Positions 1 through 49,380 of a DNA stretch of 49,380 nucleotides are shown here, piece by piece (position 1 is the stretch's first letter; the number at the start of each line of letters is the position of its first letter). A program made the position numbers and the translations under genes. The DNA lies in IMG/VR virus record IMGVR_UViG_3300030419_001400, positions 1 through 49,380 of that record; one strand, given 5' to 3'. The stretch comes from a virus. Below the pieces are notes generated by a model. That model was not told the DNA's origin and searched no databases. It worked only from the letters and a program-made list of their open reading frames with translations.

Positions 1-83
1 AAAAATTACTTTATCCAGAACATTGGAAGTTTTATGATTCGAATTTTTCTGAGTATAAGAAGACGGAAGCATGGTGGTCATGA
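1..83 (+). CDS. C-terminal end of an upstream gene (partial)
   Basis: An open frame enters from the left edge (first full codon at base 3) and ends at TGA 81-83, directly before the ATG of the next gene at 84. The visible 26 residues are rich in aromatic and charged residues and end in EAWWS. Too little is present to name a function. The back-to-back stop and start fit the compact layout of the rest of the window. Confidence 0.6.
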   Translation, partial: KLLYPEHWKFYDSNFSEYKKTEAWWS

Positions 84-575
84 ATGACTTGGTTTGATTT
101 AGTTAAAAAAGAAGAGTGGGATTTTATTTTCACTGATGGAGAAAATAAGCTAAATAAGGTTAGACATTTAGATTGGAATAAACTTACATCTCAAAGTAAA
201 GAAAAAGTAATTGATGGATATATTAATTTTTGGATAGAAGAACACCCTGATGATGTTGGTAGTCTTCCACCAGGATTTAATTCTTTAGATTGGGATATAG
301 AGTGTATAGATGGTGTATGTAAAAAACCCTCTGATTGGGATAATAACCATTATACATTATCAGATACTGATTCTTTTAGTATTATTCTTTATAATGATAG
401 ATATCCTATGATTACTGCATTAGTTCCCAAAGATAATAAAATTTACCCAATTGGTGAAGGTAAGGCTAAAGAATGGATGATGACTAAATTAAATATGAAC
501 CATTTAAAAACTGAAAAACCTAGCAATATTATGGTAGAAGCAGCATTATTAAAATTGATGGAGTTTGAAAAATGA
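84..575 (+). CDS. Unknown protein with N-terminal W-tag (MTWFDLVK)
   Basis: A 163-residue protein of unknown function. It opens with MTWFDLVK, the motif shared by about 20 proteins in this window. The rest is acidic and aromatic, with no signal peptide, membrane segment or recognised catalytic motif. Its stop overlaps the start of the next gene by four bases (ATGA), suggesting translational coupling. The first 24 bases of the gene are identical to those of the next gene, which points to duplication or exchange of the tag segment. I infer from the tag a possible role as a virion-internal protein, not from the body sequence. Confidence 0.75.
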   Translation: MTWFDLVKKEEWDFIFTDGENKLNKVRHLDWNKLTSQSKEKVIDGYINFWIEEHPDDVGSLPPGFNSLDWDIECIDGVCKKPSDWDNNHYTLSDTDSFSIILYNDRYPMITALVPKDNKIYPIGEGKAKEWMMTKLNMNHLKTEKPSNIMVEAALLKLMEFEK

Positions 576-925
576 CTTGGTTTGATTTAGTTAAATCTTC
601 AGAAATGAAGGAATTTGAAATGCTTGCTGAAAAGTATGCAGATAAAGGGGATATGATTCATTTAGACTATCTTAGAAAGAAACATGGAAAGAAAAGTAAT
701 GAGTTCTATAAAGCTTTAGAAACACAAATAGAAGATGCAGTAAGTGAAGAATGGTCTTCTATTTCTGATATTATTAAAATATTAAGAGATAAAAATCCAG
801 GATTAAAAGATACAGATGAAAACTTAACAGCTTTTCTTAGAAAGAGATTAAATGATATGAATATTCAAACTAGAAGAGAACCAGCTCCCGGAAGAACAGG
901 AATGAAAACTTATTATAAGGTGTAA
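572..925 (+). CDS. Unknown protein with N-terminal W-tag and possible C-terminal winged helix
   Basis: A 117-residue protein starting MTWFDLVKSS. After the tag comes a charged helical region. The last ~60 residues (WSSISDIIKILRDKNPG, then a segment ending KTYYKV) have the helix-rich then basic beta-like layout of a winged helix-turn-helix, so DNA binding is possible but unproven. It overlaps the upstream gene by ATGA and ends two bases before the next start. It shares its first eight residues and their DNA with the preceding gene, but the bodies differ. Confidence 0.7.
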   Translation: MTWFDLVKSSEMKEFEMLAEKYADKGDMIHLDYLRKKHGKKSNEFYKALETQIEDAVSEEWSSISDIIKILRDKNPGLKDTDENLTAFLRKRLNDMNIQTRREPAPGRTGMKTYYKV

Positions 926-927
926 TT

Positions 928-3243
928 ATGGAATTATTAAAAGGACTAGGTGTAGGTAAAGAAATAGGAACTGAGCAAACAGCTCAAAAACTATGGATGA
1001 AATTCTTAGGTAGATTTAATTATAAACCAGACCAAGCATTCCCTGATAATATGACTAAAGGAACAAATAGAATTACAGGCAATGTTAAAGCTGGAAGAAA
1101 AACAAGCATTGTGAATCATTTATTTAATCCTACATTTATAACATACACTTATGCTGATTTAGAACATGGTATTCCTTTGTATACTAGAACTAGAGGTACT
1201 ACTGCTGGTGATTTAGCTTGTTGGTCAGGAATTATTGGAATGAGAGATGTAGTCGGTAATAGATTTCCAACTGCAGACCCAAAGAAAACAGAAATTAGAA
1301 GAAAAACAGAAGAGGGCCGTTCAATGGTTGGTGAAACCATTAGAGCAATAGACATTCTAGAAAGAAAAGGTGAAAAATTTACTGGTGATATGCCTCCTCC
1401 TCAATGGATGGATGAATTTAAAAGCATAGCAGAAATGGAAGATTGGCTACAGGAAAACTATCCTGAATATCAAAAATGGTTAGTTGAAAATTTACATCAG
1501 CCTATAGAAGCAGAAGGGTTTTTATATGATTTAAATATATCAAAAGATAGAGCGGCCTTTGTTAAGAGAGTAGAAATTCTAATTAAAAAAGAATATCCAG
1601 ATTTATTTGATAAAGTATTAGATGATGCTGTTCAAATTGATAATGATAAATGGCAAATTGTAGTGTTAGCTAATAAAGGTATGATTCCTCATATGGTAAA
1701 AAGAGGATTTATTCCATTAGAAAAAAATGATGCTTTTAATAGAATTATTAATTCTAGCAAAACTTCTAATTTTGTGAAAGAAGCACTAAAAAATGTTAAA
1801 TCAGATGGCGGTAAAATATCTGAAAAAAGTGCATATTATATTAGACTCCCCAATGGAACTACTTTAGACGAATGGGAAGCAACAAAAGAAAAGTGGATGG
1901 ACACTTTAACAAACGAATATACAGGAGTTAATCCCATGTTTGATGATATAAAGAAAGAAGATAAGAAAAAATGGTATGATATTTTAAAAGCACCAGAATA
2001 TGAAGACAGAGATGAAGAGGAACAAAAAGATTCCGGTAGTGCTAAAAGGCCTAAAGTACCAGAAAAAGTAGGCAGTTTAGAGGAGAGAGAATTAGGAAGA
2101 GGAGAAGTCTTTGATGATGATTGGAAGACTGAAACTGGTATAGATACTATTACAGGTAAAAGAAAAGATGCTACTGGTGTAGAAAGAGATAGAGGTTATA
2201 CTGGCACAGATTCTTTATGTTGCACTAAATTAAAAGAAATATTAAAATGGTACATTGAAAAAGCAAGGCCAGGTATATCTAAGGGTGTAGTAGATAAATA
2301 TTTAGAATGTCATCAAATAGAAGCTGATGTTCCTACTGAACAATATCTTGTTATAATGGGTGGTGGAAATGAGCATGGTGTTGAAGATGAAGAATTATTT
2401 AAAATTGATGTAACAGAAACATCAATATTCCACAGATGGGCAGGAGAAGGCCCTATTTTACCTAAAGAGATATGGGAAGATAAAAAAGGAGGTTTTGGTG
2501 CTCCTCCAACTGACGGTGCTTCAATTAGACAATGGTGGGATTGGTGTATTAAAGAACAAGTTAAACATTCACCCACAACCCCAAGAAGAATAGGCGAAAG
2601 GGGAACAGTAGAAATTGATGGTGAAGAACATTCATTATCAACTGCAGAAAGATTTGATGATATTGAATTAACACCAGCAGAAAAAAGAAGGTTGAGAAAA
2701 GAAGCAATTGCTGTATGGATAGGTAAAGGTAATAAAAATCCTGAAAGGTCAAGATTAGAACAAAGTAAAATGGCGCAATCGGAGCCTGAATTATATGCAA
2801 TGTTTATGGGAACATCTTTAATATCTGATACCGGAAAATTAACTCTTGCAGAAATGAAAGCAAATACAAAAATGAGAGAAAGGCTTTGGGATTATGAAGA
2901 TGAAGTAAGCAGAGTAATAGCTGACAAGAAAGGAACACAGTTTAAGCCAATAGACAGAGGACATGATAAAATAGACGCAGATTGGGGATTAGAAGACTAT
3001 GAATTTTCTGCAACTGGAACCTATAAAGAAATGATTTTATGGATAGAAGAAGGAGAACCCAACTGTAAGACACTATTAGATATTATGGAAGAAAGGGATT
3101 GGATGAGAAAAGTTGAAGTAAAAGATTGGAGGAAAGATGACCCTCCTAATGAAGTAATAGGCGTTCCTATGTTAGAACATAACGATAACTTTATTCCAGG
3201 CCCAGAAATAATTAAGTATTTTATTAAGGTGTTTGGTAGATGA
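928..3243 (+). CDS. Large unknown protein (771 aa)
   Basis: A 771-residue gene preceded by GGTG four bases before its ATG. I do not recognise a family. The N-terminal ~120 residues are glycine- and threonine-rich and non-acidic. The middle (about residues 360-420) is a charged, low-complexity linker rich in D, E, K and R. The rest is acidic and tryptophan-rich. There is no membrane segment, signal peptide, Walker motif or nuclease motif I can identify. It lacks the N-terminal W-tag of its neighbours. Its last codons overlap the next start. It could be a minor structural or internal virion protein; that is only inference from context. Confidence 0.7.
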   Translation: MELLKGLGVGKEIGTEQTAQKLWMKFLGRFNYKPDQAFPDNMTKGTNRITGNVKAGRKTSIVNHLFNPTFITYTYADLEHGIPLYTRTRGTTAGDLACWSGIIGMRDVVGNRFPTADPKKTEIRRKTEEGRSMVGETIRAIDILERKGEKFTGDMPPPQWMDEFKSIAEMEDWLQENYPEYQKWLVENLHQPIEAEGFLYDLNISKDRAAFVKRVEILIKKEYPDLFDKVLDDAVQIDNDKWQIVVLANKGMIPHMVKRGFIPLEKNDAFNRIINSSKTSNFVKEALKNVKSDGGKISEKSAYYIRLPNGTTLDEWEATKEKWMDTLTNEYTGVNPMFDDIKKEDKKKWYDILKAPEYEDRDEEEQKDSGSAKRPKVPEKVGSLEERELGRGEVFDDDWKTETGIDTITGKRKDATGVERDRGYTGTDSLCCTKLKEILKWYIEKARPGISKGVVDKYLECHQIEADVPTEQYLVIMGGGNEHGVEDEELFKIDVTETSIFHRWAGEGPILPKEIWEDKKGGFGAPPTDGASIRQWWDWCIKEQVKHSPTTPRRIGERGTVEIDGEEHSLSTAERFDDIELTPAEKRRLRKEAIAVWIGKGNKNPERSRLEQSKMAQSEPELYAMFMGTSLISDTGKLTLAEMKANTKMRERLWDYEDEVSRVIADKKGTQFKPIDRGHDKIDADWGLEDYEFSATGTYKEMILWIEEGEPNCKTLLDIMEERDWMRKVEVKDWRKDDPPNEVIGVPMLEHNDNFIPGPEIIKYFIKVFGR

Positions 3244-3422
3244 GGGCTTGGTTTGATATTATTAAAGTTGCAACAGCAGTTACTACGGGTTCAACATATG
3301 GTGGAGAATCAAATGAAGCAACGGATGCATTGTTTAATATAAGTTATGGAGAAGGCTTAGAGGAAAAAGATTGGGAGGAATGGATGCGTGGTAAAGAAAC
3401 CAACAAAGAAAAAGGCAAATAG
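3240..3422 (+). CDS. Small protein with W-tag (MRAWFDIIK)
   Basis: A 60-residue protein starting MRAWFDIIKV, a one-residue-longer variant of the shared tag. The middle is small-residue rich and the end is strongly charged (EEKDWEEWMRGKETNKEKGK). Its ATG overlaps the stop of the upstream gene, and its 3' end overlaps the next gene by 35 bases in another frame. The function is unknown; the tag may account for a large share of what it does. Confidence 0.6.
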   Translation: MRAWFDIIKVATAVTTGSTYGGESNEATDALFNISYGEGLEEKDWEEWMRGKETNKEKGK

Positions 3423-4542
3423 ACCAATTAAAGCTAAGGGCAGTTCTGCTGTTCAAGAGTTTGATTATTCTAAGTTTCAAACAATGTTTGATGCTTGGAA
3501 ACAACAGTGTGGTGCTAGTGGTGCTAAAATAGGAATGACTTCTGGTGCTTCATTATTAGATGTTATTAAGCAACATGGTATTGCAGCCAGACCTTATACT
3601 AAAGATAAATTAAACAGAGAGGAGGGTGCTGTAACAATAGTTGAATTGCTAGAAGAGTGGGATAATGACGCTACAATTCTAGAAGAAGTAGATGTTTTAG
3701 CATTAGATAAAGTAATTTCTAAATTAGATAAACTTAGAGATAGTAAAGCAGACCCTAGAAATATTAAATTCACAGTTCCTATTCCTGGTGAAGTAGATGA
3801 AGATACAGGAGATTATGATGAAGACGATACAACGATAGTATATGGACATTATAGAACTCCTGATTATATTAAATATAGAAATATATTAGCTGATATTCCA
3901 GGTTCAAAAGTAAATAAAGAAACTGTAGAGGCGGCTAAATCTCATTGGTATGAAGAAGGTAGTAATGGTAAAAATACAGCTAAACCCCCAATGTGGCAAG
4001 CACTGTTTGCTACAGGAGATGGTGATATAGTTTCAACAGGGTTATTTAAAATATGTCAAGAAGCTAAAAAATTAATTAAAGATGTTAAAATAACTAATCT
4101 AAAATTAAAGGTAGACGATGATAATTTAGGATTATTAGCAAAAGATTTATTTGAAATTCCATCTGTTAAACGATGGTTACTTCAACAAGTAGGAACTCAG
4201 ACAACAATAGGCCCAGGAATAGACCCTAAAACAAAACATTGGAGAGATAGACCAATGCATAGAGAAATAAGTTCCCAAAAATTTGGGGTAAAGGGTTTAG
4301 CACAAACAGATTTTATTAAAGAAGCAGCTGATTTTGATAAATATGTAGGAACAATTGAAACATTTCAATTAGATATTACAAGAAGACAAGTTAGAAAATT
4401 AGCAACATTAACTGGTATTTGTAAAAAATATCCCGGTAGAGATGTAGTATATCATATAAGTAAAGATGCTGTTAAGAAAAAGAAAAAGAAGAAAAAGACA
4501 AAGGGAGTTAAAAAATCATGGCAAGAAATAATTGGAAACTAA
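3388..4542 (+). CDS. Unknown basic-tailed protein with C-terminal W motif
   Basis: A 384-residue protein. I accept the GTG start at 3388 because GGGAGG (3373-3378) lies nine bases upstream and no better ATG is nearby. The first 20 residues are Lys-rich. The body is mixed alpha/beta and unrecognised. The C-terminus has a lysine run followed by KKSWQEIIGN, which looks like the shared N-terminal tag moved to the C-terminus. The last 25 bases overlap the next gene, whose own tag lies just beyond. DNA-binding or capsid-internal roles would fit the basic ends but are inferred. Confidence 0.7.
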   Translation: MVKKPTKKKANRPIKAKGSSAVQEFDYSKFQTMFDAWKQQCGASGAKIGMTSGASLLDVIKQHGIAARPYTKDKLNREEGAVTIVELLEEWDNDATILEEVDVLALDKVISKLDKLRDSKADPRNIKFTVPIPGEVDEDTGDYDEDDTTIVYGHYRTPDYIKYRNILADIPGSKVNKETVEAAKSHWYEEGSNGKNTAKPPMWQALFATGDGDIVSTGLFKICQEAKKLIKDVKITNLKLKVDDDNLGLLAKDLFEIPSVKRWLLQQVGTQTTIGPGIDPKTKHWRDRPMHREISSQKFGVKGLAQTDFIKEAADFDKYVGTIETFQLDITRRQVRKLATLTGICKKYPGRDVVYHISKDAVKKKKKKKKTKGVKKSWQEIIGN

Positions 4543-4769
4543 TATTAAAAGATGAAGTTTCTAATGAAACTAGAACAATGAAAATATATTCTGAGGTTAA
4601 AAGAAGATTTCCTCACCTTTGGGAAGAAGCACAGCAGTTGACTGGAACTGGAGAAGTAGCAACATTAGATTCAATAGTTTTAAGGACAATAAGAGAAAAC
4701 TTAGATAAACATAACATTGTAGAACTAGCTAAAATTGCAGGTGAAAACTATATTTTGAGGGATTATTAA
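4518..4769 (+). CDS. Small helical protein with W-tag variant
   Basis: An 83-residue protein starting MARNNWKLILKDE, where W-x-x-I-L-K of the shared tag is shifted by three residues. The rest is predicted largely helical (SEVKRRFPHLWEEAQQL and a second helix near residue 55). It overlaps the preceding gene by 25 bases and the next start by one base (TAATG). No known domain recognised. Confidence 0.65.
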   Translation: MARNNWKLILKDEVSNETRTMKIYSEVKRRFPHLWEEAQQLTGTGEVATLDSIVLRTIRENLDKHNIVELAKIAGENYILRDY

Positions 4770-5146
4770 TGGGTTGGTTTGATTTAGTTAAATCACAAGA
4801 GTCTTTAGCAAAATGGTGGACTGATTGTATGAGACGCGGATATTTTATAGATATGATTTATATGGATGACCCAAAGTTTCCTAAAGGAAGACCTTGGTAT
4901 ATAAATGCACGAACTGGAAGATATAGAATTTTTCCTCAACAAAATGAAACTGATTGGTCAATAGAACAAGAAAAGGCAGGAACTCCTAAAAGCAAGGATA
5001 ATCCCTATTATGCTCCAAGAGACAACCCTGATGAATATGCTGACTTTATGGTAAACGACCAAAATAATTTAATATTTTTAGATGGAAATTTAAATTTTTG
5101 GTATCCTATCTTACAGCGGTATTATGACTTTGTAAATGATAGATAG
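4769..5146 (+). CDS. Unknown protein with W-tag (MGWFDLVK)
   Basis: A 125-residue protein starting MGWFDLVKSQ. The tag DNA differs from that of the genes at 84 and 572 at only two of the first 24 bases. The remainder is rich in Tyr, Trp, Pro and Asp, as in a small beta-rich domain, but I cannot assign a family. It overlaps the upstream stop by one base. Confidence 0.7.
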   Translation: MGWFDLVKSQESLAKWWTDCMRRGYFIDMIYMDDPKFPKGRPWYINARTGRYRIFPQQNETDWSIEQEKAGTPKSKDNPYYAPRDNPDEYADFMVNDQNNLIFLDGNLNFWYPILQRYYDFVNDR

Positions 5147-5160
5147 AAGGAGAAAATAGA

Positions 5161-5817
5161 ATGATTAAAAGAAAAAGATGTAAAATGTGTAATCACGAAA
5201 ATCGTGAAGAAATAGAAGTTCAATTGGAAACAATGACTATAACTGCTGATGCAGTAGATAGGGAAAATAATTGGCCTAGTGGAACTACTGCTAGACACCA
5301 AAGAAATCATATGGGCGACTATTATGATGCTTCAAACCCTAGATGTAAGATATGCACACATGAGTTAAGACCTTTAATTGAAGAGCAATTGAGTGAAGGT
5401 GATGTGACTCCAGATTTAATTGCTAGAATGGCTGATTGCACAGAAGAACAGGTAAAGCGGCACATGAGGAAACATTTACAGCCGCTAGTGCAGAAGTCGG
5501 CGGCAAACATTATAGCCGTAAAGGAAGTGGATGAAGTTGAGTCTTTGACTAAGATACTCAACAGGTTAGAAGAAAAGTTAGACATATTATTCGACCAAGA
5601 TGAAATGCATCCTAAATATGTTGATAGTTTAACGAAACTAGCTAAAGAAGTAAGAGAAAGTTTAAGGTATTTATTAGAATTTAAAGGAAAGTTAGTTCAC
5701 AAGAGACAAGATACTATTATTGTAGCACAAATGCAAGTAGTTCAAGAAGTATTAGCACAAAATCATCCTCAAGTTTGGCTAGATGTTAAAGCAAAGATGG
5801 AGGAGAAATTACAATGA
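5161..5817 (+). CDS. Tandem zinc/HTH protein, candidate terminase small subunit
   Basis: A 218-residue protein with an AAGGAG site ten bases before its ATG. Two tandem modules share exactly the same spacing: C7-x2-C10-x35-H46-x3-H50 and C62-x2-C65-x35-H101-x3-H105. The His pairs lie in helices that look like recognition helices (EEQVKRHMRKH). This suggests a zinc-stabilised helix-turn-helix duplicated once. Residues ~120-218 are long amphipathic helices suited to oligomerisation. DNA-binding head plus oligomerising tail is the plan of small terminase subunits, which recognise viral DNA for TerL. However, it lies 10 kb from terL, so a transcription factor is an alternative. It carries no W-tag. 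Confidence 0.6.
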   Translation: MIKRKRCKMCNHENREEIEVQLETMTITADAVDRENNWPSGTTARHQRNHMGDYYDASNPRCKICTHELRPLIEEQLSEGDVTPDLIARMADCTEEQVKRHMRKHLQPLVQKSAANIIAVKEVDEVESLTKILNRLEEKLDILFDQDEMHPKYVDSLTKLAKEVRESLRYLLEFKGKLVHKRQDTIIVAQMQVVQEVLAQNHPQVWLDVKAKMEEKLQ

Positions 5818-5981
5818 GTTGGAAAGATATACTAAAAGAATATGGAATACCATCAGAACATAGGAAGAAAACGCCTTATATTAAAGATGGGTTTCCGCAT
5901 TGTTGTGGAAAAGAAATGGAATTTGTAGAAGGTAAAGACGGTGACGGACATCGTTGTGTTGTATGTGGGGGGAAAATATGA
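5814..5981 (+). CDS. W-tagged zinc-ribbon microprotein (55 aa)
   Basis: ATG at 5814 overlaps the upstream stop as ATGA and the frame closes at TGA 5979-5981. The 55 residues begin MSWKDILKEYG and continue into a compact zinc ribbon with HCCGKE and, 17 residues later, RCVVCGG. It is essentially a tag fused to a single zinc knuckle. Its stop overlaps the next gene's start (ATGA). Tag, coupling at both ends and the Cys pairs make it credible despite its size. Confidence 0.7.
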   Translation: MSWKDILKEYGIPSEHRKKTPYIKDGFPHCCGKEMEFVEGKDGDGHRCVVCGGKI

Positions 5982-6220
5982 GTTGGGAAGTTATACTAAA
6001 AGATACTAGAAGTAAACTTAAGGAAATGTTCAGTCAGGATGAAGATATAGTAGAAAGATATGATTCATCACCTGATGAAGCAAAAGAAATGATAGACACA
6101 CTAATTCGACGGGCTGAACACAATAGGGGGCAATGGTCTACAAAACCTGGAAGTTATGGAAGTAATAGAATACTAAATATAAAAAAGACTATTTACTCTA
6201 TACTTGGATTAGCGGATTGA
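5978..6220 (+). CDS. Small W-tagged protein (MSWEVILK)
   Basis: An open frame extends back to 5954, but I place the start at ATG 5978. That gives MSWEVILKD, puts a purine-rich GGGGGGAAAA site just upstream, and overlaps the previous stop. The product is 80 residues, charged and helical, with a basic stretch near TLIRRAEHNRGQW. No domain recognised. Confidence 0.7.
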   Translation: MSWEVILKDTRSKLKEMFSQDEDIVERYDSSPDEAKEMIDTLIRRAEHNRGQWSTKPGSYGSNRILNIKKTIYSILGLAD

Positions 6221-6225
6221 ATAAA

Positions 6226-6486
6226 ATGAGTTGGGAAGAGGTAATAAAAGACAATAAGGAACTGGTTAATGCCATTCAAAAATTTGTAGATGACATAACA
6301 GAACCACACTTAGCCATGATTAAGGTTTGGTCTGAACTTAAGAAGAACATACCTGAAGAAGAAATGCCTAGATATGAGGAATTAATGGAACAATTTGGAC
6401 ACACAATATTAGAAGCAGGTAAAATGGCCGGAGATTTAGTACACGCTTACAACGCACATAATAGATTTAGTGAGGACTTCCGATGA
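6226..6486 (+). CDS. Small W-tagged helical protein (MSWEEVIK)
   Basis: A TTG nine bases upstream could extend the frame, but ATG 6226 gives the tag MSWEEVIKDN exactly at the N-terminus, so I prefer it. The protein is 86 residues, almost wholly helical and acidic. Its stop overlaps the next ATG (ATGA at 6483). Function unknown. Confidence 0.7.
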   Translation: MSWEEVIKDNKELVNAIQKFVDDITEPHLAMIKVWSELKKNIPEEEMPRYEELMEQFGHTILEAGKMAGDLVHAYNAHNRFSEDFR

Positions 6487-6617
6487 ATTGGGAAGAAATA
6501 CTTAAAAAGAAGAAAAAGGTTGGCGATAAACGCTTTGGCCGAAAAAATACTAAATTAGACAGAAGGCTATATAATAAGCGTAAGGCTAAGAAAGAAATTG
6601 AGGAAGAATTACAATGA
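6483..6617 (+). CDS. Very basic 44-aa W-tagged protein
   Basis: ATG 6483 overlaps the preceding stop, and TGA lies at 6615-6617. The product starts MNWEEILKKKKKVGDKR and is dominated by Lys and Arg along its whole length, closing with a short acidic helix. Composition suggests nucleic-acid binding. Tag plus polycation is what one would design for an internal, DNA-condensing capsid protein, but that is inference. Confidence 0.65.
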   Translation: MNWEEILKKKKKVGDKRFGRKNTKLDRRLYNKRKAKKEIEEELQ

Positions 6618-6694
6618 TTCAATATATAGTAACTCACCCTAGAAATAAAATATCAAGTGGTGTATTGAGTTATATATTAAGTAATAGTAGGTGA
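6614..6694 (+). CDS. Possible 26-aa ORF
   Basis: ATG 6614 overlaps the upstream stop (ATGA) and the frame closes at TGA 6692-6694, giving MIQYIVTHPR then a short hydrophobic stretch. It fills the 80-base gap before the next tagged gene. It has no tag and no domain. Coupled start position is the only support. Confidence 0.3.
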   Translation: MIQYIVTHPRNKISSGVLSYILSNSR

Positions 6695-6699
6695 ATAAA

Positions 6700-7002
6700 A
6701 TGAATTGGTTTGACATAATTAAAGGGAAATATATATCCCGCAAGGTACTTAGAGAAATTAAAGAAGCTATAGAAAGTGTTGATGGAGTTACTATTGATAG
6801 TCTTACATTTAGTAAAAAAACACAACATTTAAAATATAAACTCACTTATGATGGGCCGGACACACCTACTAATAAACCAGTTAAATTTGTATTAACAACA
6901 GGTGGTAGAAATCTAGGAAGAATAGGTGGTATTCGCGCTAAGATAAGGCAAAACATACGCGTAGCCTTAGAAAGAAAAGACACATTCATTACGGAGTGGT
7001 AA
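6700..7002 (+). CDS. Small W-tagged protein (MNWFDIIK)
   Basis: I start at ATG 6700 rather than the in-frame GTG 6691, because GGTGA (6690-6694) then serves as the ribosome binding site and the tag MNWFDIIKGK is N-terminal. The 100-residue protein has a helix followed by alternating strands and a basic C-terminal helix (RAKIRQNIRVALERKD). It could bind nucleic acid. No family recognised. Confidence 0.7.
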   Translation: MNWFDIIKGKYISRKVLREIKEAIESVDGVTIDSLTFSKKTQHLKYKLTYDGPDTPTNKPVKFVLTTGGRNLGRIGGIRAKIRQNIRVALERKDTFITEW

Positions 7003-7003
7003 T

Positions 7004-7180
7004 ATGACTTGGAAAAGTATTTTAAAAGAAGATAAAGGTTTAGGAGACACAGTAGAAAGAATAACTACTAAAACAGGAATTAAAAAAGCTGTAGATTATG
7101 TATCAGAAAAAACAGGAAAGGATTGTGGTTGCTCCGCAAGAAAAGAATATCTAAATGAGAGGTTTAATTATGGAAATTAA
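7004..7180 (+). CDS. W-tagged small CxC protein (58 aa)
   Basis: ATG 7004 follows the upstream TAA, and TAA lies at 7178-7180. The product begins MTWKSILKED, then GLGDTVERITTKTGIKKAV and DCGCSARKEYLNERF. From memory, the GLGDT...TGIKK...DCGC-x-x-R-K-x-x-L-N pattern is a recurring small protein in many tailed phages, of unknown function. Here it has the window's tag fused in front. It overlaps the next gene. Confidence 0.65.
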   Translation: MTWKSILKEDKGLGDTVERITTKTGIKKAVDYVSEKTGKDCGCSARKEYLNERFNYGN

Positions 7181-7751
7181 AAAGAAAGACTATACTAGAA
7201 TATATGACTTGATTTTAGCAGAACTAGAAGAAAAGGGATATCATGAAATGGTTTCATATTTAGAAGAAAATCCCCCTAAGAAAAATACCAATTTAGCTTT
7301 AGGAGGAAATAAATTATACAGTATAGATTTAGCTCATGGTTTGGTTGAAGCTAAAGAACAAGCAGGCCCTCAATTATCTAGATTAGATTTAACTAAATTA
7401 GATTCTCTTGCAGGGCAAGGCAACCTTAAAGTGCTTATAAATAACATAGAATCTAAATGGTTTAAAACCTTAAAGGCTATGGGAGGAAATCAAGCAACTC
7501 GAACAATACAAATTTATGATATAAATTTAGATGATTTAGAAGAGGGAGATAATGACCCAGAAGATAATTGCCAATGTTGGGCTGATAATGATTGTGAACA
7601 TATAGCAACATGGAAAAACCCAAATACTGGCGTACAGTTATGTGATATTCACTTTAATGAAGAGGTTGATAAAAGCAGTGGAGAACACGGCTTTCAACCT
7701 TGGGATTGTGAAACAGATGAATACTACAAGTATAGAGAAGATTTAGGATGA
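7170..7751 (+). CDS. Unknown protein with C-terminal zinc site
   Basis: Two in-frame ATGs exist. I choose 7170 because GAGAGGT (7157-7163) gives a proper site and the 7155 start would have none. The protein has 193 residues. The N-terminal part is helical. A C-terminal cluster, C134-x-C136, C142-x-H144, C158-x2-H161, looks like a zinc-binding knuckle (the CDIH form recurs as CDKH in the gene at 31491). No W-tag. Function unknown. Confidence 0.65.
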   Translation: MEIKKKDYTRIYDLILAELEEKGYHEMVSYLEENPPKKNTNLALGGNKLYSIDLAHGLVEAKEQAGPQLSRLDLTKLDSLAGQGNLKVLINNIESKWFKTLKAMGGNQATRTIQIYDINLDDLEEGDNDPEDNCQCWADNDCEHIATWKNPNTGVQLCDIHFNEEVDKSSGEHGFQPWDCETDEYYKYREDLG

Positions 7752-7757
7752 ATTAAG

Positions 7758-8660
7758 ATGGATTGGTTTGAAAGAATTAGAAAAGCACCGCCCCCGTATT
7801 ACGGGAATGAAAGTAAATATTATTATTTACAAATAAAAGATGTTCCGGGTTTAGAATATTTATTTGACCCTAGTAGATTCCCAATGGGAGAAAAACTACA
7901 TAGGGATTTACAACCTAAAGCACATTTTATAGATAGTAATAGATGGAGACCAAGTATTAGTAATAGAAGGGCAGCAATAATGATGGTAACTATTTTAGAT
8001 TTAAAGGCTGAAAGACCAATTTTTGATTGGGCATTAGGTAGATTACAAACAGCAGGAGGACAAGAACCGCCTGCTGATGAAACCGAATTAGCTGCTGGAA
8101 AGAAGGCATATAATCTAAAACCCCATGAAGTAGGTATTCAACTTATTTATAGAGATAGTAGAATGAAGGGAGGATACTTAATGAATTTAAGCATACATAT
8201 TCCAAAAGATAATGAGTTTGATATGTATGTTAATAGGCTATTTACACATGATGCCGATACAACAGATTACATGTTAACAAATGGTGAAGCTGCAGCACTA
8301 CTTATTATGACACAAATGGTTGATGAAAGAAGTAAGCAATCTTCTAAAGAACAACAGAAATTATTTGAAGAGTTTGGTTTGGGAGCATTAAGTAGAGATA
8401 CTGATAGCAAATATATTAAATCATTAGTTGATAAAGGGTTACTTAGAAGGGAACCACACCATAGGACACCAAGCATGAGAAATTATCCTAGACCAACACC
8501 TAAAGGTAGAGCAGTATCTAACCAGTTTGAAATGACTAGAAATAAATTTCATAGTGACTTTAAAGCAGAAGTTAAATCTAAGCCTGATGAAGAATTTACA
8601 ATGTTTGATGAATCTGGTTTACATGGACACGACTTAGGATTTGGAGAAGACTTTGCGTGA
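7758..8660 (+). CDS. W-tagged protein with winged-helix-like C-terminus
   Basis: A 300-residue protein starting MDWFERIRKAPPP, a tag variant with Arg for Ile. The C-terminal third contains a segment like the wing and recognition helix of a winged helix (KYIKSLVDKGLLRREPHHR, then a basic strand ending TPKGRA). The central region is mixed and unrecognised. The gene follows AGGATGAATTAAG. Regulation or DNA binding is possible; confidence in function is low. Confidence 0.7.
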   Translation: MDWFERIRKAPPPYYGNESKYYYLQIKDVPGLEYLFDPSRFPMGEKLHRDLQPKAHFIDSNRWRPSISNRRAAIMMVTILDLKAERPIFDWALGRLQTAGGQEPPADETELAAGKKAYNLKPHEVGIQLIYRDSRMKGGYLMNLSIHIPKDNEFDMYVNRLFTHDADTTDYMLTNGEAAALLIMTQMVDERSKQSSKEQQKLFEEFGLGALSRDTDSKYIKSLVDKGLLRREPHHRTPSMRNYPRPTPKGRAVSNQFEMTRNKFHSDFKAEVKSKPDEEFTMFDESGLHGHDLGFGEDFA

Positions 8661-8669
8661 AGTGATTAA

Positions 8670-10658
8670 ATGAGTTGGACTGTTTTACTTAAGGCATTGC
8701 CTGACCCTGCTTCTTTATCGGGGTTTCTTGATAGTGAAGAAGGTTTAACTCATTTAATCACACAAGCAAAAGGTGAAGATAAAAAAAACATTATTAGAAC
8801 TAGAAATAAAGCCAAAACATTATCAGAGGGAAAAGACATTCCATCAGGATTAACGGTTGAAAATGTTCAAGAAAATGCTACTAAATTAGTAAAAGAATTA
8901 AATGCAATTATTAAAGAGATGAATAAAAAATCTCAATCAGGTTATTCTTTGGAAAATAAATTAAATAGTATTATTGAAGAAGAAGATAGAGAGGGATTAA
9001 TGGAATTTATAGGTAATTCTCCTGTTAATAAATGGCCTAATAAAACTAGAATAAATAAAACTAATCTATTAAATAAAAATAAAAAGGCAATTTTAAATTT
9101 TATAGATATAAAAGATAAAGAGATATTTCATTTTAAAACTGAAGATTTTTCTCTAACTGCTAAAAAACCAATAAACGATGAAAATTGGGATAATAAAATT
9201 AATTCAATTAAATCTAAATTAGAAAACACAGAAGTTAATATAGAAGGTACTGATGATATAACTATTACTTTTCCTAAAATAACAAGTTGGCCTGACATGA
9301 AAGAAGTGTTAGATGCTACACACATGAGAGCATCTGGAAAAGGAAAGTCTAAAGCATCAGAAAAAGAAGATTATATTTTGTTTGAAAAGAGTGGAAAATT
9401 TATTAAATCTCCTTTATTAGAATTATATATTAAACCTGACACAACTCAAAAAGTAAAAGATAGAGTTAGAGATGCAGAGATTAAAAACTATACAAACACC
9501 ACAGAAACAAAAGAACATGCATTAAAGTATTTACAATTGTTAACAACTTCTAGCTTTAGAAAAGAATCTATTTTTATACCTGTGCCTAAAATACAACAAG
9601 GAAGTAAGAAAGTTGTAAAGAATGTAAAAATACAATTATTAGGTAGTGCCTTAAGACCAAGACTTTCTGCTTCCTTAGCAGCAGTAATAAAAACTCAAGA
9701 TTTTAATTTAGAAAAATTAATGCAGGAAGGTTCTATTGCAACCGATGTTAAATACTTTGGCCCAAGACTTAGAGCAATACTAACATCTACTGAAGATGTT
9801 AAAATTGGTAATGTAACAGCAAAAGAAATACAAGTATTAAAAGATAAGTATAAGGATAGTAATGAGGAACTTCCAATATTTTATAAGCGGTTAGATAATA
9901 AGGAACAAAGAATATTTAAAGAAATAAATAAAACATTAATTGGAGCTAGACCAAACCTATTTAGCTTAGAAGAAAAAGAAATGTTTGAAGAATTAGCAGG
10001 ACAAAATCCTAGAGCAGTTTCTCGAAAATTATCAGAATATTATAATACAGAAGTATCTACTAGATTGTCTAGATTAGTAGAAAAAATAATGCGAACAGAA
10101 GAACCCTTTAGTGAAATAGAAGGCGCATATAAATTTGACGAAAAGAAAATTAAAGGCGTAAAATATGATGACTTAAGGGAATTAGTTTATGAGCTTAAAT
10201 TACTTAGACAGAGTTTAACTGGAGAAGTAGAAGAAAGTATAGAGATTGATTTAAAGGATAGTTTAAAACTATATACTAAAGGATTTAAAGTAAATGAAAC
10301 AGGTGGTGCTAAACCAGCAGACATGATTCACTTTTTATATGTATTAGATTTATATTATGGTAGAACTGGTTTTAAATCTGTAGCTAAAAGGTTTAAAAAT
10401 GGAGAGGCGGAAATAGAAGAATTATTAGAATCTGCCGAGCAAAACTATAATGCTATTATAGATGGGTTTGTAGAACAAGTTAAACTTAAAATAGATGATA
10501 TTTTAGAAAATAAAGAAACATATCAAAGTGCTACAACTTATTTAGAAGGAACGAAAAAGGATTCAAAAAGAACAGGTTATAGAACTTATATATTATTTGA
10601 TAAATTAGAAGAGCAAGGTTTAATTCAATCAATAACGGAAACAACGGTGAAAGAATGA
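8670..10658 (+). CDS. Large W-tagged unknown protein (662 aa)
   Basis: A 662-residue protein starting MSWTVLLKALPD, with GTGATTAA just before the ATG. It is Lys/Glu/Ile/Asn-rich and mostly helical, with no membrane segment and no motif I can link to a polymerase, nuclease or ATPase. Its stop overlaps the next start (ATGA). It and the following 848-aa gene are the largest unknowns in the pre-terminase region and may act as a pair. If the tag is a capsid-loading signal, this would be a large internal or ejected protein. Confidence 0.75.
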   Translation: MSWTVLLKALPDPASLSGFLDSEEGLTHLITQAKGEDKKNIIRTRNKAKTLSEGKDIPSGLTVENVQENATKLVKELNAIIKEMNKKSQSGYSLENKLNSIIEEEDREGLMEFIGNSPVNKWPNKTRINKTNLLNKNKKAILNFIDIKDKEIFHFKTEDFSLTAKKPINDENWDNKINSIKSKLENTEVNIEGTDDITITFPKITSWPDMKEVLDATHMRASGKGKSKASEKEDYILFEKSGKFIKSPLLELYIKPDTTQKVKDRVRDAEIKNYTNTTETKEHALKYLQLLTTSSFRKESIFIPVPKIQQGSKKVVKNVKIQLLGSALRPRLSASLAAVIKTQDFNLEKLMQEGSIATDVKYFGPRLRAILTSTEDVKIGNVTAKEIQVLKDKYKDSNEELPIFYKRLDNKEQRIFKEINKTLIGARPNLFSLEEKEMFEELAGQNPRAVSRKLSEYYNTEVSTRLSRLVEKIMRTEEPFSEIEGAYKFDEKKIKGVKYDDLRELVYELKLLRQSLTGEVEESIEIDLKDSLKLYTKGFKVNETGGAKPADMIHFLYVLDLYYGRTGFKSVAKRFKNGEAEIEELLESAEQNYNAIIDGFVEQVKLKIDDILENKETYQSATTYLEGTKKDSKRTGYRTYILFDKLEEQGLIQSITETTVKE

Positions 10659-13201
10659 GTGATGCATTAGTAAATGATTATATTGGCTTAACATGGTCAC
10701 AGTTTGCTGATAGGCATGACTCAAAGGATTTAGATTCTTTTGTTGATAATATAGATGAAACAGAATTTAAAGAAAAGCATTTATATCATGGGCATGTTGA
10801 AGGATTAACTAAAGTAGAAAATAAAGAATCAATGTTACAACAAATTAGAGATTCTTTAAAAGATAAAGAATTTTCTGATGAGTACATTGTTAGTTATATT
10901 CAAGCATTAGATAAAGTAAGGCCAGATGACCTAATCGTTAGAAATTTAAAAGAAGAAGTATTACCATATTTTAGATATAATAATTCTACTATAGAAACAA
11001 CAGATTTAAAAGCTGAACTTGATGCTCAAAATTTAACTACTACGAGTGTAGATAAAGAAACTAGAAAAGGACTAATGGAACAAATTAAATTATATATTAG
11101 TCAAAACACTATTTATAATAAGGGACTTCAATCATTACTAACCGAATTAGAGTCAGAAACTACTAGCAGAAGTTCCACAAAAATTAATAGAAGAATTAGT
11201 TCTATTACTCATATTGACCCTAATAATAGAAAACATCGGGGAGAGGTATATGATTTCTATGAAGAAAGATTCTCTTTGTATTTAGATTTAAAAAATAAAA
11301 TAAAAGAAGTATTAACTTTATGGGATAAAGTAGAAGAACATATCACAGAAGAAATGGATAAACAAGGCAAAGAAACTGGAAGACAGATTTCTCAATATAA
11401 GTCTTTAGATAGTGAATCTACTATAGAAGAGTTAGATGCAGAATTAGAAAAACTACAAACAGTATATAATAAAATGGATGATGATTTAAACTATATAATA
11501 AAACTACCATTAATATCTTTTGATGTTAACCCAAATAGAGATAGAAGCGTAAGTGAAAATGTAAGAGGGCTAATGCTAGAAAAGCTATCTATTCTTTTAG
11601 ATAAAGAATATGTAGAAAGAATTGAAGACGATTATGTTGATGAAGAGTTTGAATATGATGAGCCTGTTTATGAACAATACTCTGAAGAAGGAGAGGATAA
11701 AGATACTCAGCCTCAAGCAGATATTAGACCAGAAGATAAAACAGAAGAACAAGTGGATATGGAACGAGTCTTGCAAGAAGCAGAGCCTATCACTGCTTTA
11801 ATTGATGTTGACCCATTATTTGTTATTGCTTCTGAACAGGGAATATTAAAGAAGAAATATAGTGTTGCGTCATGGACTAGTACAAAAAAAGAAATTCAAG
11901 GAAGACTAAAAGATGCTGAATTAAATAATCCAGGAGTAGCTCCTATATATAAATTAATACTAGATGAACATGAAGAATACAAAGAACAGGCGTATGATGA
12001 AGATGATGGAAGAGACTCTTTTTATATTCCAATAACAGGACAGGTTTTAGCAACACTATCTAAATATACTGATATAAAAATTGATATAACTAAATTAGAA
12101 GAACTCCATGAAGAATTAGTAAGGGCTATTTTATATTTATTAGAAGAACCATTAGACGCTTCTACATATCCTATACATTTAGAATTAGAAGATATGGCCC
12201 CAGGAAAAGAAAGCATGGGTGACCGTAGATTGCCTGGAACTAATCAACAAAGAGCTAGAGATGCAATGTTAGATAAGTTTAATTTGTTTAGCAGAGTTAA
12301 AGTAGGAAACAAAGGGAAAAGAAGAGAAGCAAAATCATTCGGTAAATTTGCAGACACTTTAATGGAGTTATTTGAAATCGCAGACAAATATTATGGAGAC
12401 CCTATTAGAGAATTAATGATTCCGTATAAAACAGTTCCTAAATACTTAGATGCAGATACTTTAAGCCCATTAATTAATCACGGCCCTGAAAATGTTGGAC
12501 AGTTAGCTTTAGGATTATATAGAGACTATTTTATTGCGTTTGTTACCCCAAGAGATTTAACAAGATTGACTGACTATTTAGTTACTAGTAATAGTGCAAG
12601 AAAATCAGTTGATGACTTAGAGAAAAAATCGAATGCTGTTTTAGATGTTTTAAGTAATATTGTTCCTAGTAATCAAGAAAATGATATTAGATGGTTTGCT
12701 AATGAACTTAAAGAACAAGCCAAAAGAGATAGCAGTTTTAATATTGAAGGAGTTAGATTAAAAAATAGAAGAATAGAGGAGTTAGATTATAAACGGTCTA
12801 AACATAAAACTTCATATCACAATGTTATATGGTTAATTTATAAATTTAAAGACCAGTTTTTAAAGAACCCTTACACAAAAGAAACTATGGAAGATTTTAT
12901 TATAGCATATAAAAACCAATCTGACATGAAATATGCTTCTTATATTCAAACGAATGTTTTAGAGGCACATGATGAAATTAGAAAAATGTTAGGTAAACCA
13001 ATTTATTATAACACCTGTCAAACAGATAATTTCGATAATATAGGTGATACTATAGACATTATTAAAGAAGACTATAATATAGAATTAGTTAGTACAGATA
13101 TTATTGGAATTGTAAATGAGTTTGATACAATGAAAACATTAGCTAAAAAATATGGAACAAAAGAAGATGTAATTTATCATATAAAAGCATTATATAGGTG
13201 A
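10655..13201 (+). CDS. Large unknown helical protein (848 aa)
   Basis: An 848-residue acidic protein, mostly helical, with a strongly acidic low-complexity stretch near residues 325-370 (DDYVDEEFEYDEPVYEQYSE begins it). It lacks the canonical tag at residue 1, but LTWSQFADRHDSKDL lies near residue 13. No catalytic motif or membrane segment recognised. It overlaps the preceding gene by ATGA and abuts the next. A structural or ejection-type protein is possible, but I cannot support a specific function. Confidence 0.75.
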   Translation: MSDALVNDYIGLTWSQFADRHDSKDLDSFVDNIDETEFKEKHLYHGHVEGLTKVENKESMLQQIRDSLKDKEFSDEYIVSYIQALDKVRPDDLIVRNLKEEVLPYFRYNNSTIETTDLKAELDAQNLTTTSVDKETRKGLMEQIKLYISQNTIYNKGLQSLLTELESETTSRSSTKINRRISSITHIDPNNRKHRGEVYDFYEERFSLYLDLKNKIKEVLTLWDKVEEHITEEMDKQGKETGRQISQYKSLDSESTIEELDAELEKLQTVYNKMDDDLNYIIKLPLISFDVNPNRDRSVSENVRGLMLEKLSILLDKEYVERIEDDYVDEEFEYDEPVYEQYSEEGEDKDTQPQADIRPEDKTEEQVDMERVLQEAEPITALIDVDPLFVIASEQGILKKKYSVASWTSTKKEIQGRLKDAELNNPGVAPIYKLILDEHEEYKEQAYDEDDGRDSFYIPITGQVLATLSKYTDIKIDITKLEELHEELVRAILYLLEEPLDASTYPIHLELEDMAPGKESMGDRRLPGTNQQRARDAMLDKFNLFSRVKVGNKGKRREAKSFGKFADTLMELFEIADKYYGDPIRELMIPYKTVPKYLDADTLSPLINHGPENVGQLALGLYRDYFIAFVTPRDLTRLTDYLVTSNSARKSVDDLEKKSNAVLDVLSNIVPSNQENDIRWFANELKEQAKRDSSFNIEGVRLKNRRIEELDYKRSKHKTSYHNVIWLIYKFKDQFLKNPYTKETMEDFIIAYKNQSDMKYASYIQTNVLEAHDEIRKMLGKPIYYNTCQTDNFDNIGDTIDIIKEDYNIELVSTDIIGIVNEFDTMKTLAKKYGTKEDVIYHIKALYR

Positions 13202-13206
13202 GATTA

Positions 13207-13584
13207 ATGAGCAATATAAATAAAACAGATGAAAAAAGATATCAAGAGTTAGCTACTAAAGTAGCTACACACATGTGTAGAAATCATGCAGGAATGGCAT
13301 TTGATAAATTGGATACTCTTGTTATGTTAACTATTAGTACATATAATGCTTTAGGATATACTGATATTAATAATCTTAGACAACAATTAATTAATCTTGG
13401 AAAGGAAGTTGTGTTTGATATTTATGATGAATTATTAGCTGACGATGAAGACTTTATGGAAGTGTTGGTTGAAGAATTAGGTTTAGCTATTAGTGATATT
13501 GATTTTGAAGAAGCACTTACCCCAATTAGACAAAAATATTTAGAATTAGTAGATGTTAGATTAAAAGAGTTTTATGAGGATTAA
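13207..13584 (+). CDS. Unknown acidic protein (125 aa)
   Basis: The frame can be opened at GTG 13198, but TAGGTGA then makes a good binding site for ATG 13207, which I choose. The 125 residues begin with a helix containing ATHMCRNHAGM, then acidic helices ending KEFYED. No recognised domain or tag. It overlaps the preceding stop region and lies just before a small zinc protein. Confidence 0.65.
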   Translation: MSNINKTDEKRYQELATKVATHMCRNHAGMAFDKLDTLVMLTISTYNALGYTDINNLRQQLINLGKEVVFDIYDELLADDEDFMEVLVEELGLAISDIDFEEALTPIRQKYLELVDVRLKEFYED

Positions 13585-13585
13585 T

Positions 13586-13780
13586 ATGAGATGGTGGAAA
13601 GAATTAAACAGAGGAGCCATGAATAGATTTGTACATCAAGGGCCAAACATTGCAATGGGATGGAATATAGATAGTCGTATAAAATGTCAACATTGTTGGA
13701 GACCAGCAGTAATACAATGTAATAAATGTAATCAAATATTATGTAATCAACATTTAAATAGACAATGTAGGAGGGTTTAA
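13586..13780 (+). CDS. Small zinc cross-brace protein with degenerate tag
   Basis: Start chosen at ATG 13586, with GAGGA eight bases upstream, rather than the in-frame ATG 13574. The 64-residue product begins MRWWKELNRG, a weak version of the shared tag. It then has C34-x2-C37, C45-x2-C48, C53-x2-H56 and C61, the spacing of a B-box or similar two-zinc fold. Likely a protein- or nucleic-acid-binding module; target unknown. Confidence 0.65.
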   Translation: MRWWKELNRGAMNRFVHQGPNIAMGWNIDSRIKCQHCWRPAVIQCNKCNQILCNQHLNRQCRRV

Positions 13781-13781
13781 T

Positions 13782-14321
13782 ATGAATGAATGGAAAGATG
13801 TAATTAAAAGAAGAAGAAAAAGGCGTAAATCACCTGAACCATTTAATCCTTTTACTGGAGAAGGAACTAAAGAATCTAAACCAGAAACAGAAGCAGAATG
13901 GAGAGCAGAAGTATCTTCTGAGGAAAAACAAAAGCGTGAAGAAAGATTAGAAAAAATTAAAGACTCTCGTAAAAAGCATATAAGAGCTAAAACAGTATCA
14001 AGATTTAAAGGAGGTACTGGAAAACCTTCAGCCACTGGTGGAATATCTAGAGACTTAACTCCAACAACTAAATGTGCAATGTGTGGTAGAGGATTAACTA
14101 TAGCTGCCGAAAAAGATAGAGTTAAATCATATAAAAGAAAAACCACAAAGGATGCAAAAGAGGAAACTAAAAGATTAACATATTGTTATACTTGTGCTAA
14201 AGAAATTGGACTGGATAAGTTTGAAGTGTTTGATAGACCCAATACACATGAAATAGCAGATGCAATGAAGATTAGAAGAGAATCAATTAAAAGGAAAAAG
14301 AAAAAGGAGGAAGATAAATGA
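13782..14321 (+). CDS. Basic W-tagged zinc-ribbon protein
   Basis: A 179-residue protein starting MNEWKDVIKRRRKRRK: tag followed at once by a polybasic stretch. Low-complexity charged residues follow to ~90. Then comes a zinc ribbon with C98-x2-C101 and C135-x2-C138, and a very basic C-terminus (IKRKKKKEEDK). It looks made for nucleic-acid binding. Its stop overlaps the next ATG. AGGAGGG lies just upstream of the start. Confidence 0.7.
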   Translation: MNEWKDVIKRRRKRRKSPEPFNPFTGEGTKESKPETEAEWRAEVSSEEKQKREERLEKIKDSRKKHIRAKTVSRFKGGTGKPSATGGISRDLTPTTKCAMCGRGLTIAAEKDRVKSYKRKTTKDAKEETKRLTYCYTCAKEIGLDKFEVFDRPNTHEIADAMKIRRESIKRKKKKEEDK

Positions 14322-14653
14322 AGTGGTGGGATATTATTAAGTTTTGTGGGAATCCTGAAAGAGAGCCTTTTCATCCAAATGACCCTCCTATAGAACCAAA
14401 TAAACCATATGCAGAAAAAGAGAAATCTGATAATGTAGATAAAGCTAGTCTTATTCCAAAACCAAGATTACCTATTAAACCAATGCAAAAAGAACTATTG
14501 GAAATTTTAGGTGACGAAGAACACCCAGAAAATGAAAAATTATGGAAAACCTATGAAGATAAAATAAGTAAAAGTGCTTGGTTTAATAAATGGGCACAAG
14601 ACATGAAAGAAAAATTTAAAAGAAAAATATTAAGGAGGCCAAGAGATAGATGA
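14318..14653 (+). CDS. W-tagged unknown protein (MKWWDIIK)
   Basis: A 111-residue protein starting MKWWDIIKFCG, with AAAAAGGAGGAAG immediately upstream as binding site. Residues 10-50 are Pro-rich and probably extended, followed by helices and a basic tail (FKRKILRRPRDR). Overlaps neighbours by ATGA at both ends. No domain recognised. Confidence 0.7.
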   Translation: MKWWDIIKFCGNPEREPFHPNDPPIEPNKPYAEKEKSDNVDKASLIPKPRLPIKPMQKELLEILGDEEHPENEKLWKTYEDKISKSAWFNKWAQDMKEKFKRKILRRPRDR

Positions 14654-14913
14654 AACAATGGTTAATTAGAAAACTAATTGCATTTATGGGTAATGCTTAT
14701 GTTTGGTTAGATAAAAGGCAAACTCATGAATTAGGCCCAATCCTTGGATTAAAAATAGATGATGATTTTGAAGCCATGTCAAGATATGAATTGTGTTGTC
14801 ACATCGAAGATAAGTTTGATTTGAAGAGAGACTCATTTTGGTTACTACAGTCTACACAGAAAATTAGATGGTGTTGCCAAACGGCTAGAAATATATTAGA
14901 GGAAGAAAAATAA
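14650..14913 (+). CDS. Unknown small protein (87 aa)
   Basis: An 87-residue protein beginning MKQWLIRKLIAFMG, which carries Trp at position 4 but is a hydrophobic/basic helix rather than the usual tag. It has paired Cys (ELCCH and RWCCQ) that could form a zinc or disulfide site. It overlaps the preceding stop (ATGA) and has GGAGG 13 bases upstream. Function unknown. Confidence 0.6.
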   Translation: MKQWLIRKLIAFMGNAYVWLDKRQTHELGPILGLKIDDDFEAMSRYELCCHIEDKFDLKRDSFWLLQSTQKIRWCCQTARNILEEEK

Positions 14914-14954
14914 ATTGGTTGGTATGTTAAAATACATGACAGGAAGGAAAGAAA

Positions 14955-15215
14955 ATGACATGGAAAGATATAATTGCAGAAGCGGAAAGAAGCGGTGATT
15001 GGAAAGCAAGACACACAAATGTTGGAAAAATTGCTAAGGATTTGGATGAGTCAATACAAGCCGTTGAATTAAATGATGGGCATTGGCGTAAGATTAAAGA
15101 GATTGTTTCTTTGAAAGAGGGCTATTCAGTCAATAGGACACAACAAAAATTAATAAAGGCCAATATTGACTATCATCAAAAATTATTCAAAGAAATATTA
15201 GAGGAATTATGGTAA
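14955..15215 (+). CDS. Small W-tagged protein (MTWKDIIAEAE)
   Basis: An 86-residue helical protein with AGGAAGGAAAG before its ATG. The tag is MTWKDIIAEA, with Ala in place of the usual Lys. Charged helices follow. It sits after a 41-base noncoding gap, one of the few in this region, and overlaps the next short gene. Confidence 0.65.
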   Translation: MTWKDIIAEAERSGDWKARHTNVGKIAKDLDESIQAVELNDGHWRKIKEIVSLKEGYSVNRTQQKLIKANIDYHQKLFKEILEELW

Positions 15216-15388
15216 TATTCAAAATGAAAGAGAGGATATGGGAAATAGATTGGGACTATTGGGAAGCGCAAATTGAAGGCTATAATGCTTTAAAAAAGAA
15301 AAAGAAACTTTGGCGCGACCATAAAAATGAGAATAAAGAAATTGTAGATTCAATTTATGAATGGTTTTGGAATGGTGAGGAAGAATGA
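15209..15388 (+). CDS. Small Trp-rich protein (59 aa)
   Basis: ATG 15209 lies seven bases before the upstream gene's stop ends, with GAGG (15201-15204) five bases ahead. The frame closes at TGA 15386-15388, overlapping the next ATG. The 59 residues contain seven Trp (WEIDWDYWEA, then EWFWNGEEE near the end) and a central Lys run. No family recognised; coupling to both neighbours supports it. Confidence 0.55.
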   Translation: MVIFKMKERIWEIDWDYWEAQIEGYNALKKKKKLWRDHKNENKEIVDSIYEWFWNGEEE

Positions 15389-16008
15389 GTTGGAATAATA
15401 TATTAAAAGCTGATGCTTGTGTTTCAGAAACAAAAGAAGTTTTTCATGATTTCTTACAAAAATTAGGCGCAAATAATGAATTATTAGAAGGGCTGAAAAA
15501 TGCTAACGGTGAAGAATTAAGAGAAATGATTGAAGATATTATGAGAACTTCTAAACATGATTCACATAAGCAAGTTTGTAAGAAATTACTACGCAGTTGG
15601 GATATATGTATTTTAGAAGCAGAAAGAGGAACTCGTAATGAATATCCTTATACTGGTGATTGGCAAACTAAACTTGCCTCTGATGTTTCAAAATCATTAA
15701 AACGCACTGAATTACATCCTATTTTTATAGAGTATTTAAGCAATAATTTAACGGAACCCAGAACCTCTAGAGAAATTAATGACATGTTATTTACAGCACT
15801 TGATTTAGAAAATCAAAGAAGGATTGAAAATAAAGGGGGGCAATGGAAAGTTGAACCTGGAAAAATACATTTAACAGAGAATCATAGAAAATTAAGCAAT
15901 AGAATTATTCCTGAAAGAAATACTTTACCACTGATATTAAACCGTCATCCCAATATAGTAAATCTAGGTGGTAAAGGAAATCGAAAACAGTTTGTATGGA
16001 GGGATTAA
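15385..16008 (+). CDS. W-tagged protein directly upstream of terL
   Basis: A 207-residue protein starting MSWNNILKADA. It is mainly helical, with C-terminal basic residues (GNRKQFVWRD). It ends one base before terL starts, and GGAGGGA in its tail serves terL as binding site. Position next to terL makes a small terminase role conceivable, but I see no helix-turn-helix. Otherwise unknown. Confidence 0.7.
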   Translation: MSWNNILKADACVSETKEVFHDFLQKLGANNELLEGLKNANGEELREMIEDIMRTSKHDSHKQVCKKLLRSWDICILEAERGTRNEYPYTGDWQTKLASDVSKSLKRTELHPIFIEYLSNNLTEPRTSREINDMLFTALDLENQRRIENKGGQWKVEPGKIHLTENHRKLSNRIIPERNTLPLILNRHPNIVNLGGKGNRKQFVWRD

Positions 16009-17445
16009 ATGGAACTAGAAAATTTAGACTTTACTCATGCAATGGATATGGAATTATCTAAACATTCATTTCCATATTTTTTTCAAAATGTATTAAAAAT
16101 GATGTATCCAGAATATATGAAAGAATGGCTAGAGTTAATGGAAGGAACAGATAGAACTGTTATTGTTTGTTCAAGAGACCACGGAAAATCTGTATTTATG
16201 CATTCTTGGGTAGTTTGGAATTTAATATTTCAAGAACCTCCATTTCAAATGCTATATATCTCATCTAACCAAAAACAGACTATGGTACACATGAGAGAAA
16301 TAGATAGAATGTTTAACCTTCCACAATTAAAACAATTTAAACCCTCAAGAGGTTGGGCTATTGGAAACATTACATTAACCAATGGTAACTCTGTTCTTGA
16401 AAGGTCAGTAGGTTCTCAGATTAGAGGACTTCACCCCCAAGAAATTATTATTGATGACCCTTTGAAAGAATTTAGTTTAGCTGCTATACAAAGAGTAACA
16501 GATTGGTTCTTTGGTGACATGATTCCAACTTTGCACCATACAGCAAATCTAAGAATGATAGGAACTCCTTTTACATATACTGATATTTTTGCTCAATTAG
16601 AAGAAAATGAGGCATATACTGTTAGAAAATACCCGTGTTTTAATTCATTAGATGAACCCCTTTGGCCAGCAAGATGGGATTATGAAGCTTTAATGCAAAG
16701 AAAAGCAGAAATTGGGTCATTAAAGTTTACAAGAGAGTATTTATGTATTCCAGTATCTACAGGAACTGCTTTATTTGGACAAGAACATCTAGAAAATGCT
16801 AAAAATAAAGATTTTATTCTAAAATTAGGACATAGAAAGGATAAAGGATATAAATATTATGTTGGAGTTGACCCAGCAATCTCTACTGATGGAGATTATA
16901 ATGTAATTATGGTATTAGAAGTAGATGATGAGATGAATAAGACGATTGTTCATGTTGATAGGTCTAAAAATGTGAAATTTAGAGAAAATATTGAAAAATT
17001 ACGCTTAATTGGACAAGTGTTTCAACCAGACACTATCCTTTATGAAACAAATACCTTCGCTAAAGCCTTTACACAAGAATTAAGGGCTGTTTCAGACTTA
17101 AATGTTAGAGATTTTGATACAACTAGAAGAAAGAAACAAGAAATTATATTAAACTTACAAATGAACTTTGAAAATAAAAAAATTAATCTTCCTTATGGTG
17201 ATAATAATAGTAGAAAGATGACTTCTATGCTCATTGAAGAATTATCTATGTTCTCAATAACCGATTCGGGAAGGTTTGAAGGTGTAGGGGCGCACGATGA
17301 TTTGGTAATGGCCCTTGCATTAGCAAATGCGGCCACACAGACCGCCTCCGAAGCATTCATACTACTTGATGACATGGAAATCTTTGGAGAGCCACAGAAC
17401 GCGCCTATTGGCCCAAAACAGGGTCTTTTAGGACTGAATTTTTAG
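16009..17445 (+). CDS. terL: Terminase large subunit (DNA packaging ATPase/nuclease)
   Basis: A 478-residue TerL, normal length for the family. ATPase part: Walker A-like SRDHGKS at 55-61, Walker B IIIDD at 146-150, and coupling motif MIGTP at 183-187. RNase H-like nuclease part: GVDPA at 286-290 (Asp288), an acidic YETN near 345-348, and GAHDD at 427-431. All expected acidic residues are present, so it is likely active. It pumps DNA through the portal and cuts the concatemer. The last ~150 bases are visibly richer in G and C than the rest. Confidence 0.95.
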   Translation: MELENLDFTHAMDMELSKHSFPYFFQNVLKMMYPEYMKEWLELMEGTDRTVIVCSRDHGKSVFMHSWVVWNLIFQEPPFQMLYISSNQKQTMVHMREIDRMFNLPQLKQFKPSRGWAIGNITLTNGNSVLERSVGSQIRGLHPQEIIIDDPLKEFSLAAIQRVTDWFFGDMIPTLHHTANLRMIGTPFTYTDIFAQLEENEAYTVRKYPCFNSLDEPLWPARWDYEALMQRKAEIGSLKFTREYLCIPVSTGTALFGQEHLENAKNKDFILKLGHRKDKGYKYYVGVDPAISTDGDYNVIMVLEVDDEMNKTIVHVDRSKNVKFRENIEKLRLIGQVFQPDTILYETNTFAKAFTQELRAVSDLNVRDFDTTRRKKQEIILNLQMNFENKKINLPYGDNNSRKMTSMLIEELSMFSITDSGRFEGVGAHDDLVMALALANAATQTASEAFILLDDMEIFGEPQNAPIGPKQGLLGLNF

Positions 17446-17459
17446 GACAGGTGAACATT

Positions 17460-18758
17460 ATGGCGAAAAGGTCTGAACAACTTCAAGAACTGACCAATAG
17501 ACAAAAAGAAATAGAGGATATCGAAGAAAATATGAGTCGAATAGAAGACGATATGAAAACGGCATGGCTAGAACAGCAGCCTATTCGCAGCCATGAAGAT
17601 ATTGTAAAGGATTATGCTGATATTGCAAATATTAATCTTACTAGTGCAAAGGAATCTTTATCAGAATACCCAAAAAAGTATGAAATAGAAGGTAAGGATG
17701 TACCAACTCTAATTAAAGACATGAGAAAATATAGAAGGACTCTTAAGGGCGAAACTAAGGTAGCCTTTACTAATTCTATAGATAATTTAATTAAAGCTTA
17801 TGCAGATTATTTAAACGATTGCATAGATAGTATCTATTGGGTTAAAAAGTATAAATACCCACTTAAACAGATGAACTATAATGAAGACAAGTTAGTAAAA
17901 TTAAACTCTATTACTAAAGAAGAAGACAGAAGAGAAATAATAGACTGCCTTTGTAAATATTGGGAAGCAGAACAAAATAGAAGAGGTTTAAATTATAATA
18001 AAGAATATTCAAGACTAACTAAAGAGATGAAGACCCATAAAAAACAATTCACCAATTTAATTAAACAAACCCCTATAAGTAGTTCGCCAAAGGACACTAT
18101 TAGGAAGGCCATCCTTGATTCTGTTTGTAATAATCCGGGCATCTCTTCTAGACAAATACATGAATCATTACCACAGAAATTATATGATAGGAGTTCACCA
18201 AATATTATAGCAAAACTTGCAAAGGAACAAAATATAACAAATGTTGATGGGGCCTACTATAAAATAAACGATGATATTAAAAAGAACATTTGGGCTTATA
18301 CTGCAGCATTTATTGATTCTGATGGTTATATAACAATGGACAAAAATCATAATCCAAGAGTTGGTTTAGTAGCAACAGGAGATAGAGGAAAGGCTTTCAT
18401 GTTAGAAATGCATAAATCACTAGGAATGGGTAGATTACACTTAGACCAAAAATCACCACAAGACACTAGATTAATAAATAGACTTAACTTTTATTCTGGC
18501 CCAGAAATTAAAAAATTATTAACCAAATGTTTACCACATTTTAAATTAAAGAAAAACAATGCAAATACTTTATTAGAACTTATAAAAATAAAGAAATATG
18601 ATAAGAAAAAAGATTGGTATTCTGTCAGAAAAGATGAATTATTTAAATTGATGAAATATTATAATCATAGTGATAATGCTAAATTTGATTGGGCTGCTTG
18701 GGATATTGATATAGATTCAATTAATAAACTTGAAGAAAATAGTAAAATGGGAATTTGA
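17460..18758 (+). CDS. LAGLIDADG-type protein with coiled-coil and winged helix
   Basis: Start placed at ATG 17460, because GGTGA six bases upstream fits it; an in-frame GTG at 17451 is less likely. Of 432 residues, about 1-200 are helical and coiled-coil. Residues ~208-265 look like a winged helix (DSVCNNPGISSRQIHESLP). Residues 278-291 contain AAFIDSDGY, matching the LAGLIDADG homing endonuclease signature with catalytic-type Asp, followed by the usual ~100-residue alpha/beta domain. One clear motif suggests a homodimer; a degenerate second (FDWAAWDIDID) lies near the end. It sits between terL and portal, as a free-standing homing endonuclease might, or it has been recruited to packaging. 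Confidence 0.75.
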   Translation: MAKRSEQLQELTNRQKEIEDIEENMSRIEDDMKTAWLEQQPIRSHEDIVKDYADIANINLTSAKESLSEYPKKYEIEGKDVPTLIKDMRKYRRTLKGETKVAFTNSIDNLIKAYADYLNDCIDSIYWVKKYKYPLKQMNYNEDKLVKLNSITKEEDRREIIDCLCKYWEAEQNRRGLNYNKEYSRLTKEMKTHKKQFTNLIKQTPISSSPKDTIRKAILDSVCNNPGISSRQIHESLPQKLYDRSSPNIIAKLAKEQNITNVDGAYYKINDDIKKNIWAYTAAFIDSDGYITMDKNHNPRVGLVATGDRGKAFMLEMHKSLGMGRLHLDQKSPQDTRLINRLNFYSGPEIKKLLTKCLPHFKLKKNNANTLLELIKIKKYDKKKDWYSVRKDELFKLMKYYNHSDNAKFDWAAWDIDIDSINKLEENSKMGI

Positions 18759-18763
18759 AAGCA

Positions 18764-18838
18764 ATGTTAATTTCATTAATTAAAAGATTAGCAGAAACAT
18801 ATCTAAATTGGTGGATATATATTTATATGGAGGCATAG
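18764..18838 (+). CDS. Possible 24-aa hydrophobic peptide
   Basis: A short frame (MLISLIKRLAETYLNWWIYI onward) fills the 81-base gap before the portal gene, and its tail contains the portal's GGAGG site (18829-18833). It is amphipathic and could associate with membranes. No ribosome binding site of its own is evident, so it may be spurious. Confidence 0.2.
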   Translation: MLISLIKRLAETYLNWWIYIYMEA

Positions 18839-18839
18839 T

Positions 18840-20507
18840 ATGGCAGAAGAAAAAAGAAGATTTAGTTTAGGTAATTTGTTTAGGAGAAACACTCCTACAC
18901 CAAAAGACCCTAAAATATTTAATCCAGGAATACAAGAAAAATCTACAGATTACATGATTACATCTCCTGTTATATATCATGTAGCACAACAATCAGTTAT
19001 TGTTAGAACTTGTACAACTCAATTAAAAAATGAAATATTTAGACGGGGTTATGTTTGGAAAGAAAAGTTTGCATATAAATGTAGAGAGTGTGGAAATGAA
19101 CATAAACAACCAGTAGAAAAATGTAGTGAATGTAATTCTGTTAGTTTAACTAAACCTAATAAAAAACAATTAAATTATGCTGAAAAACTTATGACTGGTT
19201 ATATAAATAAAGCTGACCAATTATTTATAGATATTTTAAAAGAATTAGAAGATGATTTAAATATTATGGATGATGCATATATTATTTTAAAGAAAGAATA
19301 TTATTTAGATAATACTGGACAAATTAAAATGCATAAAATTAAAGAAATGTTTAGAGGAGACCCAGTAACTATGTCTATTTATACAGATGAAGATGGTGAA
19401 AAAGGCACACATGGATTTACTTGTTTAAATCATAGAGAGCAAATCCATGATGACCCATTCCAAACTTGTGAAGAGTGCAATGCTTCTTTACATCCTGTTT
19501 ATTATGTAAATAGGTGTAATGGAGAAGAACAACATTATTTAAAAGGAGAGGTATTACATTTTAGTAAATATAATCCTAGTAGATTATATGGTTTATCACC
19601 AATACTAACTTTATGGAATCATATTACTACTTTAATTGCTATGGAAAACTATGTAAATTCTTCATACTCTAAAGCTAGAATGCCAAGAGGATTACTTGCT
19701 GTTCAGACTAGAAACATTGATTCAATGAAATCCTTTTGGCGAGGCGTTAAAGAGAAGATGGAACAAGACCCACATTTTATTCCTGTAATGGGTATAGAAG
19801 CAGAAAACGGTAAAGGTTCTATTGAATGGATTAAGTTTATGGATAGCCTAAAAGAAATGGATTATATATCTGTTAAGGATGATTTGAGAGATAGGATTTC
19901 TGCTTTCTATGGAGTAAGTAAAATCTTTATGGCTGATAATACTACTAGCGGTGGATTAAATAATGAAGGTATGCAAATCCTTGTTACTAATAGGGCTGTA
20001 GAAATGGCACAAAATATCTGGAATACTTATGTGTTTCCATTTATAATTAAAGAGTTTGGTATAACAGATTGGACTTTAGAATTACCACCATCTGAAGAAG
20101 AAGATGAAGTAAAGAATATCAGAAAGAGAGAATTAGAAGTTCAAATAGCTGGCGGAATAAAGAACTTAGGGTTTGAAGTTAATATGGATGATAAAGGACG
20201 ATTTACATATACAAAAGAAAAACCTGATATGAAAGGCGGTAAAGGCGGGGGCGGAGGACAAGAAGAGTTCCAAAGAGACCCTTATGCTGGCACTAATATA
20301 GACCAATCACATTTAGGTGAAATGATGGAACAAGGTCAAAGACCAACACAAGAAGAAGCAGGAGTTCCAGCAAAAGTTAAATCTGAACCACCAAAAACAA
20401 GAAATAAACCATCAAGTGTAACTGGCCCTGATAAAAGATTTACAGGATTACCTAAAGAAGCAGGTAATCAGAATGTTGATACAAGAACGGAGAGAAGAAT
20501 ACCATGA
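18840..20507 (+). CDS. Portal protein with two zinc-ribbon insertions
   Basis: A 555-residue portal: dodecameric ring at the head vertex through which DNA passes. Family assignment rests on position after terL, length, and typical segments (LHFSKYNPSRLYGLSP around 239-254 and the C-terminal helical IRKRELE region). Two zinc modules are inserted in the wing: C81-x2-C84/C95-x2-C98, and C195 with C210-x2-C213 and nearby His. The C-terminus beyond ~450 is Gly/Pro-rich and disordered. GGAGG lies six bases before the ATG. The stop overlaps the next start. Confidence 0.88.
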   Translation: MAEEKRRFSLGNLFRRNTPTPKDPKIFNPGIQEKSTDYMITSPVIYHVAQQSVIVRTCTTQLKNEIFRRGYVWKEKFAYKCRECGNEHKQPVEKCSECNSVSLTKPNKKQLNYAEKLMTGYINKADQLFIDILKELEDDLNIMDDAYIILKKEYYLDNTGQIKMHKIKEMFRGDPVTMSIYTDEDGEKGTHGFTCLNHREQIHDDPFQTCEECNASLHPVYYVNRCNGEEQHYLKGEVLHFSKYNPSRLYGLSPILTLWNHITTLIAMENYVNSSYSKARMPRGLLAVQTRNIDSMKSFWRGVKEKMEQDPHFIPVMGIEAENGKGSIEWIKFMDSLKEMDYISVKDDLRDRISAFYGVSKIFMADNTTSGGLNNEGMQILVTNRAVEMAQNIWNTYVFPFIIKEFGITDWTLELPPSEEEDEVKNIRKRELEVQIAGGIKNLGFEVNMDDKGRFTYTKEKPDMKGGKGGGGGQEEFQRDPYAGTNIDQSHLGEMMEQGQRPTQEEAGVPAKVKSEPPKTRNKPSSVTGPDKRFTGLPKEAGNQNVDTRTERRIP

Positions 20508-21100
20508 ATTGGAAAAATGTATTAAAAGCTGAATGGGATGCTAGTGATTCTACACAAGGATTACATGTTACTAAATTTTATATGTTTTTAAAGCGTTGGC
20601 TGGCAGAGGAGCATACTGAGAAATTTTTAGAATATTTCTGGTTATATGAAGACTTAGAATCATTTGAGAGAAGAGATGTTAAAAACTCTCTACAAGCTTT
20701 AATATCAGATACAGGTAGATGGGGACAACCATCAATGAAATATCCAGGTATAGAAATAATACACATGACTGATGATATGATAGCTCTTACTTTTGATGAT
20801 GATAAACATATTAAAGAAAGAGATGAATGGGTAAAACAGACTGAAGAATATAAAGTTCATGTAAAGAATACACGAGGTTATACTCCTTGGTGGGTTAAAA
20901 AGCCACCACACGATTCGGTAATTCAAAGAGCGTATAATAGATTAATGTCTATAATTAAGAAAAGTAAAAATAAAAAAACATTTACTCAAGCTCTTCGCCC
21001 TCCATCGAAGAAAAAGAAGAAGAAGTATGGAATGGGTGCAAGAAGATATACTGGCGGTTTGGGGAAAAGAAAATATAGTAAAGGAGGATATAGTAGATGA
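20504..21100 (+). CDS. W-tagged protein with basic tail
   Basis: A 198-residue protein starting MNWKNVLKAEWD, overlapping the portal stop by ATGA. The middle is rich in aromatic and acidic residues. The last ~45 are strongly basic and Gly-rich (SKKKKKKYGMGARR), probably disordered and nucleic-acid binding. Position after portal is where head-completion or minor head proteins lie, so an internal head protein is plausible. No family recognised. Confidence 0.7.
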   Translation: MNWKNVLKAEWDASDSTQGLHVTKFYMFLKRWLAEEHTEKFLEYFWLYEDLESFERRDVKNSLQALISDTGRWGQPSMKYPGIEIIHMTDDMIALTFDDDKHIKERDEWVKQTEEYKVHVKNTRGYTPWWVKKPPHDSVIQRAYNRLMSIIKKSKNKKTFTQALRPPSKKKKKKYGMGARRYTGGLGKRKYSKGGYSR

Positions 21101-21315
21101 CAAAAACAGTAAAAGAGTTAGAAAAGGAATTAAAGATAGCAAGAAATGCTGAAAGAAATAGCGTTAAAATAACAAAGAATAAAAACTTTGATTATGTAGG
21201 GCCTGACCCAGACTCAGGCACAAAAGAAAGTCCGGCAAGTTCGGAAGTACCAGATTTTATTGGTAAGCCTAAAACTAAAACTAGTAAAAGGCTTCCTGAT
21301 AGTTTACCCTATTAA
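21097..21315 (+). CDS. Small charged protein (72 aa)
   Basis: A 72-residue protein with a short N-terminal coiled coil (TVKELEKELKIARNAER) and a Pro/Ser/Lys-rich, probably disordered tail. It overlaps the preceding stop (ATGA). No tag, no recognised domain. The binding site AAAGGAGG lies just upstream. Confidence 0.6.
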   Translation: MTKTVKELEKELKIARNAERNSVKITKNKNFDYVGPDPDSGTKESPASSEVPDFIGKPKTKTSKRLPDSLPY

Positions 21316-21324
21316 GGTGATTAA

Positions 21325-22842
21325 ATGGATTTTTTAGATGGATTACTTATAAGAGATACATCTCTTATATTAAAAGAAGATAGTCCGTCAGTACAAGATA
21401 AATTATTAGAAAAGGCTAAAGTGCATCAAAACAAACTTAGGCCATTTACAATGTCTGAAATAAAACAACATTTAGATAATGCAAAAGAAAATGTTACTGG
21501 GAATATACAATTAAATAGAACAGAAGCACAACCAGATAAAGATGGCATTATGCCAACAACAACTACAGCAGGTGAAATATTAAAAATAAATGATGCAGTA
21601 ATAATGTCTGCATTATGGCAAATAAAACCTCATCTAAATAAAGAATTATTTAATAAACTTCAAGAAATATTTAAACCTAGAAAAAAATCTAGTATTAAAA
21701 TAAAAGGAATATCTACTGATGAGGAGAAAGTATTTGTTAGATTTTTAGATGCAATGGAAAGAGGCGACACGCTTTCTCCTACACTACAAAATGATATGTT
21801 TGATTTTGGTTTATTAGATGTTAAGTTTTTATTGTTATTACAAGATGTAGGAACAAAAGGAGAGAGAAAACTTCATAATACTATTTATGATAGACTTGTA
21901 AAAATAGAATGGGAAAACAAACAAAAAAAAGTAGTACCGACAGAATTATTTGAAAGGTCTATGCAAAAATTAGAAGAGTTAAGTGGTATTTCTAGACCAG
22001 ATAAAAATTCAATTATAAGAGAATATAAATTACTAAGAGACCAAAAAAACTTATCTGTTGTTGATATAGCAAGGTTAGTTAATACTAAAAAATATAGGTT
22101 TCAAGGACAAACTACTAAAAAGCACTTATCTACAATAACAGATAAACTTAATGAATTATTAAATGATGAGTGGGATAATATATTAAATCTGTTTATGAGG
22201 AATATAGAGATTTTAGATGAATCTACTAATGAATCTTTTACTGAAAAAAAATATGGAACTCAAAATTTAGATGATGAGTTAGTAGCAGAATGGAATAGTT
22301 TAAAAGATAATAAAAATAATAAAACTAGTTATGAAGAAATTAGGGGGAAAAAATATAAATCTGCTATAAAGAAGTTAGAATTATCTTATAACCGAATAAA
22401 TAAATATTTTAAAGCAGCTAGAAGATTAACTCAATTATTAGAAGAAAATACCTTTGTTAGTGAAGATATAGATTATTCTTTAATAGAACAAGAAAAAGAA
22501 TTTCATAATGATTATAAAAATATAAAAGATAACATAGAAGAATATGATAATTATGCTAAGCAAATAAAAGACCAAGAGAAGGCTGCATTACAAAGACAAA
22601 AAGAATGGGAAGCCAAGAAAAAAGAAGCTCAAACAACAGATGTAAGAACTGAAAAGATTCCTATTAAAGATAATAAACAGGTTCAACATCAAAGTAAAGC
22701 TAATAAATTATCAGAAGAAGAAAAAAAACTTCAAATGCACCGCTCAACTAAAGAGAAATCAATAGATGAGTGGTTAAGCAGAATGGGAGTTCAAAAAGAT
22801 AAATTAAAAGAAATATTAGAAGAAAGGAGGAAAAAAGAATGA
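21325..22842 (+). CDS. Unknown coiled-coil protein (505 aa)
   Basis: A 505-residue protein with a textbook AAGGTGATTAA before its ATG. It begins MDFLDGLLIRDTS, which has no Trp. Most of it is helical. A winged-helix-like stretch may lie near residue 235-265 (KNLSVVDIARLVNTKKY). Residues ~390-505 are long charged coiled coil. It overlaps the next start by ATGA. Function unknown; position between portal and protease suggests head assembly. Confidence 0.7.
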   Translation: MDFLDGLLIRDTSLILKEDSPSVQDKLLEKAKVHQNKLRPFTMSEIKQHLDNAKENVTGNIQLNRTEAQPDKDGIMPTTTTAGEILKINDAVIMSALWQIKPHLNKELFNKLQEIFKPRKKSSIKIKGISTDEEKVFVRFLDAMERGDTLSPTLQNDMFDFGLLDVKFLLLLQDVGTKGERKLHNTIYDRLVKIEWENKQKKVVPTELFERSMQKLEELSGISRPDKNSIIREYKLLRDQKNLSVVDIARLVNTKKYRFQGQTTKKHLSTITDKLNELLNDEWDNILNLFMRNIEILDESTNESFTEKKYGTQNLDDELVAEWNSLKDNKNNKTSYEEIRGKKYKSAIKKLELSYNRINKYFKAARRLTQLLEENTFVSEDIDYSLIEQEKEFHNDYKNIKDNIEEYDNYAKQIKDQEKAALQRQKEWEAKKKEAQTTDVRTEKIPIKDNKQVQHQSKANKLSEEEKKLQMHRSTKEKSIDEWLSRMGVQKDKLKEILEERRKKE

Positions 22843-23183
22843 ATTGGGAAAAAATATTATTAAAAGCACATAGCCCTATGTTAGATAAAGCTAGTCCAAA
22901 ACAGAAAAAGAAAGTAAAAAAGATATTACAATCTACTCAACCATCTGAATATATGGGACAAGATTTTACTAAATTAGGAGATTTATTAGATGAATTAAAT
23001 TCCTTAGATGTAAATAAATCTAAAGCTATGCAAAAGAAAATGGAACTTATGGAAGAAACAAATACTGATTTAGTTGCAAGAGCAGCAGAATTAAGAAAAG
23101 ACTATGAAACTCTATACCGTCAATTAAGAGGGATGGTATATCCAAAAAGTAAAGGGGATTTAGGAGAGGAAAAAGATGAGTGA
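22839..23183 (+). CDS. W-tagged coiled-coil protein (MNWEKILLK)
   Basis: A 114-residue protein starting MNWEKILLKAHSP, the last N-terminally tagged gene before the capsid genes. AGGAGGAAAA lies just upstream. After the tag there is a Lys-rich stretch and then long helices. It overlaps the next gene by eight bases. No family recognised. Confidence 0.7.
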   Translation: MNWEKILLKAHSPMLDKASPKQKKKVKKILQSTQPSEYMGQDFTKLGDLLDELNSLDVNKSKAMQKKMELMEETNTDLVARAAELRKDYETLYRQLRGMVYPKSKGDLGEEKDE

Positions 23184-23421
23184 AGAAAGCACAGAGAATG
23201 AAATGTTACTATTGTTAAAAACATTAGTAAATAAAGTAAATGAATTGGAGAAAGCAGTTTATGATAAAGATAATCTATTAATGAAATCAGGTTATGTTGT
23301 TGTTGAAACTCCTTCTCCAATTATTTCTGTTTCTGAAACAGGAACAGATGTAGATGCTATCGCTAAGATGGATTGGGATGATATCGGTAAAATGATGAAT
23401 AAATTAGAAGGTGGTTATTAA
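23176..23421 (+). CDS. Small protein with C-terminal W motif
   Basis: An 81-residue protein: N-terminal amphipathic coiled coil (MLLLLKTLVNKVNELEKAV), a Val/Ser/Thr-rich middle, and a C-terminus KMDWDDIGKMMNKLEGGY that resembles the shared tag. It lies just upstream of the ligase and capsid cassette and overlaps the next ATG by one base (TAATG). It has the look of a small scaffold-like or bridging protein, by inference only. Confidence 0.6.
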   Translation: MSEESTENEMLLLLKTLVNKVNELEKAVYDKDNLLMKSGYVVVETPSPIISVSETGTDVDAIAKMDWDDIGKMMNKLEGGY

Positions 23422-23636
23422 TGCCAGAAAAAGTGACAAAAGAAGAAAAGATAGCAGAGTTAATGTTAAAAGCAACAAAAGAAGCCGTTGAAATACTTGG
23501 TAATAAGGATGATTTCAATGAAGAAGATTTAACTGGTGAAGATGTTAAATTAAGTAAACCTAAAGCAACTAAAGTTCCTGATGCTAAAGGTAGTGATGAA
23601 GAAAAGACTAAGATTAGAGATGAGATTGAGGGATAG
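23421..23636 (+). CDS. Small acidic/basic protein (71 aa)
   Basis: A 71-residue charged protein. An N-terminal helix (EEKIAELMLKATKEAVEIL) is followed by a disordered D/E/K-rich tail. It lies between a W-motif protein and the DNA ligase, overlapping the former by one base. No recognised domain. Confidence 0.55.
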   Translation: MPEKVTKEEKIAELMLKATKEAVEILGNKDDFNEEDLTGEDVKLSKPKATKVPDAKGSDEEKTKIRDEIEG

Positions 23637-23638
23637 TT

Positions 23639-26152
23639 ATGCCGCTTTCTGGTGTCTTTGATAAGAAAAAGGATTCGCTTGCAAAGCGAGTGCTTAACTT
23701 TTATGAAGATGTTAGATTTAATTATTTATCTGCAAGAGAAGACCCTAAAGCATACCGTAAAAATTGGCAAAATTCTATAGAAAAAATTAGAGAAGATTTT
23801 GACGGCTTAAATGATTTTTCTAGAGAATTAAAGAAATATTTAAATGAAAAATTAGTGTTTGAAAAAGAAGTATTAAATCCTGAATCAGTACAAGCTAAAG
23901 AATTATTTGATGAAATTAAAGAATTGCGCTTTAATTCTAAAGAATTAAATGACCCGTTTGCTAAACAATTAGGAGATAAAGTAATAGAAAATCTAATTGC
24001 AAAGCCCTCTATATATGCTATGTTTATACACTATGCATTACGCGCACACCCGCATTGCATTAAAGAAGAATCATGGGTGAAAAATGATAGGATGCCCGAC
24101 ACTATTACTGAGGGGGCTATGGGCTTAGACTTAGCAGTGTCAGATATTCCTTTGTATATCATAGAACATTATGGAGATGATTCTACAGAAAACAAAAGAA
24201 TTAAATCTAAATTTAAATCAGCATTAGAAATACTAAAAGATGTTTATTTAGTAGACAATACTATAGAAAATTGGAAAGAATTAATAGAAATAGATTTAAA
24301 GAAAAGTAGTGAAGAAAAAGCAGAAATAGATTTTATAATTCCTAACAAACCCATGTATAGAATATTTGAAATAAATGATATTAAAGAATTAAAAGGATTT
24401 AGTGGTGAATGGGTTGTTCAGGAGAAGTTTGATGGGATTAGAATTCAAATTCATAAGCAAGATTCCAATATAAAAATATACACTTATAATAAAAAGGATA
24501 TAACTGATAAGTGTAAAAAGATTGTTGATAGATTAAAGGCTAAACAGTTTGGTGATGTAATTTTAGATGCTGAACTAATATTATATGATAATGATGAACC
24601 TTTACATAGAGCAGACACAATTGCTCATTTGTTTAAAAATAAATATAATGATGCAGAATTAAAGGCTAGAGTATTTGACATTATGCATCATGAAGATAAA
24701 AGCGTTTCTGATGACCCCTTAAGAGAAAGAATTAATATATTATTTTATCAATTTGCTCAAAATTCTTCTGATGAATTATCATTCCCTAATAAGAAAAACA
24801 CTAGAATGGCCGATTCATTAGAAGAAGTCAAAAAATATGGTAAAGAGATAATGGAATCTAGAACTGCTGAAGGGGTAGTTATCAAAGATATAGAATCAAC
24901 TTATTATATAGGAACTAAGAAAAATCCTAAATGGATTAAGTGGAAAAAATTTGTAGATTTAGATGTTATTGTCTTAGATAAAAAGAAAACTAAATCTAAC
25001 TTGTATTCTTATTCTGTTGGAATTGGCCCACTTACAGGAGAAGAAGCCAGAGAACATGATGGAACAGAACATGAAGGAAAGACCTATCTAAAGGTTGGTA
25101 AAGCATTAAACACTAAAGAAAATGTAGAAATAGGTTCTATTATTAGAGTTAAAGTAGATGAAGTAAAACGAAAAGGTAAAGGCTATAGTTTATTTTCTGC
25201 TAAAGTTATTGAAATACCAGAAGTAGAAGCTCCTGAAAAATTAATCACATTAGAATTATTATCAAAAGATAGTAAGAAATCATTGGCTTATGATGTTCAA
25301 GATGCTTTATTAAAGTACACTATAACAGATGGCATACATGGTGAGGCAGAAATTATTTTAAAAGGAGACTATGAAGGCTTTACTATTTTTGGTTTTGATG
25401 GAGACCCACTAATGGAAAAGAATGCTTTATCAGATATAGATGATTGGAAAGACCAATTAACAGAAATAAATAAAACAAAGTCTTCTGAAGCTAGGGGAGC
25501 AATCAAAGAATTTTTGAAAGAGAAAGACCCCAAAGAAGAAGGAGTGCCTCTTTCTGATATATATGAATTTGTAAAGACCCATTCAAAACTTAAAACATAT
25601 TTAAATGATTTATGGACTAATCAACCAAGAAGATTAAAAAATTGGATGAATGACCAAGATGAATTTGTTGCGTTAGATGGGCAAAAATATACATTTAATT
25701 CAAATCATATTTCAAAGAAAAAAGAAACTTCAAATGTAGGCACATTTAAATTAGTAGAAGCGGAAGATGATAATATCAATTTAATTATAAATATTAATGA
25801 TAAACAGATGGGATGGAATATTGATATAGAAGATACAGAAGACATTTTTAATTTGTTTGGGAAAGCTGGTAAATTTCCAGCCCAAGTAGCAAAGAAAACA
25901 ATACAGAAGAAACTATTAGATAAAGGTAAAATTGAACTAGGTGTTCAAAAACATGGTTATCATGAATATAGAATAGATGGGGATAAGTTTGATACTAGAT
26001 TACATTTTAGAGTAGTTCCTGTAAATGAACAAGATAAATGGTTAGTTTGGACAGGATACAAACAAGAGATGTTAGATAAGAAGGAAGATAAAGGTATATG
26101 GGATATAACAGAGGATAGGTTTAAAAATTTAACCATGCAAATCCGTGAATAA
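23639..26152 (+). CDS. ATP-dependent DNA ligase with extra N- and C-terminal domains
   Basis: An 837-residue protein that seals nicks in duplex DNA using ATP. Residues 1-230 are a helical N-terminal region, perhaps DNA binding. The nucleotidyltransferase core has motif I EKFDGIR with catalytic Lys263, motif IV EGVVIK at 411-416, and motif V KWIKWKK at 431-437. An OB-fold follows to ~535. The C-terminal ~300 residues are unusual; near the end (about 765-837) QKHGYHEYR and TRLHFRVVP-to-WLVW recall the LigD-type 3'-phosphoesterase/XkdF-associated fold, though this is tentative. The gene sits right before the prohead protease, not in a replication cluster. Confidence 0.9.
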   Translation: MPLSGVFDKKKDSLAKRVLNFYEDVRFNYLSAREDPKAYRKNWQNSIEKIREDFDGLNDFSRELKKYLNEKLVFEKEVLNPESVQAKELFDEIKELRFNSKELNDPFAKQLGDKVIENLIAKPSIYAMFIHYALRAHPHCIKEESWVKNDRMPDTITEGAMGLDLAVSDIPLYIIEHYGDDSTENKRIKSKFKSALEILKDVYLVDNTIENWKELIEIDLKKSSEEKAEIDFIIPNKPMYRIFEINDIKELKGFSGEWVVQEKFDGIRIQIHKQDSNIKIYTYNKKDITDKCKKIVDRLKAKQFGDVILDAELILYDNDEPLHRADTIAHLFKNKYNDAELKARVFDIMHHEDKSVSDDPLRERINILFYQFAQNSSDELSFPNKKNTRMADSLEEVKKYGKEIMESRTAEGVVIKDIESTYYIGTKKNPKWIKWKKFVDLDVIVLDKKKTKSNLYSYSVGIGPLTGEEAREHDGTEHEGKTYLKVGKALNTKENVEIGSIIRVKVDEVKRKGKGYSLFSAKVIEIPEVEAPEKLITLELLSKDSKKSLAYDVQDALLKYTITDGIHGEAEIILKGDYEGFTIFGFDGDPLMEKNALSDIDDWKDQLTEINKTKSSEARGAIKEFLKEKDPKEEGVPLSDIYEFVKTHSKLKTYLNDLWTNQPRRLKNWMNDQDEFVALDGQKYTFNSNHISKKKETSNVGTFKLVEAEDDNINLIININDKQMGWNIDIEDTEDIFNLFGKAGKFPAQVAKKTIQKKLLDKGKIELGVQKHGYHEYRIDGDKFDTRLHFRVVPVNEQDKWLVWTGYKQEMLDKKEDKGIWDITEDRFKNLTMQIRE

Positions 26153-26188
26153 GCCATACTTCATATAGTAGTCTGAGGAAGTGGGAAT

Positions 26189-27397
26189 GTGTCGCAAGTC
26201 GCTATGCTACAAAGTGATTCAGATGGAACATTTGACATATTAAAATCAGATGAATTAGTTATAGGTGGATATGCTTCTATTGAAGTTGTAGATAAACAAA
26301 ATGATTTAATTACTTTAGATGCATTAGAGGACGCAGTTGTAAAATACATGCAAATAAAGAAATATAGAAATGTAATGTCAAACCATTCAAATGTTCAAGT
26401 CGGAGAAGTAATAGAACAATATCGAGACAAAAATGGAACACTACACAAAACAGCAGTAGATGATGTAGGCTTTTATGTTGTAATTAAATTAAGAGATGAC
26501 ATAGAAAAAGCAAAAGAAATTTCAAGAGGGATTAGAAAAGGAACCCTTCGTTCATTTAGTATAGGTGGACAAGCATTATCAAAAAGAAAAAAGACCAATG
26601 AAACATTTGGCGAATATAATGAGATAAATAAATTAGAACTCCATGAAGTAACAATTTGTGAAAAAGGAATAAACCCAGAAGCAAAGTTTGACATATTAAA
26701 GGAGGAGCGTGATACCATGAGTGAAAAATTGGAAAAGACGCTGGAGGAAATTAATGAGCTAATGAAGCAAGTTAATGACCTTCAGAAAGAAGAACCGGTA
26801 GAGGAGGAGAAAGCAGAGTATATGGATACTGATGAAGAATCATCAGCAGAAGGCGAAAAGCTTACTTCAGATACAGATACTCCGGTAGAAGAGGAAGATG
26901 AAGAGTTAACCCTCTCCAACTTCGATAGTGAGGCAAAAGGTAGGACTGGGCCAGAGGGCTTTGTAGAAGCAGGTTTAATCGGTGAGGAATCACAAGGAAA
27001 GAAACTGCCTCAAGCAGCTCAAGTTGGGCCATTATACAAAGAGTGGAAGAATGAAGAATTTTCCACTTTAGACCTATCTTCTGCCAATGTAGAAAAGGCG
27101 TATGAGGCTTTTAAGGCAGAACAGCTAGAAAAGATGGCATACGAATCCTTAAAGAAGCAGTTTGAGACTCGCTTCGTTGAGGAGACATCTGTAAGAAAGG
27201 CAGATGTTGCAAGGCGTGAGTATGACGCTAAGAATGAGGTTGAAACACTAAGAGAGGAGTTCGCTACCCTTAGAAAGAGCCTAGAAGACAGGAATGATGC
27301 AATTGTTAAGTCACAGACAGTTGAAATCCCAGAAGTAGATGTTTCTGAGATGAGCTGGAATGACATTCATAGCTTTGTTTCAAAATATGAGGAGTGA
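26189..27397 (+). CDS. Prohead protease (XkdF/HK97-like) with fused scaffold
   Basis: A 402-residue protein from GTG 26189, with GAGG ten bases upstream. Residues 1-175 form the protease. GGYASIEVVDKQNDL is the first conserved strand region, His66 lies in MSNHSNVQVGE, and the Ser motif is RSFSIGG (Ser124 likely catalytic). LHEVTICEKGINPEAKF closes the domain. From ~177 the chain is acidic and coiled-coil, typical of scaffold that is digested during maturation. It ends SEMSWNDIHSFVSKYEE, a W motif like the N-terminal tags. The capsid gene follows with overlap. Confidence 0.88.
   Translation: MSQVAMLQSDSDGTFDILKSDELVIGGYASIEVVDKQNDLITLDALEDAVVKYMQIKKYRNVMSNHSNVQVGEVIEQYRDKNGTLHKTAVDDVGFYVVIKLRDDIEKAKEISRGIRKGTLRSFSIGGQALSKRKKTNETFGEYNEINKLELHEVTICEKGINPEAKFDILKEERDTMSEKLEKTLEEINELMKQVNDLQKEEPVEEEKAEYMDTDEESSAEGEKLTSDTDTPVEEEDEELTLSNFDSEAKGRTGPEGFVEAGLIGEESQGKKLPQAAQVGPLYKEWKNEEFSTLDLSSANVEKAYEAFKAEQLEKMAYESLKKQFETRFVEETSVRKADVARREYDAKNEVETLREEFATLRKSLEDRNDAIVKSQTVEIPEVDVSEMSWNDIHSFVSKYEE
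26698..26719 (+). promoter_or_regulatory. Internal ribosome binding site for nested scaffold
   Basis: GGAGGAG at 26701-26707 followed at nine bases by ATG 26717. It is among the strongest Shine-Dalgarno matches in the window and lies inside an open frame, which argues against chance. Confidence 0.65.
26717..27397 (+). CDS. Nested in-frame scaffold protein
   Basis: Inside the protease gene, AAAGGAGGAG (26698-26707) lies nine bases before in-frame ATG 26717 (residue 177), exactly at the protease/scaffold boundary. This predicts a separate 226-residue scaffold starting MSEKLEKTLEEINELMKQ, as lambda Nu3 is nested in gene C. Extra scaffold copies would set shell assembly, while the full-length form brings in the protease. 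The nested start is inferred from sequence and not shown experimentally. Confidence 0.65.
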   Translation: MSEKLEKTLEEINELMKQVNDLQKEEPVEEEKAEYMDTDEESSAEGEKLTSDTDTPVEEEDEELTLSNFDSEAKGRTGPEGFVEAGLIGEESQGKKLPQAAQVGPLYKEWKNEEFSTLDLSSANVEKAYEAFKAEQLEKMAYESLKKQFETRFVEETSVRKADVARREYDAKNEVETLREEFATLRKSLEDRNDAIVKSQTVEIPEVDVSEMSWNDIHSFVSKYEE

Positions 27398-27402
27398 AAA
27401 GA

Positions 27403-28791
27403 ATGGCATATAACTATGTAAAAAGTATGAAAGATTTAGAAGCCGCAACCTACGGAGTTAGGGGCGGAGCAGGTGGTAATACCATGCTTAAGAGCGCAGG
27501 TATTGTTGCTGGTTTGCATACAGGTCATGGTGGTACAGAAACACCACAAGGAACTGTTGCAGGTGGCTTATCAAGCCTTTACAATTTAGTATATGGAAAG
27601 AAAGTTTGGTCAATGCTAAACCAAGAAGTTAACGCATTGGCTATGCTCGCAAAGAGGCCTTATACCTCTAGCGGGTGGAGAATAATGACAGATAGGCCTG
27701 AAGGTGGTTCAGCCTCTACATTTGCAGTATCTGGTGCTAATGCTGGTACTGGTGCAAATGCTCAAGGTGGAGCTACTCCAAGAGTGGACAAGATTGGTGG
27801 TGTTGTTGAGAATGCAAGGTTAGGAACAGAAATTCCTGCTATTGCTCCACAATACACTACTCTCTATACAAGCCCTAAAACTATTGCTCATATGTTTGAG
27901 TTCTCAGAACTTGCCCTTGAAATGGCTAAGATTGATGATGGTGTTGGTGACTTAAGAGCCTTAATCCGTGAGGATATGGGTAAGCACCATGCTGAAGCAC
28001 AAAACAAGATGCTATTAATGCCTCTTGAAAACTATGATTTAACAGAGAATGGAAGCGATGGTGGAACAACAGTTAATGTTACTGCTAATTACACATCGTT
28101 AATGAAGGTTGTTGCTTCTTCACAAGAATTAGAAGCAATGGTGGATGCATCTATGACTGATGATTCAGCATCAACAACAGATGGTTTGGTTGCCCAATTA
28201 GTAACTCTATATGGAAACACAGACCGACAGTTAGTAAGCAACGCATACAATGAATCCTTTATGGATGCACAGGTGGATTACGGTTCATCTTATGCTGCTG
28301 GAGATGCTAGACCATTAACCCTAACTATTCTAAATAGTATGCTAAGGCAATTAAGAGAGAACGGCGGTAGCCCAAAGGTTATCTTAACTGGATATGATAC
28401 CATTCAGCACATTGGTGACCTATTACAGAGCCAAGAAAGGTTCTTAGACCGAAAGGAAATTATCCCTACCCATAATGGTGTTAGGGGTGTAAAGGGAGCA
28501 GAGGTTGGTTTCCGTGTAGCAACCTACTATGATATACCCTTAATTCCTTGTAAGGATATGCCTAAGACCGGATTAGGTTCTAATAAATTGAGTGACCTGT
28601 TAATCTTAGATACTGACCACATTTGGCTTTCTGTAATGAAACCAACCCAATACTTTGAGGATGGAATTGACAATGGAAACCCATTTGGTGTTGGAACACT
28701 AGGTAATCAGGCAATGTATAGAACCATTGCTGAAACTGGTTGTTCTTTCTTTAAGGGACAAGGTAAGATAACAAACATAACAAGTGCATGA
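27403..28791 (+). CDS. Major capsid protein (HK97-fold)
   Basis: Start placed at ATG 27403 (MAYNYVKSMKD), with GAGGAG nine to ten bases upstream; GTG 27394 is an alternative. The 462-residue product is Ala/Gly/Thr-rich. The assignment rests on its place immediately after protease/scaffold, its size, and a typical pattern: helical N-arm, a TEIPAIAPQYTTLYTSPK-type beta region, and a C-terminal domain ending in a conserved-looking hydrophobic core (RTIAETGCSFFKGQGK). Codon use is visibly richer in C and G third positions than neighbours, as expected for a highly expressed gene. It forms the icosahedral shell. Confidence 0.85.
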   Translation: MAYNYVKSMKDLEAATYGVRGGAGGNTMLKSAGIVAGLHTGHGGTETPQGTVAGGLSSLYNLVYGKKVWSMLNQEVNALAMLAKRPYTSSGWRIMTDRPEGGSASTFAVSGANAGTGANAQGGATPRVDKIGGVVENARLGTEIPAIAPQYTTLYTSPKTIAHMFEFSELALEMAKIDDGVGDLRALIREDMGKHHAEAQNKMLLMPLENYDLTENGSDGGTTVNVTANYTSLMKVVASSQELEAMVDASMTDDSASTTDGLVAQLVTLYGNTDRQLVSNAYNESFMDAQVDYGSSYAAGDARPLTLTILNSMLRQLRENGGSPKVILTGYDTIQHIGDLLQSQERFLDRKEIIPTHNGVRGVKGAEVGFRVATYYDIPLIPCKDMPKTGLGSNKLSDLLILDTDHIWLSVMKPTQYFEDGIDNGNPFGVGTLGNQAMYRTIAETGCSFFKGQGKITNITSA

Positions 28792-28802
28792 GGTGATTAA
28801 GT

Positions 28803-29156
28803 ATGGCATTAGCATATACAGTAACCATTCTTGCTGACCACAAAGGTATGACTACACCAAGAGTACATGGTGATGAATACTTTGTGGATGCATTGGTGGA
28901 TGTTACATCTATTGTAGCAGCAGGTTCAGTAATACCTGCTTCTGCATTTGGATTAAGCAGAATTAATGCAGTTCATATAACTGGTTATGATAACGCCAAT
29001 GCCGTTATGCCGCAAGTAGAGGTTAGTGCCGCAGGTGCTTATGAGAGTGGAACATCCTTTGCTCTCATGTTTACAGCACTAGATGGAACAAACGCTACTT
29101 TGGCCAATGACGCTAATGGTGGAAGCACAAGAGTTCGTGTTTACGGAATACTCTGA
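28803..29156 (+). CDS. Capsid decoration-like small beta protein
   Basis: A 117-residue beta-rich, Ala/Val/Thr-rich protein with GAGGTGATTAAG before its ATG. Position directly after the capsid gene, length and composition fit a decoration or head-stabilising protein. Same enriched codon use as the capsid gene, suggesting high expression. A strong RNA hairpin follows. Not assigned to a named family. Confidence 0.65.
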   Translation: MALAYTVTILADHKGMTTPRVHGDEYFVDALVDVTSIVAAGSVIPASAFGLSRINAVHITGYDNANAVMPQVEVSAAGAYESGTSFALMFTALDGTNATLANDANGGSTRVRVYGIL

Positions 29157-29169
29157 AATGAGTAGTAAT

Positions 29170-29205
29170 GTGGCCATTGGCCCCCTACGGGGGGTCATTG
29201 GTCAC
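29170..29205 (+). terminator. Strong GC-rich hairpin after capsid cassette
   Basis: 5' arm 29170-29185 pairs with 3' arm 29189-29205 over 16 positions, with one mismatch and two G-U pairs, around a three- to four-base TACG-type loop. It includes a run of five C-G pairs, extraordinary in this AT-rich genome. No T-tract follows, so intrinsic termination is uncertain. It could instead protect the 3' end of the abundant capsid mRNA or mark RNA processing. It lies in the only noncoding gap of the cassette. Confidence 0.75.
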
Positions 29206-29220
29206 TAAATAGGTGATAAA

Positions 29221-29667
29221 ATGGCTAAATTAAAATATAAAGGTAGAGAGAAGAAACGCTCTCTAATTAAAAGTATGTCTGTTAAATCAGGTGAAACAAT
29301 AGACATAAATCCAATTCATGCTTTATCTTATTTGGGGGCAGATGAATTTGAAATTCATTTTGAAGATAAAGATAAAGAAGCATTAAAGAAGTGTAGTAGG
29401 GGACAATCTAAACTTTTGAAAAAGGAGTTCGGGGGAGCAGGGCTTGAAGAAACATTAAAACTAATGTATCCTGAGAAGAAAAAGAGTTTTAAGCCCAAAC
29501 TAATTAAGGAAGCAAATATTTCTAATACTAAATTAGAAGAAGTAAAAGAAGAAAAAACAAAAAAGGAAATAAAACCTGTATCTTCTAAAAAGATTCCTAA
29601 AGAGAAAAAAGAAGTAGTAAAGACTTCTATAAAGACTAAAAAGACAATAAAGGATTCCCAACTTTAA
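29221..29667 (+). CDS. Unknown Lys-rich protein (148 aa)
   Basis: A 148-residue protein with AGGTGATAAA before its ATG. N-terminal half (MAKLKYKGREKKRSL, then a beta-rich part) may be a small domain. The C-terminal ~60 residues are a Lys/Glu/Thr-rich low-complexity tail. Position right after the capsid hairpin suggests a head or neck part. Not recognised. Confidence 0.65.
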   Translation: MAKLKYKGREKKRSLIKSMSVKSGETIDINPIHALSYLGADEFEIHFEDKDKEALKKCSRGQSKLLKKEFGGAGLEETLKLMYPEKKKSFKPKLIKEANISNTKLEEVKEEKTKKEIKPVSSKKIPKEKKEVVKTSIKTKKTIKDSQL

Positions 29668-29677
29668 TAAGGGAACC
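29652..29677 (+). terminator. Weak hairpin at a gene end
   Basis: GGATTCCC (29652-29659) can pair with GGGAACC (29671-29677) with a one-base bulge, around an AT-rich loop that holds the stop codon of the preceding gene. A minor terminator or translation-spacing element is possible; it may be chance. Confidence 0.3.
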
Positions 29678-29711
29678 GTTCTTAGACGAAATAAGGGAGG
29701 AACTGAGACAA

Positions 29712-30098
29712 ATGACTGCGGGAAGTTTATGCACTAAGACTCATGCTTTTGCTGCTGCTGGCTCAGATGCAACTATTAATAGCGTTGCAGGAAGACAGGC
29801 AGTTCAATTAATAGGAAATGATGCACTTAATGCTGATGGAACGAAAGATTCTACTAAAGCAAAGATACTTTCATTTAAGGTTAGTAATAACCAAACAACT
29901 GCTATGACTATTGATTTTATTGATGGTTGTGGTACATCAGCATTTAATGGTAAATTAATTCATAGAGTACATGTTGGTGCGGTTAGAGAAAACTTAGATT
30001 TCGACATGCATGGTGCAATAATATCAGACGGATTATATGTTCTAGTTACGGGGGCAGGAACAAAAGTAAATGTTTCAGTTTCTGCTCAATATAACTAG
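29712..30098 (+). CDS. Small beta-rich structural protein (128 aa)
   Basis: A 128-residue protein, Ala/Gly/Thr-rich with alternating hydrophobic strands (KILSFKVSNNQTTAMTIDFI). It resembles a surface or fibre-type beta-sandwich and is probably a virion component by composition and position. GGGAGG lies about ten bases before the ATG. No named family. Confidence 0.6.
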   Translation: MTAGSLCTKTHAFAAAGSDATINSVAGRQAVQLIGNDALNADGTKDSTKAKILSFKVSNNQTTAMTIDFIDGCGTSAFNGKLIHRVHVGAVRENLDFDMHGAIISDGLYVLVTGAGTKVNVSVSAQYN

Positions 30099-30109
30099 GT
30101 GAATTAATA

Positions 30110-30526
30110 ATGCCAGCTTTAGAGAAAGACACAAAACTTGTAATGACGATATTATTCGTCGGAGCAATTTGTGGCGTAAATGTTTTCTTTTACGCCGAGT
30201 TTGGTCATCTATTGGCTTTTAATCATTATTCACATGCGGTAGTTTTTGCTTTAATGACTATCGGTGGAATATTAGTGATGAAAGCAATATTTGACTTAAT
30301 ATTAAATGATTATATAGAAATGGCTTTGCTAGACAGAAGAATATCTGCATACTGGCACAAGCGTGGAAAAGACGAGCAACAAAGAGAAAGAGTTAGACAA
30401 AGTTTACAACAGCATAATCAAACTTGGGGTAATTTAACACCCCAACAAAACTTTGCTGGAAATCAACCAATTGTGGTTGAAAACACTGAACCTAAGCCTT
30501 CTTTCTTGGCTCAAATTGAACAGTAA
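30110..30526 (+). CDS. Two-pass membrane protein
   Basis: A 138-residue protein with two clear membrane segments (about residues 10-29 and 42-66), a short charged loop between them, and a ~70-residue basic, Gln-rich cytosolic-type tail. GGTGA lies 8-12 bases upstream of the ATG. It is the first of three consecutive genes (membrane, membrane, GTPase) with short spacers. Too small for a transporter; a membrane anchor, holin-like or entry/egress role is possible but unproven. Confidence 0.7.
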   Translation: MPALEKDTKLVMTILFVGAICGVNVFFYAEFGHLLAFNHYSHAVVFALMTIGGILVMKAIFDLILNDYIEMALLDRRISAYWHKRGKDEQQRERVRQSLQQHNQTWGNLTPQQNFAGNQPIVVENTEPKPSFLAQIEQ

Positions 30527-30534
30527 GTGAGAAC

Positions 30535-30753
30535 ATGTTGGATGCAATAGCATTTGGAATGGATGAAACTGCTTTAGCATACGATATGCAAAGAGCACAT
30601 TCAGCAGATGTTTGGTTTTTACGAGCTAGGTTTTATTTTTGGGGTATTATTGGATGTTTAACAAGTTTTGCTCTAGGCCAATTTATGGCTTTAGCAGGAA
30701 TAAATATATTAGGAGAATTATGGGAGGGCTTTTGGGCATTAATATATCATTAA
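30535..30753 (+). CDS. Small membrane protein (72 aa)
   Basis: A 72-residue protein with an acidic N-terminus, a basic patch (FLRARFYF) and one long hydrophobic segment (~33-61), then a Trp-rich end (ELWEGFWALIYH). It sits between a two-pass membrane protein and a GTPase and probably works with them. Holin-like size, but no lysis enzyme is visible in the window. Confidence 0.65.
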   Translation: MLDAIAFGMDETALAYDMQRAHSADVWFLRARFYFWGIIGCLTSFALGQFMALAGINILGELWEGFWALIYH

Positions 30754-30766
30754 GGAGGTATATATT

Positions 30767-31435
30767 ATGTCTGTAATGACCGGATTTGTAATTCTTTGTA
30801 TTGAAAAAATAGGAATATTGTGGAAAAAAATAAACCCTCACCCGTTTGGAGTATATGGAGCAACTCAAGTAGGAAAAACTACATTACATCATCAACTAAG
30901 AACTAGAGGCGAAGTGCCAGAAATTAAAGAAAGAACAGTTGGTAGAGAAAGAGCATTAAGAAAAACAATAAAAATTGATGGAGATACACATACTATAAGA
31001 ACTTCAGATGTTGGTGGAGAAAACTTATATTGGGGTGAATGGCTACAAGACATGAAATCAAGAAAGGTAAAATATATTATTTTTATGATAGACGACAGAC
31101 ATTTATCTAAACACATTGATATTGAACAACAATTATGTTGGAAGTTTTTAGTAGATGCAATTTGTTCACCTTATTGGGATATGATTAATAAAAGAAAAAA
31201 GAAACACAAACATGATTATCCAATAGCATTAGGAATTTGGGCAAATAAATTTGATTTGTGGAAAGACAGATATTCATATAATGACATTCAAAAACATCCA
31301 ATATTTGATTCATTTCAAGACGGAATTCAAAGATTAAATGATAAAGGAATACCAACTCATAAATATATAGTAAGTGCAAAATCAGATGCTGAAATGGTAT
31401 ATAGAGGAATCACAACAATGATAGAGGACTATTAA
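30767..31435 (+). CDS. Small Ras/Arf-like GTPase
   Basis: A 222-residue P-loop GTPase with a strong AAGGAGG site. All main G motifs are visible: G1 GATQVGKT (31-38), a candidate switch I Thr57 (ERTVGRE), G3 DVGG (81-84), G4 NKFD (160-163), G5 SAK (203-205). The first ~25 residues are a hydrophobic/basic helix (MTGFVILCIEKIGILWKK) that could hold it at the membrane. It should bind and hydrolyse GTP as a switch. G3 lacks the Gln seen after DxxG in Ras (Glu here), so hydrolysis may be slow or GAP-dependent. It follows two membrane-protein genes. Such a gene in a virion-structure region is unusual. Confidence 0.85.
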   Translation: MSVMTGFVILCIEKIGILWKKINPHPFGVYGATQVGKTTLHHQLRTRGEVPEIKERTVGRERALRKTIKIDGDTHTIRTSDVGGENLYWGEWLQDMKSRKVKYIIFMIDDRHLSKHIDIEQQLCWKFLVDAICSPYWDMINKRKKKHKHDYPIALGIWANKFDLWKDRYSYNDIQKHPIFDSFQDGIQRLNDKGIPTHKYIVSAKSDAEMVYRGITTMIEDY

Positions 31436-31494
31436 TGATAACAGATAATTGTTCAATGTCGCTATATTGTAAATGTAAGGAGTGTAAAAAATGA
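31435..31494 (+). CDS. Possible 19-aa Cys-rich microprotein
   Basis: ATG 31435 overlaps the GTPase stop (TAATG) and the frame ends in ATGA overlapping the next start. The product MITDNCSMSLYCKCKECKK has four Cys in the last 14 residues, able to hold one zinc. Coupling at both ends and the Cys pattern support it weakly; it also carries the AAGGAG binding site of the next gene. Confidence 0.35.
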   Translation: MITDNCSMSLYCKCKECKK

Positions 31495-32168
31495 GTATGA
31501 ATTATCAACCCCCGTCTTTAATTGGTGCAACAAATGCAACTGTAGCAAATGCCTTTTTGCCACCATTAAAATATGCTAGAGCAGCAGGGTCTATAATGAC
31601 CTATGAATATAAAAGTGATAAACCAAAGAAACAATTAAAAGAATTAGTTAAAGTTCTTTGGCCAGAAAGGAAAACTTTTTTAAAGATTCCTTTAGGATAT
31701 AAATTCAATACTAGAGACAGATGTGTTGTTTGTGGGACTCATAAGGTTTGGGAAGCATCCGACCCAATGAGACCAACAATACCACTTCATAAAGTTAGAA
31801 AAGGTTATCCAATGAGAGGAACTTATTGTGATAAACATGCTCAAATACACAAACAATATGAGATGTTAGAACAACAAATTATAGCTGATGAACATGGGTT
31901 ATCCTTTAGTGCATATGTTCCTAAGCCTAAAGTGCCTAAAATGTTGCAATCAGCACCGCTAACTTCATTAAGGCAATCCGATATCGAGAGTTTGGCTGCA
32001 ACCGGATGGACAATAAAACCCCCTGAAATGAGCGTAGAATCAGCCGAAGATGAATTATTTAGATTAACAATGGAAAGCCATTCAATTAATACAAGGATAT
32101 TAAAATTAATGACAGATGGAACTCAAGTTAAACAAGCTAAACAAATAATAGAAGAGGAGAATGAATAA
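31491..32168 (+). CDS. Unknown protein with zinc site (225 aa)
   Basis: A 225-residue protein. A zinc site is likely at C78-x2-C81 with C113-x2-H116 (CVVCGTH and CDKHAQIH). The N-terminus is small-residue rich. The C-terminal ~60 residues are helical and acidic. AAGGAG lies upstream. It follows the GTPase genes and precedes a Gln/Pro-rich protein. Function unknown; virion neck or cytoplasmic adaptor both possible. Confidence 0.65.
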   Translation: MSMNYQPPSLIGATNATVANAFLPPLKYARAAGSIMTYEYKSDKPKKQLKELVKVLWPERKTFLKIPLGYKFNTRDRCVVCGTHKVWEASDPMRPTIPLHKVRKGYPMRGTYCDKHAQIHKQYEMLEQQIIADEHGLSFSAYVPKPKVPKMLQSAPLTSLRQSDIESLAATGWTIKPPEMSVESAEDELFRLTMESHSINTRILKLMTDGTQVKQAKQIIEEENE

Positions 32169-32169
32169 T

Positions 32170-32892
32170 ATGGGAGTTTTTGGAACAAGTAATTCAAGTA
32201 TTTCACAGCAAATAGAAGCTCAAGGAGCAGCTAATTTTAAAGCAACAAATAACTTATTAACACTACAAACAAATCATGTAGAAGAATTTTTTGAGTATCA
32301 TGGAGAAGGATTTTTATATGCTCTAGAAAAAATGCTTGAAGATATGACAGAAAGAGTAGTAAGTAGAATGTTATCTAAATTAAGATTTACACAAGGAGCT
32401 AGTGGAGAATTAGTAGTTCACTCTGATTGCTTAAGAGAATATGAAACAATAACACAAGAAAACATTCAATTAGATGTACAGGCAATTTTAGCAGCAGCAA
32501 TCAATACTGAAGTTGTTATGCAAAGAAAGATGGCTAAACAACAGTATTTAGAAACTCAAGGTTTTAGTGTTAGTGCTCCTCAAGGACAAACTTCTACTCC
32601 TTCAGTAAACTATAATACTTCTGGTGGAACCCCTAATCCTGGAGGATTAAACCCTTCACAGATTAGCGGTGGTAATCCAATGGTTCAAGCTAATAATATG
32701 ATGATGCAACAACAACAGGCTTTTAACAATCCTTCTGGTTATCCAATACAACCAGCAGGCTATGATAGCATGGGGAATGCTTATTGGATAGACCCAAATA
32801 CAGGACAACCATCATACACCCCCCCTGGAAGTGGGCTAGGTTTAGCTAACATGATTTCTAAAGGGGCTGCATGGGCGGCTTGGTTAGCATGA
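32170..32892 (+). CDS. Protein with Gly/Pro/Gln-rich low-complexity C-half
   Basis: ATG 32170 chosen over ATG 32161, since GAGGAG lies ten bases before it. The 240-residue product has a helical N-half (HVEEFFEYHGEGFLYALEKM), then a long low-complexity stretch rich in Gly, Pro, Gln, Asn and Met with a Gln run (MMMQQQQAF), and a small hydrophobic end (SKGAAWAAWLA). It resembles flexible virion linkers. No named family. Confidence 0.65.
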   Translation: MGVFGTSNSSISQQIEAQGAANFKATNNLLTLQTNHVEEFFEYHGEGFLYALEKMLEDMTERVVSRMLSKLRFTQGASGELVVHSDCLREYETITQENIQLDVQAILAAAINTEVVMQRKMAKQQYLETQGFSVSAPQGQTSTPSVNYNTSGGTPNPGGLNPSQISGGNPMVQANNMMMQQQQAFNNPSGYPIQPAGYDSMGNAYWIDPNTGQPSYTPPGSGLGLANMISKGAAWAAWLA

Positions 32893-32901
32893 GTGATTTA
32901 A

Positions 32902-34722
32902 ATGTCTATTATTATACCTGACGATATTCGGTATAATAGAAGAGATTACTCTATAGGCGATGCATTAGAACTTAATGATGGAATGATGGGTTCTCAACCA
33001 GAACGCCATCCATTATTTAAGTTAATGCTAAAATATATTGCATCACCGTTTAGTGATAACAATTACGATGAAATTGAAGATAATTTATTATATTATCTAG
33101 ATAGTTCATTTGTAATGAGGTTGGCTGAGAGAGACTCAGATATAGTTATTCCTGATGAAGAAACCTATGAAAGACATATAAATTATGCTTGGGAACAATT
33201 ACAAAGGCTTAGTACAGAACAGTTACTTAACCACCTAATGAATTATGTAGGGGATACAAAACAATTAAAACTTGCTTTAACACAAGGTCTTTTAGATGAA
33301 GGAAAAAATACTTTAATACAAGATATTAATACTAAAATTGGCACAGACCATTTACTATCTGCTCATACTAAAGGTATAGAAAGTAAAAAAATATTTCAAG
33401 CCGCAGATAAAGGCGCAAAATATGAACCTGCATTAGATATAATTAATGATATTTTAACTGGTGAAGATGGAACACAAAACAAATACATGAAAATAATGTT
33501 TGCAGATGGAGGTAAATTAGGTATTAAAACTAAAGTAAAACTACCACATGGTAAATCAATTGGGTTAGGTTTAACAGAAATAACTATTGATATAGATTTT
33601 GAAGAACTGTTTAATACTTTATTTGAAAACGCTGGAATCCAACCTGTTAAAACTTCAATAGGATTTTCTTCAAGACAAAAAGAGTTTACAAAATCATTTA
33701 ACAAATATAAACCACATCCTGATTTTCCTTTAAACGAAGAAGATGAAGAAATAATTAGACATATTCAACTTAAACAAGAATGGAACCAGCTTCATACAGA
33801 AGGTGAATTTAAAGATGAAGAATATGAAGGTTCATTAGAAGCAGAAGAAATCAAAGAAGAAATTAAAAGAGGAAGAATGAAAGACACTATGGATGTTGCA
33901 ACAGATTTATTAGATGCTGGATTAATTACTTTTGAAAAATTTAAAAAGTTAGAAGATGAAGGAGAGGTTTTTCCTAAACTTCCCTATAAAGAACATGAAA
34001 TTAATTTAATTAGTGATATTGTTGACTGGAAAAAGAAAAACCTTGATGGAACAGGCCCTAACGAATTTGAATTAGAAGTTTATAGAAAGGAATCAGTAAA
34101 AGCTAAAAAAGAGGTTATGAGAGAATTTAATACTAGAGTATATCCTGTTATACATGGGCCTAAATATGGCCCATATGCCGATAGACAATTATTCTTAGAC
34201 GATACTTGGAAAGAGTTTTTAGATGACGATAATAAAAACCCAATTATTAAACTAGATTTAAAAAATGCAGCAAGACATTCTAGAAAATTATATGATGCAT
34301 TAAATCAAGACGCATTAATTCCAAAAGAAGTAGGCATACTACAATTAAATATAATATCTTATATGCAATCCGAAGAAGAAATAGAAGACAGAAAAGAATT
34401 ATTAAATGATGAAGATGAAGAAGTTAGAGCTAATTCAAAATTTTTATTAGATAAAATATTTAATGTATTTAAATTAGTTGGTGTTAATTATTCAGTAAAA
34501 CAGCGTTATGATTTTAGAGATTGGACTGAAAGAAAACCAGAAAGAGGTAATAGACCAATGGAAGAACAAAAACCTAAATTTGGTAAACCAGGAAAAAGTT
34601 TAGGATTAACAGGTATGTCTGAAGCTGGAGGACAACCAACAAATGTTAGTGTTAAAACAAACACATTATTATATTATATTAAAAGGCAAATAGCAAATTT
34701 ACAGGGGGCATTAAATGGGTAA
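32902..34722 (+). CDS. Unknown large helical protein (606 aa)
   Basis: A 606-residue acidic, mostly helical protein with GAGTGATTTAA before its ATG. A basic, beta-like stretch (LGIKTKVKLPHGKSIGLGLT) lies near residue 205. A charged helical region follows (residues ~270-400), and the C-terminus has Gly/Pro repeats then a hydrophobic helix. Position between head-surface and neck genes suggests a structural role, but I recognise no family. It overlaps the next start by eight bases. Confidence 0.7.
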   Translation: MSIIIPDDIRYNRRDYSIGDALELNDGMMGSQPERHPLFKLMLKYIASPFSDNNYDEIEDNLLYYLDSSFVMRLAERDSDIVIPDEETYERHINYAWEQLQRLSTEQLLNHLMNYVGDTKQLKLALTQGLLDEGKNTLIQDINTKIGTDHLLSAHTKGIESKKIFQAADKGAKYEPALDIINDILTGEDGTQNKYMKIMFADGGKLGIKTKVKLPHGKSIGLGLTEITIDIDFEELFNTLFENAGIQPVKTSIGFSSRQKEFTKSFNKYKPHPDFPLNEEDEEIIRHIQLKQEWNQLHTEGEFKDEEYEGSLEAEEIKEEIKRGRMKDTMDVATDLLDAGLITFEKFKKLEDEGEVFPKLPYKEHEINLISDIVDWKKKNLDGTGPNEFELEVYRKESVKAKKEVMREFNTRVYPVIHGPKYGPYADRQLFLDDTWKEFLDDDNKNPIIKLDLKNAARHSRKLYDALNQDALIPKEVGILQLNIISYMQSEEEIEDRKELLNDEDEEVRANSKFLLDKIFNVFKLVGVNYSVKQRYDFRDWTERKPERGNRPMEEQKPKFGKPGKSLGLTGMSEAGGQPTNVSVKTNTLLYYIKRQIANLQGALNG

Positions 34723-35812
34723 ACTAGGTTCAAAGAGTGATTTTATAGTAGGTTCTGAGTCTAATTATAGTCTAGGTATTGGTTATTATACTAGACATTT
34801 TGAAGTTTCTGAACTATTACAGTGTGGAGAATTTACAGATAGTACAACTCCTAGTAGGGGAGCAGTAGGCAATATTATTAAAAGAGTAGAAGGAAAAATT
34901 GATGATAAATTAAAAGTATCATTTAGACCTGAAATTATTGAAAAAGAAGTTCATGATTTTGACCCGTTTTTGATGGGGGCTTATCCTGTTACTCCCGCTA
35001 AAGATTATGTAGGGTTTATTCAACTTAATAGTGAAAAGGTTCGTAAAATACTTAGATTAGAAGTATGGCAAGGCAATGAATATGTAGATATGGCTTCTGC
35101 TTCTTGTATTTATACTCCTCCTACAACAGCACAAACAGGAACATATACTCTAAGATTTGATATTGGTAGTCCTGTTACTGTTTCTTTTACATTAACAGAA
35201 AACACTGCTAATGGTTTTTATGACCAATTCGGACAGAAAACAACAGTATTAGAGATTTGTGCTGCAATTAATGAACACTATCCATCACATACTGCACAGT
35301 TTACACAACAAAACACTCAAAAGACCACTGCTGCATCCACCGGCGCAGGAAATATCTCTGATTTTTTCTATGCCTGTCCAACCGAAGATGGTAAATCAGT
35401 TTACATTTCTTCTAAACTTCCATCAGATGCTGGAACAATTTGTAGTTTAATTGAAACATTAGGTTCAGATACAACAACTTATTCATTTACTGATAATGAA
35501 ACAGGTGGAAGAACAGAAGAATTTTGGTCTCTCAAAGATGAGGGTAAGATATTTTTCAGAACAAACTATCCACATCACAATAAACACTCAATAAGAGTGG
35601 CTTATATTAGAGGAAGTAGTAGAATACCCTCTTCAATCCATGAAGCGACTACAAAGCTAGTTGCGGCAGAAGTATTAGTAACAGATGATAATACTATATT
35701 GATTGCAGAAACCGGTTCTAATATAGATGTTGCTAAAAAGCATGAAATTCTTACTACTGAAGCAAAAGAAATTTTAGACGGTAAACGAAACCTAGTATAT
35801 TTAATTGAGTAA
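34715..35812 (+). CDS. Putative neck/virion structural protein (365 aa)
   Basis: A 365-residue protein, mostly beta-rich and Thr/Ser-rich, with a C-terminal helical part (IHEATTKLVAAEVLVTDDNT). Strand-rich body plus C-terminal helices, and its place before small connector genes, suggests a head-tail connector or neck protein. Not assigned by a named motif. GGGGG precedes the ATG by five bases. Confidence 0.6.
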   Translation: MGKLGSKSDFIVGSESNYSLGIGYYTRHFEVSELLQCGEFTDSTTPSRGAVGNIIKRVEGKIDDKLKVSFRPEIIEKEVHDFDPFLMGAYPVTPAKDYVGFIQLNSEKVRKILRLEVWQGNEYVDMASASCIYTPPTTAQTGTYTLRFDIGSPVTVSFTLTENTANGFYDQFGQKTTVLEICAAINEHYPSHTAQFTQQNTQKTTAASTGAGNISDFFYACPTEDGKSVYISSKLPSDAGTICSLIETLGSDTTTYSFTDNETGGRTEEFWSLKDEGKIFFRTNYPHHNKHSIRVAYIRGSSRIPSSIHEATTKLVAAEVLVTDDNTILIAETGSNIDVAKKHEILTTEAKEILDGKRNLVYLIE

Positions 35813-35813
35813 T

Positions 35814-36029
35814 ATGAATGAACTAACACAACTTTTAAATCGCATTCACCCTAATTATAAAGAAATTGCTAATAAATGGCAAGATAGACAAAAAATAGAA
35901 GAAGAACTTGGTATTCCTACTTCAGATTCTTTAACAGAACAGTTTATTACAGAAGAAGTAATTGACGGAATAGCTAAAGCACACCTTAACGATATAGATA
36001 ACATGATAGGTGAGTTAGTTGGTAGATGA
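35814..36029 (+). CDS. Small helical connector-type protein (71 aa)
   Basis: Start placed at ATG 35814 (MNELTQLLNRIHP); an in-frame TTG at 35805 is less likely. The 71 residues are helical and acidic. It overlaps the next gene by 11 bases. Position between neck and tail-terminator candidates suggests a head-tail connector subunit, by synteny only. Confidence 0.5.
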   Translation: MNELTQLLNRIHPNYKEIANKWQDRQKIEEELGIPTSDSLTEQFITEEVIDGIAKAHLNDIDNMIGELVGR

Positions 36030-36525
36030 AGTAACTTTTGTTTTAAAACTATTAGAAAATAATTGGGCTAGTAACTTAAGTGCTGGTTTAGATGGACATA
36101 AGCCTGCAGCATCTTCTATTAACTTTATTGATGTTAGGTCAATAGAACCAAATAAAGGTCGCAGGGTTGATGCCGATGAAAAGGCAATAATTATCGTTTA
36201 TGAGGATAGTGCTACCATAAGTCATCCTACTATTGATTGGGGAGTTAGAAACGAAGAGTATACCTTTACTATACATTTAAGGATATTACATCAAAAAGAT
36301 TGGAGTGTCTTAACATATTCAAGAGATAGACTGCAAAGTTTATATCAAATAGTGCGTAGCATCCTAGAGAAGAACGGCTTAAGGCCAGAAGTTACTGTTG
36401 ATGGTAATAAATACACAGCAGAATTAATAGAGATTACATCCAGAAGTGAAGCTAATGATAGAGGAAAACGATTATTAGGATATAAAATGGGTGTTGCCAT
36501 GAAAAGGTTTGGAAGAACCACATAG
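36019..36525 (+). CDS. Putative tail terminator/completion protein
   Basis: A 168-residue protein with no in-frame ATG near its start. TTG 36019 is supported by GGTGA five bases upstream and gives MVDEVTFVLKLLENNW. Helix, then alternating strands (KAIIIVYEDS, YTFTIHLRIL), a helix (YQIVRSILEKNG) and closing strands resemble the small alpha/beta fold of tail terminator proteins that cap the tube and join head to tail. It lies just before the tail tube gene, the expected place. Moderate confidence. Confidence 0.6.
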   Translation: MVDEVTFVLKLLENNWASNLSAGLDGHKPAASSINFIDVRSIEPNKGRRVDADEKAIIIVYEDSATISHPTIDWGVRNEEYTFTIHLRILHQKDWSVLTYSRDRLQSLYQIVRSILEKNGLRPEVTVDGNKYTAELIEITSRSEANDRGKRLLGYKMGVAMKRFGRTT

Positions 36526-36546
36526 TTTGTAAGTAGGTGAAAAGAA

Positions 36547-38673
36547 ATGGTAGTAAATGAAATATATACAGGAGCAGGGTCATCAGTAACGATGATACCA
36601 GAAAGAGATTTTAAAATATCTGAAAATTTTGGAACGACAAAAGGAAGCAAAGAATTATTAGCAACTACTGCTAGTCAGACCACATTAACATGGTCTACAG
36701 CAGGTGATGTTTTAGTTCCAAATATTTATAGAGGTTGTATGGCTAAATTAGATAGATATGATGCTAATGGAGCCACTCAAAATCATTCTCAGACTTTAAT
36801 GATTGAAAGTAATACTTCTACTACCTTAGTATTTTCACAGGCTTTAGATTCAACAGGTTCATTTTGGTATGAATGTACAATTTTAGCGTTTGGTACTCCA
36901 ATGTATGCTGAACCAGCAACTAGTAATAAACACAATCTTTTAGCAGATAACTGGCTAGGATTAGTAACAACATTTACTCCACCATCAGTTGATGCTGAGA
37001 TGAAACAATTAAATCTTGCACTTGGCGGAACAAGAAACTTTGGTTATCAATTTAAAGGAGCAGAAACTGTAGGTGAAGCATCAATTGATGTTTCATTAAA
37101 TAATGGTTCTTGGTTATATTATGCTCTTGGAAAGAAAACATATTCACATACACCGGGAGGCTCTAATACATTAAATGCTAGTTTACAAAATGGAAGTTCC
37201 TATGGTGTAACTAGTTCAGGTAGTGATATTTATAGAGTAGAAGACGGAGAAATATTACCTCCTTTTACTGCTACTGATGATAGTGCTACTAAGGTAACAA
37301 GTATTACTGTTTCAAATGATGGTGTAGGAATTCCATTTGCTGCATCTCAAGCATTAAGTTTTAGTGGTGGTGGCGGTACTGGTGCTGCTGCAACTTATAC
37401 ATTAACAAAGAATAAACATACAATAGATTGCACTACAGAATCAGGTACTAATTATGATGGTAAATGGATTAAAATTGAAGCTGCAGCTGCTTCAACAGTA
37501 AAATATGTGTTTTGGTTTGATATTGATAATGCTGGAGCTTCAGTTCCAGGTCATGGTGTTTCTGGTTCAACAGATGTTGAAGTTACTACAATAAGTTCAG
37601 GTGATGCAGCAGGTACAGTTGCTACTGAGCTTGCTACCATTATTAATGCACAAACAGGATTAACTGCTACTGCTGATGGAGCACAAATAACAGTTGAATC
37701 AACTAGTGGTGGTAAACTTGGAGCAATAACACAAGCTGGTTCTCCACCATTAACAGTTGCACAATTAGTAGTAGGAGGAGAAATTGAATCAGTAACAATT
37801 TCAAATTCAGGCTCAGGATATTCTTCTGCACCAACAATCGCTAATGTAACAGGAGACACAGCAGCTACATTTACTGCTGTTTTAGGTTCATCAGCAAAGG
37901 CTGATTATAAAGAAATTACTGCGGCAGTAACATATGATATTACAGAAGATAATAGTGGTAATTTACCATCCTTTTCTTTAGAAGTAAGTAATGAAAAAGG
38001 TAGTATTGCAGACGGTGATTATTTCGTTGATGCAGATAAACAAAAAGTAATGGCTAGAATTTTTACTGGTTGCCAAGTTAATTCTTTGACTTTGAATTTT
38101 GAAGAAGGACAGGAAGTTACTTCTAGTATTAGTGCTATAAGTAAAAAGGCACATGATGCAGAAACAAATTATGTTCCAAGAAGAAAGATAAGAACCACAA
38201 CAGGTTTACAAAACTATAGTTCTACAGTTGAAGATAATAACCCATACATGTATTCTGATGGAACAATCAAAATATATGGGCAAACTATGGCTAGAATTAA
38301 AAGCGGTAGTGTTACTATTAGTAATAATATAACTCCCCATCGTTATATAGGTAATTATGATAGAACAATGGCTAGTGCGCACACTGCTGCACAAAGAACT
38401 TATGAGATTAGTTTAAATCTATTAATTACTGACCAAACTATATGGGATGAATTAAGAAATCAAAACGAAACAGATTCTTCCGTAGGATTAATTGAAATTG
38501 AATTCGCTAAATCAGCAACAGACAAAATTACACTTAAGTTTGACAATTATCTTACTACAAGTGTGGATATTCCGTTCCCTGATGATAAGGGCGCACTTGA
38601 AGTTGCTCTAACTGCACAGGCTCGCACATTAAACAGTTGCACCTATCAAGGAAAGTGGATTATACTGGGTTAA
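36547..38673 (+). CDS. Major tail tube protein with inserted beta domains
   Basis: A 708-residue protein with GGTGA before its ATG. The N-terminal ~230 and C-terminal ~250 residues look like a tail tube protein (SIDVSLNNGSWLYYALGKKT near residue 180). Residues ~235-450 are a Gly/Ser/Thr-rich insertion containing two related beta motifs (SITVSNDGVGIPFAASQ and SVTISNSGSGYSSAP) around another domain. These are probably surface-exposed Ig- or prism-like domains. It should polymerise to form the tube around the tape measure. It is longer than most tube proteins, owing to the insert. Confidence 0.75.
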   Translation: MVVNEIYTGAGSSVTMIPERDFKISENFGTTKGSKELLATTASQTTLTWSTAGDVLVPNIYRGCMAKLDRYDANGATQNHSQTLMIESNTSTTLVFSQALDSTGSFWYECTILAFGTPMYAEPATSNKHNLLADNWLGLVTTFTPPSVDAEMKQLNLALGGTRNFGYQFKGAETVGEASIDVSLNNGSWLYYALGKKTYSHTPGGSNTLNASLQNGSSYGVTSSGSDIYRVEDGEILPPFTATDDSATKVTSITVSNDGVGIPFAASQALSFSGGGGTGAAATYTLTKNKHTIDCTTESGTNYDGKWIKIEAAAASTVKYVFWFDIDNAGASVPGHGVSGSTDVEVTTISSGDAAGTVATELATIINAQTGLTATADGAQITVESTSGGKLGAITQAGSPPLTVAQLVVGGEIESVTISNSGSGYSSAPTIANVTGDTAATFTAVLGSSAKADYKEITAAVTYDITEDNSGNLPSFSLEVSNEKGSIADGDYFVDADKQKVMARIFTGCQVNSLTLNFEEGQEVTSSISAISKKAHDAETNYVPRRKIRTTTGLQNYSSTVEDNNPYMYSDGTIKIYGQTMARIKSGSVTISNNITPHRYIGNYDRTMASAHTAAQRTYEISLNLLITDQTIWDELRNQNETDSSVGLIEIEFAKSATDKITLKFDNYLTTSVDIPFPDDKGALEVALTAQARTLNSCTYQGKWIILG

Positions 38674-38803
38674 CCCCCCTTAAGATGTAAAGATAGCATA
38701 ATAAATACTTTTCTAGACAGGTGGTGGCGAAAATCGAGAGCGATTCCGTGAATAGGTGGGTCTATTCCCATATCGGGGGGTCAGATTCGGCCATCTTAGG
38801 AGG
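38674..38803 (+). ncRNA. Candidate structured RNA element between tail genes
   Basis: A GC-rich noncoding stretch in an AT-rich genome. TAAGATG (38681-38687) pairs with CATCTTA (38792-38798), extended outward by C-rich against GGAGG sequence with one wobble and one mismatch. Inside are hairpins AATCG/CGATT with loop AGAG (38732-38745) and GAATAG/CTATTC (38750-38767). ACCCCCC (38673-38679) can also pair perfectly with GGGGGGT (38775-38781), forming a pseudoknot with the TAAGATG stem. It lies between the abundant tail tube gene and the chaperone gene. No known family recognised; it could be a regulatory leader, processing site or terminator. Confidence 0.6.
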
Positions 38804-38842
38804 CTTAAAAGGCTAGAATATTCAATTTATTTTTTAAATTCC

Positions 38843-38866
38843 ACTAACAAGAGTTTGTTTGTTAGT
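38843..38866 (+). promoter_or_regulatory. Hairpin in leader of tail chaperone gene
   Basis: ACTAACAA (38843-38850) and TTGTTAGT (38859-38866) form a perfect eight-base stem with an eight-base loop, 20 bases before the chaperone ATG at 38887. The flanking AAATT/AATTT could extend it. It leaves the GTAGGTGG binding site free. A leader or terminator hairpin. Confidence 0.5.
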
Positions 38867-38886
38867 ATTAATTTGTAGGTGGAAAA

Positions 38887-39249
38887 ATGGAAAAAACAGT
38901 AGTAAATGATAAAAGTGTGCTATTTGCACAAGTAGAAACCGAGTGTCACTATGTTAAAGTGTCACCGGATAAAGATGAATACCTAAAGGTTTGGGTTAAA
39001 GAACCAACATGGCTTGAAGTAGAAAAAGCCCTGTCTAGTGTTATGAAACTAGACGCACAAACACAAAGCCTAGATTTAGACATGAATGCAATGTATAAGT
39101 TTATGGTTGAAAACTTTGTGGAAAAAACAGAACCCCAGTTATCGGGGTTAGACTTGTTAAGGCTATCGCCCTATGTTGGCGGTCAGCTAAAGGATATCCT
39201 ACCAAATCCATTTACGGATTTGTTGGAGGATAACTTGGGAAACGAGTAA
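38887..39249 (+). CDS. Tail assembly chaperone, short (gpG-like) product
   Basis: A 120-residue acidic protein after AGGTGGAAAA. It has the position (between tail tube and tape measure), the size and the frameshift site of gpG of lambda. Near its 3' end the heptamer GGGAAAC at 39237-39243 is in the correct register (G_GGA_AAC), six bases before the stop at 39247. It should bind the tape measure during tail assembly and be absent from the finished virion. Confidence 0.85.
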   Translation: MEKTVVNDKSVLFAQVETECHYVKVSPDKDEYLKVWVKEPTWLEVEKALSSVMKLDAQTQSLDLDMNAMYKFMVENFVEKTEPQLSGLDLLRLSPYVGGQLKDILPNPFTDLLEDNLGNE

Positions 39250-39458
39250 ATTACAAAAGAGCATTTAAAGGACACTCTGTAGATAATATAGAAATTATGA
39301 CAGATATAATGTTTTATACTTATTGTAAAACTTTTAGCATTAATCCAATAGATGCAATACACACTCCAGTATCATTAGTAAAAAAAATGCTATTAATTCA
39401 AGGTGTAGCAAGTGAATTAGAAATGGAAGAAATACAAAAGAAATTACCAAGTAAGTGA
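38887..39458 (+). CDS. Tail assembly chaperone, -1 frameshift fusion (gpGT-like)
   Basis: Slipping back one base on GGGAAAC joins the first 119 codons to a 71-codon frame that begins at 39243 (R-V-N-Y-K) and stops at TGA 39456-39458. It would give a ~190-residue fusion. That downstream frame has no good start of its own: its first ATG, 39297, lies inside it without a binding site. The fused part reads RVNYKRAFKGHSVDNIEIM and is helical and basic. This matches lambda G/GT: the fusion recruits the tail tube protein. Joining coordinates are 38887-39243 then 39243-39458. Confidence 0.8.
39237..39243 (+). other. Programmed -1 ribosomal frameshift heptamer
   Basis: GGGAAAC in frame as G_GGA_AAC. 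After a one-base slip both tRNAs still pair (GGG, AAA). It resembles lambda's GGGAAAG site and lies at the exact overlap of the two chaperone frames. Confidence 0.85.
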
Positions 39459-39462
39459 TAGT

Positions 39463-40953
39463 ATGGTGATGGGACAAAATCAGGCTGCTGCTCAATTGTA
39501 TGATGTTGTAGCAGCAACTGAAGCTTTAAAGGACTCACAATCTGGATTAGAACAAACAGTACAAAAATTAGCAGGTTCTAGAGCATTATTAGCATTAAGC
39601 AGAATAACCTCTGGTATACTTCCTGGATTTTGGTCGGCCCAAAATAAAATTAGAGCCGTTTTCGACTTAGCTAAAATCTATTATGATAGTGCTAATAAAG
39701 AAACAGAAGAACTAATTAAAAACTTGGAAGCAATTCAAAAGTTGGGAGGCCAAGCAAATTTAGTTATGGGATTGAAAATTTTTGATGATAAAACTATGGA
39801 TATGTTTTCTAAATTGACAGATAACACTCCTACTAATATAACATCAGGAATGTACAAAAAAATAGGTGGAGAGATAAAAGGGTTCGATGCTATTGAAGAA
39901 TCAATATTAGGAAGAGAAGCTAAAAACCAAGAAGAACGAAAAGAGGTATTAAACACATTAAAAACATTAATTAGTCCTCAAAGAGATAGAATTTTAGAAA
40001 GACGAAAAGAAATTCAAAGAAGAAGAGAATTTGCACGAGAACTTAAAAAAGAATATGAATATTTTGATGTAAAAGACGAACAAATTTTTAGAAAGTTTTT
40101 AATACGAAAGAAAAAACAAATATCAGACACATTAAAAAAATTACCTGATACGCTAAAAGCTTTATTCAAAATGGCTTGGGCGTTTGTGAAAGGATTTACA
40201 TTATTTGTTGTACTTGCTACACTTGTAGGAGCCGTAATTAGAAATGCTTGGCCGGCACTAAAAATGTGGGCTGCTAAAGTTCTTGAAGGACTTGGTTTGA
40301 TTTGGGAAGCATTTAAATTTGCAATGGAAGGTCTTTGGATGATAGTTGCAGGGATATTTGAAGGAGATTTACTTAAAGTAGCAATAGGGTTAGGACAATT
40401 CTTTGTTGGATTACTTCTAGCTGGATTAGGATTATTAGTATCTCCTTTTGTTGGTGCTATAACTTTAATCTGGGCATTGCTAGGCGGCCCTATATATGAT
40501 TTTATGAAATCTATTACTGACAGTTCTCAAAGCCTAAACCAAAAAGTTGGAAAATTCCTCATAATGATGGGTCAAATATTATTAGTTCTAGGTTTAATTG
40601 GTGCTGTAGTTGGTTATATATTGACAGGTGCTTGGGTGTTAGCGATTGGTGTTGCAGTTGTTGGTGCTATAGTGAGTACAATTGGAAGATGGCTTGGTAA
40701 GAAATCTATTGGCGGCCCTGCTAGTGGAATGACTTTAGTTGGAGAACAAGGCCCAGAATTAGTTAGATTACCAACAGGTTCAAGAGTTTATTCTAATGCA
40801 CAAACAAGGACAATGGGAGGCAATACTATTCATGTTCATGTTAATGGAAGAGTAGGAGCTTCTGATGCTGAAATTAGAGATATTGCAGATAAGGTTGCAA
40901 GACATATTAATCTAAGAATGAATAGAACAGGAACAACAGGAACGGGATTCTAA
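39463..40953 (+). CDS. Tape measure protein (tail length)
   Basis: A 496-residue protein in the expected place after the chaperone pair. The N-half is helical and coiled-coil (TLISPQRDRILERRKEIQRR). Residues ~237-410 hold several hydrophobic segments, as in tape measures that can insert into the host membrane. The end has a classic Gly-rich pattern: SIGGPASGMTLVGEQGPELV, then GGNTIHVHVNG. Short for a tape measure; at ~0.15 nm per residue a tail of roughly 75 nm is predicted. GTGATAGT lies before the ATG. Confidence 0.85.
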   Translation: MVMGQNQAAAQLYDVVAATEALKDSQSGLEQTVQKLAGSRALLALSRITSGILPGFWSAQNKIRAVFDLAKIYYDSANKETEELIKNLEAIQKLGGQANLVMGLKIFDDKTMDMFSKLTDNTPTNITSGMYKKIGGEIKGFDAIEESILGREAKNQEERKEVLNTLKTLISPQRDRILERRKEIQRRREFARELKKEYEYFDVKDEQIFRKFLIRKKKQISDTLKKLPDTLKALFKMAWAFVKGFTLFVVLATLVGAVIRNAWPALKMWAAKVLEGLGLIWEAFKFAMEGLWMIVAGIFEGDLLKVAIGLGQFFVGLLLAGLGLLVSPFVGAITLIWALLGGPIYDFMKSITDSSQSLNQKVGKFLIMMGQILLVLGLIGAVVGYILTGAWVLAIGVAVVGAIVSTIGRWLGKKSIGGPASGMTLVGEQGPELVRLPTGSRVYSNAQTRTMGGNTIHVHVNGRVGASDAEIRDIADKVARHINLRMNRTGTTGTGF

Positions 40954-40954
40954 T

Positions 40955-41695
40955 ATGGTAGTACCAACAAACAGAGTAATGATTGAATTAAGTAGAAGGG
41001 CATCAGCAGATTCTCCTTCAACGGCTAATACTATTGCTACAAATAGAATTGCTCTTTCATGTGAAACAGTAAGTATTAACACATCTAAAAATGCATACCC
41101 TATAGATATTCCTTTCTCTGGAGTTATTGCAGGAGAATCTTCATCAATGGTTATGGATTTAGGTTCTGCTAGAAAAGAAATAACACTATCTGGAGTAATT
41201 TATGAACAGGAAATTACAAAATTTAAAGGAGGAGACTCTGCTTCGCCTAAAAAAGTTAAATTAACTTCTTATGAAATTGCTCAATTAATACATTCATATG
41301 TTGATTCTTCATTTATACATGAAGACCAAAATATAAGTAAACTAATTTTATTAATTCCTAGTAGAGCAGACAATAATTTTGAATATAGAAGTTCAACAGC
41401 AGACCCACCTACAGCAAGTCAAGTAATAACTGCAGATACTCCTTTAGAAGATTTACCATTAATACCATTCCACTTTGCAAATAGAAGTTATGATGTTAGT
41501 TCTTGGTCATATGGTCACACAAAGAAAACATTTGATTACTTTCAAAATACAGCAGATGAAATAGAAGGTATAAGAGGGTTTGTTCAAAATTTTAGTACAG
41601 AACTTTCTGGTGCAGACAGTCCACATATACAATTTAGTTTAACCTTCATTCAATCTTCTACACTAGTTTCAGACTTTATTAATACATCAATGTGA
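40955..41695 (+). CDS. Distal tail/baseplate-type protein
   Basis: A 246-residue beta-rich protein one base after the tape measure stop. Strands such as VMIELSRRAS, SVITLSG-type and HIQFSLTFIQSS and a helical middle fit a distal tail (Dit-like) or adaptor protein that joins tube to tip. The family is inferred from place and size, not a signature. Confidence 0.6.
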   Translation: MVVPTNRVMIELSRRASADSPSTANTIATNRIALSCETVSINTSKNAYPIDIPFSGVIAGESSSMVMDLGSARKEITLSGVIYEQEITKFKGGDSASPKKVKLTSYEIAQLIHSYVDSSFIHEDQNISKLILLIPSRADNNFEYRSSTADPPTASQVITADTPLEDLPLIPFHFANRSYDVSSWSYGHTKKTFDYFQNTADEIEGIRGFVQNFSTELSGADSPHIQFSLTFIQSSTLVSDFINTSM

Positions 41696-41704
41696 GGAAC
41701 AAAA

Positions 41705-42757
41705 ATGCCAGGAGTATTTATTGGGGATACAAAATCATTAGTTTTTCCTGTAATGTGTGATGGATATTTACAGATGAAATATTCTGATAAAAATTCTAGC
41801 ACTTCTACTAATGTAGACTTAAGACAAGGTATTTGGGGCTATAATGGTTCCTTTACTATTGAAGCCATAATTACTCCATATGATGTAAATGGATATGGTT
41901 CACGCGGAAGCACTTCAGCCGGTGTTACCACATCTGAAAAAACACCTCCTAGTGTTAATATAGATAATTCAAATTTAGCTCATTATCAAAGTTATGATTA
42001 TTCAACCTCTACACAAAGAAAAACACATAAAATGATGTTATTTCATAGTGATGGATTTGAATTATATTTACAAAATACTACTTCTAATAATTTTAATCAG
42101 CCTGCTGAATATAAATTATGTGCTAAAATAGGAACTGAAACTCCAATAGAAACTGATAGTATAATTTCTTCTAGAAATAAACTGTTTGGGTTTTATGATG
42201 AAACTGGAATATATGATGGGATTTCTACTTCTTTACGAGTATTAGATGATGCTAGTATAGATAACACTAATACATCCTTAATAGAATTAGATACTGCATC
42301 TAATGTAAATAAAGTAGGTGTGGGAACAGAAATATTTGATAATACTGGAACATCTAAAGGAAAAGTTACTTCTATTGATTATACTGCTGGAACATTAACT
42401 ATGGATACAGTACAAGGACAAGCCGCCACAAGTTATTCAGCATATTATTCACAACCAAAGGAAGCTACTTATTTAGAAACAATGTATAAAATAACATGTT
42501 GTGTTCATATTGATGGGAAAATACGGTTATTTATAAACAATGTTTTATTAGTAGAAGAAACTGTAACAATTACTGATTTTAATTTTGGAACTACTGATTG
42601 TTATATTGGTCAAGACCCTGCTGTAGACCATACTCAATTTATGGGAGAATTATTTGAAATGGCAATGTATAAAAGACCAGAACCTAGTATAGCTTCTAGC
42701 ACATTAAACATAGGATATTATGATACAATTTTCTATTATAGGTTTGGTGATATATAA
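41705..42757 (+). CDS. Lectin-like (LamG/concanavalin-type) tail protein
   Basis: A 350-residue protein with GAGGA before its ATG. The segments GSFTIEAIITPYDVNGYGSR at the start, KMMLFHSDGFELYLQNTT in the middle, and HIDGKIRLFINNVLLVEETV with TDCYIGQDP at the end follow the LamG/concanavalin jelly-roll pattern. Near residues 205-235 it has EIFDNTGTSKGKVTSIDYTA, a beta motif also found in the giant next protein. Probably binds host surface glycans from the tail tip. Its stop overlaps the next ATG by one base. Confidence 0.65.
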   Translation: MPGVFIGDTKSLVFPVMCDGYLQMKYSDKNSSTSTNVDLRQGIWGYNGSFTIEAIITPYDVNGYGSRGSTSAGVTTSEKTPPSVNIDNSNLAHYQSYDYSTSTQRKTHKMMLFHSDGFELYLQNTTSNNFNQPAEYKLCAKIGTETPIETDSIISSRNKLFGFYDETGIYDGISTSLRVLDDASIDNTNTSLIELDTASNVNKVGVGTEIFDNTGTSKGKVTSIDYTAGTLTMDTVQGQAATSYSAYYSQPKEATYLETMYKITCCVHIDGKIRLFINNVLLVEETVTITDFNFGTTDCYIGQDPAVDHTQFMGELFEMAMYKRPEPSIASSTLNIGYYDTIFYYRFGDI

Positions 42758-45700
42758 TGGAAAGATATGTTTATGTATTGAATGCGGATAAATACGCTAA
42801 TGAAAATATAAATTATACTTTTGGACAAAAAGGTAATGCTTTTACAGAAAATAAAGCTTTCAAAAATACTTCTGTAAACCCTGTTATTAAATGCACTAAC
42901 ATTAATCAAGAACATGATGGGACTTCTGCTAACTTTTTTGAAATTAGAAATACATATTATAATGGAGCTATATCTAATGATAGTGGGAGTGCAATTGTAA
43001 ATAGAATATATCCTAGCACCAACACCACAAATTTAGTAACAGATGCAACCTATGCTCAAAATAGACAACAAACAGCCTCGTATAAGATTAGGACTTATTC
43101 TACTAAAAGCGCAACAAATAGTGCTAGTCATGCTAATCAATTATTAGTTGGAAATAGTAGTCTTAATATAGATTTAGATACTAATGATTATTTCGTATTG
43201 ATAAACCCTCAAATTGTTCATTCTGCTTCTGATAAAACACCATCATTAAGACCACACTTTGCTAAAATTACTAAGATAGTTTCTTTTGATGAACATGGTG
43301 ATGGTTTTCAGTTTGAACCTAAATATCCAGAATCAATACCTAGATATACTAATTTTGAAATATACAAAGGGCCATTAGTAAGTGATACTAGTGTCGTTGC
43401 TTTGAGCTATGGTCTTAGAGGAGATGGAAGTGAATTAGGTACTTCTACTACTGATGATTATGACCAAACTACTCCTGTTAGTTTTATTACCGACAAATAT
43501 GATGCTAGTAATGAAGTATCACGGCCTATTTGGTATTTTTATAATGATAGATTAACAAATAAAAATCAATTAGATTATAATACCAAATATAATTTAACTA
43601 CTTGTAGGTGTTTTGATTGGTCTAGAGTAAGCACAGATGGAAATGTAATATTAGCATCACAAGCTTTAAAATACTCAAGTCCTAGCGATTTATCATTTTC
43701 AAATCTTGGTACTTCAGATTTACTTAAAGGACAATCTATATATTTAGCTGACCAAAGCAATAAAGAATATTTTGGAAATGTAACAAATATTCAAAGTGGG
43801 TTAGCAGATGAATTAGAAATAGATTATGCTAGAGAACGACCACAAACAAGTGGTAATTGGCCAGCAGCTACTTATCCGGTCTTTATAGGAAGAACAATTC
43901 ATCAGTCTGTATTTAGAACTGAAAGAGAATATGGAACAACAATTGTAGATTATGGAACACTAAATCAAGATGCTATATTAGTGGATAATATATATAATAA
44001 AGATGGTGAAATAGGAAGTACAAATAGTCCGAAAGATTATGAAACAAATGGAGATTATACTTTTAATCCGTCAAGTTGGAAGGATGCATTTAGAAATTGC
44101 AAAAGACAAGCAAGTGATTATGCATCAACTAGTAGTTCTTATACTACTTCAAATACAGAAAGCGTTAGACATGCAAACTTAACTGGCCCTAATAGATGTT
44201 TATATTATAAAAAATCTCATAAGAAAAATAATTCTATAAACCCAATAATGGAAATTACAGTAAACAATCCTAAAAATAAAATCAGCCAGTTTGCAACAAC
44301 AAAATTATTAGATAATAACGGAATACAATTTATAAAAATAAAAGAGGATGAAACATATACAATTAGTAATGCAACCCACACCTCAAACACTTCTGATGTT
44401 AAATTACCTTATACTGCAACTAGTAGTTATAGTGCTTCTAGTGGTGGTATATATTATATTCATTTAAATAATATAAATGAGACAGCATATGCTGATATAA
44501 CTGATGATAGTACAGATAATATTGTAGAATTAGATTGGAAACCCACTATAGATTATGGAGTTAATCAAATAATTAAAGCAGGAACTATATTAAAAGTAGA
44601 AGATGTTTATTATAGAGTAGGAACAATCGCAACAACAGATGAAGCTACTAGAAAGCAAGAATTAAGAGTAACAGCAAAAAAGAAAGCAAATGATAAAACT
44701 TGGACTATTTTAACACAAGAATCTCATTTACCAATATTTACTGATTCAGATATATACATTGTTTTTTGGACTGATGGAATTAATACAAGCTGTCCAATAG
44801 ATACAGAAGCAATATATGAAAGCAATACATTGCAAAGATTAACTGTAAATGAAAAAACTATTAGTAAATTAGAAAACTCTTTATATAAAAGAAGACTAGT
44901 ATTATTAAATAGAGAATTTTATGGATATGAAATTGAAATAGATTATGGTGATAAAAACCATAAACACTTAAAGCTTTTAACAACTAAAACATTATATCAA
45001 CCTGATTCTACTAAAAAACATTTTATGTATTACTATCAAGGGGGATATTGTATAGAGGACGATGTATTTAATGGAACCGTTGAAGATATTGATTCAGAAA
45101 ATAAAGATGGAATATTAACATATACTATAAATGGTAGAGATAATACAGGAGTTTTATTAAATAATACCACTAATAAAAATTTACATAAAACAGATGATAT
45201 AGTATATTCTTCTATTGCTCCTATTTTTGATATACCTGCTACAACAGTTGCTAGGGCTGGTATGACTAATACAGGAATACTAACTCTTACAGGAACAGTA
45301 ACTGTTAACAAATATGATTTGTTTATAAATAGTAATAAAGAACTTATAGGAGAAGCAATATCTTCTACTGCTGATGGTTCAAACACTGCAGTAACTTTAG
45401 GAGGTTTTGATTATACTAGAGGAACTGCAGGAACTAGTACATTATACCATATTAAAACATTTGGAGATTTAGAAAATTATTTAACTGGGACAAAAGCATT
45501 ATCTACTAATATTAAATTAACTACACATCCTACAGATTTTAGCAGTGTAGGACACAATGGTTTAATATTTAATGATGGTCAAAAAATTGAATATTCTTCT
45601 TCCTTTAGTTTTAGTGATTTATTAAACACATCAGCAACAGGCTCATATTCTTATGATAATACTGTTGGATATGATATTTCAGATATTAAATCTATTGAAG

Positions 45701-48700
45701 AAGATAAAGATTCTTCATTTGCTCTAAAATTAGCAGAAGAAACTAGAGCTTCTATAAATTATAAACCCATACAAACAGTTTCTTCTATGCATTTTAATGT
45801 TTTAGATATTGATTCTTCTAGTAAAGAAAATTCTATACTTAAAATTGCGCCAAGTTTTCCAGTAGTTTTAGGAAGTATTGACACAAACACATCAGATGTA
45901 AATGGATATGGAACAGATATGAGATATTTATATATGGTTAATTCTAATATTCCATCTGGTGGTTTTATTCATGAATTACCATATAATCCTCGCGTACAAC
46001 AAAGCAGCTTTTATTCTCCAAGAAACACATTTAGATATTGGGGTTTACAAAAATTTAAAGAAGGAACAATAAAAGAGAGCCATGATAGTGTTTATAATAA
46101 TAGTAATAAAACGCAAAGAATTACAGGTGCAGCTCCTATGTATAAAATAAATTCAATGGGTGAAAAAATTAATAATCCTACTTATAGTACATCTGGCACA
46201 ATTGATTTAACCCCAAATCTATATCCACATAGTCCATATGTAGATGGTAATTTAAAACCTTTACTTAAAGGTTCAAATTTATGGGAGGGAGATGATTTAG
46301 GGTTAACAGGAAATAAGTTAGCACCTGTTGAATATTGGGATGGTTCTGTAAAAACAGTTACTTGGAAACAATTAGAAAATATAGATTATAGAGCTAAAAA
46401 TTATAACTTATTTGCAATCGGAGATATTTATCCAGATTCTAAATTAAGATGGAATAATTTACAGTTTAACACTAAAGATTTTAATAACTATGGTATGGTT
46501 TTAAAAACAAAAGGAAGAGAGGGAGATTCAGTTTCACATGAAAACTTTACAGGAACTAATACACAAACAAATGAATCTGATTCTAATTATGAAAGAATAG
46601 AAATAACTAGCGCAAATAAAACAACAAACCAATTAAAAAGGTTTGGAGTTGTTAGATTAGTTGAAGCAACTTTTGATTGGCATATGAATCCAATTGATTA
46701 TGAAAGTGCTGGTAGAAATGAGGACTATGATAAGTTATCTAAGTTTAAATATCCTAGAATGAAAATAGTAGCACAGGGTTCTATAACAAATAATGGTATA
46801 GGTGGTGCTGATTTAGACAGTAGTATTACATTTGCTATTGATGATTTAATATATAAAAATGACGGAACTATTGTTGGAAGGATAACAAGCAATACTGGTG
46901 CTGGTAGTTCAGCTACAATTCATGCTTCAGATATGTTAAGTGTTACATATGAAGATGTAATATATGTGGTTAGACAAAAATTATTTACCCCTATAGCAGA
47001 CCCTGATTGGGGAATTGATTCTTTAAATCATAATGAAATGAGAATGCTAAATACATATATTATGGTTCCCGATATTCAGAGAGATTATTTTTCTTTTAAT
47101 CTATTAAAAGGCGGTGGTCTCACACCTAAAAAATTTGATGCACAAAATATATTTATACCATTAATATCTGAAAATATACACGATGGTTCAGGAAGCACTA
47201 TGTCAGACTATTATAGTTTATTTCATCAAGCCAAACATTGGGATTCAGCAACTACAGACCCTATTTGGTATCATCCATCTAAAGTTATTAATGCTTTAGC
47301 ATATCCTACAACAAGAGATGATTCTCCAGGAACAGATTTAATAGAAGATGGATTACAATATAAGATTAATAATAAAGCAGATTTATATGGTGAATCACAT
47401 ATATTATTTAAAGATATGAGAAAATCATTTAAACAAGGTGAAAACCAATTTGAATTGCCTACTTCTGCTTTATTATCTCCTGGAGCTTATGGAGATTATG
47501 ATGATTGGGAAGATTATGTTGATGATTATGGTCTTAGTGGCCCTCTTGACCAAAGAGCAGTTAATGTGACAATGGTTAATGATGAAAATGGTAGTTATTC
47601 TAGATATTGGTCAGTATGTGGAATGAAAACAGAAAAACACATATATTCAGCAGATGGAAATAGAAGTTGGGATAGAGAGCTTAATCATTCTAATTCTGGT
47701 AATGATGCTGGCGGTGGTTTTCAAGCACAAGCTTTTATTAAACCTAGAATTAGAGTTGCAGATAGTTATAATAGTAATATACTTACATATACTATGAATA
47801 CTGATGGGCATAATTGGTTAAATTTTGTCCCTAACTTAACTGGTTATTATTTAGTATCTGATAAAATAACAGATAAGCTTAATAATACTAAATATTTACC
47901 TAGTAAATATAACACTACTAGTCAAGCTACCACTGGTACTCCTATTTACATAGGAAAAATCTATGAACATTCAACTACTGTATCAGGAAATTATAGACAA
48001 CACACGCTTAAACTTGATAAAACAATTAATCATACTTCACATGGAAATAACTTTAGATTAATGAGAATATCTGAAACAACCTTTGAAGATACACCGGATT
48101 ATTTTGAAATTAATGAAATGTTTGATACCGGATTACAATATGATTCATTAAAACAAAATTATATAACAGGAGAAAAAGAAGATTCATTAAGTGAAACAGA
48201 TATGGGTGGGGCCACCGAAACTGATGATTCTACTGCTGGTATATTAGCATATCAAGAGGGATTATATTCTATGTATCTATTATTAGATATAGATAATTTT
48301 AATACATATATTGATAGAAGAGTAATATCAGATATTCATGCTTCATTTGCTGATGGAGATTCATTAAATTGTTATATAACAGACGGGAAAAATTCAATAG
48401 AAAAAAATATAATTCTTAGTAGAAAAACTACGCCTAGAAATACATTAAGATTTTCATATGATGGAAAATTAACAGGTTACGGGGTAATATCCTTTGGTGA
48501 GACATTTACGATTGAATCAACAAGTACCCCAGATAATACAGAAGCAACTGAAGCTTTTATAGGAACTACATTTTCAATAGGAACAGATGTCGAAAACGCT
48601 ATAGTAGATATATTGGAAGAAAATAATATAGAGGTGGATTCTTCATTAAAGAATATGACTTATACTGGTAATATAGTAGATAGCAACACATCAGGAACAA

Positions 48701-49380
48701 CAATTACCTTTACCACTAATCACTCTAAAATAAAAGTAAACGATATAATTTATAATCAAGACGGAAGGCTTATAGGGAAGGTGACTACTGCAAATACTGG
48801 GGCTACCATAGCGGTTAGCAACATTTTCTACAAACCAAAAAAGAATGATGAAATTACTAAATATGAAAGACACCCATTCATTTTAAACACTAATTTTAAT
48901 GAACAAGATATATTTTCAGCAGTAAATTATTTGGCTGCTAAAAGACAATTGGATTATTCTTTTAAAGATGATAAAATTAAAATTAATGACTTAAGTAATT
49001 ACCATTCCAAAAGACAATTTTCATTAAAGTATAGAGATGGTGCTAATTTAATTTCTGTAAAAAGCAATAAAAGTTTATTTGATAAAGCAAATAAAATAGT
49101 AGTTATTGGAGACAATGTAAAAGCAGAAGTAGAAATACCAAGTAAAAAAACAAGAACTATTAAACATATAGATAGTAACATTAAAAATATAGAAGAGGCA
49201 AGAATTAAAGCAAATGCTCTACTAGAACTACACCGCAAAGGATATAGAAAAATCACATTAGAAATAGAAAAGACCGGATTTGAATTAATGAAAGCAGGAG
49301 ATGTAATACATTTAGATTTCCCAAATCATAACATTCCTGCAGATGATTATATTGTTTTTGAAATAGAAAATATAATGACT
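42757..49380 (+). CDS. Giant tail-tip/hub protein (partial, >2200 aa)
   Basis: ATG 42757 overlaps the upstream stop (TAATG). The frame stays open to the window edge, 2,208 codons, so the C-terminus lies outside. It is Ser/Thr/Asn/Asp-rich and mostly beta. A hub-like segment near residues 720-760 has YGYEIEIDYGDKNHKHLKLL and then YYYQGGYCIEDDVF. Another near the visible end has KANALLELHRKGYRKITLE and ELMKAGDVIHLDFPNHNIP, a pattern typical of tail hub proteins. Two similar beta units, DLIYKNDGTIVGRITS (at ~46840) and DIIYNQDGRLIGKVTT (at ~48740), are ~1.9 kb apart. It likely recognises and penetrates the host. Not annotated further because incomplete. Confidence 0.85.
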   Translation, partial: MERYVYVLNADKYANENINYTFGQKGNAFTENKAFKNTSVNPVIKCTNINQEHDGTSANFFEIRNTYYNGAISNDSGSAIVNRIYPSTNTTNLVTDATYAQNRQQTASYKIRTYSTKSATNSASHANQLLVGNSSLNIDLDTNDYFVLINPQIVHSASDKTPSLRPHFAKITKIVSFDEHGDGFQFEPKYPESIPRYTNFEIYKGPLVSDTSVVALSYGLRGDGSELGTSTTDDYDQTTPVSFITDKYDASNEVSRPIWYFYNDRLTNKNQLDYNTKYNLTTCRCFDWSRVSTDGNVILASQALKYSSPSDLSFSNLGTSDLLKGQSIYLADQSNKEYFGNVTNIQSGLADELEIDYARERPQTSGNWPAATYPVFIGRTIHQSVFRTEREYGTTIVDYGTLNQDAILVDNIYNKDGEIGSTNSPKDYETNGDYTFNPSSWKDAFRNCKRQASDYASTSSSYTTSNTESVRHANLTGPNRCLYYKKSHKKNNSINPIMEITVNNPKNKISQFATTKLLDNNGIQFIKIKEDETYTISNATHTSNTSDVKLPYTATSSYSASSGGIYYIHLNNINETAYADITDDSTDNIVELDWKPTIDYGVNQIIKAGTILKVEDVYYRVGTIATTDEATRKQELRVTAKKKANDKTWTILTQESHLPIFTDSDIYIVFWTDGINTSCPIDTEAIYESNTLQRLTVNEKTISKLENSLYKRRLVLLNREFYGYEIEIDYGDKNHKHLKLLTTKTLYQPDSTKKHFMYYYQGGYCIEDDVFNGTVEDIDSENKDGILTYTINGRDNTGVLLNNTTNKNLHKTDDIVYSSIAPIFDIPATTVARAGMTNTGILTLTGTVTVNKYDLFINSNKELIGEAISSTADGSNTAVTLGGFDYTRGTAGTSTLYHIKTFGDLENYLTGTKALSTNIKLTTHPTDFSSVGHNGLIFNDGQKIEYSSSFSFSDLLNTSATGSYSYDNTVGYDISDIKSIEEDKDSSFALKLAEETRASINYKPIQTVSSMHFNVLDIDSSSKENSILKIAPSFPVVLGSIDTNTSDVNGYGTDMRYLYMVNSNIPSGGFIHELPYNPRVQQSSFYSPRNTFRYWGLQKFKEGTIKESHDSVYNNSNKTQRITGAAPMYKINSMGEKINNPTYSTSGTIDLTPNLYPHSPYVDGNLKPLLKGSNLWEGDDLGLTGNKLAPVEYWDGSVKTVTWKQLENIDYRAKNYNLFAIGDIYPDSKLRWNNLQFNTKDFNNYGMVLKTKGREGDSVSHENFTGTNTQTNESDSNYERIEITSANKTTNQLKRFGVVRLVEATFDWHMNPIDYESAGRNEDYDKLSKFKYPRMKIVAQGSITNNGIGGADLDSSITFAIDDLIYKNDGTIVGRITSNTGAGSSATIHASDMLSVTYEDVIYVVRQKLFTPIADPDWGIDSLNHNEMRMLNTYIMVPDIQRDYFSFNLLKGGGLTPKKFDAQNIFIPLISENIHDGSGSTMSDYYSLFHQAKHWDSATTDPIWYHPSKVINALAYPTTRDDSPGTDLIEDGLQYKINNKADLYGESHILFKDMRKSFKQGENQFELPTSALLSPGAYGDYDDWEDYVDDYGLSGPLDQRAVNVTMVNDENGSYSRYWSVCGMKTEKHIYSADGNRSWDRELNHSNSGNDAGGGFQAQAFIKPRIRVADSYNSNILTYTMNTDGHNWLNFVPNLTGYYLVSDKITDKLNNTKYLPSKYNTTSQATTGTPIYIGKIYEHSTTVSGNYRQHTLKLDKTINHTSHGNNFRLMRISETTFEDTPDYFEINEMFDTGLQYDSLKQNYITGEKEDSLSETDMGGATETDDSTAGILAYQEGLYSMYLLLDIDNFNTYIDRRVISDIHASFADGDSLNCYITDGKNSIEKNIILSRKTTPRNTLRFSYDGKLTGYGVISFGETFTIESTSTPDNTEATEAFIGTTFSIGTDVENAIVDILEENNIEVDSSLKNMTYTGNIVDSNTSGTTITFTTNHSKIKVNDIIYNQDGRLIGKVTTANTGATIAVSNIFYKPKKNDEITKYERHPFILNTNFNEQDIFSAVNYLAAKRQLDYSFKDDKIKINDLSNYHSKRQFSLKYRDGANLISVKSNKSLFDKANKIVVIGDNVKAEVEIPSKKTRTIKHIDSNIKNIEEARIKANALLELHRKGYRKITLEIEKTGFELMKAGDVIHLDFPNHNIPADDYIVFEIENIMT

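Follow-up and report, generated by a model that had tools for sequence, protein, structure and literature searches.

Unrelated proteins of an archaeal-type tailed virus share a short tryptophan word with the scaffold end: a candidate prohead-targeting tag

The DNA analysed here, hereafter the window, is a stretch of 49,380 nucleotides (positions 1 to 49,380 of the IMG/VR virus record IMGVR_UViG_3300030419_001400), whose genes follow the order terminase, portal, S78 protease and capsid. A preliminary description had reported that about 20 of its proteins, unrelated in their bodies and all encoded upstream of the capsid gene, start with one short motif, and had proposed, by analogy with phage T4, that this motif could be a capsid cargo tag. 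Translation of all 20 starts confirmed the motif: 16 follow the strict form M-x(0-5)-W-x-x-[ILV]-[ILV]-K, and the other four (7758, 13586, 14955 and 22839) are variants of it. These ORFs, together with two further copies of the motif lying among them, are the following:

84..575, + strand: tagged ORF, MTWFDLVK, 163 aa
572..925, + strand: tagged ORF, MTWFDLVK, 117 aa; family also tagged in other genomes
1972..1989, + strand: WYDILK as an internal tag of ORF 928-3243 (residue 349); WFDLLK stands at residue 354 of a related ORF
3240..3422, + strand: tagged ORF, MRAWFDIIK, 60 aa
4513..4539, + strand: C-terminal motif KSWQEIIGN of ORF 3388-4542
4518..4769, + strand: tagged ORF, MARNNWKLILK, 83 aa
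4769..5146, + strand: tagged ORF, MGWFDLVK, 125 aa
5814..5981, + strand: tagged ORF, MSWKDILK, 55 aa, Cys-rich
5978..6220, + strand: tagged ORF, MSWEVILK, 80 aa
6226..6486, + strand: tagged ORF, MSWEEVIK, 86 aa
6483..6617, + strand: tagged ORF, MNWEEILK, 44 aa
6700..7002, + strand: tagged ORF, MNWFDIIK, 100 aa
7004..7180, + strand: tagged ORF, MTWKSILK, 58 aa
7758..8660, + strand: variant tag MDWFERIRK, 300 aa; canonical tag on homologues in G002 and G006
8670..10658, + strand: largest tagged ORF of the window, MSWTVLLK, 662 aa
13586..13780, + strand: weak variant MRWWKELNR, 64 aa, Cys-rich
13782..14321, + strand: tagged ORF, MNEWKDVIK, 179 aa
14318..14653, + strand: tagged ORF, MKWWDIIK, 111 aa
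14955..15215, + strand: variant tag MTWKDIIA, 86 aa, no Lys
15385..16008, + strand: tagged ORF, MSWNNILK, 207 aa
20504..21100, + strand: tagged ORF, MNWKNVLK, 198 aa, directly after the portal gene
22839..23183, + strand: variant tag MNWEKILLK, 114 aa; the family occurs in 14 genomes, and its tag is split in some members (MTWDFYETGEEFILK)

From the capsid gene to the end of the window no ORF carries the motif, as the preliminary description had also stated. Within-protein shuffles of the window's called proteins gave an expectation of 0.025 strict starts, against 15 observed by the gene caller, a count that omits the 44-aa ORF at 6483 because the caller dropped it. No relatives of the large ORF at 8670 were found in the IMG/VR scan; many of the 17 related genomes described below have a large tagged ORF near -17 to -20 kb. 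An untagged ORF at 17451-18758, between terminase and the portal ORF 18840 and found in 17 of 17 genomes, looks LAGLIDADG-like by eye in its C-terminal part.

The capsid protein of the window resembles those of Haloarcula tailed viruses, with about 25% identity to HCTV-1 and HVTV-1 (E down to 1e-16), and among the named viruses searched it lies nearest to the Druskaviridae. The replication arm of one relative (G001) encodes RFC, PolB and a TFIIB-type zinc ribbon, so that both the capsid protein and the archaeal replication and transcription genes place the group among archaeal Caudoviricetes near the Druskaviridae, in agreement with the archaeal-type label given previously. According to the ICTV, the Poseidoniales viruses of the order Adrikavirales resemble the Druskaviridae in capsid phylogeny and have a genome of 87 kb (PMC13108676). 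Inspection by eye of the Haloarcula relatives HCTV-1, HVTV-1, HCTV-5 and vir519 revealed neither the tag nor an SWxDI scaffold end. A host assignment from cellular genomes was rejected: only four contigs were found, in MAGs labelled Maricaulis and Thioglobus, and they are probably misbinned virus. Three contigs from the MAG labelled Maricaulis sp. IN14 (L242, L243 and L244) encode a 54-70% identical scaffold/protease and are probably misbinned archaeal virus contigs.

A scan with the capsid protein retrieved 80 related contigs, and the motif search over related viral genomes that had been suggested earlier yielded 266 tagged ORFs in 17 genomes of the group, with 6 to 25 tagged proteins per genome. 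In these 17 genomes, with long relatives treated as circular and genes called by a simple ORF script that makes the counts approximate, 248 of the 598 forward ORFs located at -31 to -4 kb from the capsid gene are tagged; the corresponding counts are 0 of 174 for tail-zone ORFs (Fisher p=8e-35) and 1 of 842 for the replication strand. Equal frequency of the motif in tail proteins, which the earlier description had named as an observation that would count against a cargo tag, is thus not seen. One genome has ten further tagged ORFs between -32 and -37 kb, and four genomes together have seven on the downstream side, 3 to 6 kb from the capsid gene, so the position upstream of the capsid gene, exact in the window, is a tendency and not a rule among relatives. 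Likewise, the motif is N-terminal on the named starts but is also found at the C-termini of three conserved head-module families (in the window, ORFs 3388, 23176 and 26189) and occasionally inside a protein, as in ORF 928. These C-terminal copies and downstream ORFs exclude a strictly N-terminal and strictly upstream reading of the motif. In an independent scan of IMG/VR with the tag pattern, 31 of the 40 contigs tested carry the same capsid protein, and in further genomes the picture of the tag was unchanged and control counts were 0. Four long contigs with a single pattern match and no capsid match (G025, G029, G037 and G041) were set aside as unrelated or chance hits. One record of 184733 bp (G024, IMGVR_UViG_3300021958_000021) contains two different capsid genes of this virus group about 91 kb apart and is likely to be two joined genomes.

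The same word closes proteins of the head module, in which the following features were located:

23272..23289, + strand: NLLMK|S in ORF 23176-23421, a pattern as in the capsid-protein site
23368..23418, + strand: C-terminal motif MDWDDIGKMMNKLEGGY of ORF 23176-23421
26189..27397, + strand: prohead protease (Peptidase_S78, PF04586, E=1e-9) fused to a coiled-coil scaffold, directly upstream of the major capsid protein
26231..26248, + strand: FDILK|S ahead of the protease domain, a predicted site of self-cleavage; F15, I17, K19 and S20 invariant in 47 sequences
26687..26701, + strand: FDILK at the protease/scaffold junction; F167, D168, I169, L170 and K171 invariant in 47 sequences
27350..27394, + strand: C-terminal end of the scaffold, MSWNDIHSFVSKYEE, with invariant S389 and W390; AF2 models residues 390-401 as a helix
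27394..28791, + strand: major capsid protein (SU10_MCP, E=9e-9; PHROG 24667)
27478..27495, + strand: NTMLK|S, predicted cleavage site in the N-arm of the capsid protein

The scaffold/protease ends in [ML][SDTE]Wx[DE][IVL], an SWx[DE]I word whose first position is Ile in a few cases, in 17 of 17 genomes and also in dozens of more distant relatives, which ties the tag to head assembly. Although the scaffold half is variable in an alignment of 47 sequences, S389 and W390 are among its few invariant residues, and in an AF2 model of low mean confidence (51) the W word starts a separate short C-terminal helix that follows the long scaffold helix and a loop. The family of ORF 23176, a coiled coil of 75-83 aa present in 14 genomes, neighbours the scaffold/protease, has the same W-word ending and contains N[IL]LMK|SG, and is a probable minor scaffold. 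Between it and the protease lies, in 17 of 17 genomes, an untagged ORF of 837 aa (23639-26152 in the window) with an ATP-dependent DNA ligase domain (PF01068, 3.5e-29); a second ligase is encoded in the replication arm of G001. A third family, that of ORF 3388, occurs in 17 of 17 genomes, and most of its members end in a W-x-x-[IVM]-[ILM] word. The terminal W words of scaffold proteins and cargo would most simply be read as one docking motif.

The second half of the tag recurs at likely sites of head maturation. In relatives, F-x-I-L-K-S stands just ahead of the protease domain and F-D-I-L-K where protease and scaffold join; the capsid-protein site reads N-x-L-L-K-[SAGQT], with K33 invariant in a 10-sequence alignment and also when aligned with HCTV-1 and HVTV-1. 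For comparison, HK97 is cleaved at K103/S104 (PMC10275583). This recurrence of ILK at likely protease and capsid maturation sites supports the idea of capsid cargo. In addition, the body of the small tagged family of ORF 3240 resembles the capsid protein N-arm after its LLK, a likeness that is suggestive only.

Given the motif itself, its genome zone, its copies at the scaffold C-termini and the shared ILK sites, all seen in the sequences, the tag probably acts as an address label by which proteins enter the shell before the DNA is packed. Cargo made from the late operon would co-assemble with the scaffold through its N-terminal tag. The W-x-[DE]-[IL] part of the tag would dock in the assembling procapsid where the C-terminal helix of the scaffold/protease also docks, most probably at the inner surface of the shell. 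The S78 prohead protease would then cut behind the [ILV]-[ILV]-K that ends the tag, as it may do at FxILK|S in the protease itself, at FDILK before the scaffold and at NxLLK|[SA] in the capsid protein. Finally, the mature cargo would be freed inside the head and delivered with the DNA at infection. That the tag targets proteins to the prohead appears quite likely, and that the head protease cleaves at the tag is a reasonable, if less secure, expectation. The explanation as a whole, a prohead-targeting sequence used by a large set of tailed viruses of marine archaea and similar to the capsid-targeting sequence (CTS) of T4, probably removed by the protease and serving a far larger cargo set, seems to us likely.

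The reservation about cleavage comes from the residue that follows the tag: P1' is Ser at the N-site of the protease and mostly Ser or Ala in the capsid protein, but is free after the tag, which makes cleavage there less certain than docking. It could be argued, then, that the motif only docks and is not removed, its ILK likeness being a by-product of a short amphipathic helix, and this agrees with the variants that lack the Lys or have it shifted, as well as with the scaffold C-termini, which keep W-x-[DE]-I without ILK. However, Lys is present at the end of 96% of the non-redundant tags, P1' is not conserved at the junction FDILK either, and split tags (MTWDFYETGEEFILK) retain ILK beside the body while the W lies 10 residues away, suggesting that the tag has two halves that can separate. 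Docking without removal seems the less likely reading. It is improbable that the binding partner of the motif is a non-structural factor of host or virus, such as a polymerase, a membrane or a chaperone, and that the motif marks proteins for takeover functions instead of packaging. Many tagged proteins are indeed small accessory ORFs, and some are effector-like, but the same word ends the scaffold/protease and the probable minor scaffold, and the replication strand, on which genes for takeover should likewise be found, has the single tagged ORF already mentioned.

Signals acting on translation or DNA (a leader, an operator or a repeat) and spread by gene duplication would fit the arrangement of the tagged genes in tandem operons with Shine-Dalgarno sites. 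Searched as DNA, the tag gave about 150 matches in 19 long relatives, always on the strand of the capsid gene, and the reversed DNA pattern gave 0. The 266 tags are encoded by 240 different 18-base sequences using all synonymous codons, which together with the null count of the reversed pattern shows that the signal lies at the protein level, and the bodies behind the tag are unrelated. This codon diversity and the C-terminal copies of the motif, along with its internal ones, rule out a DNA-level signal, to which we give hardly any credence. Chance or a shared full-length fold has even less to recommend it, being contradicted by the shuffle expectation, by the reversed-pattern control and by the number of families, as BLAST sorts the 262 tagged proteins of the 17 genomes into 178 families, including 144 singletons. 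The bodies thus share no common domain, as originally proposed, and a common fold, which had been put forward as a possible refutation, does not account for the motif.

Loading of unrelated cargo into an HK97-fold shell through a short terminal peptide is known from encapsulins, which differ in being non-viral, in using another peptide and in working without protease or scaffold. Among viruses, the internal proteins of T4, which are dispensable accessory head proteins, carry an N-terminal CTS of ~10-20 residues that is removed by the head protease and that moves foreign proteins into heads (PMC9958956, PMC5694885). Both systems have a short N-terminal signal common to several otherwise unrelated proteins (here 266 ORFs in 17 genomes), but the word here is W-x-x-I-I-K, it occurs on 6 to 25 proteins per genome as compared to the few that conserve the T4 signal, the protease is S78 instead of gp21, and the scaffold ends in the same word. 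The tag would thus work like a CTS but is not classified as a T4 CTS, because word and protease family differ. In phage P1, an N-terminal stretch of DarB sends a reporter into the head and the natural cargo is an antirestriction protein; the Dar proteins show no consensus (PMC9024508), in contrast to the clear one found here. SPN3US and phiKZ also have many internal proteins, some of which lose N-terminal propeptides during head maturation (PMC5694885, PMC10052503), but these propeptides are mostly of 100+ residues, are cut after a Glu-type motif and include no short word common to cargo and scaffold. HK97 has the type of protease found here (Peptidase_S78, 1e-9) and a Lys-Ser site like that predicted in the capsid protein (PMC10275583), yet no tagged cargo set is known for it and its capsid protein contains the scaffold as a domain. 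No paper describing the present tag was found in the literature searched, which was largely open-access.

If the proposed prohead targeting is true, the internal proteins that a large group of uncultured archaeal viruses carry, and probably inject, could be listed from sequence alone. They make up more than 100 families, nearly all of unknown function, and would offer a direct source of host-takeover and counter-defence proteins that act on marine archaea. The tag would also be a portable means of loading whose scaffold partner and protease are defined, and would mean that the accessory-protein packaging strategy of T4 either emerged or persisted in archaeal viruses whose protease is of the HK97 type.

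Few cargo functions are recognisable, and the cargo set is hypervariable. Pfam matches among the tagged proteins comprise a PAP2-type phosphatase and zinc ribbons, together with one weak GNAT match and one weak SprT-like match. A tagged ADP-ribosyltransferase-like (ART-like) protein has a YHAT motif, with a weak similarity in the PDB to RNA 2'-phosphotransferases (E=0.25); a single-sequence structure model gave no usable fold (pLDDT 35). The domain of ORF 22839 is joined in one fusion to a larger tagged protein, keeping an IIIK relic. A tagged ORF of 806 aa in G027 (L290:7180-9597) consists of four tandem related units with one tag in front and a Lys before each later unit, and is possibly a polyprotein.

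A homologue of the ART-like protein in G060, a virus with a thermosome, starts with MADAFTAAWNLVK and led to a second form of the tag. The window-type W-tag is absent (0) from eight magrovirus-like genomes, a label that we infer from a thermosome-like gene and synteny; instead, M..AF[DSN]xAWx[LV][LV]K-like starts (AFDxAWxLLK) are found on 1 to 8 of their proteins, among them ART-like and DPPY-motif methyltransferase-like proteins. The scaffold ends of these genomes read GW[RK]xxE (GWRAxE) and share with their own tag only an [AG]W core of loose spacing, a point against the explanation; their sites read F[ILV]LK|[SA] and TDLLK|[AS]. In tag dialect and scaffold end the window differs from the magrovirus-like genomes, and the ART-like cargo bears the local tag dialect in each of the two groups. 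With their own tag, ILK-type sites and a W-based scaffold end, the magrovirus-like genomes offer an independent replicate that supports the capsid-cargo idea. A broader proposal, which may just as well prove wrong as right, is that marine archaeal tailed viruses share a packaging code, with one word per lineage (MSWxDILK or AFDxAWxLLK) placed on the scaffold ends and on a large, fast-changing effector set, that cargo would have to swap its tag to pass from one virus to another, and that each virion would deliver at least a dozen different proteins into the archaeal host. Within the magrovirus-like set, G061 (L347) has several tagged ART-like proteins at 1-6 kb and 13.9 kb (with YHGT, FHGT, YHFT and YYHAT), and the tagged 451-aa ORFs of G062 and G065 and 513-aa ORF of G063 look DNA methyltransferase-like by eye (DPPY motif; C5-MTase-like).
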